Shown here: positions 1-64,000 of the stretch, piece by piece
Numbering within the stretch: position 1 is the first letter of the stretch
Layout: every line of letters starts with the position of its first letter
Source: Owenia fusiformis
Lineage: Eukaryota > Annelida > Polychaeta > Sabellida > Oweniidae
Assembly: GCA_903813345.2 (NCBI GenBank)
Contig: CAIIXF020000001.1
Coordinates: 20,851,915 to 20,915,914, forward strand
Length of the DNA: 64,000 nt
Direction of reading: 5' to 3'
Position numbers and translations under genes: made by a program
Notes under the pieces: generated by a model
Seen by the model: the letters and a program-made list of their open reading frames with translations, nothing else
Databases searched by the model: none
Told to the model about the DNA's origin: nothing

Positions 1-1196
1 ACAGAAATACATTTATGCAGAAAATTTGATTGTCATGTTGTACGTACATTAGGTGTGATATAATACAATGACACAATTTATGAGCATGCTAGTTTAAGTT
101 AACACTGGTTGCCATACTAATTGAAACAAACATGCAAAATGTACATTTACCATTGCACATGTACCTGTATTTTTATGTATATTTAAGATTACTGTGCATT
201 TTGTTTATAATATACTAATTGTTTATAATATACTGAATTTGATCATATTCCCACAAATCTGCATTCAAAATACTTTTTTTATTTATAATATCATAAAAAT
301 TGATAGAATATGATGTGGTATGATATGATATTACATGATGTAATAAAATATGATATGATGTGATATCAACATTTCAAGTAAATTGGGAAGAAAGTGATTC
401 ATCAAACACATATTAAAAGCAAGATTGCTAGAGGCTCCTAAGCATGTTGAGTTTACCACAGACAAATGATTTAATTAACTTTATATTGGACTGTATTATA
501 ATGAGAGAAATGCCTCAGGTACTTGGCTTGATAATATAGATATCACTTTTTGTTTAGTTGTATGCTAGATGTATGGATTCTTTTTTAATTAGTTGCATAT
601 GTATTTATGATGTGATGATGAGAACAAATAAGTGAATTTTGAGGTCAGCATTTAGAGATGTACTATTTCACATTGGAAGGATTACACTAAACGTCATGGA
701 AAACTCATGATACCAGAACAGAATGATACAATGATTGACATTAAAATTTAGTGCCAAAAATTAAATTGATTTTGGAGAATTGGTGACATTTTGACCAACT
801 AGGAGATTCAACTCCACCTTTTCAAAACAAAAATCAGGTAAATTAAAATTTATTTTCATTTCATATGTGTTTTAATCATAAATCATTTCTTCTTTGTAAC
901 TCTTTTATACTTTGTACATATATTTGCATTTAAATCTTGATTCTCAATGTTTTACCGCTGGTGATATGATTTCAATGCATGTGACAATGGGAGGGACATT
1001 TAATAGCACTGAATTAATTTTATGTGAACCTCATAATTAATTCATTTGAAGGTGACTTGGTTCTAGGCAGTATTACCTTTTATTAATGCAGTTACAAACA
1101 ATGTAATGTCTCATAGAAATCCAGGACTTATTCACTTCTTGCAAAGATTTAATAATGACAAAAGCTGAAATGAGATATTTCTGCAAATATTTCAGA
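1..1196. other. Upstream region of the SEA/EGF gene, no gene seen
   Basis: AT-rich sequence with no convincing coding exon. A short simple-sequence patch of TATGATG/ATGATATG words lies at about 306-366. A splice-acceptor-like pyrimidine stretch ending in AG at 1194-1195 directly precedes the preferred ATG (1197), so a 5' UTR exon may lie upstream in or beyond this stretch. The promoter could not be placed. Confidence 0.5.
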
Positions 1197-4100
1197 ATGC
1201 GGAATATTGTGTTGATCCTTAGTGTTGTGGTGCTAGTCATTGGTGCTGAGTGTCAGACCACAGACTCTGTCATTGAAGACAATGACATTACAACAATGTC
1301 ACAAGATGATGTAAGTAATGATACCAAAGACAAAGATGACATGGATAATGACATCAAACCAGATGATGTACCTGATAAGGCTGAAGCAACTAATATTCCG
1401 CCACAAATAAAGCCAGGATTCTGTGATTCAGTTGCACAAACAGGTTGCAATCTTACAAACAATGAGAGGTGTATAGGAGAAGGGGTGCACGCAGGACAAT
1501 GTGCTTGTATAGCTGGCCATGTGAGAGGCTCAGATGCAAGGACGTGTGTAGGTAAGTAAGACAGGCTACACGGGAACACAGTAAAATACACTTTATTTGG
1601 TTGTCATAATGTCATTCATATCTAATGGTTGTGCTGTTGTGCTTTTTAAAATGACTCTCATTTTTGTACTCTCAAAACGAGAGTCACAGGGGAGAATATT
1701 TCAACAACACAACACCTATATACCATAAAGTACATGTAATCAATTCAAATTCATCATGTTTCAGCTGTGAAGACTTACTATGGTCAGGTGCCTACCAGGC
1801 TGAAGTATATAGAAGGCTGGGGAAGCACATTAAACCTTGTTACTGTCCAGTTGAGGAGCATGGTACATCAAGGGGTAACATAAACATATATTAGTAATAT
1901 ACTTGCATATGATTATTTTGTGATCCTAAACAAACCAAATATTAATTTTCAACCTATAAACTTATTGTTATTGTTGTGTCATTGGTATCATTACATAAAG
2001 TCTTTCTCTATGATTGTTTTTGTCTTATTCCTACACTTCAAAAATACAAGTTAAACACAAGGGTGAACAGCATTCAGACACTTGTACCTGAAATTACAAA
2101 CACACCAATTAGTGTAAAGTAATCCAGAATCCCTCTCTGCTTAGATAGAAGCTGTCATTGATTGAGCCACTGCATATAACAAAATATTGTAAAAATGTTT
2201 ATTTTTCAGTTATTGAATGTATTCGAGAGTTCCCCAACATTCAGCAGTCTGATTATATCCCTAGAGCTGAGTGGGTTCAGACGTAGCAGTAACCATAGCG
2301 TCATCATAGAATTCAAGGTTCACCTCAGCCGAACACTTGTCCCTATAAGTAATCCCAATGAGATTGACCACTATTTTAAGATGACTCTAGAATCAAGTGC
2401 ATCAAGGCTTCCAAATGGCCACTACACATTGGGCAATGTGGGCATTGAGTTGGCTGATAACAAAGAAATGTTGGAAACTATAGTCGGCCAATCTAGTTTG
2501 CAAGGTAAAATCTATAAAGTCCTCCATTTCTAAGTAAAGGGGCCAAGTCAAATCTGAAGGAGTAATTTTTCCAAATATAAGTACATCAATGGGACAGGAA
2601 CATGTATTGAGTTGGTGGTTGTACCACTAATGTTCAATAGACAATGGTATCAGAAACATGGAAGAGAGTCTGAGCCTTTCATAGTTCAGTTTCAAGAGAG
2701 ATATATTCATTTAGGCATGACCCCTTATCTTGATTGATAATTGAGGAAATTGAAAGATGGAGCTGTTTTTTCACTAATATATTCTATAACCTTTGATCTA
2801 TAATGATTTTAATGATTCTAGAATAGGTGTACTGTATGTTCAAAATCTTATCACTAGCAGCATTATGTTGTTTAAATTTTATCATGTCATTATTTATTCT
2901 GGAAGGGGATTGAAACAAAGTCCTTTAAATCATTGCAAATCTATGTTCCAGCTTCCAGCCCATGTGTTGATCCCTCTCTTAACTACTGTAGCAGAGATGC
3001 TGTGTGTTCCCCTACAATGCGATCATTTATTTGCTCTTGTAAAGATGGCTTCTCTGACAACCCACTTACCAATGGTCCCCCTGGAGAAAGGTGTACATGT
3101 AAGTGCCTCCAATTCCTAATCATATAAGTACATTTACTAGTGTATTAGGTTGTTGCTTATTACTCTTGCCAGCTATCATTGAAAGAGGGTGGGGGGATGA
3201 TTTAATGTCAATATTGATAGCTTGATATATTTACCTGTTATTTAAGGATTTATGATATCTAGTTATACGAGGGATGATCAAAAAGTTTGTTGAAACATTG
3301 AGAGATATTATGAGAACTTTTTGATCACCCCTTATGTATATTATTATCTTTCAGTGGATTGTAACTGCCAAAATAATGGCATGTGTCGACAAGGGAGCAG
3401 TGGAGAAAAAATATGCTTGTGAGTAGTTAAATGTGTTTTTGTTCTTGCTCAAGTTTGGAAATGAATGCTTGAATAATGTATTTCTTGTTGTAGTAAGTAG
3501 CACAAAAAGTTCCAAATTCTTCAAAAACATGCAATCATGAATTTTGCCATATTTATTGGATGAGTAATTTTTGAAGGTGGAAGTTATCAATTATCGTTAG
3601 TGTAAAGGAAATTAGTGTAAAGTAGTGTATTTAAGAATCAGAGTTTTAGGCACTTCAATACTTGAGTTTTGATTGTGCATCTCTTACCAACATTCTTCTA
3701 TTGCCATTTTGCTTCCATGTTTCAGATGTAGTGGATGGTATTTTGGAGCCAGATGTGAGATTAATGGAATCTACTTTATCATAGTTGGAGCAGTGCTTTT
3801 CTTCCTCATGTTTATCTTCTGCATCATTTCACTCATCTGTTGTGTAAAGAACAAGAGAAACAAGCGTAGGTATGTCATTCATGATCAATGTTAAAAAAAC
3901 AACTCAATGACCAAAACATGTATGGGCATTTTATTTGTGCACTCTACATTTACAAGAATTTTAACCATACCCAGCAATAGCTTTTTATTAATGTCTCATC
4001 TCATACATGTTCACTTAAATGATCACCTACAGTGACATCTTTTTGTGGCTTATTTGTTTTATGCCCCATTTCAGTTACTACCACCAAAATGATGACTTGA

Positions 4101-6764
4101 TGTTGGATAATGTTTTTGAAAGCTTGTTATAATGGCATATTGGACATGAATTTTATTTAGTTTCAAACATTTTTGCCTAAAGAATTGTAAGTTTGTACAA
4201 CATTCCATTCCTATGAATTCCAGCAATATTGGATGGAAAAATAAACTTTCCCATGAGATAAAAAGTGTTTAACAATGCTATATATAGATTTTTGATTTTC
4301 CAGAATAAAAACTGAAAACTTTGAGACAGCTTCATACACAGATTCTACAATGGTGATTAAAACCAGGAGACCTCGGAACAGTTGGAAATATTACGATTAT
4401 TCCGAGTCTCAATCCAAGCCACAGGGTCCACCAGTAGCTGGAGTTCAAGGTAGTGTTTATGAGAACCCTCGTAGGTTTGATGCTCCATCGTACCAAGAAC
4501 GCCACCAGTATGATGACCTCCAAGATGCACCTCCATACAGAAATTATGCTGTCCCTTATGCAAGTGTTGAGCCAAGAACATATTATCATTATGATGTAAG
4601 ACTACTTTGACACTTACAATATACACAATGTCATGTTTTTCCATTTTCTTAAACATTGGGTTTTTGTTATGAGGAGCTTTTTGCATGTTTTTCTATTCAT
4701 GTTCTAACCATGACGACACATATGAAAACCATATTATGGCAACACATGCATTCCGCTAAACCAGCATTGCTCACATGTTGCTCACCTATTGCAATTACAG
4801 TACTTATATTTCCCTCTGTTTGTCTGTCTGTTTATTCATTTGTCTGTCTGTCTGTCAACAATAGTGCCACATTTTATGAGGTCTCTTGATACAATTCCAA
4901 ATAAATTTGCTTGAAATTGTACAGGTACTTCTCCACTTCATAAGATTAACTCTATCACCATTCTCTCTTGAATCTTTACTTACAGTGTATCAAAATAAAG
5001 CTGATATGAAAAAAGTACATATAATACTTCCAATCCTCAGTCTAAACATGGCTTTTAAAGTTTCAACAAACTTCTTTGAATGCACTTCGACCATGTGACC
5101 GGCCCAGTACCCATGGTACTATTTATTCTAAAATGTATACCTTACATGTACTTTATAATGTAAAACACATATGAAATGAGTCGAATCCACAATATGTTAC
5201 TGTGTTCCAGGCGGCCCCACCAGTGCCAGATTATCGCCCCTCTGATGCATATATGATTCCAAGAGCAAGGCTCTCTTACCCAGTAGGTCTTATTTTTTAT
5301 TTATTATTTATTTACATGCAGTCATAATTTAATTATTATGTAATTATCATTCAGGGGTAAAGAGAACATCCCATGTGTGCATGCATCCCCATTAATCCTA
5401 AGAAATAAAATTGGGGGAAACATCCGAATAGTGATGAAAAAATTTAATTTCAAAAGTAAAACCATTTTCATAATGCACACACACACTCAAATTTCACAAA
5501 AATTGTAGCACCTAATAGCACAAAGGTTTATAATCACACCGAACAAGTTTTGTAGGGATATAGAAAAGCTGTCCATCTGTCTGTCCATGCGTCTTTTCCT
5601 CTCTGCGTTCCTCCATTCATTCGTTTATCTGCAAGATAGTTCCAAATACTGGTTGACAAATTTGATTCAAATTTTTTGGGCTTATGCCTTATGGGTGAAG
5701 GACCTGCTTGAGAAGAAATTTGGCCACCATTTTTCATAAAAGTGTAATCTTTGATAACTTAAATACTAGTTAACAGATTTGGTTTAAATTTTTGGGTTGC
5801 GATCTAAACACAATTTGAGAAATTATTGGTGTATACATGAATCTTGAAACCTATTTAAATTAAGCATTTATATTATTCAAAAGCATTGATTCCCAGCCAT
5901 TTGAAGTATGATATCTTAAAATACCTGGGTTTTAATCCATAGATAATCCTTGAAAATGAGAAATACATTTTGGGATTATATGGTGCAATCTTATAGTCAA
6001 TAAAATGTTTTAAAGTGTATTGATGTTTTATGGATGAAAAACAAAAGTGAAATGCATGAAAAAACTCCCCTGATTCATTCTACAAACAATTACCCCCCCC
6101 CCTTTATATGCTGATACCTAGGGACACAAGAGCTTTACACTGAGAAGGAATTTTCAAGATGGCAGCTGAATTTCAAAATGGCCCCCATATTTTGTAAAAT
6201 ATCATAATCTTCAATAACTCAAAATTTTTTTGACAGATTTGGTTTTAATATTATGTGCTGATGGCTAGAGACAAAGGAGTTCTGCTCAAGAAGACATTTT
6301 CAAGATGGCTACTGAATTTAAAATGGCTACTTTTTTCATAAAAAAAACATAAGCTTTGATAACTCAAATACCAGTGGACGGATTTGGTTCAAATTTTATA
6401 TCCTGATACCTGTTCAAGGAGAAATCTTGAAGATGGCCACTATTTATCAAAATATGTTTTGTTTGCTGGGATTTGCTACTCAGTTGTGTTGCTGTTTTCT
6501 AATTTGGGGTAATGCATATCATGTGTTTAGGTTGTTTTTATTTTATTGTTGTATAATAGAAACCTAATTCACATGGGAACATTCAAAATGACAGTATACA
6601 ATGATTGATGTTGAGTAGTGGCAATGACGAGGCATCTTTGATGTTTTGTGATGTTTTGTGATCTCTTGTAGGGTCCCTATACTGAGAGGAGCACTAACTA
6701 TGGCACATCTGGATCTTGGGTTTGGCAAACACCAGGATCAAACGCTTATGCAGGCCCTTTCTAG
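1197..6764 (+). CDS. EGF-SEA-EGF-EGF single-pass membrane protein, 9 exons
   Basis: I assembled this from exons 1197-1551, 1765-1874, 2210-2504, 2952-3098, 3355-3418, 3726-3869, 4304-4595, 5211-5282 and 6672-6764 (stop TAG). Every junction is AG/GT and the phases agree throughout (1,0,1,1,2,2,0,0). The product is about 523 aa: a signal peptide (MRNIVLILSVVVLVIGAECQ); an acidic Asp/Asn linker; a six-Cys EGF (about 76-118); a SEA domain (about 119-253); a second six-Cys EGF (about 254-302); a third EGF (about 303-335); a transmembrane helix (about 339-363); a basic stop-transfer KNKRNKRR; and a 160-residue cytoplasmic tail rich in Tyr and Pro. This order resembles transmembrane mucins and related SEA/EGF receptors, so a cell-surface role is inferred; I cannot name an orthologue. 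The SEA autoproteolysis site is normally G-SVVV; here it reads H-SVII. An upstream ATG at 1155 is in frame but would bury the signal peptide. The exon structure is well supported; the function is not known. Confidence 0.85.
3268..3332. mobile_element. Mini-mariner-like inverted-repeat remnant in intron 4 of the SEA/EGF gene
   Basis: A 65 bp segment is bounded by TA dinucleotides. It carries the perfect 13 bp inverted repeat TGATCAAAAAGTT (3275-3287) and AACTTTTTGATCA (3315-3327). The outer ends (CGAGGGATGATC / GATCACCCCT) resemble mariner-family terminal repeats. There is no coding capacity; it is probably a deletion derivative or short MITE. Confidence 0.55.
4812..4856. repeat. TGTC/TTTG simple repeat in intron 7
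   Basis: Short imperfect (TCTG)n/(TGTC)n tract, twice interrupted, lying between exons 7 and 8 of the SEA/EGF gene. A similar TCTGTC-rich start occurs at about 5572-5585, beside the diverged repeat of intron 8, so both may be parts of one dispersed family. Confidence 0.6.
5560..6450. repeat. Diverged tandem repeat filling intron 8 of the SEA/EGF gene
   Basis: Related blocks of roughly 100-170 bp recur. Each has the order: AACTCAAATACTNGTNNACAGATTTGG-type text, then a CTGATACCT/CTGATGGCT segment, then CTGCTCAAGAAGA, then AAGATGGC(T/C)ACT, then a TTTTCATAAAA stretch and GATAACT. Copies are visible from about 5630, 5750, 6100, 6230 and 6355. The copies differ by many substitutions and indels, so this is an old array or nested transposon fragments. 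It explains most of the long 1.4 kb intron. Confidence 0.6.
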
Positions 6765-9197
6765 CCCCAACAACCGTACAACTCTATGGATGCTCATTGG
6801 ACACACGATACGCCCATATCAATTACTAAATTCTCAGTTGTTTCAAAGTATTCATAAAATGTCTAGTCATTTTGAAAAAAAGATTCACACCTGAAGCATT
6901 GATGAACATTTTGGATATATTACATTCTCTATTTTTCACACTTGCTGCTTTATAGTAATTTGCAAATTTGCATAACAACTCCCACTGTGTCTTTTTCATA
7001 AAGGGGAATCTGGAATGATCCTTATAGAATACAAACAAAGTGTCTGCTCGCAGAGCAGAGATCTACGGCTGTCAGCATCAAGTGACATCTTTCATCGAGG
7101 AAAAAGGAGGGATTTTTAACTGCCATTTATTGTGTGATTTATTGCTATTTAATTGACACTCATTTAGCTACCTACATATAATGATCCCTCTTTGGTTATT
7201 TTTGTCAAGGATAATGTCAAAATTAGCTTTTTGCTTTGAATTAATTCAGTGATTGAGTAGTAAAGGTTTCTTTACAAGATGTTTCCACTTTAATATTGTT
7301 GATATTTAAAATGCATAGGACTATTTTTATGTTCACTGGAACATTTGCCAAAGATATTACCTTTTTGACGTTTTATGTACACAGGGCTTAGTAAGCTTTA
7401 ACATTGTGTCTTTGATATTTGAAACTACAGTTTGGCATTCTGTTGTGCAAATACGGTGGAAGTTTTTGATTTAACTTCAATTGAAAGTGTATATTGACAT
7501 ATTTTGTAATAGAAAAGAACTCGAGATAGGTCTTTAGCTAATTATCAATCAAGTTTTTTGCAAGATGAAAACCCCTTCAGTAAAAATTGTCTGGTAATAC
7601 ATTTTTGATGATCCATAAGTGCTAAAATCAGATAGATGTAATTTTGTTCCAACAATGAAGTATTTTAAAGAGGCTTATATTTGCAGATTTAATTTCCCCT
7701 CAAGAAACATCTTGACATATTGAAATGTATGAAAACAATTCGAGGACAGGTTTCTTTTACGTATCCTTCAAAAGACGTTCTGTTAATAGAATAGCGTAAA
7801 ACATACATCACTACAGATCAATTTCAAATACAGTAAAAAATTGAGGATCTTTGACATGTAAATTGTAATTTTATTTCAATATTAACATGTAAACTTGTGT
7901 GCAGAGCTCTTCAATCAAAAGTGCCGCATATTGGTATTTAATGCTCTTGTAATGGTATGCCTATATTCCCCTCTATAGGCTTCTACGCCTGTCACTCAGA
8001 CATAAAACATTGAAAAGAAAAAACGTATACATTATATAGTATTTCAGTTAGATTTAAACGTTGGTTACTCCCATTGAAAAACAAATTATATTTACAGATA
8101 TTTATCTTACAGAATTTGTACACCCACAGAATAAATTAACGTCTAAAAGATGGGAATATCCACATTGACATTTTTTATATTCAATTAAAATAATATTGAC
8201 CACAGGATATAATTTACAATATTTAAAATTGAAAAGATGAGTAGTTTAATATGAGAGTATTTTAAGAACACAATGTATTATTAATGTAATTAATCTAATG
8301 AGCATGAAAATAACAACTGTTTTCCACATGTTATAGTTCCTTAAAATATCAATACCACCTAGTTAGCTGAGCAAATTACTTAGAACAGATCCTGATTGTT
8401 TAATAATATCATACTGATTTACTAAGTGGACAAAAACCAATGTTTTTTCCACTTGAGAACATGTCTCGAAACATGATTTTTGACAGAGAGTTAAAAGTTT
8501 ATTTATTGTACATCGATGTTCATTTTTGGTTGACAATTATATTATAAAAATATATTTGTGTATATAAAATTCTAAACTTGTTTTTCTGTTATGACCGTGT
8601 GAAGATTTGTTCGTTTACTTTTGGGCTTTTTCCAATTATATATAATGTATGTACGAAATACTGTAATTGATCTTCCATATATTGGTGAGATATAGTTCAA
8701 TTGCTTAATAGTGGATTGTCGTGTCTTTGGTTTCATATGTTGTCCTTTGTGCTTTTTTTAGCTATATCTGGGAAACGATCTGTTTTCAGTGTTCTCTGTG
8801 ACCGAACACTGAGCAGGCAATTAGTGGAGGGAGTAGTCTTTCTAAACTTTACTTCATAGAAGGGTATCAAAGCATCGTATGGGCAGGTGGTCTCGGGACA
8901 AAAGTGGCCACTTTATCAGCCAGTCAAGCAGAAACTCTGTTTATTCAAAAATCATTAGAATCAAATGTTGATTTTATTGTCATAATTAGATATTCATCAA
9001 AAGAATATTCCCATGTTTGTTATTTTACTTTATTTTATTGAAGAATAGGACAATAATGGCTTTAGTGGTACGCGACATTGATTCCTCGATTTTAACATGC
9101 AGAATGCAGTTGGTAAAACATCACTTTTATCTCATTATATTATTCATTAATTGCAATGGCTCAAAGGGCAACGTATATTAGGATGTATCTGGCTTAT

Positions 9198-9224
9198 TAT
9201 GTCACCACCACAAGTGGTGACATA
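9198..9224. repeat. Perfect 10 bp stem hairpin, possible transposon terminus
   Basis: TATGTCACCA (9198-9207) and TGGTGACATA (9215-9224) are exact reverse complements around a 7 base loop. A more GC-rich stretch (TTGTCCGACGGTCGGAG, about 9254-9270) follows within 50 bp and differs in composition from the surrounding AT-rich DNA. It is probably a fragment of an inserted element; no matching second end was found. Confidence 0.4.
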
Positions 9225-11834
9225 GTCTCCAACTTTTTTGTGGGTTTTGTTCGTTGTCCGACGGTCGGAGTTCCGAGTTTGGCGTCTCGGTAATAAATGG
9301 CGTCTGTAACAAACGGCAGAGGGTGACATTTTGCATGTTAATGCCTTTTTGTAAAACTTTTGGCTTGCTCTATCAAGTGAGGGATATGGAACTAAAGGCG
9401 TCATGGCATTGTCACCTTTGACTACTGGATTTTAAAATATATTTGCAATATGGATTATGTAATAAATTGGCTCGTAAACGTTGATATTGGTTTATTGATG
9501 TGATTTATAGGGATTTGTTTTTGCTCCATGCTTTCTCATCTAAACACAAAATCGATACTTTCAACCCCAAAACTATAAATCTGTCAATCAAAGCAGAGCT
9601 TTGCTGTAGATCATTTTTGAAATTATTCCCAGATTTTCCAAACATTCAAATTGTTAACCGGATTGATGTAGATCGGAATAATGAAATAAAGCTGTTTGAT
9701 AGATTTGTCTATGATTTTTTGGGATGAATATTACATGTACATGTTGGCTCATCTGTATTTATTTAGTAATATGGAATCACTTGGAAAATATGATGTGGTT
9801 ATCACTAACAGTACATATTTCTATTTACTAAATATGAATATATACATCCTGTGTTTATGCCAAACATAGCCAGAATCTTGTTGAATCAAAATATGTATTA
9901 ACAAATGTTACACAGATGTACAAATCACTGTTATATAGGCAAACCTGACATTTTCAGAATTTTCAGCCAATGGACGGATAATTAGCTGGGGCTACTGATC
10001 GTTTCATCTGGATTAACAGTCAGCAGCCCTGGTAGTATTTGGTGCCCATGGCTTTTTGATACCTCCCATATAGAAACCGTCAATGTCCAGCAAACACTTT
10101 GCAAGAGTTGGATAAAATTGGTTCAGCATGTTGAAAAAATCGAACAGATTTAAGTCGTGATTTATGGTCGTTCATTTTCTTTGTTAAAATTGATACGTCT
10201 CTGTTTTACTACTTGTACTTGCTTCTGGATTTCAGGAATATTTCTCCACTCCAACTTGCGTTGGACTAATGTCAATTCTAAAGTTTCATGTCATCTTGTT
10301 TGTTTCTCTATAACTATTGTACAGATTTATTTGTGATTCTTTAGCCAATTTATATATTCATATTTTTTATGTGAAACCTTACAAAATAGAGTTATCTAGA
10401 TTAAGATTGAGGTGTAGTTGTAAAAAGTGCTTTGTTAAACTTTCTGTTTTACCAATTTAAGATATATGGATGCATGTTACTTGAACCCTCTTGGAGTGTT
10501 TTGTTCATTAAAACATTTATGTGGACATATATTTAAGGTTTTAATACGTGATGGTATCGCAAAATAATTTTTAAATGCTGATATCCTTAACATTGCGGTT
10601 CAAGTAAGACTAAAATGTGTTCGGCAAACATTTTCGGGAAAACATAGTCCCCTGGTTATGATCGAATATTTAAATTGACTATCTTGTACAGAAGTGTGGA
10701 ATCGCAAAATTAAAGTTCCCGCCATAGTAGAGATTGTTTATACTTAGTACTGGTATATATCATATTGTTTATGCAGGGTTGTGTTGGTTTATTTTTCAAA
10801 TGTTGCCCTTTGCGCTTTCTCAATTGGGACCCATTGTTTCTTTGATGAGTCAGTCGTCAGGTCCTACCACTAACCTAAAGTATAGGTCCCTGGTTCCCCA
10901 ACAGCAAGGGAATCATGAAGTGAAGTTGTGGTAAAATAACAAATATAATAGTCGTGTGCTAGCAGACCTCCCAACTTGATAGAAACCCGATAGAAGTTGT
11001 TCCATTATATACTAACAGTGTGTTTAGAAAACAAAACCTTGTCACTTGCCACAGTTTTGCATTGTCCTAGTGGTAGGTATGAAACTGGAAGCACATGTGA
11101 ACAATTAGGAACAATTTCTGCCTAAACATCCTACAGATTGTTCAAGAAACTCCTACGCCCTAAAATATTTGTATGCAATCAAATTGTCAAAAAGTTTATA
11201 TTGAATATTTTGGTCAACACAGCAAGCCACGAGAGTTCATTAAAACAGACGTTACCGCAATAATTACCTCTTATTTATTTCAGCTAGTGGCTTAAATCAA
11301 CCTCATAAAATATTGATATTTTTCAGGGTGATTCTTTTGTTTTTAGGGTGACAGTGACTTTGTACGTTTTTTTTCTAGATTGTTCCTGTTATTTACTATT
11401 GTTTTGATAGTTTTCATAAAGCTGTATTTTGCTGTGTTTCTATGATAAATACCATGTGATAAACTTTACGTAAAGAAACGATAAAAAACTATAGACAACC
11501 ATCTTACAAATTACATCTCATAACCCAAAAATTTCAAATCAAAACGTTCACCAGTAATTTTCATAATTATTGTATTCGCAAGTCGTAGTTTTTATTATTT
11601 TCTGGTTGAGAGCCGGTGTATTGTTTTCACAGATAATGTTAACCAGGGGTTTATTTACTTTTATTTTCACCTGTATTTGTCACTACTTAGTTCACCTCTA
11701 AAGCCATTATCTCAGTCAGAGAATTGATTCTGTTTATTTACCTACCATCATTTCCCCGTAGCTGACATTTTGCTATTTTCTTACTTTCAATCAAATGTTG
11801 CTTGAATCCACTTCTGACCACGTGTATAAATGGA

Positions 11835-11852
11835 ATATGTTAGCTAACATAT
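11835..11852. repeat. Perfect 18 bp palindrome
   Basis: ATATGTTAGCTAACATAT equals its own reverse complement. It contains GTTAGCTAAC, two mirrored half-sites of the kind bound by dimeric DNA-binding proteins, but no specific factor can be assigned. Confidence 0.5.
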
Positions 11853-14800
11853 CAAAGTCCATTCCGAATCCAAATCATTCGCAAGGAATTATCAGAATTC
11901 GCTTCCTCATATGTTGATTCTTGAGAACCTCAAGTAGTTTAAGTACTATTAAATAGTTTTGGGTTTGCTATTTTTATATGGAATGTGTATAATTTTGATT
12001 TTTTCTAATTTTGTGGTGAACAATTGTGTTAAACATATTACAATAATCAAACAATAATGAATTCATTATTTAGGCTATACAAAATATTTACTTTAACTTT
12101 TTTGAACAGTTCATCCAACAGTTAACTTCAGTCAAACTTTACATTCCGCGTTTGAGAATTCTGCATTCAACAACTGACAATAGTAAACGTATATATTTAT
12201 AAATAATGTTAGTATGCAATTCTAATTTCAACATTCACGGTTAACTGTTAACATGAAATAATCAAATAATAAATAATGCAATATTTACACAGTCTGTTTA
12301 CTTTTTTCTTACAATTTATTTATTTGTCCATTAAACCTGATAAATGTAACTTTACTCTCACATTTACAGACAGTCAATTCGAGAAATTAAAATTTTAAAC
12401 TGACAATTAATGTATGAAAAGTTGATGAAAATTTGACTCCACATTGTAGTTAACCTTTGATCTTTGACAATAATAACTGATCATGTGATACGAAAAATCA
12501 GAAACGCCAACCAAAAAGAGCAATTTTTATTTTTGTGATGGAAATTTTTAATCGATCGGAAGATAACATTCGAAATATGATTAATTTCTTGAACAGGGAC
12601 TGAATGCTAAAATAAACGTTGGTTCAAGGAATGATACAGATGTATTGTTCAGTTTCGAATAGTGACGAAATAATATACTTCTAAACTTGTTAGCGCAAAT
12701 ATGAAGTTATTCATGCAAATTAATAAATTAATGTGGAAATACTTTATATGGTTTATTAAATACTGTAAATGCCTTGTTGATTTAGAGTGGGCTCGCTACA
12801 ACAATCAAAGCTGACAATTATCAAGCATTGAGAATATTCAATTTCAATTATTTTGCTGCCTTGGGGGCACTTTAGACTTGATACATCAAGGGAACAAACC
12901 AAGAAATTATTCTTTAAAAAGTCGTTCAAGAATATTTCTCAGGCTTTTTGAACTTTACATTGACACTGGTGTATCTTTTTGTAAAAACCTAGAAGTGGAA
13001 TTGTGTTCACTGGTTTGAGCATTTTATGACGTTGCTCTTCGGTATTTTCCTTTCGAATTTTCTTTCCCGTCCTTTTTTAGATTTTTTATAAATTGTACTT
13101 GTTATAAGAGCAATCTACTGGCCTGGTATTCGTGCATCGTACAAATATCTCATTTTTGACTATTTTTGTGAGCCGAATAGTCTGATTTCCTTTTTCAATG
13201 TTTGCTTCGTGTGCCATGTCATTGTGTTCGCGTATTCTATTGCTTTTTCTCCTATCTTTTTAAACTGTCTACGATATGAACCTTTTAGATAGCTTTAACA
13301 ATGATGACACTGTATTTGGATTCAAGTTACATCGTTCAGATATAAAATGTCAAGATTTTACAGGCGACTCACATTGCAAAAACTATGTTTTGTCTTTTTA
13401 TGTAAATAAAAACTTAATTTTGGTGATGAGAAAATGCAGGTCTGTCAAAATTCAAACGACATGTCAAAATGATGACAGCCTAGACGACTAGATTGTCAAG
13501 TAAACGAAAAACTTTCAATTTTAAAACTGTATCTTTTTGTACTAGCGCTTTTTCAACCAATTTGATTGACGATAGATTAAACTTTTTTATTGAATTTTGG
13601 TGGCCAAATCTTCCGCTTGACCAAATATTCGTAATTCCTCTCTATAGGCGATTTTTGACGAGATAGATACAATGTCCCAAGCAGTCAAGCTATCTCTTTC
13701 CATCTCAAAACACCTTCACAGTATTTAAATGATTCTCATCATTTCTTTTTAATATCATTTCTATGTCAATATTAATAAATTCTCAACCTGATTTAGCTGA
13801 TAAGGGAGAAGATAAATAGGCCCGGATAAACCCGCTTCAGAGAATAGTTTCACTTTTCAAAATGACTTTTGAGACATGAAATCATACAAAGAGCGTTTTC
13901 ATTCGGTTCACATTTCTTCTTTTTGCTGATTGAATCAATTGAATGAACGTGAAAGTGTGACAAATGCTCAGCAGAAAGTTAAACTTTATTGATATAAACA
14001 TCCAAAATGAGAGCTTCTATTGAAAAACACAATGGCTAAAAGGAAAGCCTTGTCCTGATAAGTGAAAATTCAGTAACTCCCTGAACCTACGCTTTGATTA
14101 GAATTGTTAAATTTAGAGGGGACGCTGGCAACCTTTGTCATCTAGGTTTGCTCTCTGTGTCGAAAATTTGAGTCCACGGGAAACACATCAAGTGGTTTTG
14201 TTCTGTTTTTTTCAATTTTGTATGATGGGGATGGGGTGTTGGACATTTTTCCTTGTGCGTTAGATAATAGTCAACAATGGATATTGGGGTTTTATTTTAC
14301 TAGTAAATAGTTCGGTGCTCTTAGATGTTCCCTTTTCGTACAGTGTTTTATCATGCTTTTGTTTTTACCCTTTTAACACCTGTGATTGCATACATCTATC
14401 TATGGTTAACCATGCAGCACCATGCTTGTGTGAAACAGTGGCGAATTAACTACCCTGGCCTATTGTAAAGAAACAAATTCAAACCATTGGAAATGAATGC
14501 AATTAACATAAATACGACCATTTTAAAAATTGCGCAATCGTCGCATGTGTGGTTACGGTTGTTGCGTATATTGCACATACTGAACAATCATCTGCTTTCT
14601 TTTGGAAAGATGCAATTAAGACAAGTCAAGAGGTACACGGCAAGTGTTGCTCATTCTTTGTTTTCCATAAGTAGCCTTGTTCCTTGGACAAACTAACATA
14701 GAGAACCAAGATAAATAATGACCACATACATTGCAAGAATTGCATCTTCTTTAATTACCCCACCACTTATCTACTACAGATGTTACTTCTTGAGTTTACT

Positions 14801-15488
14801 GAACAATTCATTTTGCGCCTCTGCTTTATCAAATTCGATTTGCAGAACTGTTACGTAACATACAACGCCGACAGCTTTTACGGCGGCGTTTTGCGTATCT
14901 GTCACGTCAGCTATAGATTTGAGATTCCCGTTACAAGCCACCCCAGCATCATCGTAAACTATCTATTGTGCAAGAAGTGCGCATGGCTGAATGAAATGGA
15001 TAAATAAATATTATACGATATTGTGATGATAGATGTATTGGTAAGCTCAATCGAGGTGTTTCCTTTCACCTGGGATACATCATATTCGAAGAATGTAAAT
15101 GGAAAGTAGTTTATTCATTTGGAACTTGTTAACTCGTCACTGAACATCCTAAATCTGCTTTTACTTTGGCTCTCTTGAATAGGATTGTGGCCAAATGTCG
15201 GCATACTGCACCCCGTAGATGCAACTGCGTGACGTAACGATGTATCACTCCGCGTTGCATGATGATGGCTTGGGATGCTCACGGTTTTAATTACAGCCTG
15301 TCATATTTTAATTCACAAATCTCTCCTATTAATATCGTCCCGGTTACATTTCTTTATTATATAAATCTCAGCTAATTTGTTATTAGACCAAACGGAAATT
15401 ATTTAGGATAAAATTAAGTTGGCATGAGATGTAAGCAAATAAACAACGCTCTGTGATTTCCGATATTCTCCAGTTCAATAATGTTTAA

Positions 15489-15503
15489 CGCCAGCCAATG
15501 AGA
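15489..15503 (+). promoter_or_regulatory. Extended CCAAT motif upstream of the DMRTA-like gene
   Basis: CGCCAGCCAATGAGA lies 291 bp upstream of the ATG. The core CCAAT is the NF-Y type box. The same motif with one base changed occurs 235 bp upstream of the second DMRT gene at 37433-37447, which makes chance less likely. A GGAGGGCGG GC-rich word at about 15571 is a further proximal-promoter candidate. Confidence 0.5.
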
Positions 15504-15744
15504 GATACAGAAAGTTTGTAATAATGTGATCCCCGTACATATCTAATATCAATAACACTTGCTAAAAGTTTGGAGGGCGGTGCTTAGCGCGTACATCAGG
15601 GGTTCCGTTCTTTCGAGTATTACTTAGAATTCATTCTAAACGAACGCTGTGTGCTAGGTATTTTGTCACATCTCGATCTTGAGACTTCGTAAAAACTCAG
15701 AGACATCTTGGAGTGAGGACAGAGACGTTCAAGAGTACAGACGT

Positions 15745-15752
15745 ATGCAAAT
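15745..15752 (+). promoter_or_regulatory. Octamer ATGCAAAT, 28 bp before the DMRTA-like ATG
   Basis: This is the exact POU-factor octamer, sitting in the presumed 5' UTR or start region. It may be chance; its position close to a neural and gonadal type transcription-factor gene is the only reason to list it. Confidence 0.3.
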
Positions 15753-15779
15753 ATATTTTTAGAAGACTAAGTATATCGA

Positions 15780-16194
15780 ATGGCAGACGGAGAAGAAACA
15801 AGTAGAAATTTACCAGTTTCTACTTCGCAGGGACTACTCTCCCCACACAGACCGATGTTTATACGTGCCAGCGAGAGGTACCCTCGGACGCCCAAATGCG
15901 CCCGGTGTCGCAACCACGGTGTTGTATCGGCGCTGAAGGGACACAAACGTTATTGTCGATGGAGAGATTGCGTTTGCGCAAAATGTACCCTTATCGCGGA
16001 GAGACAGCGAGTGATGGCAGCCCAGGTGGCCCTGAGAAGGCAACAGGCGCAGGAAGAAAATGAAGCCCGAGAGATAGGGTTGCTGTATGGCACCCAGGGG
16101 CTCCTCAGGATGAACGCCGAGACTCTACCCACAGATACGCAATACTTGAATAAACCTGGCACAGATACAACGCAAGACAAACGGGAAGATTCTG
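15780..16194 (+). CDS. DMRTA2: DMRTA-like (DMRT4/5, dmrt99B) transcription factor, exon 1 with DM domain
   Basis: This is the first of two coding exons of a 355-residue protein. An in-frame TAA at 15768-15770 shortly upstream supports the ATG chosen. Residues about 36-90 form the DM zinc module. All eight ligands are present: C40, C43, H55 and C59 with H46, C64, C66 and C69. The recognition helix [18 protein letters not shown] follows. The stretch after it ([16 protein letters not shown]) closely matches the vertebrate DMRTA1/DMRTA2 sequence after the DM domain, which fixes the subfamily. The exon ends at GATTCTG with donor GTAAGT, in phase 1. DM proteins bind DNA in the minor groove; this class acts in neural, olfactory and gonad development in known animals, and that role is inferred here. 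The symbol is that of the vertebrate co-orthologue; dmrt99B is the insect name. Confidence 0.93.
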
Positions 16195-16758
16195 GTAAGT
16201 TTGATTATTTCATTTTCAATGTTTAGATTAATTGTATCACTTTTAGTTTGCGATTTTTGATAATTTGATTTACCTGTATACATTTTTTAATTCGCTTCTC
16301 TTTAAGGGAATGAGAAGGGTAAAGAGTGTAAACTGTAGAAAGCAATCTTCAAAAAGTTATACCAATCCAATTTCCCTTCATAATCTCCATTTCATTTTCT
16401 GAAAAAAAGAATTGAGATATTTGAAACTTACTGTCAACTCGTCTTTTAATTCATAATGGGCTGCTTTTGTGGTTTTACAATGTTGCTGTAACAATTTTTA
16501 TTTTAATAGTTTTTCAAAAATGAATTCATACCAAGTGCATCTTTTCAATGATGAAATAACATAAACGTGCTTGATTAATAGCTAGGTAATGAGAGCTTTT
16601 GAAACAAAATATCAAAATGCACATGGTGGTTTTACATAGCAATAACCAGGAGCTTCCATCATGTCCGTACAAAAGTCGCAACCAGATATGCTTGATTGTC
16701 TATGTTTTTTCTTCGCTCGCTGGACACCTATCATAAAATATTGAAAGACTACATTACA

Positions 16759-16886
16759 TAACATTCATTTACATTGTGAAAAGTATATAGTTCAGTGTAT
16801 TTAAAAAGACTTGTTATTTTGATAACATTCATTTGCATTGTGGAAAGTATATAATTCAGTGTATTTAAAAAGACTAATTATTTTGA
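16759..16886. repeat. Tandem duplication of a 64 bp unit
   Basis: Units 16759-16822 and 16823-16886 both begin TAACATTCATTT and end TTATTTTGA, with only a few differences between them. It is a recent local duplication inside the intron; no function is apparent. Confidence 0.8.
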
Positions 16887-17346
16887 ATTTGTAATTTATA
16901 GTTTTGGTGTTTGAACCTTTGTAGATTCTTGGAAACTTAACGCACAATCATAATCCAATCGTATCTCACTTTAATTAACTGTGAAAAAACTGATAACTTT
17001 ATTTTTCCTATATGGGAACTTTAAATTGCAATTACAAAACAAATGAGTGTATTTTGTCTACAACAATTGAGTCCAATACCCTCAACTAAACTGACGTTAT
17101 TCATCTTGTTATTATTTACCCATGCCTGTCATTGTTTCATATTCATTAGCAAATATTATTCAATGTCATATATATTTTTGCAAGACCATGAAGTTCCAAT
17201 ATGTCAAATGTCTATAATGTCACAGGGCGATTGACATTCTTTTTTGTATTATATAAAATAACTATTTTGTAATGAAAACTAAAAGAAGAACGAAAAATAA
17301 AACGATGAATTCATAGTTTTATGGGTCTAAATGAGGATGGTTTCAG

Positions 17347-17649
17347 TGGCGGATCCAGGAACCAACAAGGGGGGGGGCCCAAATTTGAGAATATAGAAAA
17401 AACCTTTTTTGGGCCCCTAAAACCGAAAAAGTGGGCCCAAATTTTGAAAATTTGAGGCCCATTTTCTTCCAAATTTGGCCTAAATTGAAAAAATAAGGCC
17501 TTAGAAGGCCTAATAATGACCAAAAGGCCCACTTTTTGGGGCCTTAAGATTTTTTTGGCCTAAAATTTTTTTGGGCCCAACTTCTTTTTTTTTGGGCCAA
17601 CCTTAGGGGGGGGGGCCCGGGCCCCATGGGCCCCCCCCCGGATCCGCCA
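17347..17649. mobile_element. GC-rich MITE with TGGCGGATCC terminal inverted repeats
   Basis: The 303 bp segment starts TGGCGGATCC and ends GGATCCGCCA, exact 10 bp inverted termini. They are followed inward by runs of G on the left and C on the right that extend the pairing. The interior is built from repeated GGCCC/GGGCCC words in T- and A-rich spacers and is unlike the surrounding intron. It has no coding capacity. Elements with GGCGGATCC ends are common in invertebrate genomes; the family and target duplication could not be settled, since the flanks (GGTTTCAG / TAGGGTTT) match only partly. Confidence 0.75.
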
Positions 17650-19230
17650 TAGGGTTTTCTACGTGGATAATAATGAAAATATGGTAAGAGCAAAAATAGA
17701 TATACAGCGAGTGATGGCAGCCATTCTGAAGAATTTGCCCCATAGCTTAACAAAGCCCATAAAGTTCAGACAAAATGCTCCGAAAATAAACAATTATATT
17801 TCTTTTATTTCTAATTAATAAACATTGTAATCTCTACCAAATCAATTTAGCGGTGCTCGTTATTGAATCAAACTTGAAGATAGTGTTTATGAACGTGAAC
17901 GTTCTGGAGAAAGTATCATGATTTCTTATCGTTTCTTAAGGGGCTGTAGATTGAATAGTGTCCTAATCGATCATATCTTAACAAGCTGTAGCGATTGAAG
18001 TTGTGACTTATTGCCTAATTAATACATTGTTGTCCGATGTTATGCTTTGTTTTTCAACTAATGATACCCTGTTCATTGATTCCAGTTACTATATTAGCAA
18101 TGAATATCGAGGCTGAAACCAAACGAGCAACATTTACGATTTTCCAAACAATGTGTCCTAAATATTACATAGAAAATATCTGAATTATAAAAGACCTCCG
18201 TTGTCTGAAATGACCTTAAAGGGCCAGATTTGTATACCAACTACCATGAATGTCACCTATAGATATTTTGTTAGGCCACTGCCCATACTTCTAAGTTACG
18301 TTCTCTGGCCCATACAAATCAATAAAACCCGCACAATTGCTATAAAAACTATATGGATTTTTCCCTGCCCGCCTTTCATCTCAGATAGTATGATCCGACC
18401 TTATTTACCAAGTATGTGGAAACAAATGTATTAAATTTAATCTGTCCATATGGTATATTGACTTTGAGACAAGGCAATGGTATCGTTCAGTTTATTAGAA
18501 CTCCTGCAATGTGTTTTAACATGAACTCTGCTACTGTAGCAAATGCTTTATATTGATTATCAATTGAGGTGATCTCGATTTCAAATAGCGCCGGAAGAGC
18601 TTGATGGAGATGTCACAAACCGCCGATTCTTCCTTCGAGTCATGCGTGTCTACAACTCTCATGTTCTTCATTTATGATATCTCGCACGTACTTTAAATAC
18701 ACAGTTACACACCCCTTAGCTTATCCAATAGGTCAATCTTACGTCAAGGAACATGAAACGTTATATCATGCTCTTGATCGTTAAATAAACACTTAGTTGT
18801 GACTGTAAAACAAAACATTGATGTTACCTTATATTTATTAGCGTTTTTGGTTTCCGAATTCCATTGAATGATTATTTTGCAACAATGAATACAATAATTG
18901 TCACTTTCCTTTTATTCGTCCAAAATATGTGTTTTAGCAACATCGCAGATGCTCCAAAAAGCGCAAAGTTTGCCAGTAGAATTAATAGAACAAGCCACTG
19001 AGCTCAAATATAATTATTATCACATATCGAAGGACTTAATACGTGTATTGTTATCGTCATTCAAAACCGAGAACCCACAATAACAACCAAAAGACGCAAC
19101 GGGCAGTGTTTGAAAACAAAAAAAACACAATTAACTTATGAAAACATACAGTGAAGTCATGACATACGATATAACTCCCTGCGTCTAGCTGGGTGTTCAA
19201 AATTACTTGTAACAAAAAAAGTCAATTACA

Positions 19231-19375
19231 TTCCCACGGTGTTATACTCATAGTCAGCATGGTCAAGTTTATAATTGGGAGCGGTCACGTTGTTATTAGG
19301 TAACTATTATTAACGTGACAATGGCCAGTGAAAGTGGGAATTATCATCTGGTTAATTGTAATTATCCATTTGCAA
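19231..19375. promoter_or_regulatory. Candidate intronic enhancer of the DMRTA-like gene
   Basis: Within 145 bp there are two Su(H)/RBPJ-type sites in opposite orientation (TTCCCACG at 19231-19238 and AGTGGGAA at 19333-19340). There is also a 36 bp near-palindrome with exact GTCACGTT/AACGTGAC ends (19284-19319), a SOX-type ACAATGG overlapping its right end, and a cluster of TAATTG/TAATTA homeodomain cores (19354-19368). The density and mirrored layout suggest a cis-regulatory module responding to Notch and SOX inputs. This is inference from motifs only; such short words also occur by chance in AT-rich DNA. Confidence 0.35.
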
Positions 19376-20295
19376 CCAGAGAAGCCACTGTTGTAATACA
19401 TTACTGTGTTAATGCTTTATTCAAGAAGTATTCTTTGGGTATATGTTGCACATGATGTAAGCTTTCTAGTATTTGATACGTTACCAGATTTTCCCAAATA
19501 ATTGTTTTTATTTTCTTAATCTGATAATAATACGCGCCATTAGTTCCCTACTGTGCTTGACTTTGACAACTATCCAGATATTAATAAATACTCACAAAGC
19601 ATATTACTTATGACAATTATTAAACTCCGAACAAATTAATTACCTCAAGACATAAGCTATTAATTGATGAACTTTATCTTAGTTAACAAATATAATATGT
19701 GATTCATACAGATTGAAATTCAGTTATTTGCGCAAATGACAAAAAGGCGACAGACACTTCGCCTCAATGATAATTCGTTAACTACCAGGGAAGATAAATT
19801 GCTTGAAGGAATTCAATAATTGCTCAATTACAAATAAAATATAACACAATGAGACATGTGGTATTGAAAACCTAAGAATCAAATGTTAATATCTCACTAA
19901 TTTACCAAGCTTTTCTTATGTACTTGTGACAAATGACTTGTTGGAACTCTGATTAAGGACTTAACGCCAATTCAATGCCTGGATTTGAAGAATGTTTGAT
20001 TAAAACTTGAAAAGATTAAGCTACTCTTCCCTTGATAAACGGATAATGTTATTGATAGCTGGTTAATTTGTGTTATTGTGAAAATAGCGCTGATACTTGA
20101 TATTCTCTTGATTGATTTCTGTACACTTGACTAGAATAGGCCTGACAACCGCACACCATCTCTTCTAACCACTTTACATTTAGTTCTGGCTACAATATCC
20201 TCATTTCCACAATCAAATTACATTTCCGTAATCTCTTATCGCTTACAAAAAATCAAAGAATCTTCTCTATTCAGCCATTCTTCCTTTATTTACAG

Positions 20296-20948
20296 GTCCA
20301 CTTCATGAAGCCATTCTTGAATCTGAAAAACAAACAGACCATGATAATCCCATCAGCCCTCTTAGAGATGATAGAGATTCGTCCTCACCAGATGGCAGCA
20401 TTAACGCAATCTCATCACCCCAACAGACGAGTGACCAAAACGAGGCTGAAATCACAGGGGACAACTCTGGGGATCCTCAAAACCGATCTTTAGACATGTT
20501 ATGTAGGGTATTTCCCCATATGAAAAGAAGCGTCCTTCAATTGATCTTGCAAGGTAGTGGAGGGGATTCAGTGAAAGCTATAGAACAAGTCTTGAACAAT
20601 CACTCTAATAAACAGAGTAAGGCAACTAGTAGTACAGAAGTGTTAAATATTCACAGACCATATCTCACAACGTCACCACCGACTGTATCAGCCACATCAG
20701 TGAAATCGGCATTTTCTCCCATTGCTGCCCATATGATGCCATCTGGCAGCTTGGGACCAATACGATACGGTTATGGAGCTGCGGCAAGAGGACTTATTTC
20801 TATGCCATATCCTTCAAACTTTTTACCTGGGCTTGCAGCTTCGGGGTACAATTACAATGGACTTGCCACAGGAACTAAATCTGGTCTCCCTTATGGGGCC
20901 ATGTATCCATATGCTTATCCATATACCGCCCCATCTGCAGAAAAATGA
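20296..20948 (+). CDS. DMRTA2: DMRTA-like transcription factor, exon 2 with DMA domain
   Basis: The exon follows acceptor TTTACAG, completes a split Gly codon (residue 139) and runs in frame to TGA at 20946-20948, adding 216 residues. A Ser/Asp/Pro-rich linker leads to the DMA domain at residues about 203-241 (SLDMLCRVFPHMKRSVLQLI and following, ending in AIEQVLNNH). The DMA domain is the ubiquitin-binding, UBA-like fold found in DMRTA, DMRT3 and dmrt93B proteins. The C-terminal part is rich in Gly, Tyr and Pro, with an FSPIAAHMMP block and a YPYAYPYTAPSAEK end, typical of the family. The combination of DM and DMA domains with the total length of 355 aa indicates a complete, intact gene. Confidence 0.93.
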
Positions 20949-23021
20949 ACATGAATAAATTAAAACATTATAATGACAGTTAGTTCGTATTATGGCCTGA
21001 AAACAGGTCTCTGGTACCATTGGCCTTTATCGGATGGCCATGATAACAATAATACAAATATGATATAAAAATGGCGAAAATGATAATTCACCAGAAATAA
21101 GTGATTATATTGTAATTTATCAACAATTAAAAGTATTTAAATATAATTATAATTATATATATGAAAATATGACTCGGTCTAACATGTTTGTGTGCTACAT
21201 ATATGTCATATGTCGTTGATTTACTCAGTCTACATTTTATTCAATTGCTTGTCTGGACGAGCATTCATTTAGCTTTCAAATTTCCAGTTCCCTTTCAAGC
21301 TTTGTAGTCGTATTTCAAAGTAAATTTAATCAACCCAACAGTTGACTTAAAGAAATATGGAAACATGAAATTTGAGGCAATTAAGTCGATATTGAATGTT
21401 GTTTGAGTTTTGATGGGGCCTAAGTACATTGTTAGTACAAGGGATGGGTTACATAGAAATACAATCAAAGAAAGCAGTGAAACAGTTTCAAATCTAAAAA
21501 TACCCAATAAAGTAAACGATCATTTCTAAAGAATAAGATACAGTTACCTGATTTCTGTTTTCAGTAACCCAACTCGGATGACCCTATCTATCAGACTACG
21601 ACTTTGTGAATCACAATGAACAATTTCAAACGTGTAAACAATTTAACATTAAACCATAATAAGTAAAATGTTTGGACTTGTTTGGTAGATTTGACGGATT
21701 CATCCTTTCAAAATGTTTATCGAATCCTATCTTTAGGTCCATGTTAGATTTTGAAATAGCATCCACCATGCACATTACGTTTTTGACCCGTGCTGGTAAC
21801 GAAATATCGCACATATAAACACATGTAGGCCTATCACCCAAAACAGCAAACGCATGATCGACTTTCAAAGAAACATTTCAGACTCACCATTTATATTCCT
21901 TACTAATACTATTATTATAGTCTTTTGTTACCCTATTACACAAGATAACATAATAACCAATTTGTTTTTCATAATTCTGTTCGGCTTGAAAGTGAAGAAT
22001 CTAAAAAAGATAATAGTTTTGCAAATGAAGGATCTAACGAAGCTCATATCATGTCAGAAATTCGCCATTATTGTGTGGAATTGATTGCGTTTTTCTTGTT
22101 TTGTTTCTTGTGAAATTGTTTTTGTTATTTACATGAATTGTTGCCCTTTGAACGACATTGACTGACTAATATGTGTACTATAAAAATTAATTAAACTTTA
22201 AAAAGGCACCAGGTTTATCGGTAGCCATGGTGACACATGATATGTAACCGATACCTTCGGCAACTTCTATTCTTTTTGTCAACTTGTCAGAATGAGTGAA
22301 TCTCTCAAGTTTTATTTTTGTGCACAAATGCGTGAATGCTACACCGAAGTTAAATTCACGCAGAAGGTTGCGGAAATCCCCCATTGTTTTATCTTCATAA
22401 TAAAATAAATATCTTAAGTTTTTTGAATTGACTAAAACGAATCTCGATTAATAAAAACCTGTAATGGTTGACTTTTTACCTTTCCCTTATTGTGGCCACT
22501 GGGGAATTGCAAATCCTGATAGATGTCATACACGATAGTGGGGTGACAATCTAATTTAGCCGTCAAGCACATATGCCATGGTCTTTTAGAATTTCTTAGA
22601 TGGAAACAATTGACTTAATGAAACTAACGATGTCAAATTATTTTTTGTTGTTCCTCATACATACTGTCAATAGACCTGAATAATGTATTGTATAGTTTCT
22701 AATAAAACCAACCTCAACTGATATTTAATTTTCTCTTTGGCATTTGACAATTGGTATTTATTCCTCCCTCTATTATAAACAATGCCTCAGCTTTCAATTA
22801 GTAATTTTTGTACGTTGAAACACTTTTCATTTGATACGGTTGTTAAGAAACACCAACAATTACATTGTAATACTTTCGATATTTAAAATGATTTTTTGGA
22901 GAACCAAATGCATCAAATCATCTAATGCTAAAATACAAAAATCTTAAGAAAACAATTGTGAATATGTATGTGCAAGTTCCTACAGAAAATTAACAAAAAT
23001 GGTTTCATCAAGAAAAATAAA
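20949..23021. other. 3' flank of the DMRTA-like gene
   Basis: This holds the 3' UTR and intergenic DNA. AATAAA occurs 6 bp after the stop (20954-20959, probably too close) and again at 21506-21511, the better poly(A) candidate. The rest has no supportable gene; small ORFs on both strands lack domains. Confidence 0.45.
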
Positions 23022-23182
23022 ACATCTAAGACTACATCAGTTATAAGGAAATCAAACCCATACTATCCCAAATCATAGTCCAATATAAATACCCCCTCTC
23101 CCACCATTTAAGTATACAATCACAATCCGAGACCATAACACCAAAGGACATTTCATTCATACTGAAGTCATTACAATATTTG
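23022..23182. repeat. Dispersed repeat, copy 1
   Basis: About 160 bp alignable by eye to 39399-39550 in the second DMRT gene's intron. Shared words in the same order include CATAAGGAA/TATAAGGAAATCAAA, CCCCCTCTCCCACCAT/CCCCTTCCCCCACCAT, TATACAATC, GGACATTTCATTCATACT and CATTACAA. Copies differ by many substitutions, so this is an old interspersed element. It lies immediately left of the foldback element. Confidence 0.6.
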
Positions 23183-23203
23183 TTGAAGAATAAAAGACTC
23201 TCG

Positions 23204-23689
23204 CACTGGTGATCCACTCGATTACGCTGGTTACCGAAACGGTTCGTTTCGGTAACAAAATGTCGGAACGTCGAAGGTACGATTTTTCCCTTTTCCTTAT
23301 TTCACACGTTGTAGGCAGAATTCCCACGACATTTTTATCACAAACGTATTATCATATGTTTGAGAAAATGTACATATTTGCGAACATATAGTTCAGAAGA
23401 CAACAGAATTGCCGATTTAATTCCTCACTTAAGTTATAGAAACGATATTTCGAAAAACAGTTAAGATCTGCACTTTTAACCCGTACCGTTTCTGTAACTT
23501 AAGTGAGAAATTAAATCGACGATTCTGTTAAGTGTGTCTTCTGAGCTATTTTTTCGCAAACATATACCATTTCTAAAACATATGATTCTGATACACGTTT
23601 GTGTCAAAAATTGTACTTTCGACGTTCCGACATTTTGTTACCGAAACGAACCGTTTCGGTAACCAGCGTAATTGAGTGGATTACCAGTG
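23204..23689. mobile_element. 486 bp foldback (long inverted-repeat) element with 5 bp target duplication
   Basis: The left arm (from CACTGGTGATCCACTC, about 230 bp) and right arm (ending GAGTGGATTACCAGTG) are reverse complements along most of their length, leaving only a short centre near 23.45 kb. Each arm also contains an inner palindrome, GTTACCGAAAC-GGTTC-GTTTCGGTAAC. The element is flanked on both sides by TCTCG (23199-23203 and 23690-23694), a probable target-site duplication. There is no credible ORF, so it is a non-autonomous MITE or foldback transposon. Confidence 0.8.
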
Positions 23690-23694
23690 TCTCG

Positions 23695-24955
23695 GTTTTG
23701 AGAACGAAGTTCATCAGTCTACTGCACGTTACGCCTGCTTTAAACAATTTTGATATTTTAACATATTGTAGATTTGAATGTCCTCCTTTGAATATTCATA
23801 ATTTAATGTGGGTGATATTTCTAAATTTTTCATGAAAATAAATATTAGACCAGGAGATTTTTCTCCAAGCCGAGACTTGTCCTTTAAAGAAGAAATGATT
23901 AGATTTACCAAACAAAAATATCCATACAACAGGTGGTCAACGCTGGTTAAACTAAAAAAAATTAAAACAATATACAGTAAAAAAGTAATCAACAAAATTA
24001 TGATAGTTAAGAAACATTAAATAATCTCATTACAACCAGCTTGCTTAACCTCCATTAGAAGTCCAATAGAAATATAAAACATATAGATATGTCTATCGGT
24101 CCACACAACTTGAAGCCACAAAAGGTTCCAAAGATAAAACCACTGGATCAAGTGATGTGTCACGCTTAAGTGCCAATGCTGAATGACCACCACAATGGTC
24201 TAGCATAAGATCATAAGATAATGCTTTCAACGTCCAACTCATGAGGAGAACAAAATAAAATATTGACTCAGGGTTTACCCTCGAAAGTTCACTTCTTAAA
24301 GACAACAAATCTATGAACAATAACCAAAGAACACTTAAACAAATACAATATTTGTTGTTTGGGAATACAATCTCAAACCTTTTATTGAGTTGACAATGTT
24401 TACACTTACATTCTTATGGAATCGAGTAACCTCAAATTCTAGTTGTCAAATAGCAGTCAAATTATCTCTACATAAACTGTTTTCTTTTCAATTTACTGCA
24501 TCTGTGACATGATTAAACTATTTGGGAAAACATTCACAGAACTACGTCATCAAGACTTTCAACAACAAAACCTACGTCATCGCAATTTTCATCAACAATA
24601 AGCATACATTAACCGAATCCCTTTTCTGAGTTTTTTGGTACTTGTGCTTACATAATTCATTTCAATTCAATTCAAGAAATGCTATATGTATCAGAATGCT
24701 TACCAAAAATACCATCAATCCCCATCCCATATAAAAATATTAGTTTTGATGGGAGAAGTAAAAAGGTTTGATTGCGCCCCTCCATTACTTTATAACATAA
24801 TATATTAGTCAGAGTACTGTTGAACGAGGTCGTGTACCCATGAGGTGGGCTGGTGCTCTCTGCACAGGCTGATAAAAAGCATGAATAGATCTTTTGATAT
24901 TGCTGCTTATTAGTTCCTATATTTGTTCTAAGTGTCAGTTACTTTCTCTCTTTGT
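23695..24955. other. Intergenic sequence, no gene seen
   Basis: AT-rich sequence between the foldback element and the minisatellite. Small ORFs on both strands have no recognisable domain, and no splice-supported exon was found. Confidence 0.4.
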
Positions 24956-25826
24956 TTCCTGCTGTTGCCACTCATATGTCTTGTCGCAACTCATGTTTTT
25001 TGGCGTTGCCACACCCATTTCTTTGTGTTGCAACTCATGTTTTTGGGAATTGCCGATGCCATTCATGTTTCCTTGTGATGCAACTCATGTTTTTTGGAAA
25101 TTACCGTTACCATTCATGTTTCTTTGTGTTGCAACTCACGTTTTTGGAAATTGCCATTGCCATTCATGTTCCTTTGTGTTGCAACTCATGTTTTTGGAGA
25201 TTACCGTTGCCATCCATGTTTCTTTGTGTTGCAACTCATGTTTTTGGAAATTGCCGTTGCCATTCATGTTTCTTTGTGTTGCAACTCATGTTTTTGGAAA
25301 TTGCAGTTGCCATTCATGTTTCTTTGTGTTGCAACTCATGTTTCTGGAAATTGCCGTTGCCATTCATGTTTCCTTGTGTTGCAACTCATGTTTTTGGAAT
25401 TTGCCGTTGTCATTCATGTTTCTTTGTGTTGCAACTCATATTTTTGGAAATTGCCGTTGCCATTCATGTTTCTTTGTGTTGCAACACATGTTTTTGGAAA
25501 TTGCCGTTGCCATTCATGTTTCTTTGTGTTGCAACTGATGTTTTTGGAAAATGCCGTTGTCATTCACGTTTCCTTGTGTTGCAACTCATGTTTTTGGAAT
25601 TTGCCGTTGCCATTCATGTTTCTTTGTGTTGCAACTCATATTTTTGGAAATTGCCGTTGCCATTCATGTATCTTTGTGTTGCAACTCATGTTTTTGGAAA
25701 TTGCCGTTGCCATTCATGTTTCTTTGTGTTGCAACTGATGTTTTTTGGAAAATGCCGTTGCCATTCACGTTTCCTTGTGTTGCAACTCATGTTTTTGGAA
25801 TTTGCCGTTGCCATTCATGTTTCTTT
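24956..25826. repeat. Minisatellite array, left part, 50 bp unit
   Basis: About 16 copies of a 50 bp unit with consensus parts CATTCATGTTTCTTTGTG, TTGCAACTCATG, TTTTTGGAAATTGCCGTTGC. The leftmost 60-100 bp use a shorter, diverged version of the same words. Because 50 is not a multiple of three and the unit has no stop in any + frame, all three frames stay open and give Cys/Phe-rich pseudo-proteins of up to 309 codons. These have no start context or splice signals and are not annotated as genes. Confidence 0.95.
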
Positions 25827-28766
25827 TTTTTATTTTTTTTTATTTATAGTTTATTTTATTTACACAAAAAGCAATAGTTAATACAATACAATACAATTTG
25901 GCTAGGCTCAAAGAGCATTATTAGCCAAGTATGAATACAATATATAAAACCTTATAATCAAGGTAACATCTTTAAAGTTCACTCAACAGGGGCCTGGGTG
26001 ATGGCTGCACACTTTTCAAGAAATATTGCACTGAGACTGAGTATTTTGATATTCAAACGTCTGGTAAGTGATGGAGTACCATATAAGAATAATTGTAATT
26101 TTTCCATTTTAGTTTTAAATGTATTAAAGTATCCAAAATTTAGTTGGCAGAGTTGTGCTTCAAAGTCTACTAAAAATGGTTTCCTGAGGGGACAATTGAA
26201 AATCACATGGTGTGTGGTTTCATTATCTTGGTTGCAATAACATGTAGGACTTTGTACATTTGTAAAATTGTGGGCGTGAAGATGTGCTTGGAAAATAAGG
26301 TCTGATCTGACTCTATTTAAAATTATTTCTTGATGCCTTGTTATATGGAGGTCAGATGCTAAGAATACTTTAGGTGGAGCAATTTCTTCGAGGAAAGCTT
26401 TTTTAAATAATTTAACATTTTCTTTTTGCTTTATTTCAGGTTGGAGAGCATTCCATTCATTTAAAATTGAAATTATACATGATTTGTTCAAAGTATTTGA
26501 TCTTTTGACCGGAAGTTGATACATTGGGGTGTATCTTAGACCTTCTCTAATGGCAGGTCTGCGAAATTTAGTGAACATTTCTGAGACATACCCAGGCGCT
26601 AGATTTGCCTGAACTTTAAACATCAATGACATTCTGTGAACCTTTCTCTTTATTTCAAGAGAATTCCAGTTTAAACTTCTGAGCACTTTGGTGGATGATG
26701 TACCAAATATAGCACCAGAACAGATTAGAGAAGCTTTATAATAAATCTGATCAAGTTGTTTTAAATCCCTTGCTTTTCCACACCCATAAATGATGTCATA
26801 GAAGTCAAAATGTGGCATAATAAATGAAGAAAACATCAATTTTAGATCTTTCCCTCTTAATTTAGGGGCTAATGCCTTTAACGGATTTAAAAGTTTGTCT
26901 ATTTTGCTTATCATTTGATTAATGTGTGGTGTAAATGATAAGGTTTGATCTAGGACCAGTCCCAAGTGTTTATGTGTTTTAACTTTTGGTATTGGTTCAT
27001 CACCAAGATACAAGTCGGGGGTCAAAATTTCGGATTTAGAAGGATTGTAAAATGTTAGTTCCTTGCTTTTGGTTGCTTTAAATTGCATGTGCCATCTTGC
27101 TGACCAGTTGTGAACAGCATTCAAATCAGATTGCAAGGCTGCCATTTTTTCAATATTATTAGTGGAGTTGTACGAGCAGAAAATAGAGGAGTCATCAGCA
27201 AAAAGGAAACATTTGTTGTTAGTTTCATCGGTAAGGTCGTTTATGTATAAAAGGAACAAGAGGGGTCCTAAAATAGATCCCTGGGGAACTCCTGTATTTA
27301 TGTAGTTTTCATTTGACCAATTTGATTCGTGTCCGTCAATAACCACTCTTACCTGTCTATTCTTTAGATATGAGTCAAAGAAAGTGCATATGTTTGGTCC
27401 AAAACCATAGCTTGGAAGTTTGTTCAATATAAGTTTATGTGGCATCGAGTCAAAAGCGGCCGAAATGTCTAAAAATATTCCTTTCACATTTTCCCCATGG
27501 TCAATATAATTGGCAATATCATCTATAATTCTTAAGAGCTGATATTGAGTACTGTGGCCAGGAATAAAGCCACTTTGCAAGTTGTAAAGTAAATTATGGT
27601 CAACAAGAAATTTAAACATTTTGTTAAATACTACTTTTTCAAAGACTTTAGACAGGCAGCTTAGCAAAGTAACAGGTCTATAATTTGATACAATGTTTTT
27701 ATCACCTTTCTTAAAGATAGGGACAACATTTCCTAATTTCCAACATTTTGGAAATGTATTCAGAGTCAAAAGCTTATTAAACAGTTTTGAAAGTATGTGA
27801 GCTAATGATGGGGCTGATAGTTTAAGCATTTTATTACTAATGGAGTCTGGGCCACTAGCTTTGTCAGTCTTAAGCGCCAATAAAATTTCAAAAATTTCAG
27901 TATTGTCTGTTGAAAGAAGGTCAAAAAAGGCATCAGTTCTTTGGTTCAATTTAGTATCAATTTGGTCATTTTCAGTATGGAAACTTTTGATAAATTGATT
28001 CAGAAAAACTGTCGATTTCTCAAGACTACTCAAAACTGTATCTCCTTTTGAATTTATCAGAAAAGGAATTCTTGATTGACTATTTCCAAGAAACTGTTTA
28101 ATAATGTGCCAGTATCCCTTTGATCCAAAAGATTCTTTTGACAATTTAGCATAAAGCCTATTATCATTATCCTCTTTGGATTTAGAGATGGCCTCATTTA
28201 CTATTTTGCATTGCTCTTTGTATTTAATATAAGTACTTTCCTTGTTGGAATGCCTAAATTTATAATGCAGTTTGTTCCTTTTATTAATCAGAGATTTGAT
28301 GTGCTTGTTGAACCATGGTTTGTCATTAGCTTTTTTTATTATCATTTTATTTGGAATGTTTAATGTGAAAATTTGTAAAAGATTTGCTGAGAAATCCTTT
28401 ACAAGAATGTCAATATTATCACTGGCATCTATCAATTGTTCAAGGTTAGAAGATCTAATGTTGTCATTTAGGGACTGAACATTTGTTTTTGAATACTCCC
28501 AAACTCTACGAGAGTATGGTGGATCTCTTATTGTTCCTGTAAAAATATCAAAGATAAGGGTGCTGTGGTCTGTGTTACCAATAGGTGGTGTTACTCGGGA
28601 GGAAGAAATCATATTTGGATTGTTTGTAATTAGAAGGTCAATACATGACCTAGAGGTCAAAGTAACTCTGGTTGGCTCATCTATCAGTTGAGTCAGACAT
28701 AAATTTTGAATTGAGTCAGCTAAAATAGTTCCTTCTTGCTTAATTTGATCATCTTGCCACCATTTG
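25827..28766 (-). mobile_element. 5'-truncated non-LTR retrotransposon (LINE, Jockey/CR1-type) inserted in the minisatellite
   Basis: A 2.94 kb element lies on the minus strand. Its 3' end (left) has an A-rich tail (T-run at about 25824-25850), preceded by an AATAAA-containing 3' UTR of about 130 bp. At the other end it begins abruptly inside the endonuclease domain, so the 5' part is missing, as is usual for target-primed insertion. The target word TTCATGTTTCTTT is present on both sides (25814-25826 and 28767-28779). That is the expected target duplication, though the word is also part of every array unit. The element cleanly splits one array into two. Confidence 0.93.
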
Positions 28767-28771
28767 TTCAT
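25979..28771 (-). CDS. LINE ORF2 fragment: end of endonuclease plus reverse transcriptase, 930 codons
   Basis: One uninterrupted frame. The first about 90 residues are the C-terminal part of an APE-type endonuclease (SCIDLLITNN, then GNTDHSTLIF with the conserved DH pair). The reverse transcriptase follows with its ordered motifs: KASGPDSISNKML, NYRPVTLLSCLSKVFEK, the first catalytic Asp in FLDISAAFD, GVPQGSILGPLLFLLYINDL, and the catalytic FADD box in CFLFADDSSIF. A C-terminal Cys/His segment (CYCNQDNETTHHVIFNC) ends the protein. No RNase H is seen. The ATG at 28771 lies in the target-derived repeat, so the true upstream coding part is absent. An intact frame in a truncated copy points to a recent insertion; the copy cannot move on its own. 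Confidence 0.9.
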   Translation of the reverse strand: MNKWWQDDQIKQEGTILADSIQNLCLTQLIDEPTRVTLTSRSCIDLLITNNPNMISSSRVTPPIGNTDHSTLIFDIFTGTIRDPPYSRRVWEYSKTNVQSLNDNIRSSNLEQLIDASDNIDILVKDFSANLLQIFTLNIPNKMIIKKANDKPWFNKHIKSLINKRNKLHYKFRHSNKESTYIKYKEQCKIVNEAISKSKEDNDNRLYAKLSKESFGSKGYWHIIKQFLGNSQSRIPFLINSKGDTVLSSLEKSTVFLNQFIKSFHTENDQIDTKLNQRTDAFFDLLSTDNTEIFEILLALKTDKASGPDSISNKMLKLSAPSLAHILSKLFNKLLTLNTFPKCWKLGNVVPIFKKGDKNIVSNYRPVTLLSCLSKVFEKVVFNKMFKFLVDHNLLYNLQSGFIPGHSTQYQLLRIIDDIANYIDHGENVKGIFLDISAAFDSMPHKLILNKLPSYGFGPNICTFFDSYLKNRQVRVVIDGHESNWSNENYINTGVPQGSILGPLLFLLYINDLTDETNNKCFLFADDSSIFCSYNSTNNIEKMAALQSDLNAVHNWSARWHMQFKATKSKELTFYNPSKSEILTPDLYLGDEPIPKVKTHKHLGLVLDQTLSFTPHINQMISKIDKLLNPLKALAPKLRGKDLKLMFSSFIMPHFDFYDIIYGCGKARDLKQLDQIYYKASLICSGAIFGTSSTKVLRSLNWNSLEIKRKVHRMSLMFKVQANLAPGYVSEMFTKFRRPAIREGLRYTPMYQLPVKRSNTLNKSCIISILNEWNALQPEIKQKENVKLFKKAFLEEIAPPKVFLASDLHITRHQEIILNRVRSDLIFQAHLHAHNFTNVQSPTCYCNQDNETTHHVIFNCPLRKPFLVDFEAQLCQLNFGYFNTFKTKMEKLQLFLYGTPSLTRRLNIKILSLSAIFLEKCAAITQAPVE

Positions 28772-29349
28772 GTTTCTTTGTGTTGCAACTCATATTTTTG
28801 GAAATTGCCGTTGCCATTCATGTTTCTTTGTGTTGCAACTCATGTTTTTTGGAAATTGCCGTTGCCATTCATGTTTCTTTGTGTTGCAACTGATGTTTTT
28901 GGAAAATGCCGTTGCCATTTACGTTTCCTTGTGTTGCAACTCATGTTTTTGGAAATTGCCGATGCCATTCATGTTTCCTTGTGATGCAACTCATGTTTTT
29001 TGGAAATTACCGTTGCCATTCATGTTTCTTTGTGTTGCAACTCACGTTTTTGGAAATTGCCATTGCCATTCATGTTTCTTTGTGTTGCAACTCATATTTT
29101 TGGAAATTGCCGTTGCCATTCATGTTTCTTTGTGTTGCAACTCATGTTTTTGAAAATTGCCGTTGCCATTCATGTTTCTTTGTGTTGCAACTGATGTTTT
29201 TGGAAAATGCCGTTGCCATTCACGTTTCCTTGTGTTGCAACTCATGTTTTTGGAATTTGCCGTTGTCATTCATGTTTCTTTGTGTTGCAACTCATGTTTT
29301 TGGAAATTGCCGTTGCCATTCATGTTTCTTTGTGTTGCAACTCATGTTA
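28767..29349. repeat. Minisatellite array, right part, 50 bp unit
   Basis: About 11-12 further copies of the same 50 bp unit as at 24956-25826, continuing directly after the LINE. Shared unit variants such as CTGATGTTTTTGGAAAATGCC followed by CACGTTTCC occur in both halves, so the two blocks were one array before the insertion. The variants also recur at multi-unit spacing, which suggests block duplication. Confidence 0.93.
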
Positions 29350-30262
29350 ATTGTTATTGTGACAAATAGTCACTCTATTTTGGTGTTGCAAATCACGTGT
29401 CTGTCTCGGTGTCGCCACTCATGTTTTTTGGTGTTGCAACTCACATGTCTTTGTGTTGCCACTCGTGTTTTTTGGTGTTGCAACTTACAATTTTTGGTAT
29501 TGCAACTCTTCTTCTTTGTGTTTTTAATTTTTTGGTGTTGCAACTCACGTTCTTGGTGTTTTTGATGTTTCTTGGTATTGCGACTCTTGTTTCTTGGTGT
29601 TGCAACTCATGTTCTTGATGTTGCGACTCGTGTTTTTGGTGTTGCAACTCACATGTCTTTGTGTTGCCACTCGTGTTTTTTGGTGTTGCAACTTGCGATT
29701 TTTGGTATTGCAACTCTTGTTCTTTCTGTTTTTAATTTGGTGCTGCATGTTAATTGGTACTGTGGCTAATTGTCACTCTTTTTTGGTGTTGAGAATCACG
29801 TGTCTGTCTCTTTGTCGCCACTCATGTTCTTGATGTTGCAACTCACATGTCTTTGTGTTGCCACTCGTGTTTTTTGGTGTTGCAACTTACGACTTTTGGT
29901 ATTGCAACTCTTGTTCTTTCTGTTTTTAATTTTTTGGTGTTGCAGCTCATGTTAATTGGTACTGTGGCTAATTTTCACTCTTTTTTGGAGTTGCGAATCA
30001 CGTGTCTGTCTCGGTGTCGCCACTCATGTTTTTTGGTGTTGCAACTCATGTTAATTGGTACTGTGGCTAATTGTCACTCTTTTTTGGAGTAAACATGAAC
30101 ATAAACATAAACTCGGTGTCGCCACTCGTGTTTTTTGGTCTTGCAACTCATGTTCTTGGTGTTTTTGATGTTTTTTGGTGTTGCGACTCGTGTTCTTGAT
30201 GTTGCGACTCGTTGCCACTCGTATTTTCTGGTGTTGTGACTCCTGCCTCTTGGTGTTGTCAA
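29350..30262. repeat. Higher-order repeat of short TTGGTGTTGCAACTC-type units
   Basis: Short units related to the 50 bp minisatellite (GTGTTGCAACTCATG, GTCGCCACTCATG, TGTTGCCACTCGTG) are arranged in a longer pattern. The marker CATGTTAATTG starts at 29343, 29746, 29948 and 30047, that is, at spacings of 403, 202 and 99 bp. A segment with AATCACGTGTCTGTCTC follows the first three markers. The block ends with degenerate copies near 30.26 kb. Confidence 0.85.
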
Positions 30263-33200
30263 TCATTTTTATCAACATATATCGCACTCAATACCGTTAT
30301 TCTCTTATCTAGATTACTCGAATGACATCTTTTGACTATAATACAAACCATACGTAATTGAAATCCAATGCAAAGCTGAATTATTATCGTAATTTTCAAA
30401 TACTGTGTCATTTTTGATTCGATGATGTGCTCTTTATTTTACATACCATGGTACCATTAAGTCATTAAACGACGCAAATGCCTAGATATTGGAAAAGACG
30501 TTTCAATAAGTTCTAGATTTTTTTTTGTTTTTTATTTTTGAAGAAATGTTTGTCCTAATTTAATAAATTCATTTTATCTACAAGAGAGTAAGTTTCTTCT
30601 GTTCTTTTATGTTGCTTACGATTTTGTCACCCCATATAGATCTGATTATGTATTTAAGTGTATGTGTATATATTTGAATTATCAAATGCCTTGGAAAGGT
30701 CAAGAAAGATTACTCTATTTTGAGCCTATTTTTATCCAAAGTTCAGTAAACTTTGAAGTTCAATACAATTTTCCTCTAGCGATCGAGGATTATCTTAAGT
30801 TATGACATCTTTTTTCCTCATCAAACCCAATTCAAACTGCATAACCAGATAACCGACAATTGTGTGAAACAATTTCACACATCCTCGTTGGTATTACTCA
30901 TCATGACATATTATAGATGTCTCTAAAGTACTTGAAAGCCATCCGTGACAAGATACTACAGTATTTACGAGCATTTCTCAACATATATCCAAATTGCAAT
31001 TACAGATCTGATGGACATTACAATTAATTACAAAAGCAAGACATAGTTTTAAACTGTCGTTTTAAACCTTTCGTCCCAGTTTAAATACTTTATGGTTTAT
31101 AATGCTAGATATTAATGAAGATTTCAGTGTCAGTAGGACTGTCATTCCTACATCTTTATTAATTACATGGACATGAAAACGTTTACACCAGTATTATATA
31201 TTACGTCATTAGAACGCTATGTATTATTGGCCAGATCATCTTTATAAGTTTACATCATGGTATTTAATATATAATTTATATGATTTAGATTATTTCACCT
31301 CGTCAATTTTCTATCAAGCTATGCACCAAACGTTTTTCTCTGTAGTTAGGTATCACTTATCTGTGAATATAAAAATCACGAAAATGATTTTTACCACCAG
31401 TGACGATACTCATTTTCTCATAGTTTTCTTAAAAGACCAAAAAAAAAAAAAAAAAAAATGAAATATGATATTTTGAAAACCATTTGAAATACCGTAATCG
31501 ATTTTTTGGATTGGAAGTTAGATCTAGAATTAGAAGCACATCGAATTATCGTTTGAGATCGTTAAATTCCCAAAGAATTGATTGTGTAGGAGAATTATTA
31601 GGTAGAAAATTCGAATTCAAATACTTGAGCTACTGTCCGGTACTAGTGTGAAGTGGGATTGTCAGATGTGGACTGTGTACACTTACTATTATGCTACTAT
31701 TGTACATTCTACTTGTGTAATACCATTGATTCCTCTTTCTCACAATAGATTCATATTTACATTGTGACGCAATCGGCGCCAAATTTGTTGACCAATAAGA
31801 GTCTGTCAACCATTGAAATCACTTAAACGTATCAGTTTCCATTTAATCAAGTCAGCTATAATTGTAACTTCTTTGATTAGATAATTAAAGCCTATTGTAT
31901 GGTTTGCAAAGCTTTCATAGAAGTCACTTGCTTCTGACTCGAGCCACTTGCACTGCATTTGCCTTTCGAAAAATACATTACGTGACATTATCAAAATATT
32001 TTCTCAGCATTTACAACTGTTGATGTACTCGATTTTGTGTAATATAAGTAGACGTGGGTTAGATATTATAAACGTAGTGAAAACAGAAATATTGTATTAT
32101 ATTCAATTCTCTGAAATGTATCATATTGACCATCTCATCGAAATAATTCGTATAATTGATCGAGCATATAGCTAACCTAATAAGGAACCCTATTCACTAA
32201 TAATGAGATACATGATACAATGGAATCTAACCCTCCCTCATCGGATATGGAAAAGCTCGTATTAGGTGCCCTTCCTATTCCTTTTGTCGACCATTTAACA
32301 TATAAAATTGGAAAATAGACCAGTGTTAAATGAACTATTTTGTCTCAAATTTTGACGGTTCACGTTTTAAAAATGACATTGCAACATCTTTAAAACTCTT
32401 GTGAAAAAGAACTTAGTGTTTGAACACCATAAGAATACAGTCACAACTATACTTCATATAGATGGCGCGCATATCGCACGAATTATGACATTATATTACA
32501 TTGTCAAGTAGGTATCAAATATTAAAATAAATTAAGATAATAATTTCTTTGCTTTTCTTAGAGATGGGATATGCCAATAAAGCAGAAGTAATGGATCAGT
32601 TGATCAAATCGATGGTAGTGATTAATGCGACCAGGTTAATAAGCCAATATGCAGTTAATAGATGCAAATGATCTATCATCATAAGTGCTTCAGATAAAAA
32701 CGTCATTTTCTCTTAGAGACCATGAGAAAAATATTATTATGACATTTGAGTCGAGACGGGGTTATTATGTTTAATATACAGAGGTGATGGTTTGTAAGAT
32801 TTCAATGGTTTATAATGGTAAGCTGAAAATCAATTGTATTCATTTGAATGGTTGAAAATATTGTTCAGAGTATTTTTAAATCATTGTTACCTGAAGAAAA
32901 GTGTTCAATACTTTCATACTTTCGGTTGCCATAAATTTCAAAATACAGATAAATGACTAATAATACCTAGGATGAAGAAACATCATCCTAGATAATACAA
33001 ACAGTCACGTTCTTAAATTATATTTTAAACTTTATTTGATAACATTACTTTCACCCGTGTAATCTTCAAATAAGTATTGGCTTATTACAACGATTAACTA
33101 CATAAACGAAACAGGCGCTTCTGACGATTACGTTTACGCAAATGATTATGGATTACAATTTATTAGGACTACAATTGTAAAATACGACAAATGATAAAAA

Positions 33201-36200
33201 GTGAAATTCGAGATTTAAAACGGGTGATGTTTGGACATGTCTTTCCTGTTCTGTCAATCGGCTGCTTTTGCAAGCAGTCGTCCTAAATGGTATTAGGTGT
33301 TAACATATTGGGTGGTCTGTATCCACCATTAACTTCTATTAAAAACAATAACTTAAGCTTTAAGTCAAATTACACGCATCCCGTGAGGAATACTATATCG
33401 GCAGTGGATGCGGGTAAGAGTGATACGCAAACAAACTCAATCAAAGTCTGTTAAAAATCATCGAAACGCGGCTATCTGATATACCATTAGAAAAACATTT
33501 GGACAATTTGTTTATTTGTACAGCAACGGAATGACAAAGCATTTTAATGCTATTGAGTCTATAGTATGATTTTTATTGTTCTCTAATGCAACATGTAAAA
33601 AAGCTTTTAAATACTATTCAAATTACAAAAGAATGGACAAAAAATGATTGCGCCATTATTTTTAATTGCAAGATATTATATGTCAGATTCACACATATTA
33701 CAAAGAAACAGCTTAATTTCTATATTGATGTTGATATCCTGTTACAATTCTTCGGCAACATGATTTTAATGCAGTCCATCTTGTTTTGTGATGTTCCCGG
33801 ATTTTTCTTTGATTTTTACAAGCTCATCAAAGACGTTTACATATGTAACATCAGTAAAGCATAGCGGGAACTTAGTCCGTGTACATTCCCGACCGGCATC
33901 ACACTTGATACATAGGATCTAGGAACATGGTGGGCGATTTTAACTATGAGCAACAGAATGGTTAACATATTGAAAAAAACTTACTAAAATTTACATCCAT
34001 GCATCCTTTCTGCACCAATATACTTAACTCTAATATATTATTTATCATTATATGAAAAGAATAAAAAGGTCGATGCAGTTTTTTCAGCATGTGTACATTT
34101 AGCGTTCGGCATTCTATCTCCTAGGCAACTGAACAGTGTTTCTCTAACCAACATCCCTCCTCATAGCGTTACAAGTATGACAACATTCACTTATTGCCTC
34201 AGCACTTTTATCTCCGAGCATACCGCCGTTCACAAGTGCGTCTCTGACAGCTTTTGAAATATGTGTATCAAAAAGCAACTAGAAAATTTACTTTATTATG
34301 CTCTAGTCGTTTATTGTAAGCTTGTACTCATCGATAATGAAGTCAAACAATAAAAGACTAACAACTCTATTGCTGATAAAAATGAAAGTGGTGAATGTTA
34401 ACATGGTTTTATATCTTTGATGTTGTAGTGTAGGTTTCTAATGGCCGCGCGGTGTCAATATTATAGTTTCATCATCTCGTCAAAAATATACATTTACTTT
34501 CCACAATTGAACATTTGACTTGACTTTTTTTAATAAAGAGCATTTCTTTCTGGGGTTCTAATCAGTGTTGTTATGGATACTGTTATTAATAACTTAATTC
34601 AATAGAATTTTGATAAGAAGTTGGTAGTCTGAAGGCTAATTACTCACACGAACTCGTCATCACTGGGAGAGGTCAACTTGTCAGCTCCATCGATGGTGAT
34701 ACAACTTTGATTGATGAACTCAAAAAGATAACATTTGACATGTTGCAACCTTTTTGATATATTGATATACTGGTTGAGTTGGTATTGTATGGCAAAGATC
34801 CCACGGAAGTCTCAGAATTATGATTGCTATTTATATTTATCGTACGGAAGACGTGAGTGAGTGGCGTGGAGTGGGTGTAAGTGTTTACCGTCAGTGCGTT
34901 CTACCCCACTCCCCATGTTCCTATTTACCATGTACTGCCGTAAAGTCTGGACCAACATACTTTGTTACACAACCAGTAACATTTCAGTTTGCAGATACGC
35001 TTAGACCAATATTTTCTGAGCCGAAATTGAGTTTAAACAATGCATGTTGGTCAATGTTCAAACGGTTTAGGGAACACGTAGTTAATAATACTTTGGCAAG
35101 CAACAGTAGCGAACATGCCGCTTTAACTTCAGACTTATATGTATACTAATTTAATCCAACATTGTGGCCTCACACAATTAAACCATTGTTTGCCGAAATT
35201 TATAGAATTTCATTTGAGTCATTCTGTCCTAGGTTGACGTAGGTTTTCACACTTGTTCTGGTTGATACGTGTGGTCCCAGAGCAGATCATCAACTATCTC
35301 AATCTTTACAGTATCAATTTGAAAAAGTCTCATATCCGATACCCTATATTATTGTAATTTTAACGCATTGTTTATCACAAGAAACAATTCTCAGAACTTA
35401 TTTCTCATGGTAAAAAAACTAAAAACTGAAACGTAACTCTATCAGTTGTTGAATCTTATCAGACGCTTGTCGGCCATCTTGAAACACATTTGTTAATGAC
35501 CTATATATCAATTTACTAGTAACATGCAAGTAGACAATTTGTTGTTTTTCAAATCAATAAATTTTCACTTGGTCTCTACTTTAATAAAAGAGACTCAGAA
35601 TAATCATTCCCAGGAACACTGAGATCATGGCATATTTATATGACAATAATAGGAACTTTTGAAAAAATATTTTCTTTTGATTGCGTTTAAATGCTCAATT
35701 TGGAAAAGGTAGCGGTTACACAAAGATAGAAGTTGTTCACATGTGTATATAAATAAAGTGCGAGTCTGTTGCTTGTAGCGCCAGTCAGAAAGGCAAAGAC
35801 TGTGTGCAGCCACTTGAAGACAGGTTCCTGTTTATAACTAGTGAAAATGAACCAAATTGTCTTGTCATAACTATAGCATTGATGATAGATGTGTGTGGCC
35901 AAAGTGAACATCAACAGGCTGACATTTAACATGGATAAATACTAGCCACTTCAACATGTAGCCACTAAATTAAAACCAACTAAATAAGATCTGCTGACAG
36001 GTTACCCAAATCTGCGCAAGATTTATTCTCTGAAGTGACAATTCAAGAGGTTGTTTCCTATTTTCAGATCTGGAAGGAAAATATGAATACAATAAAAACA
36101 TTTAAAATAAAAAAGAGATATGCTGTGATATTATATTTTACAGGGCTGTGTATCATATAAACAAACTATTTGAATGTTGTCATATGTTATAATTTTGTAA

Positions 36201-37432
36201 GACATTCTTTATTTTAGATATTTAGCCTAAATGTACTTATCTTCGTGACATTAGGGGAAAAATGATCACAGCTGTTATACAAGTATAACTGTGTTACACT
36301 TTCAATGTGAATCGTTAAATTGTTTAAATTTGTATATTTTGTTTAACTATATTAGGATTTTATCGAAATAAATGCATTTATAAATTCATGTTTGTATGAA
36401 CTACGGTTTAACTGCTTCCTATCAAATGATGTTTAACTTTTGGATATTGAGCGCAATCATTCTAAAATAATCTCTATACACTTGAGTGTATTTTATCTTA
36501 TATATAAGCGTCAAAATAAACAATTGCTATTATGCACTAAGAACTGTTATTGATAATTTTTGAGAAATAGATATAAACAAATATCATAATTTTAAATGCT
36601 GATAAAAACTTGAACTACGTTTTTCCATCATATAACAATACTGTTTTAACAAGTGCAATGGTTGTATAAAGTCCACTGTATATTGTTTACACCGACGCAC
36701 TGACTATGAAATGTTCCGAGACTATAACTATGTAAAAGTTCTAAGATCAGCTATTCTAGAAAATGTTATTGTGTAAAATGATAAGTTATTATTCAACTTG
36801 TATGTAACTAACACTAGAGGTGTTGAGCAATTTGTATCAAGTTGACCATGTTTATCACGGTCTTTTTGGACTTACCACTGCCCATTATCTTGGACCATTG
36901 TCTGTGAATGTAGCTTATGGATTTTAAAGAATTCATAGAGACGCAGACATTGTGGAACAAATATGCTTGAATAGTCGGTCAATTGTTTCTGTGTTTAACG
37001 TGACCAAGTCTGTGTATCAGCCTTAAATTTGGGCAGCCATAGTTTGTTCTTCTTTTCAGAGAAATTTGATCGGATCCCAGTACCCGGATGAACATTCAAT
37101 AGATGTTTATGTGTTAAACATCGAACTATTCAACAAAATAAACGGTTAGCAATATAAAGTTGATACATGCGAGAGTGAGTCAATAAAAACTGGCTCCAGA
37201 TAATATACGTCACGATTAAGGTAAAGTCTACTACGTGAAATATTAATTAATACCCCTACTCCATTCAATGGTAAAAATTAAGCTGAAAATAACTTTATAT
37301 ATTCTGATTTTTGCCGGATTCTTTACGTGAGGATCAAAGTGCCGCAAAAACTGTTATTTTGCAAACGGCGATAAAACGGTAACAAATACTAGGCGACCGA
37401 TCTGTCATTCACTAGGGGTCCTAGTATCACTC
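30263..37432. other. Intergenic region between the two DMRT genes, right part
   Basis: About 7.2 kb of AT-rich DNA with no supportable exon. An A-run of about 20 bases lies at 31439-31458. The longest ORF (34820-35149, 109 codons) has no recognisable domain, no splice context and ordinary composition. The last few hundred bases become less AT-rich toward the second DMRT promoter. Confidence 0.45.
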
Positions 37433-37506
37433 CGCCAGCCAATCAGAATCGTCGATCTGTTAAACAGATACATCTTTCTAGTGCTCGACCAATTAGCGCC
37501 GCCAAT
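37433..37506 (+). promoter_or_regulatory. Triple CCAAT promoter region of the DMRT93B-like gene
   Basis: CGCCAGCCAATCAGA at 37433-37447 matches the motif upstream of the DMRTA-like gene in 14 of 15 bases. Two more CCAAT boxes follow at 37489-37493 and 37502-37506, all on the + strand and within 240 bp of the ATG. CCAAT clusters of this spacing are typical NF-Y targets. No strong TATA box is visible; CATAAGTAT near 37546 is at best weak. Confidence 0.5.
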
Positions 37507-37667
37507 AATCTTTAAGTGAAACTGGCCTCTGCTCTTGGGTCGATACATAAGTATCTACAACTATTTGGCAGAATTGGAAGCAATCTGGTCCCTCATAGAA
37601 GAGACGATACGCCTGATTTCATCTAAGTAGAAAAGGAATCTTAACAACCATCACGCTGGATCTAGAA

Positions 37668-38031
37668 ATGAGCGTAGCAAATAACGGGGCGATGTACCCC
37701 ATGACGGAAAAGGGTGCGAGAAAACCAAAATGTGCCAGATGTCGTAATCATGGCATGGTATCATGGCTAAAAGGACATAAACGCCATTGTGGATTCCGCG
37801 ATTGTACCTGTGCAAAATGCAATCTTATTGCCGAACGCCAGCGAGTTATGGCGGCTCAAGTCGCACTGAAACGTCAGCAAGCCGCAGAAGACGCCATCGC
37901 GCTTGGTCTACGAGCATGTTCAGGGTCGGAGAACATTTCGCGGGTACCAATGATGACGCCTGGACCATTATGGGGCCCGGGGACAATCAGCCCTCCTGAA
38001 AAGCAAGGCTTGAGTAGAGAAAGAGAAGAAG
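37668..38031 (+). CDS. DMRT93B: DMRT93B/DMRT3-like transcription factor, exon 1 with DM domain
   Basis: This is the first of two coding exons of a 393-residue protein. An in-frame TGA lies upstream at 37614-37616. The DM module spans residues about 18-72, with all zinc ligands present: C22, C25, H37 and C41, plus H28, C46, C48 and C51. The helix [18 protein letters not shown] follows. The tail [12 protein letters not shown] after the DM domain is the signature shared with insect dmrt93B, while SWLKGHKR recalls vertebrate DMRT3; the two are usually treated as one orthology group. Residue G42 sits where family members commonly have Arg or another larger residue, next to a zinc Cys. The donor is AAGAAG/GTATAT at 38032, phase 1. 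A role as a DNA-binding regulator is known for the family; this gene's tissue role is unknown. Confidence 0.9.
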
Positions 38032-41000
38032 GTATATTTCTATTTCTACATTTGTGTTGTTTGACTCGGATGTTGCCTTTTGTTCCTCTTTTCAGGGCCC
38101 AGTTTTAACTTTCAATAGTAGTATGCTTTTAAAGCTTATTTGAAATGGTAATTCTAAGAATTCATGGAAGCAATGATACGATTTAGAATTAATCTCGGTC
38201 CTTTCTCCGAACTTTTATTTGTGGATTTTTTACACCAATGCACGGTGGTATAGGCTTACTATAATATTGTTAATTACAATCAATTATTCTTACAATCCAA
38301 TCTTTGTTTGAGTTGCTATTTGCCCTTTCTTTTTGTGCAAGAATTTACAATTTGTGTCCCTAATGTCAAGATTTTCTTTTATCCATTTTTCTAAATTGTT
38401 ATTAATACTAAGATTTGGCATTATGATAAGATATATACCGATAAAACTGCAGACCACACTGATTCATTGTATGCAAAAAGGATGGTAATCTTCAAATACA
38501 TTTAGGTTGCGGTGATAAGAGATAAAAGAAAGTAAAACCTAAAACATATTTTTATATTTTGAAGAGGTATTATTCGTCATATGAAGTGTTGTCCCTTTGG
38601 ACAGCTCTCTTGTAGAACATGTTTCTTTTATTCTTTGATCTAAGACCTCTATATTCCCCCCAGTAGGTTACTACATAGGTCTGTTGCTAGATGTATTTAC
38701 CTTTGTTTTAAAGATTAATCCTTAGTACATTTGAAAGGATTACCTGTGAGAAGTTTTGCTAACAAAATGTTCTGACATATTTACACAATGTATTTTCTAT
38801 TTTGTTTTAGAGTGCTACTTTATTTGTGACATTTTGAATGATCTTCTACTGTTGTCTGTTATCAAGTATTACATAGGTTGTCCATAATCTTTGCGGTTTT
38901 GATCAAATTCTTTCATAAACATAAATAATAGAATGATATAGTTAATCCGTTTATATGCATAAATATACATACTTTGAACCGGTGTAAGGAATATTTTCAT
39001 CCTTATGATATTTTAGTGGCTTAGATGCATTTAATTATACAAATGCGAATGCAATTAACATGTTATTAGGATAAATATTTTCCCAGACGACAATATGAGC
39101 TTAGGATGCTGTCTAACGTGATGCAACTTGATTCACCATTCAGTAACATATTTGTCAGCGAAACAAAACAATTTGCTATTAAACGATGATTTAAATGTTT
39201 TATCTTTCAATATTTTCAAAAATAAACGAGAAGCGTCCATCCATTAGCATAATCTTTTAGTATAACTCACTTTGAATAATACATAATCAGAGGTTTGGTT
39301 TAGAAAATATTTCTGCAAAAACGTATTATATGTAAGATTAAAATAAGTTCATGTACCACAATGAAAAATGTGTACTTAAAGATACAACTAGAATAGGAAC
39401 ATCTTGATTACAACCGGTCATAAGGAATCAAACACACCGCATCCTAAACAATGCCCCTTCCCCCACCATCTGAAACCATATATACAATCCAAAAACACGC
39501 AGCCATGGGACATTTCATTCATACTATAACCATTACAAAACATTTAAAAACAATGAAAGGGAAGGCTTATGATAAACGATCATACAATAACAATTTAAAA
39601 TATTACTTTTGGTCTTACTTTTAAAGTTTGGAAGCATGCAACAATGATGTATGTTGAAGGTGAATTTAGAAAGTATTTCCAGATATTTGCCTCCGTGTTT
39701 CTAACTTGACCATATGGTACCTACAGATCCCAGACTTGATCTCACTCAGATAACTTGTAACCAATTATACAAATCTTGTGCTAATTACCTCTAATTAATT
39801 ACATGTATATGTGAGAATTCCAAACCCTCTTGTTGTGTCTGTAATACACTCATGTTTGTGTCATTCGACTTGAATTTCGCATTTATATTTAACATGTGCT
39901 GTGAATAATAAATGCGCTCGTGAATTTTTCTTCCCATCTTCTATGCATAGGTTTGATAATTTCATATTTTTGTAATAGCCTCTTTCAAATGTCAAAATTG
40001 CCTTAATAGCGCCAATGTAGATCATAAAAGATAGGTTTGTGAAAATATGGAAGACAAAGACATGACGCAAGGGGATCAGACCGACCTGATGTAAGGATTA
40101 CCTTATGATGTGCATTTGAATCTCGTTCTTGAAATTAACAAACTATTTATCACTTCTGTAATCGTGCCTTCAATTTTGTGCGTTTTAAAAAATGCAACTT
40201 GCACTGAAAATGATCTTCGTATAATTAACCACAATCTGAAATTCCTGACATGATATTTGAAGCAACATTCTTATGTTGGAAAACAGGTTTGTTTTTATGG
40301 TAAAATTGTTTCCATGTATTTAGCTGAAGATTGACACAGAGGGAAATCACAGGGATAACTGACACATTGAAATCTGAACCCATATCAGTTGCTATCTAGG
40401 CCTCTCTCTTGGTAATTTTATTTTGGAAGAAGAAATGAAAATATTATGATTTGCCATCGGCCTTACCGACTTTGCGCCTCCCACGATGGTGACAGTTGCA
40501 GTGTACATGTCGCACCCTGACGTACTATTATAATGAAATCATTTCACACAACACGCGCTTCTTATCCATCCAAAACAAAATAGATTTTAAATTCAAATTT
40601 ATATAAAAAGTCAAAATAATTTGATTAGGAAATAAACATTTTGAAATAAATAATATATTTGAATAAATTTATATACATATTTAAATAAATTTACCTTTTC
40701 AATTACACAAGATATATACCTAACAAAGTAGACATTATTAATGTATTTGTTATATCCAAATTTGATTCATTTCAGGAAATATTTTGTGAATTTAATTTGA
40801 TTTTATCGGAGTTTTTAGAACTGAAAGCTTTATTTACTAGATGAATGATGCCTGATTTTTAATAAACATAATAAAATGTTTTCAATTTATTTTTAGTATA
40901 TTATAATTTCCATTTAATTCAGATCATCTATACTTCTATAGAATATCTATAGAATAATGATGAACTGCTGAAACTAGTGGTTTAAAAAGTTTTACATCGT

Positions 41001-44000
41001 GCTTTAGACAGCATACTTCATTGTCAAATGGACATTTCGTCCACTATTATTCATATTAAATCTTTATGATTGATGGTATTTTGATACGAAAGTAAGATTT
41101 TATTATCACGAGTACTTATTTCAAAACATTTGGTCAGCCGATGTTGACTATATGGCACTCGAAGAGTTATTTCATAGCGATATTTAAAGAGAGAATCAGA
41201 TCTAGCGAGGAAAATAAACAAAAAATATTAGAATAGTTTTGGCCCATGCCATTTCTTGTCATGTCTATTTTCTAAAAAATCGCCAAAGTACATACTTTAT
41301 TCCAGGAAAACTAAAGATTTTTACGGTTTTTTATTATTTGGAAGAATTTGAACACATTCCCCTCATTTTTGCATTTCAAATCGTTAATAACATCACTAAT
41401 TTATAACATCTTTTGAGAAATATTGTATTCGAGATCATAAGGGAATATTGGTAGTCCAATTGAACACCAATTTGCCACCCCTATAGCTCTAATTTTGACT
41501 TTAATCAATCAAACATCATTTATGAAATCGTTTCTATCTCTGTGGACAAAAATAAATGTAAGATTAGACGCACTAGGTCACGCTAAATACATTTCTATTG
41601 GGATGAAGGATGAATTTCAATAAATAATTGATTCATGTTAATTGCGTTTGTCTTTGCCAAAATTTTCTTTTTTAGTTGTCCCTGTTAAATTATTTATCTG
41701 CTTTTCCAAACGCCCTCTCGTATTATATCACTTTATTGTAACAATCTGCAATTTAGAACCTTTAACTTGTCTAATAATACCACACAATCAAACTGGTTGA
41801 TCTGGCATTGCATTTCTAACAACTTTGATAAGTCCAGGAAGATATTTCATTTTAGAGAGGCCAGACTGATGTGTGAATATCTTAGATACCTCACTGACTC
41901 CATTTACAAACACCTAGGTTGATTCCCGGGTTGATTTCTTAAATATTATATATCCATTCATTGGTAATCCCCTTACTAGACTGCTCTATTCAACAAAAGT
42001 CAAATTCTAAGCTTAAAAGAGAGTGTGGTTAGGGCTTGTTGAATATAATTCAAACTCCCCCTCTCACTAATCTGAACAATGGTATAAACATTTCCTCTGT
42101 GGATTAGGGGTGTGAGACCGCTAAAAACTAAAGCATTCAACTTTCTTAGATAAAAGATACCGATCTTGTCAACTTTTCAGCTTTAATGTTAAACAGTGTT
42201 TTTATTTTTTGATTGATGTAGTGTCGTCTTGTAGTCATTTCGGTTAGTATATCATTGGTATTTTATTACTGTCAACGTAGCTGATAAGTAAATTGATTAA
42301 GTTGCAAAGCGATTAGTCCAAAGTGAAATATTATTTTCACAATTATGAAATTATACTTCCTGGACTAGATTGATATGTCAAATGAGTCTGTTTGCTGGTC
42401 ATGTTTATGCATCACAATGACTTTTACGTCGCCTAAATTATTCATGCTTGCAAAACAATCGAGAAAATAGTTCCTAATTATCCTGCCGCCATCGTGGAGA
42501 ATGATGGATCATGTTTGGATACCAATCCTTTTAAGGGTCCTCTCATGTGATCGGGAATATTGTGTGTCTATTATTCATTATTTCATTTTTTGTGACATTC
42601 TGTATCTTGTTAAAACGCAACAAGATTTAGAGTTGTAGTTTCCAACTGTGCGTATTGTCAGTATCACAATAATATTCAGTCTTGGCAGTAGTAAGATTAA
42701 TGGACTCAAATATTTATTGTGTTAAGTTTTCTAAAACGATGTTAAGATATGTGTTTGTCTTTATTGAATTGATACTTTATTTAACTCTTAAAAATGCAAC
42801 CATCAATCAAAATAAATTAAAGTTTGATCAAAAAATAAATATTTTGTTGTGGACTTAAGACAAGATTGCAAATTCAATTATTCTAACAATAAAGTGCAAA
42901 TACTCCTCGATCATACATATCTATTATTTACAATTTGAATCAGACTTTATTTAACTTTAAACTAAAATTAGTTCAAGGGTCATTTTTAAAAATCTAATTT
43001 AGACTTGGGTGGGCAAGCAGACATGTTCGTTAACATTGTATCTCACTTCACTTTGACAACCCTACGAATACTATTTCCTTAACTGCCATTTGCTAAAACA
43101 AAGCAAAGACAAATATTTGTCACAAAATATTAATTCAAACATGTTTCTCTGTTATATTGATGTATCGTTTTTGTTTTAAGTATTTTCAAACAGTTTTTAT
43201 GCCAAATGTTGAAGTTGTCGATAGTGGCATGTTCTTGTCGGGATTTAAAACGCTAGGAGACAAACTTTACATAGTTATGTATATTAAAACTCATATAACA
43301 ATCCAGGGTTATCTTGTATGTATGGTAGCATTTTGAATTATTTTGTGTGGTGTTATTATATTTTCTTCAGACTTCGTTCGAAGATAATGTTCATTTAGTT
43401 TGTCAGCTATTTCATCATTTCTGATTCTGAATGTTTGCTGTGTGAGTTAGTTTCTTTTGAAATCAGTATTAATATGAGCAACACTGAAAAAACAATTAAT
43501 TTGATTGCATAAGACTTGCACAATACTTGAACTGTAGAATACAAACAGATAAAAGTACTATATTCGCTGTTTCGGGGCTATTAGAGTTTCAATTCGTCAA
43601 ATGATATGAGATCAGAGCATGTTTCTAGCGAAATCATGTCGCCTTTTAGATTTACTCTAGCAACCTCTCCCCTATCAGTTTCTATGCTGTGCGGCTTAGC
43701 ACACACAGACTGAAAGCCCGAGGCCCATGAGTTGTTTTTAAATACGCCAACCAGCATTGTAGAGGGACTAAGGCACAATAGGACCGGCTAGAATTACATG
43801 GGTTTAGAGTAAATAAATATAAAAAACAAGCAATTTCTTTGTTGTAGCTCTTATTGTACATAGTTGAAGGATACATTTCAAAGGTACCGATATCTTGAAT
43901 TAGAATAGGCAAATATGAAACTTAAATTTCAGAACGAAATGATATTGAGAATAGAGACAGTCAATTCTTGATTAGTTTAGAAATTTCAATCCCGTTTACT

Positions 44001-44408
44001 TAACAATTTTGTCTGTACAGTCTTTTTGTAAATTAGTCCGTTTATTTGATATCTTTTCAAGCATTGATAAATGTATTTTTGATATTATCAATATTATTAA
44101 ACAATTAAATGTACAACACTTCAGAATAAAATAAATATAAAATCATTTAATATGTTGCCACATCTCATGGTTACAAAGGTTGGACTAATTAATTCGAAAA
44201 GCACTTTTCGATATGATAATATCAGATTTTCTCATAATTCGTATATTCTTTGTGGTTTTTGAATTAAATTATCTTATACTATGAAGAGTTCTGTATACAT
44301 TTAATCAATTCATTTATGATTCAAGTTCAGACTGTCCACATTGAGATATTTTTGTTTATTCAAAAGGTGAGAGCAATATACTTAGAGATTGTTTATCTGT
44401 TATTGCAG
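38032..44408 (+). other. 6.4 kb phase-1 intron of the DMRT93B-like gene
   Basis: The intron runs from donor GTATAT to acceptor TTATTGCAG. It holds one dispersed repeat (39399-39550) and otherwise AT-rich DNA, very AT-rich at 40.57-40.93 kb. Two islands of less biased composition (about 40.39-40.54 and 42.48-42.56 kb) stand out as possible conserved elements. No nested gene is supported. Confidence 0.8.
39399..39550. repeat. Dispersed repeat, copy 2
   Basis: Matches 23022-23182 in order and orientation, including the shared CCCCCACCAT block and the word GGACATTTCATTCATACT. The two copies are diverged and 16 kb apart, one in the DMRT intergenic region and one in the second DMRT intron. Interspersed element of unknown family; no terminal repeats seen. 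Confidence 0.6.
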
Positions 44409-45226
44409 GTCGTAGTCACATGTCTGATCCAGAATGTACAGAGATAGATGTTGATAGCGATAGTGATGGAGAAGCAGACCAACCAAGCCCTATTAACAGC
44501 CCACGCCTACAAAAGTCTCCCCCAAGCCCCGAACAACGCAGTCCCACAGAACCGCCCACTGGTTATAGACCAGGCAGATTAACAAAAATAGAAATTCTAG
44601 AACGCATATTCCCATTTCAAAAAAGGACAGTGCTTGATTTGGTGCTACAAGGGTGCAATGGTGACTTGGTGAAGGCTATTGAACATTTCCTCTCCGCACA
44701 GGACACGATGGTTGCCCAGCAACAAATGGCCATGCATTCACGGTCTAGTGACGTCAGTTCTTATCATCCATACATGACCGCCTTTTCTCCATTTAGGACA
44801 AGCACTTCAGCCGCAAACACTAAAATTCCATTTGGGGGAATCAAGTCTGCATTCACTCCACTCTCCCCTAATTCACACCCGCCTGGATACCCGGCATCTG
44901 CCTTACACTCGGCTTTTACTCCTCGGTCCGCAGCGTTTACAACAGAAGCACTGTTAGCGAGAACGCCTGCGCACCAACAGATAACAAGAACAGGGGATTT
45001 GATGTTACCAACACCGCCTCAGTTCCCCTACCCTGGAATAACCAACCTGCCGTCCAGCCTGCCTGGTGGTCTCCCCCCGCATTTGTTCCTTCACCCGTAT
45101 AGGCCATTTACTTTGGAGCACCCAGCTCAAAAGAGTCCAAGCAAAAACAGTGACAGATCGGGTGATTCTGAAGATGGGTGGGAAGATTCGGGTAGTAATA
45201 GGGGCTCTAACAAAGACGCTGAATAG
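44409..45226 (+). CDS. DMRT93B: DMRT93B/DMRT3-like transcription factor, exon 2 with DMA domain
   Basis: The exon completes the split Gly codon (residue 122) and runs in frame for 271 more residues to TAG. An acidic/Ser tract (EIDVDSDSDGEAD) and a Pro/Ser-rich stretch precede the DMA domain at residues about 178-219 (LTKIEILERIFPFQKRTVLD and following, ending in AIEHFLSAQ). The C-terminal half has the repeated SAFTPLSP/SAFTPRSAAFTTEALL motifs seen in DMRT3/DMRT93B relatives, followed by a Pro-rich block and a Ser/Asp-rich tail (SGDSEDGWEDSGSNRG). The protein appears complete. DMA domains bind ubiquitin in characterised relatives; partner binding here is inferred. Confidence 0.9.
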
Positions 45227-48200
45227 ACAGTCGACTAGCTTAGGGACTAGTTAGGGTTACGGAATCTCCAAGTGCTATCAGAATAAGCAGCTTTGTGGTG
45301 GACATTGTCAACTCTCCCGCCCTCATTTGAGGAAGATACAAATGCAGGTGTCCTATCATTTCTTGGTTATCTAATGCCGTGCTAAGCCTCAGATTGCAGA
45401 ACATGTAACACATTGATTGACACTTGTCACTTATTGTGGGAAACTAAACATTTAGATGATATTATTCCAAGAAGTTTATAAATTTAATTTATTTTATGTA
45501 ATGTGAATATTACAATTTTTGAACAAGAGACGCCAGTCCTGCTTACAAAATATAGTCGTTATTATTAACAGGGTAAAAGGTATATATTTATGTATATCAA
45601 TATCATGTACAAACAAACTGTTGTTTATGGTTTTATTTTATTGGTATCATATTGTATTTTATAATTGTCCAGAATTGTATGTCACGTGATATATAGTATT
45701 AAGAAAACAGTATTTATTTATAACGATAGTACACTTATATCAGCTATTAAAATGAATTTATCAAGTTAATGCCACTTAAACTTATCTCCTAGCTTATATA
45801 TCAAGTAATTGGATGACAAAGATTTGAAATACGTTAAACTATCTTCATATTTCGATATTTATGTGACACAGTGACAGAATTCTAGATTAACGGTGTGATT
45901 TCTGGTGTCCTAACGCCTGGCAGATGTGTAAACTTTTGTTACGTTATGTAATTCTGAGATTGCAAGAAAGGCTTAACTTATTAAAGCCGAATAGATAATT
46001 TGGTTCAATATCGGATTAAGAAAGATGAAATCTAAAAGTTCATATTTCATGAGAACTGATAGGATAATGTATCGGTTTCGATTCAAATGGAGATTCGCGC
46101 GAAGAAATCAGGCCACAATCTAGTATCTGAACACTATCTTTGTAGATACTTGGTATGACAGAATAATTTGTTAACTTCGGAAAATTGAGACACAAATCTG
46201 TAATAGTCCATATTTTGTATTTTTGAAATGGTCTTCGCTGCTTCGCTGCGCTCGACCCCAGTTGTGAATTCCATGAGTTGAAGCACGTAGTGATATGGGT
46301 AGTTATTTGTGATAATGCGCCCATATTTACACACTGAACTTAACATTACACCCGATAGAAAGTAGTGTGATGTTACAGTTTAGATAAAGATAGTTACATG
46401 CCGACAACAAAACAAAATTACATTTTTTAATATGTACACATTTTTTATCTCTCCACTTACAACTACTCCAATTCATTTACTTAAGCAGAGAACATTTTAA
46501 ATACTTAAGATGTCTTTGATGTACCGGCAAAACGTTATCAAACAGAGAAAACGAAATGTAATGATATTAGCAACTTTCTGATAAGGCAATTTATAGTTTA
46601 AACACGAAGCACGTTATCAATATGAAACATTTCCTCAGACATGAAAAACCATCGAATATTTCAACTGTCAGTCTATATTCCGAGTAGGCAGATTTTGTAA
46701 GGTAACACCACAGTTTCCCTTCAGTATGAGTTTACTTTTAATTTGCGAAATGTTTACTTTCTCAGTACATAATCTAATTTTCTACAATGTAATAGAAAAG
46801 TAACAGAATAGAAGGGGTTGGCGCAGCGGGCCTGACTCGAAAAACTTTTTTCGGAAAGATATTTGGGTATTTTTTTCTTTTAACCACCCCACTTAGTACT
46901 CCTTACTTAGTTCACTAAATACTGTTGTTTATTTTTCAAATGTATTTACAATATCTTCTATTTATTTTTGCAATGTATTTTGTAAGTAAAAACGTGTACA
47001 AGTGATATTTGAGTAGCTACATGTGATTATAACTCCATCAAATGTCACTTCGTTTTGTTATTTCTGGTTTGCAATTTGGTTTTGGGATCAACTAACACCA
47101 GAAGTCCAACCTGTCAGGGACTTAGAAATCACTTCTGGACATTCTAAATATTTACTACAAGCACTTACATATAGCGGTGTGGCAAGCTCGGAATGTATCT
47201 CAAATTATCATAACCATACAAGATTGGCTTAATTTTGTGAATTTTTTTTATTTTACCCGTACATTTTTGTGATATCATGTAAAATGTAGAGAATGGTTTT
47301 GAGGTTGTAGTAAGATTAAACGTCGTATGTGTTATGGTTGTCATTACGTGAAATGTGTGTATAAATTAATTATGTATATTAGAATTGTAATGACAGAAAT
47401 AAAAACTATTGAATATAATATGTAAATGAATGAATGTTTTTTCTTAATTTGAATTTTCTGTAGAATCAAAAAATGGTTGGAATACATGAACCATTTTAGA
47501 ACTTGAAGATATTTTAGCCGTTAAATGTTTCAACTAACACTGCGTCTCATCATTCCTTTTATCAATTTCATGAATTCTTGTATGGTCTTCATAATACATA
47601 ATATAAATGACTTTCGAAACGACAATGCAAATCTAAGAAAATGCACTCTGATCTCTTGTGAACTGAAACAAAGCACAAGAAATGTGAATCATAGGACCAA
47701 TGAAAATTCAAATATTCAGAGAACACTAATTGATAAAATATTTACGTGGAATTATTGTTCTCAGAACAAGTGTTATTTTGTTTTCGAACTCTAACTTGTT
47801 CTCTAAATTTTCTTCTATAATATATATTTTTATTTCCTTGTTTGTTTCCATCATTTTTAGGCCTTTACATCAAACTAAAACCATAACATCGGTCGTTAAA
47901 TATGCCTTATACTAATGCCCACATCTCCGCTGTCCGAATTTGGGAACGTACCTCTGTGTCCCATAAATTCGCTGAAATTATGAAATTTACAAACAGAAGT
48001 TATAAAAGTTTCTTGTTTGAACTTTTCATAACAGCCACGATTATGTCTATGTTCCAATTTTCATAATGCATATACTACAAATACATTCTGCAAAGGACCC
48101 CATCTTCATTTCTTCGCTTCTATCACTGCAATCAGAGTGGTGTAGCAATTAATCACCAGTATTGTCTCATAGTGTAACTTAGGCCCATGGCCATGTCCAA

Positions 48201-48690
48201 TTTGTTTTGATATTTTCATTGTAAAGGATTTAAATTTACTTCAAAACTAAATGTGATTACATTGCTCATTTGGTTTGATAGTTTGCGGTTTAATATTCTA
48301 AAGACCAACATTCTAAAGGCTAGAAGAGGTAAGACGTTCACACAACAATGGTAACTATTGTAAGTTAAAGGTTTGAGAAGGGATCATGTATCAATGGCGG
48401 TCTGCGCTGTATGTTGGTCCTAAAAGACTTGTAGACATAACAATTGAATTTGTGTTCTCATCTTTAAGCCCCTCTCTATTCTCAATTCAGCTAATCCACG
48501 TTGCCAGTTCCTGCACATGACACCTTTTGTTGGATGTTGACTAAATTCATGTTTGAAAATATCAATCTTCATAACTTATAAATATAAGAAAAGAGTAGTA
48601 TGCTGTCAAACGTTGGCGGGCCACTTGAAATAGAGAACTGCCTTCATAATGGCATGTTATGAAAACGATATCCTTATCAAATATATAGAG
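45227..48690. other. 3' flank of the DMRT93B-like gene
   Basis: Presumed 3' UTR followed by intergenic DNA. No AATAAA occurs soon after the stop; an AATAAA within GACAGAAATAAAAAC lies far downstream at about 47398-47403. The small ORFs here have no domains. Confidence 0.4.
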
Positions 48691-48749
48691 GTTATACCTA
48701 GGGATGGAATGTATATTGGTTTTTTCGAGAAGGATGATATATAGAGGAT

Positions 48750-48883
48750 ATCCTATGATTTATGAGTGATATGATTTTTATCCACGAATGGATATGATAT
48801 CTGCACGAGCGAGCGTAGCGAGAGAGTGCAGATATCAATAACCATGAGTGGATTAAAATCATATCACGAGTGAATCATAGGAT
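48750..48883. mobile_element. 134 bp imperfect palindrome, MITE-like
   Basis: Left arm ATCCTATGATT and onward pairs with the right arm ending AATCATAGGAT; both also share GATATGATTTT-ATCCAC in mirror image. The centre is a second stem, GATATCTGCAC ... GTGCAGATATC, around a GAGCGAGCGTAGCGAGAGA loop that is GC-rich against an AT-rich background. A neighbouring inverted pair, TTATTCCATAGTTA (from about 48891) and TAACTATGGAATAA (near 49157-49170), indicates that the element extends to about 49.2 kb. Confidence 0.75.
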
Positions 48884-48890
48884 GTTCTTT

Positions 48891-49175
48891 TTATTCCATA
48901 GTTAAAGTCATCATCAGAATCGTCGGAAACTAAGTCATTTAATTCGAATTTTCCAAACGATCCGGCGATGTTGACACTTAGCCTCGTTTTGAGTCTGAAG
49001 TAGCAAAAATCCATAAACCATCGCATACGACGTCGTATGTCATGGCTAAAAAACCGTATGCTATGGTTAAGTGAAAATTTGTCAAAAATATCATATTTTA
49101 CCACTGATTACAAAAATACCGTTTTTATTTTCACATGTTATCCTATGAATATCATGCTAACTATGGAATAATATG
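48891..49175. mobile_element. Right-hand part of the MITE-like element
   Basis: Bounded by TTATTCCATAGTTA and its reverse complement. On the minus strand it contains an 81-codon ORF (48859-49104) with an acidic DDSDDDF stretch. Because the ORF overlaps the palindrome and the inverted ends, I read it as part of a transposon, possibly the remains of its internal sequence, not as a host gene. Confidence 0.45.
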
Positions 49176-52100
49176 ATATATTTCCGAGGGACCAATGATA
49201 GTCCATAAACAAATGACAAAATTACAAAAGATGAAACACTGTGAAATTTCATAAAATCCCGGCAGAGGAGTTTACGGGATGTATATGGCAAAAAAACTCA
49301 TCATCATCTTATCAACGTATCATGGTATAAATAGTGTTGATGGCGTTTTATTTGAGACAAAGATGTAAGTGTCCGTATTGTAGTCTATGTCCTCTCCAGC
49401 TTTGAATGTAAGAGCGCAAGGACAAACAAGCACACAAGACAACAATTCAAAAATGAAAAAGAACCCCATATCAATCACATAATGAAGTCTTTGAAGTCAA
49501 TGATCACCTATGCTTGTATGGACGATTTATAGAAAGCCATTTGATAATCATGGCTACTTTTAACAAATACCTTTATGACCAGCATAAATTGAATAAATGT
49601 CATAATAATGAGCAACTACATGTAATCTATTGATTTAACTAACCATAACAAATTATTGACGATTTTTGTTTACCCTAACAATTGACTAAACGCATGTAGG
49701 AACAAATAAACAAACAATTATGGCAAAGCCTAATTAATTCTGATCGCGAATAGAAAGTATTGAATGGTAATGGATACAAGTCAAAATAATTTCAAAAATT
49801 AAAATTTGAATATTGTGAAGTTAAAGTTTAACTGGAATCCAGTGAAAAGAAACAATTTCGGATGTAGACGTATTATGTTTGACTTTGCCTATATATATAT
49901 ATACAGATAATTTGTTGAAACTGCATAACAATAAAATTAAAGGTAAACAACCACGTCATTGCTTTAATTTATGTAAGTTGTTTTAATAAAGAAATCGTCT
50001 ATGAACATGTATGTTTATTGAGAAATGTACATAAAAGCGAGGACTACCGTTCAAGCAGTAGAGATCTAAGTCAAAGTTGTCATTAAAATATGCTCATAAA
50101 TTGGAACTTGAATTTGACTATAAGATTATAGTTGAAAAGAGACAGGTCCCGCAAACTGAAGTGGAGACACACGAAAGTATCAGACGCTGGCAAGTTTATT
50201 CAGCAAATGTCTTCGACTCAAATTGCATTTACCGAACGCTTGTGTGCATATAGGTAGTATAGGGAATGTTATCACTGTTGTTTGTTATCTCGAAACACAT
50301 TGTGAAGTTCCGACAAACCTCCACTAATGCAATAGTAACAAGGAAATAATTAAACAGTTGAAACGATTCTTTTTCTGTAGACAATAGGTCATGTCCCAAA
50401 CTAAACAAAGATTTAATTACATTTGAAAAGTAGCAGTTTATTGGTGTTTATCGTTTCACAAATCATCAACGAACAGCAGATGAACACAGTGACAGCATAC
50501 CCTAAATTTTGTTTTCCTACATTTTTGCCCTGCTAGATATGTGTCAGTTTATTGGGGAAGTTATGTTTGAATGGTTAAGCAAATGCTTCTTCCAAAAATT
50601 GTAATTTTGCATTCCGGCGTACATGTATATCAAATCATGCCCTTCTATTAGCTTCACACTATTATTTCTAGTTAAAGACAGAAAGATGTGATGAGTATCA
50701 GAATGATATTTTGTAGATCACCACCAATATTGAAAACTAAGTACAAACTCGTTATTCGCCCGTGACAAGGGCGGAAAATGACCACTATGGAGCACCATGG
50801 CTCCACCTTTTGACATTGCTCAAATATACTATACTAATGCCCTGGGAACTGGCCTCGCAAGATGGAGAAATTATAACTTCATTTCACCAGGTGCACCTCT
50901 AATCTGATTGATTAACAATTGATCTGTTATTTTATCAAATTATGATGAACTTTTAATCAACTATTGAGCATTTCCTTACTTACCATATTTCTTAAATCAA
51001 TAACATTATCAAGATAATTAGTCAGTTTAAGATTGATAGAATTGAAGTTAAACACTGTTTTAAAAGAGGTAAACGTTAAAGCCACTTTAACCCCGGAGTC
51101 ACTGTCAGAGTGCTCTATGCGAATAAAATGATATCAAAATAGGCCAATCTCAAATCAACCCATATGTGCTGTAATAAAGTCTATCAATCAGAATTATATA
51201 AGACCGTTAAAACAGACTTAGCCTATTCCAAAATCTCGTTGGATGGGCCTTTATTTGACTTTAGTGCGTGTTCAGTGATAGTACTTTTCCAGCATCTGGA
51301 CCAATTTGCTATAAAAAATGATGAAATGTCGCAACAATGATTCACATCCAAATTCAATTAATTATGAGGAATGAATTTTCAAATGGACACCCACCGAGCA
51401 TTTTATAAAATATTTTCAAAATAAAGCTCACGTGCTTAATTACGAAGGTAATCATAACACGGATCGGGCCTTAAATTCATTTGAGCGTCCAGTGCCTAAA
51501 CTATGTACATTTTGAGAAAATATCACTAAGCATCGCTCATAATTTGCTATACGATGGCTTTTTCTTCTTTCTTGTCATGGTAATATGAAAGGAGATGCGA
51601 TAAATGTCAGAGAAAACTTGGTATTAATCACTTTCTAAAATAGGTAGCCTGCTTTAGGTGACTAAAACATGACGTGTCATCAACTCCTGCCAAATGAAGC
51701 ACTCTCTCAACAACAAACAAGTCAGCTGCGAGCACTGGAGTTGATTTCTTGTGCGGCAGTTTCGGTTTCTCAAACCAACCACAAACTCAGTTTGCACTTA
51801 GTTTACATGCAGTTGGAGGTACACACATTACATACATTTTTGATTTACAAAGTGTGTATATACTTGATAATACGAAAGGCAATCTAACCCCAATCTCGAC
51901 AGACTCTATATATTTTTGTATATTTGAAAATCCACAATGTCGATCGTTTGGGGGTTTATATCTAGAAAACTATAAGAGCTCAGCAGACAAACATGTACCC
52001 AATTCCGACTCGACAGATGGCTTATTTACAATTTTCAGTTACGATCTCAAATGAATATTGGTGATCTCATCTGACATATTGATATACAATTTAATAAGTT

Positions 52101-53809
52101 CTAGAATTGGTAATCAAAGTAACAACTGCATGTGACATGTTTTTAAACCTGTGTTTCGACTATGAAGATGATGTTTTAATTGCAACATGATTTCTATTAA
52201 TTGGGTCCGTGACACAAAGGTAAACATATGTAGCATCTGATACCTTATCCTTAATGTTCGACTGTATAATATGCGTTTGTTGAGGATAAATATTGATGTA
52301 ATTTAGTTACAGAATTGTTGAAACGTTCTGACACTTTCAGCTGTTTCTAGCCCCACCAGAAACACTTGTGTAAAGACGGCTTGATTATTTGGCAACAATT
52401 AACGGAATTATTTCCATATATTCTCCTGGTAGTTGCCGCTAAAGATATGATATTACCACCCTTGAGATTTTAGTTTTAAAATCGCAATCTCAAAGTTACA
52501 GTTAGAATAGAATAATCATCACTTTGAGATGCCATCGGCTTTTTTGGTTATAATTATGTGATTCAAGGAATGAAAACGAACATCTTTTTCATCTCGGTTT
52601 AAAAGTAATTCAGTAGTATGTTTTCCAAAAGGTTTCCAAAAGTTAGTGTGAGTAATTGAAAGTGTATTGGAACTGTTTGGTGTATCTTCCTAAACTGGAA
52701 ACCTTTGTATCAGCAAACGTATAACATAGCAAGAACCCGAGTAAAAGTAAAAACAAACCCTGTATCGGAGTTTTTGAAATGTTTGGATAGATTTGTGTTT
52801 GAAGTTGATACAATTCGCGAACCTGAGAAAATGGAAAGATTATAAATTCTCGTTGGTTGATATTTCCCCGGCTACATTGGCCACACATGGTTGATAAGCT
52901 GCGATCTAGTTCTAGAGTATGTGAACAAGCGCTAATTGATAATGTCATCTAAGAAACGAAACATCGAGATATCACTCCGCCTGGGGTGCTCAAACTGGAT
53001 CACAGTATAAATGCCTATTGCGCTAAATATTTAGATATTTGAGGTAACCAACTTCTGGTGTACCCCAGGCCATCGGGTCTTACATGTTTTTGCCATTAAA
53101 TCATTGCTATATCGAAACTTTTAACGTTTTTTCGAGTGCAATACAGCAATTTGTACAACATATCAATTGGCATGTGGCAGAAAGACGAGAAAAGCCTTGG
53201 GATTGATAGACCTGTAGATACAGAAACAACCTTTGTTCTTAAACAAAGTCGACCACTAATAAAATAGGCTTTAAAAGACGTCAACGTATCTTTCATACAC
53301 GAATGACCAATGGAGTCATATGCCGCCCTCTCGTATTGAAAAACTAACTTTTGAAGTCAAAATAGGCCAAATTGAATATTGGCCCAGGTGTCCACATTTC
53401 TGTTATCTTTAATTGGAAAAAACTCGTCGTTGCAATAGCAAACCTATGAAAATCATGCCGACTACTATGTCATAAGTGGGCAGTTTTTGAGCTATAGTGG
53501 TTACTTAAAAAGTAGTTTGTACCATAGGCTATTGGTTGTGCAACTTGCACGCTGAAATTAGGATCTTTAAATTCTTGGCTACTACCACGTCGGAGTCTTA
53601 ACAACTTTAAGAATTGTCAGCTATTGTCAGACACTTTTTTACCCTCATGCAACAAAATGTATTTCTGAAATGAGCTAACTGAATCCAGATTACTTTTTCT
53701 CGTTTCAACGTTTTGATTGGACCTCATATTTTTCTATAGACACACACACACATATCTATTTTTCTGGTCGACTTTTCAAGGCAGCATCAAAATTCTGTTT
53801 GTTTTTACG
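49176..53809. other. Intergenic sequence, no gene seen
   Basis: AT-rich DNA with short ORFs only (the largest are 101 codons, at 51749-52054 and 52643-52948 minus). None has a domain, signal peptide or matching splice partners. Confidence 0.45.
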
Positions 53810-54040
53810 CATGGCGCCTGGTGTCACGGCCATGTGATTTGGGGACCTTATTTTTTAGTGCCAAACGTTTTTGTTTTGCAGTCGAGAAATCAAACCATTC
53901 ACTCACGTTAAGGAAGCTACTTCATTTAAATCTTAATTTCGCCACTTTGATCTAATCTTCTGATTCTAAACAAAGATAAGTATTGAGAAAGTATCGTCAT
54001 GTGGTAAATATAATCCATAAATTGAGCCATCAACTACAAC
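53810..54040. repeat. Direct duplication, copy 1
   Basis: Aligns by eye with 54846-55090 in the same orientation. Common anchors are GCCTGGTGTCA, GCCATGTG, TTTGCAGTCG, TTCGCCACTT, GATAAGTATTGAGAAA, ATGTGG(T/C)AAATAT and AAATTGAGC(C/T)ATCAACTA. Divergence is moderate. The pair brackets the inverted-repeat element at 54129-54601. Confidence 0.75.
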
Positions 54041-54128
54041 CAATTGCTATAGTGTTTAAAGAACTGTGTTAAAAGTACATGACGTTTCCGATGAACAACA
54101 GGAAAATTTGTATATCCGAAAACCTCTC

Positions 54129-54601
54129 AGAACGGTGAGATAGTCGCCACGTGACCTTTATTTCTGATGTTGCGCGAACGAGCTGAACGTGAAACAAATC
54201 GTGCCTTATTCTTTAAATGAAGCCGAATTCGCAGCCAAATGTTGCATATTTCTTTATATATTGTTATTTCAAATACTGTTGCCAGAATAGCTTTTAAAAC
54301 GAGTATGAACATCAGATTTGTGAACTTTTTAATTGTTCGAAATGTATTTCACTCTGTTTTTGAATTATTTGACAGTACACGAGTCAAATGTCTTAAATCA
54401 CTTCTGCATTCCTGATTCGCGTGGATTCATAAACGAAAGACAAGAGAGACAACAATACATACGTGGAGCTGGACTCAACACTGTGAATTTAGTATAAATA
54501 TGAAAATTCCTAATTTTTCTGTTTTAATCGAGAATTACTTTCAGCTAGTTCGCGCAACATCAAAAAGAAAGGTCGCGTGATGACTATCGCCCCCATGTTC
54601 T
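54129..54601. mobile_element. Inverted-repeat element, 65 bp arms
   Basis: The left arm (54129-54195; AGTCGCCACGTGACCTTT, TGATGTTGCGCGAAC, GAGCTGAA) pairs with the right arm (54538-54601; TTCAGCTAGTTCGCGCAACATCA, AAAGGTCGCGTGATGACTATCG). The interior has no domain-bearing ORF. Ends and target duplication are not resolved. Confidence 0.6.
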
Positions 54602-54845
54602 TGGAATCGGTCATTTTTAATCTTGCCATGTACCATGTTAAAACCTACAAATGTAAACACCTGCCAATCAGAGCACTTTCGTCGGGTCCAAGTGGCGTTC
54701 GGATTAGACAGGTTTTACTGTCTTTTATTTACTGTTATAGAGCGACGTTCTCGTACTTCTTTGAACACTATTGCGATTATTGAAAAATCTCGCTGGATCA
54801 TATATTTCCCTATCAACTACAAAGTTTATGTTTATTTTCATATTC

Positions 54846-55090
54846 ATATATGGAGCCTGGTGTCATAGCCATGTGGATTGGGAACCCTATTTTTTCTTTC
54901 ATACCAAACATTTTTGATTTGCAGTCGGGAAATCCAACCCCTCGCTCGCTGTAAAGAAAACTAAGCAAGTTAACATTTAAAAATTGATTCGCCACTTCAA
55001 TCCTAACTTCTAATACTCAACATTGATAAGTATTGAGAAAATATTTTGATGTGGCAAATATCATCAATAAATTGAGCTATCAACTATAGC
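54846..55090. repeat. Direct duplication, copy 2
   Basis: Second copy of 53810-54040, 1.04 kb downstream in the same orientation. The two could be long direct terminal repeats of a larger element, or a tandem duplication into which the inverted-repeat element was inserted. Confidence 0.75.
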
Positions 55091-57744
55091 GATCGGCTTA
55101 CTGCATAAACTTGTTACATATAGATAGAAATAACAAAGTATTTAGCGTTTAATTAGGCGAGAACAAGAAACAAATTGCAACATGTCACCACCCAATGATG
55201 TGTCGAATTTGATACTCCTCTCAAAATAAACAAACCACGAAACGTCACTTTTTATCGAACCTTTCCAACCTTTCAAGTATGGACCGCGCGATCCTTAAAC
55301 GACCTAATGAGGAATCGAATATAAGAGAGTACAAGTGAGCTGTTGCTCAAACGAGGTATATATGCGATACGTGCGCTTACCTCATATTTTAAGATCAGAT
55401 GGTAAGTTTATCGCAAAATATGTTTACTAAAATGAGTTGAAAGGACCAAAATGAGCCATAGTTCCTTCCATCTCCCGTCCTTAACTTAGCAAATATTATC
55501 TTTTCTTGGTTGCCTAATTATAGAGACCACTGTTCCATCCAGAGTAATCTAATGGATTTTGGCTCAAATTAATTTCATATTTTGGTTGTCAATGTTTCTT
55601 CCTTGGCTTTTCCATCGTGCATGCGTATTTGAAAAGTAGAGACAATCAATGTAACATTAAATCAACAGTATCAGTGAGATTGCTCCGTTCTTTTTTACGA
55701 ATAGGAGAAACTGATCGATCCCCAACTCTTTCATCTTGCCGCCTGTCTCTAGTTTTAACACTGAAATCAATGTCCAATCGATCGTATAATGTAAAGAATA
55801 TAAAGAAAGTACAATTTGTAGCTTTTAATCATGCATTTTTAGTAGTCTGCTTGCTTTAAAGTGGAAAGCGTTATCAATTCATAAGGGCGTTTATATATCT
55901 ACGTAACAGTATTTGTAAACTTGTGAGTCTAAGTACGCTTCTGTTACAGTCTTGTGTTACCTGATTTACATAAAGATGCTGTGATGATTGTGTTTGCCAA
56001 TAACTTTAATGTACCATAAAAATGAGCATTGATGAGGTTCACTGACACTTAGAACTTAGCATTGGTAAGTTGCAGCATCATTGTAAACCACACCTTCTCT
56101 TTGACGGACCAGTCAATGCCGTTGGTCGCGACGATGATGCGTAGGCCTACAAGCATTCATTTCAACTGTAACAATTTCGCAAGCATCATTCAATAACCGA
56201 ATTAATCTTTTTTTCAATTTACCTCCAGTCTTCATTTATGTTCATGAACTGTGCCTTGCCTCAAAGCAACAGTGAACATAACAGGCCCAGTTGCCCAGCG
56301 GACACCATCCACTGCACTCCTTTAAAATATATCATAGCATTCATTACCTGAGACTATTATGATGGTCTTAATCATTACATAGCATACTGCTCCATACCCT
56401 AAAACGGAAAAGTTACTTTGCTTTCAAACTCAGTGGTCTGTCTGAATATGTTCAGGTTTTGAGATTAACCCTCGTCCAATTTACAAAGATTTCCTACCAA
56501 CACAGGTATCCTAAACATTCATGGCTCAATCATCGTCTCGTTAAGTAATTTGTACTGATTGATTAACCAGTTCAACTGGCCCCTTGACAGAAATAACAAG
56601 CAACTAACGTCAATGATACATGTAGCAGATTCAGGAATACCTTCCAAGCATTTTTTCTGCAATACTCAGGGTGAAACCTGACAAGATGAAATGTTTCTAG
56701 TTTTTTGACAGATTTTTCGTCTGCTGACATCGAAACCGAGGCTTGCTGGGTAACTTAATTGATTCTGTTTCAACTTATTATAAAGGGATCTACATTCTAA
56801 GATTTTGTTTTTCTTTCAATATTTTTCTAAACGTGGTAAGAAAACAAGAAGTCCGTGTTTCGGGAACTTTAGGTGCAATGATGACTATTTAGATGTGACC
56901 TTGTACTTTGCAAGAGATCAGGAATACCTGAATATCTATGTTATTTTTCAATAGTGAGAAAAAATCAGCCTATCAAATTTGAAAAATAACAAAAAGCAGA
57001 AATAACAAAATAAGAAAAAGTGGCCATCATGGTTCTCCTTTATTTTGGTAGGCTACTTGCAGAACCAAATTATCCTGCAAATAAACGACATTTCTTAGAT
57101 AGAATCTTCATCGTTCAAAACTTTCGGAATGTCTTCAGTTTACTGTGAGAAATCAACAGCACGACTCAGTTGCGAGTAGTCGTATCAATAACAGCTTCTG
57201 ACAGTCACTTCCCTCTGGCCAGAAAACTCTTGTACCATCTGATCGGGTATCAGATTTATTAATACAAAATCACTATAATTTCCTATCTCAAACGTCATTT
57301 TTCGTCTTTCTCACATCTAAAAAGTTTATACAATCAGTTATCTAAATACAATTAGCCAAATTACCAGTCAAAATTAAGGGGAAAAATTCATTCACGTAGG
57401 AGCATCCGAAATTCGACCTGTTAAGTCTACAATAGAGTGATATACTGACAGACGTTTTGATAGTGTTATAATCTAAAGTATTAATATATGGGATAATGAT
57501 AGGCTGTAATACAGGAGTTTAGCCATAGCTATATAGTTGAAAATACTCTATAAACAGCCAATAGATGTCTAGCCCATTTTCAGGAAAAGAATCTTAGGCC
57601 TAAAGCAGTTCTCCATTGAGTTAACATGTAAAACATCACATTTATACTATGATTTTAACATCATATTGCTACCATTTCTGTTTCCTCATTCATTTAGAAA
57701 ATCAACTGATCTTTAGGTAAGATCTTATTTATCATTGGTATGAA
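55091..57744. other. Intergenic or intronic sequence upstream of the orphan exon, no gene seen
   Basis: No ORF here shows a domain. If the 58.03 kb exon belongs to a real gene, its upstream exons might lie in this stretch or further left, but I could not identify one with confidence. Confidence 0.35.
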
Positions 57745-57805
57745 GTTTTTTAGTCTTTTAAAAGAATGAAAATAATGGAAAATAAAGATAGATATTGGCT
57801 ATTTT
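57745..57805. repeat. 60 bp direct repeat, left copy
   Basis: GTTTTTTAGTCTTTTAAAAG onward to TATTGGCTATTTT; repeated with few changes at 58325-58382, on the other side of the orphan exon, same orientation. Confidence 0.8.
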
Positions 57806-58029
57806 GTTTAAAATATTTGGCTTGATGTTGGTCAGCTTAAATCACCAAAATGACCTGGGGTCAATAAGTTTATATAGCCACCAGTAAGATACTGCTTGTT
57901 TTAAGTGCAGCTTGAATTACAATGTTTACTATTGTCCACATACTGATACAGGATAAAAGGTTAAGTTAACTAGATAGTTAGAGATCATTCAGATAGTTTT
58001 ATAACTAATCCCAAATAATTTATTCGCAG

Positions 58030-58313
58030 TCTCAGAAACTTTCGGAGTGTTAACACAGCAAGTTACTAGCCCATTACCAAACCTAGAGGAAGCATCATCT
58101 CCAAGTTGCGGTTATATTATATTAGAAGAAAATGACAGATATAGTGATGATGATTTTAACACGGATATAAATTGTAAAAAATGTTACAATAGGTTAATGA
58201 TAACATCAAAGCTTCAAAGACGTATTATGCAACTTGAAAAACAGTTATCGGAAAAATCTAAGAATTCAAGTAAATCTCCCTGTGTGAATGAAGAACTTCT
58301 CACTAATGTCTAA
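58030..58313 (+). CDS. Orphan candidate 3'-terminal coding exon, function unknown
   Basis: After a pyrimidine-rich acceptor ending CGCAG, an open frame of about 94 residues (entered in phase 1) runs to TAA. It has no ATG, as expected for an internal or last exon. The peptide begins SETFGVLTQQVTSPLPNLEE, has an acidic stretch (ENDRYSDDDFNTD), then a CKKC pair and a charged segment LQRRIMQLEKQLSEKSK that looks like a short coiled coil. I do not recognise the family. A CxxC followed by a coiled coil near a C-terminus recalls some THAP-type or zinc-finger proteins, but that is weak. No upstream exon was found, so it may also be a gene fragment carried by a duplication, given the direct repeats around it. 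Confidence 0.35.
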
Positions 58314-58324
58314 AATGTGTTGAC

Positions 58325-58382
58325 GTTTTTTAGTCTTAAAAGAATGAAAATAATTGAAAATAAAGATAAATATTGGCTATTT
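58325..58382. repeat. 60 bp direct repeat, right copy
   Basis: Begins 12 bp after the stop codon of the orphan exon and matches 57745-57805. Confidence 0.8.
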
Positions 58383-61300
58383 CTCCAGACATTTTTATTA
58401 ACGAAGACTACGAAATGTAATTATATGTTAGATATCTTGTACTTTCAGAAGAAATACTAAGAAGAAAGTAGATTAACTAATTCACATGTAATATATGGCC
58501 CCGCTGTAGTGACCCTTGACCAATTAGTCATTTTCCAGTTATATAACAGCTGGGAAAGATATATCTTTGATGTCTTTAAATAGATAACAATCCATCATGA
58601 CCTATGGCCCAAGAATTTTTTTAAATAAAAATAATTTTTTCAAAGAATCAAAGAAAAGGGTATAAAATCTAGAGAATCCCCATACCTTGTATGTTAAGTA
58701 TTTCCTGAACTTTTATCATATGACTGCCATCTATAAATGGAATTAGCCAAGGCTAAAAGGGCTTATTAAGAGAGCAAATAGGCAGTACATACACCATCCA
58801 TCAGCCTGGCAAGTCTGGCTCTGATCTATGTACATTAGAAAGTGATCCTGGCGATGAACCATCGCTATAAACTGATTTACTCGACTCCAGCGGGACCACC
58901 GGCGTATTCCACTAGCTTGTAGCAAAACAAACATATTGGCATATCATTGTCTTTAATTAAATGATCTGTCCATATCTGATCTGACAGGGTAAGATGAGAA
59001 GCAAGAATGGAAGCTAGAATCAGAAGATGCACTTCACTTGCCGACTGGATATTGTCTGTGAGTGGAATTACTCCTAAGATAATAATGCACTATATATTGG
59101 TGTATGTATCAAAGCTGTTGAGCCGAATAACTCATCTCAAGCCTCAAACAGAGGAAATTATAAAAAGATGAAACACACGTTTTATTAAGACGGCACTCTA
59201 GAATGAAGATGAACATTATGTTTCTCATATTATGGTATCTTATACTCCTCAATACGAGCCAAAAACTCTCGATGGCGTCAGACGCTCTTTAAAACGTCGG
59301 GCGCATCTTCCCCACCCGCTCGCTACTGTATACATTAAAGTATCGTAGGGGCCGAGATAGCTAAACATCCCCTATCTCTAAAGCATCTATGATTTCAACG
59401 TTATCTCAGGTGTGGATTGCTGTGGGAAAATGAGCTTGATTCCCTAAGATGTATTACATGTTAATCGCCGTGTTTAGGATTCGATGTATCGCACCTGGGA
59501 GTGTTGATTCTGAGATGATCTCGATCGCCTATGATTCCTTTGGTGAAAGTTCAACTTACCTAAGAACAGCCAAAATATTGTGTTAAGTTGATAGGGGTTT
59601 AGGTGAATAGTTACTGTGTTGAACGATAACACAGGAGGTATCGTTGGGTATTTGGTTAGATACCTTTTCCCCGGGCACTATATAGGGAACGTTTTTTATG
59701 TTTTGGAATGCATTAAAGTTACTTATCCGGTTTGTCTTGGTACACAATAAGTACATCATTTCCGTGTCAAGATCATCTAAAGCACATCGTTTATTTGTAC
59801 TATGTACTTTTGCACAAAAGTCAATGTCTTAATGAATTTCTCAGTACATACCTTAAAGTATTTATACTAAATACAGTAGGGCAAACATTATATAATTTAA
59901 AAGAATGGTGGTTTACAAAAGTCACTAGTTCCAATTCAACAGAAATGTTCATACAGACTCATACAAACCCTTGGCACCATAGTTATGTAAATTCCATTTT
60001 GGACATTACAATTATACATTTTATTCCGGACCTAATGAATAATCTTAAAAGAAAAAGAAAATGCTAAACTGACAAAACACGTTTCCAGTTTCCCAGTGTA
60101 CTTTATACCTTATTCAAACACCTTAGTAATTTAGAATTAACTATTTTGGCGCGCATTCGAGGAAAATATTCTTACGGAAAATGAAAATTATACAAACAGA
60201 CGCTACACAAATTGTGTAACTAAATATGTCCAAACTTGGTTCAGATGGGGTCTATTCTATTTTAGGGGATTTAGGTTATTATCAGTGCAATTGACGTTAC
60301 AAATATCTAAAATCTGCCATTTGAGTATTAAGTATTAAAATTTTCTTTTGCCATATCAACAATTTTATCTTTTATGAGATTTGTGACTATGTGTTGACAG
60401 GGAAAGTCTTTTCTATCAGATAGTATATTGTTTGTCGAAAGATGAGAAAGATTTGTATAACATCATATTTTGGAGCCGAGCAAATACCAGTTTCTTGAAT
60501 CAATTTGCTGATAGATCAACTTAATTAAATCCATTTGTTCTTTTGCATAATACAGTTGAATAGAAAATTGATAAAATGTGACTTCATGAAAAATGATATT
60601 TATCTAATTTGATTGGGGCATGATGTTAGACGGAGTGGTAGTGTCAAAATGCTTGTTTTAGGCATAGTATTGGTAACAGGGAGATATTCTTCACTCCGAA
60701 GTGTGTGAAGACTGATATTTCTCGTACCCTAACTAAATTACGAAGGGTTTAATCTATAATCACACAAATATATGGCACGCCTAAAGAAACCTATGATCCG
60801 TTCAATTAGGGCAAATCTGAGACAAATATTATCTTTGGTCACATTTGTGTATTAGAAATTCGGAGATTATTGTTAAAGACATGTTTGAGGGCGTATTTGA
60901 ATAAATGAGAGGTTTTTTCTTTGGGGCGGTGATTTGCATTGATGTTTCCATGTGGAACGCCCGGTGGAACGTATGCCCCCATGGACTGGGTGTGTCAGAA
61001 GGGTAGTATTACATTAGATGTTTTAGATAAAGAGTATTTTCAAATAAATATTCTTCTCTTTTTAATGTTGTTTTGCATTGCATAAAATTCAAACAACCAT
61101 AGGCAGTAGATGCTAATGTAAACGTCGGAACTAAATCGTGGGGATGAAGTGTGATTGCTTTTGACGTTCCAATTTGCATTTATAAGGAAAAATCTGACTA
61201 AGTCTTGGTGTTTAAGACTAAATATAGGCCTTCTAAAATTTTAAATTTTATCAATTTCTGTTCGAGGCTGGGAATATTATTTGTGTGTGAGTAAGCATAT

Positions 61301-62131
61301 CAGTTAATATGCCATTTTTGTAAACGATACATACCAAATCTTTTGTTAGGAGAAATGGTAGCCCTGCCCAAGTCGGTGTCTTTTTATTTTTTTTAATTTC
61401 ATTTTCAAGATAAAAATCAAGATAAATAAAAGATAATACCGACTTCGACAAGGCTAGATAAATGTATTACTGGAGAAATTATAATCGGGTTCTCTTCTGC
61501 CATATATGGGTGTAGCCAACGTTAGCTAAAGTTATGTCCTCATGGCGCGCGAGCTGCTGTCTATTGTACAACCTCAGGTTCTAGGGCTTATACCTACCAC
61601 CCTGTTTTACCACCATTGCTATCTGATACTATCCAAAGCTGGCATTGCCTTTAGGATGTAAACCTTTTATCCACTTCACTTTCAACATATAACATTCATT
61701 TCCGATAAATCCTTCAAGAAATTACATTAAACGATGATTTCAAGAATCAATTTAGGCCGAAACTATCTGTTTAATTCCTGGAGGCTCAATATTTGGGCGA
61801 ACTGCAATATGGAAACACTTAGGTTGATGGTAACATCTGTCACTTTGCAAAATACATGGTGGGTCTAATGTAGTATTTTATCCCGGTGGAGCGTCGTCAT
61901 GATATATTTAAATTGAAGGTCTACAGGAACCCCGGAGTATTTGTGTCTAATTATCTATATTCATATTGAATGTACATACCTGACATCTATACAAGTATAG
62001 TGTACAACTGTACAAAAAGACACATTCCTGGGTGAATACTCTTTGATTTACAGTCCATCATTCCCCATTGATTTAATTTACTTTGACTTATAAAAAGTAG
62101 GCTTTTGAAGTGTGTTAAAATTAAGAAACAT
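58383..62131. other. Intergenic sequence, no gene seen
   Basis: AT-rich DNA. The 111-codon ORF at 59732-60067 and other short ORFs lack domains or exon signals. Confidence 0.4.
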
Positions 62132-63249
62132 AGACCGAAGAGCAGGTATTATATCGACGAATACATGCCGCAGGGCTAGGCACAAACGTTTTCTGTACCC
62201 CGAATGAACGACCTAAGGGAGTGAGGGATTCGAAAGCTTTTGTGCCTAGTCCTAAGGTATTTATTACTCGATATGGTACCTGCTCTGAGGTCTACACTCC
62301 CCTCCATAAGTTTGGCAACCCTAACTCCCCCATTGGATTACATGCTAAAGCCTATTTATGTTTGAATTCTTATTTCCATAATCTGTAAAGAAAAGTCTAG
62401 TTTTAGGGCTTGAAATATTAATTGACATCATTTTGAATACCTCCAATTTTTTCAACAATCACAATAGGTCGGATATTGATGACAAATCTGATGAAGTTTC
62501 AAAAATCGACACTCCCATGTTAAACCAATGGGAACTGATGGGTTTGTCGCTGCAGTCGCAAGTCGATATGACAGAGTATCCATCTATCTGAATTCTCGCA
62601 AAAATACAAGTTAGGTAAAAAATTAACTTTCTTAAACAAAAAATGATATGTTTCTTCACGTTCAAAAAATTTATATCTCTCCGAAGTCAAAATTACTTTT
62701 CAAAAAACCTCTCCCACTGAAATAACACAGGCGAAAAATGATTTTCAAAAATGACTTTGAAGCTCTGTAACTTTAATGTTCACAAAGTAACTTCACACTT
62801 AGCGGACCAAAAAGTTAGACAATTCAATCTTCTATATAAAAATATTTTTAGTGAAGCATTTAATGAATAGATATCCAGAAATCTGATTTGCCTAGAACCC
62901 ACCATTTCCCATTGGTTTACATTGGAATGACAATTTTCAAAAATTCATCAAATTTGTCATCAATTTTCGACCTATTGTAATTGAGAAAATTAAAAGTAAA
63001 CGGAAATGAAGTCAAGTTACAATTTACTAGTACTGGTATTCTCTTTTATCATAAGTATTTCATCGCTAGTTAAATAACATTTGTAAATGAAAATTCAAAC
63101 ATGAAAAGGCTCTAACACGTAGTCCAATGAGGGAGATAGGGTTGCCAAACAAAGGCTTTCGAATCCCTCACTCCCTTCGGTCGTACAAAAAACGTTAGTG
63201 CCTAGCCCTGCTGTATTTATTCATCGATATAATACCTGTTCTTCGGTCT
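62132..63249. mobile_element. 1.1 kb long-inverted-repeat (foldback) element with nested palindrome
   Basis: The outer ends AGACCGAAGAGCAGGTATTA and the reverse complement of TAATACCTGTTCTTCGGTCT match. Inward, GCAGGGCTAGGCAC, AGGGAGTGAGGGATTCGAAAG, GTTTGGCAACCCTA and AATAGGTCGGATATTGATGA each have a mirrored partner in the right half, so the arms are each roughly 500 bp. The left end (62132-62292) is itself a palindrome ending GTACCTGCTCTGAGGTC. Only chance ORFs are present, so it is a non-autonomous element. No target duplication was found. Confidence 0.75.
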
Positions 63250-64000
63250 TTATTTCTGAACTCGTCAACATACCTCGCATGTTGAGATTTAGAAATGATT
63301 TAAGAAATTGTTGGTTTTTCAGCTTTGGCTTTAAAACAGACTTGAATCCAAACATGAGGGACTTTGTTTCAAAACTAATGGAGGCGAGAGTAGCAGTTAT
63401 CGATTAAAGGATTTAAGCCCGAGACCGTCAATGAATTGTAGGATGATTTAGACAACGTATGTCTTGTTTCCAGACTTTGAACGAGAGTCCGAATCCAAAG
63501 TCTAGGCTACAAGATATGAGTGAATTAACGTTTTCTGATTCTCATAAAATAGAAATGACAAGGAATGAAGACAGATATGAAATACATCTTTATTTACAGT
63601 TGTGATATAACTATTTATAAATTAATTACACATTTCCAAATTATTTGCCAGCTGTACCAGAGTCATACCTGAAAAAGTTGTAAGTTATACTGAATACCTG
63701 ACATCTATTAAACGCAATTTTAACACATATACGTATATATCATGGATTTATATCCAAAATCTGGTTATAAAATAGCGATAACTCTTTGATTAGAGTGACA
63801 TCTATCAATAGACCATATGATATGAAGGAATATTTCTTTTTTTGCTTTTGAAAATGGAATAGTTGAATACTATTCTCAAGTATTTCGCAGCACCCCTTCT
63901 AGGCTATACGTCTAATAACTCGTTAATAACGACATGAATCAATCTGAAATAGATTTTTTTCATTTCACAATTTCTAGGTTTTATGATCAGTTGCACAATA
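63250..64000. other. Right edge of the window, no gene supported
   Basis: An open frame to 63407 ends in LNPNMRDFVSKLMEARVAVID and starts inside the foldback element. It could be an exon of a gene running through this edge, but no splice pair or domain supports it. Confidence 0.3.

Follow-up and report, generated by a model that had tools for sequence, protein, structure and literature searches.

A probable ancient dmrt4/5–dmrt93B tandem in Owenia fusiformis, on a chromosome with dmrt2 and neighbour families of vertebrate DMRT genes

Here we present two predicted DMRT genes that lie head to tail on one strand of the Owenia fusiformis genome, within a stretch of 64,000 nucleotides (hereafter the window). 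We read them, with a probability of about 0.88, as an ancient dmrt4/5–dmrt93B tandem that arose by tandem duplication before the bilaterian phyla split and is side by side by descent. The dmrt4/5–dmrt93B pair is already known and this genome is a further case: compared with the pair of Mawaribuchi et al. 2019 (PMC6737965, in the parts available to us), the same two genes are adjacent, in another genome. New here are the near-matching introns of the two genes and the location on one chromosome, C1, of dmrt2 and of neighbour families of vertebrate DMRT genes.

The pair spans positions 15780 to 45226 on the plus strand and comprises two predicted two-exon genes, both encoding a DM domain and a DMA domain. 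The features of the pair and of the interval between its genes are as follows:

15780..16194, plus strand: predicted coding exon 1 of dmrt4/5 (dmrt99B/DMRTA-type); open frame with ATG at 15780; DM 88.6 bits in the genome search; donor GTAAGT, phase 1
15885-16025, plus strand: DM domain of dmrt4/5, within exon 1
16195..20295, plus strand: predicted dmrt4/5 intron between the DM and DMA exons; phase 1, 53 codons past the DM core
20296..20948, plus strand: predicted coding exon 2 of dmrt4/5; acceptor TTCCTTTATTTACAG, frame joins exon 1; TGA stop
20490-20591, plus strand: DMA domain of dmrt4/5, within exon 2
25018-25826 and 28767-29348: 50-base minisatellite flanking the retrotransposon on either side
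25979..28789, minus strand: reverse transcriptase frame of a non-LTR retrotransposon, an interval element outside the pair; RVT_1 4.4e-31
37668..38031, plus strand: predicted coding exon 1 of dmrt93B; DM 82.3 bits in the genome search; donor GTATAT, phase 1
37719-37859, plus strand: DM domain of dmrt93B, within exon 1
38032..44408, plus strand: predicted dmrt93B intron between the DM and DMA exons; phase 1, 54 codons past the DM core
44409..45226, plus strand: predicted coding exon 2 of dmrt93B; acceptor TCTGTTATTGCAG, frame joins exon 1; TAG stop
44588-44689, plus strand: DMA domain of dmrt93B, within exon 2

The predicted products are 355 amino acids (dmrt4/5) and 393 amino acids (dmrt93B) long. 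Both genes have GT-AG introns and uninterrupted frames, with the start of exon 2 picked in each case among several AG sites, some of which keep the frame: the dmrt4/5 acceptor was judged best by eye, and for dmrt93B an alternative at 44367 leaves the frame the same. Both Pfam domains are above cut-off in both genes (DM 5.1e-24 and 4.6e-22, DMA 5.2e-14 and 5.6e-16 for the first and second gene, respectively) and lie together in one open model, which places each gene in the DMRT family with a DMA domain and bears out the first-pass annotation of two intact DM+DMA genes, adjacent and on the same strand. Chance is not at issue for the pair, because the 498 Mb genome yields only six DM and three DMA matches at E values up to 0.001, two of each being those described here. 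A PDB search with the DMA exon of the second gene returned nothing significant (best 0.8, to an unrelated protein), and scans of the sequence for bacterial promoters and for AATAAA gave nothing informative.

From the stop of the first gene to the ATG of the second there are 16,719 bases. The long frame in this interval, of 935 amino acids, encodes a reverse transcriptase, with two weaker retroelement domains beside RVT_1. We scanned it together with 66 open frames of at least 45 amino acids, a set chosen outside array-internal starts, short frames overlapping the retrotransposon and the listed intron frames; besides the long frame, a single one gave a match up to 0.01, to FBA_2 (0.0028). Neither a tRNA (ARAGORN) nor an Rfam family at gathering scores was detected in the window. 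The earlier claim that no gene lies between the two thus holds among the scanned interval frames, where only the retrotransposon and minisatellites are clear. Their presence indicates that the interval is not under tight constraint.

The split between the two genes is old. Their DM domains are identical at 39 of 47 positions, barely above the 38 of 47 that each shares with human DMRT1 (PDB), so they are not a recent local duplication. Over 285 amino acids the two products are 39% identical, and both carry the motif (V/I)KSAF(S/T)P past the DMA domain. The introns occupy nearly equal places and have the same phase, which fits one two-exon founder. A tandem duplication within this animal's own lineage, to which the shared strand, adjacency and intron might also point, is on this divergence rejected as exceedingly improbable; against a provisional human DMRTA2 sequence, the first gene matches at 65 of 69 positions and the second at 49 of 69. 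It is scarcely more credible that the genes met secondarily in this genome and resemble published pairs by coincidence, a reading in whose favour we found nothing: the same neighbours recur in distant phyla (PMC6737965, as far as available), and the 498 Mb genome has just three DMA matches, two of them in this pair.

The first gene is, on its predicted protein, probably dmrt4/5 (dmrt99B, DMRTA): its DM domain matches DMRTA2 at 45 of 47 positions, against 38 of 47 for DMRT1. For these comparisons the DM domains of human DMRT1 and fly DSX were taken from the database, and those of DMRTA1, DMRTA2, DMRT3 and DMRT2 are provisional. The second gene contains SWLKGHKR and a further stretch of 15 residues, both putative marks of dmrt93B, and it adjoins dmrt4/5 on the plus strand at 16.7 kb, the position expected of dmrt93B; it is best called dmrt93B.

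Whether it should instead be regarded as a true DMRT3 orthologue, with DMRT3 and dmrt93B forming one subfamily and the pair being DMRTA–DMRT3, is answered differently by the sources, each available to us in part. 93B is classed with DMRT3 in PMC12562212, a bivalve DM+DMA gene is named DMRT3 in PMC10541798 and PMC12530298, and PMC7689362 proposes that dmrt3 derives from dmrt93B. However, PMC6737965 separates dmrt93B from DMRT3 by tree and by synteny, with DMRT3 adjoining dmrt2 (its neighbour in deuterostomes) and dmrt93B adjoining dmrt4. Here the second gene is 3.8 Mb from dmrt2, and over 47 DM columns its identity to the provisional DMRT3 sequence (38) does not exceed that to DMRT1 (38) or to the provisional DMRTA1 sequence (39). 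We therefore do not accept it as plain DMRT3, and consider the orthology a real but lesser possibility.

The available text of PMC6737965 places dmrt4/5 next to dmrt93B in amphioxus (B. floridae), an acorn worm (S. kowalevskii) and the gastropods A. californica and L. gigantea, and reports a dmrt4–dmrt93B tandem in the elephant shark (C. milii) and the coelacanth (L. chalumnae). Linkage of the two genes in other animals, which the earlier annotation had proposed to check through gene order, is thus published for six species. Because this adjacency occurs in deuterostomes and protostomes, and the DM divergence is old, retained ancestral linkage is the part of the earlier interpretation that survives. 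Its vertebrate comparison does not. DMRT3 was the wrong gene to compare, since vertebrate dmrt93B, where kept, adjoins dmrt4 (PMC6737965, same text), and the statement that DMRTA genes are elsewhere is not simply so, given that in higher vertebrates dmrt4 shares the dmrt1–dmrt3–dmrt2 chromosome (PMC7689362, in the part available). Nor can the cluster literally date from before the subfamilies split, because two subfamilies side by side are the product of that split.

In the ancient-tandem reading, the founder would have been a two-exon gene that encoded a DNA-binding DM domain together with a CUE-like, ubiquitin-binding DMA domain. It would have undergone tandem duplication before the bilaterian phyla diverged, and both copies would have stayed neighbours by descent here as in the six species above. 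Ubiquitin binding by DMA is described in PMC9361473 (available in part). The two products would act as transcription factors in neural or sensory development, and their DMA domains would adjust how stable the proteins are. Slow chromosome rearrangement would be the main cause of the pair's persistence, although control elements common to both genes are possible. That selection holds the pair together, through common enhancers in the long introns and in the 16.7 kb between the genes, so that separation would be harmful, seems unlikely but deserves consideration: six distantly related species are known to share the adjacency, and no other host gene was recognised among the scanned interval frames. 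By contrast, PMC6737965 in its available parts gives the pair as adjacent in only four of eight invertebrates, the genes being on one chromosome but apart in Drosophila and assigned to separate scaffolds in sea urchin, and the interval here contains a retrotransposon and minisatellites.

Near the pair we sampled nine frames outside the window and one inside, then 87 in the window, chosen with a crude codon score for which the DMRT exons and the KANK frame served as training set. These frames include PP2C, PH, Kelch/BTB, somatomedin B, ankyrin ion channel and EGF domains, and differ from the neighbour genes named in the available text of PMC6737965: cdkn2, faf, ttc39 and hook were absent from the sampled frames. 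The TTC39 match closest to the pair is 1.26 Mb away.

The third DM+DMA gene of the genome is a dmrt2 at 17.06 Mb on C1, 3.8 Mb from the pair (DMA 4.7e-10). It lies 109 kb from the genome's only KANK match, with a kinase end and an otopetrin in between. The genome DM search found no other DM match beside it, so neither DMRT1 nor DMRT3 is indicated at this place. An ELAV gene lies 92 kb from CAAP1. Each of the eight DMRT-neighbour families in the test has at least one member on C1, and 10 of the 14 loci lie there; dropping the two weakest, at C1:38.8 Mb and on C8, leaves 9 of 12. KANK, SnAC and CAAP1 have single matches, all on C1; the HOOK locus over cut-off and both TTC39 loci are also on C1, as are one or more loci each of ELAV, DOCK and WLS-like. 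In these last three families the best-scoring match is off C1 (ELAV on C6, DOCK on C4, WLS-like on C11). The C1 matches extend across roughly 25 Mb, from 6.5 to 31.2 Mb, and others follow at 38.8 and 57-59 Mb.

The families were chosen because papers name them, CAAP1 and HOOK being added after the first six fell on C1; cdkn2, faf, foxd, glis, keap1, pgm, pde, srek1, spef2, rad54, lrrc40 and ndufa, named in the available text of PMC6737965, lay outside the test. Loci were grouped by hand, the ELAV search extended to E values of 1e-8, and long models may miss matches. As a control, none of the 66 zf-C4 nuclear-receptor hits is on C1, fewer than an even spread predicts; for the 37 loci into which they group, the probability of this under an even spread is 0.007, so the control is not neutral and the contrast with the DMRT-neighbour families is overstated. 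Whole-chromosome linkage is widely conserved in animals, so linkage on C1 need not mean function.

With members of vertebrate neighbour families on it, C1 may correspond, in unduplicated form, to the DMRT regions of vertebrates. In vertebrates, including gar, the arrangements kank–dmrt1–dmrt3–dmrt2 and dmrt4–elavl2–caap1 or dmrt5–elavl4 are described in the available parts of PMC7689362 and PMC6737965; KANK near dmrt2 and CAAP1 near ELAV recur here, and TTC39, SMARCA-type (SnAC), HOOK and DOCK members are likewise on one chromosome. Unlike the vertebrate regions as described there, the arrangement here is in one copy and spread over about 25 Mb. We somewhat favour a bilaterian ancestor with one neighbourhood, KANK–dmrt2 ... 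dmrt4/5–dmrt93B ... CAAP1–ELAV with TTC39, HOOK and SMARCA, in which three DM+DMA DMRT genes arose from one founder by local duplication. This neighbourhood would be unduplicated here, the vertebrate DMRT1–3–2 and DMRTA regions would be split copies left by genome doublings, and the DMA domain of dmrt2 would have been lost later.

The available part of PMC10541798 gives most bivalve DMRT2 genes a C-terminal DMA domain, which the C1 dmrt2 also has, and vertebrate and insect DMRT2 a single DM domain; PMC12530298, in its available part, assigns a DMA domain to the majority of bivalve Dmrt-3 and Dmrt-4/5 genes and does not name Dmrt-2 there. The C1 gene fits the idea that dmrt2 once had a DMA domain, lost in vertebrates and insects (PMC10541798). 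Our analysis thus adds a further genome to the published dmrt4/5–dmrt93B pair and corrects the comparison with DMRT3. C1 joins the dmrt2–dmrt3 and dmrt4/5–dmrt93B linkages, separate in PMC6737965 as available, with the vertebrate KANK and ELAV–CAAP1 neighbours, so that an apparently unduplicated chromosome can serve to test how the vertebrate DMRT sex-determination region arose.

The window lies at C1:20,851,915-20,915,914, on chromosome C1 (62.2 Mb in a genome of 498 Mb). A profile search at E up to 0.001 returned six DM and three DMA matches genome-wide, two of each inside the window, where they fall in two neighbouring genes:

15780-16194 and 20296-20948, + strand: coding exons of gene 1 (dmrt4/5), 355 aa, GT-AG intron
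37668-38031 and 44409-45226, + strand: coding exons of gene 2 (dmrt93B), 393 aa, GT-AG intron

The start of exon 2 was picked from several possible sites in each gene. Both domains score above the Pfam cut-off in both models, confirming the adjacent, same-strand DM+DMA pair described in the first-pass annotation. The genes are 16.7 kb apart, and this interval contains a reverse-transcriptase frame embedded in a 50-base minisatellite. No recognisable host gene was found in the 66 other interval frames scanned, all of them clear of the introns, the tandem arrays and the retrotransposon; one of these frames gave a weak FBA_2 match (0.0028). The non-LTR retrotransposon and surrounding minisatellite occupy 25018-29348 of the window, with an endonuclease matched weakly and in part; TTCATGTTTCTTT is present at both retrotransposon/minisatellite junctions, yet also within the repeat unit.

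The DM core of gene 1 is identical to human DMRTA2 at 45 of 47 positions (provisional DMRTA2 reference letters) and to human DMRT1 (PDB sequence) at 38. Gene 2 bears putative sequence marks of dmrt93B, and its DM domain is no nearer to DMRT3 (38/47) than to DMRT1 (38/47) or DMRTA1 (39/47), the DMRT3 and DMRTA1 letters again being provisional. The names dmrt4/5 and dmrt93B are therefore provisional: they follow from putative sequence marks and from the gene order in the literature rather than from a tree. Naming within dmrt93B/DMRT3 is itself still disputed, as 93B is placed together with DMRT3 in PMC12562212 and DMRT3 is derived from dmrt93B in PMC7689362.

The arrangement is already known, and the window pair adds a further case. 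According to Mawaribuchi et al. (2019, PMC6737965), dmrt4/5 adjoins dmrt93B in four of eight invertebrates (B. floridae, S. kowalevskii, A. californica and L. gigantea), the two share a chromosome in Drosophila and lie on separate scaffolds in sea urchin, and elephant shark and coelacanth carry a dmrt4-dmrt93B tandem. The same authors set DMRT3 apart from dmrt93B, adjoining dmrt2, in deuterostomes; the comparison with vertebrate DMRT3 in the first-pass annotation is therefore misplaced, having taken the wrong gene. Chromosome 11 of a centipede holds Dmrt11E, Dmrt99B and Dmrt93B (PMC12562212).

The split between genes 1 and 2 is old, because their mutual DM identity (39/47) is just one position above that of each to human DMRT1 (38/47). 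In each gene a phase-1 intron separates the DM and DMA exons, 53 (gene 1) and 54 (gene 2) codons past the DM core, and the proteins are 39% identical across 285 aa, including a motif beyond the DMA domain. By contrast, the C1 dmrt2 gene, whose similarity to gene 1 is 34% across 273 aa, has a DM exon that stops in phase 2 directly behind the core. The near-identical intron site, the common phase, the 39% identity and the different dmrt2 split thus fit genes 1 and 2 being sister copies of a single two-exon founder.

This dmrt2, the genome's third DM+DMA gene, and the families placed near DMRT genes by two synteny papers (PMC6737965, PMC7689362) were located as follows:

C1:17,055,399-17,058,839 (2400-5840 of its locus, L001): dmrt2, DMA at L001 5304-5402
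C1:17,167,853: KANK, sole match in the genome, 109 kb from dmrt2
C1 22.16 and 58.6 Mb: TTC39, both loci on C1
C1 6.49 Mb: SnAC (SMARCA2/4 type), single match
C1:28,236,201: CAAP1, single match, 92 kb from the multi-exon ELAV gene
C1:28,328,759: ELAV, multi-exon (search at E up to 1e-8)
C1 38.8 Mb: ELAV, single weaker match, may be another RNA-binding protein
C6:1,877,495-1,885,773: ELAV, best ELAV score, looks intronless
C1 31.2 Mb: HOOK, plus one C8 match under cut-off
C1 57.7 Mb: DOCK, one C1 locus; better match on C4
C1 14.28 Mb: WLS-like, one C1 locus; better match on C11

The dmrt2 DM core matches human DMRT2 (provisional reference letters) at 44 of 47 positions and the gene carries ISERMRKRRAFADK, presumably a DMRT2 mark. 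A DMA domain has been reported on most bivalve DMRT2 genes (PMC10541798). The stretch between dmrt2 and KANK contains an otopetrin and the end of a tyrosine kinase. For a single named gene, the probability of lying no more than 112 kb from dmrt2 is about 4.5e-4, without correction for the eight families tried. The C6 ELAV locus consists of two adjacent intronless-looking frames, perhaps retrocopies, the best of which outscores every exon of the multi-exon C1 gene.

In all, 10 of 14 hand-grouped neighbour-family loci are on C1 (9/12 minus the two weakest). C1 accounts for 12.5% of the genome, and the binomial tail for 10/14 is 5.7e-7. As a control, zf-C4 nuclear receptors gave 0 of 66 matches on C1 (37 loci by hand; Fisher 7.8e-8), but they are scarcer there than an even spread predicts (chance 0.007), which makes the contrast look stronger in the Fisher figure than it is. 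The 66 zf-C4 matches are confined to C3-C12, with none on C1 or C2. These statistics are indicative only, because the families were picked from papers and the loci are not independent. Animals often preserve linkage at the scale of whole chromosomes, and such linkage need not imply function. The stronger reading, a single ancestral DMRT neighbourhood comprising KANK, dmrt2, dmrt4/5, dmrt93B, CAAP1 and ELAV, is so far supported by one genome. Literature searches for such a neighbourhood brought up PMC6737965, PMC7689362, PMC9361473, PMC3636272 (on the coelacanth) and PMC8909180 (on a fish); it may already have been described.

Immediate gene order was sampled in 9 chosen frames from the 50 kb on each side of the window plus one within it, and in 87 window frames (80 right of the pair and 7 at 1-4.6 kb). 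Sampled flank and window frames encode PP2C, PH, Kelch/BTB, somatomedin-B, ankyrin ion channel and EGF domains; cdkn2, faf, ttc39 and hook were absent from both samples, so local order around the pair differs, as far as sampled, from the published one.

The remaining DM matches lie on other chromosomes. On C12 (C12:11,750,428-11,751,446; 4878-6004 of locus L002, - strand), two divergent DM domains, alike at 22/47 positions, share a strand in a stretch of about 1.1 kb and are possibly a single double-DM gene; double-DM Dmrt-1L genes are mentioned for Mytilida and Pomacea (PMC12530298). A weak, shortened match on C5 (C5:10,288,455; 2360-2713 of locus L003; 30.5 bits, 118-aa frame) may represent a DM gene that has decayed or is evolving fast.

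According to PMC9361473, the DM domain targets a 13-bp pseudo-palindrome, while DMA may be a ubiquitin-binding domain that governs how stable the protein is; roles in nervous-system development are reported for relatives (PMC9361473 and PMC6737965). By family, genes 1 and 2 would each encode a transcription factor with a DNA-binding DM domain, and the DMA domain of each protein may tune its stability and bind ubiquitin. The pair probably persists mainly through slow rearrangement rather than shared control, given that a retrotransposon and minisatellites are tolerated between the genes and that the two are separate in Drosophila.
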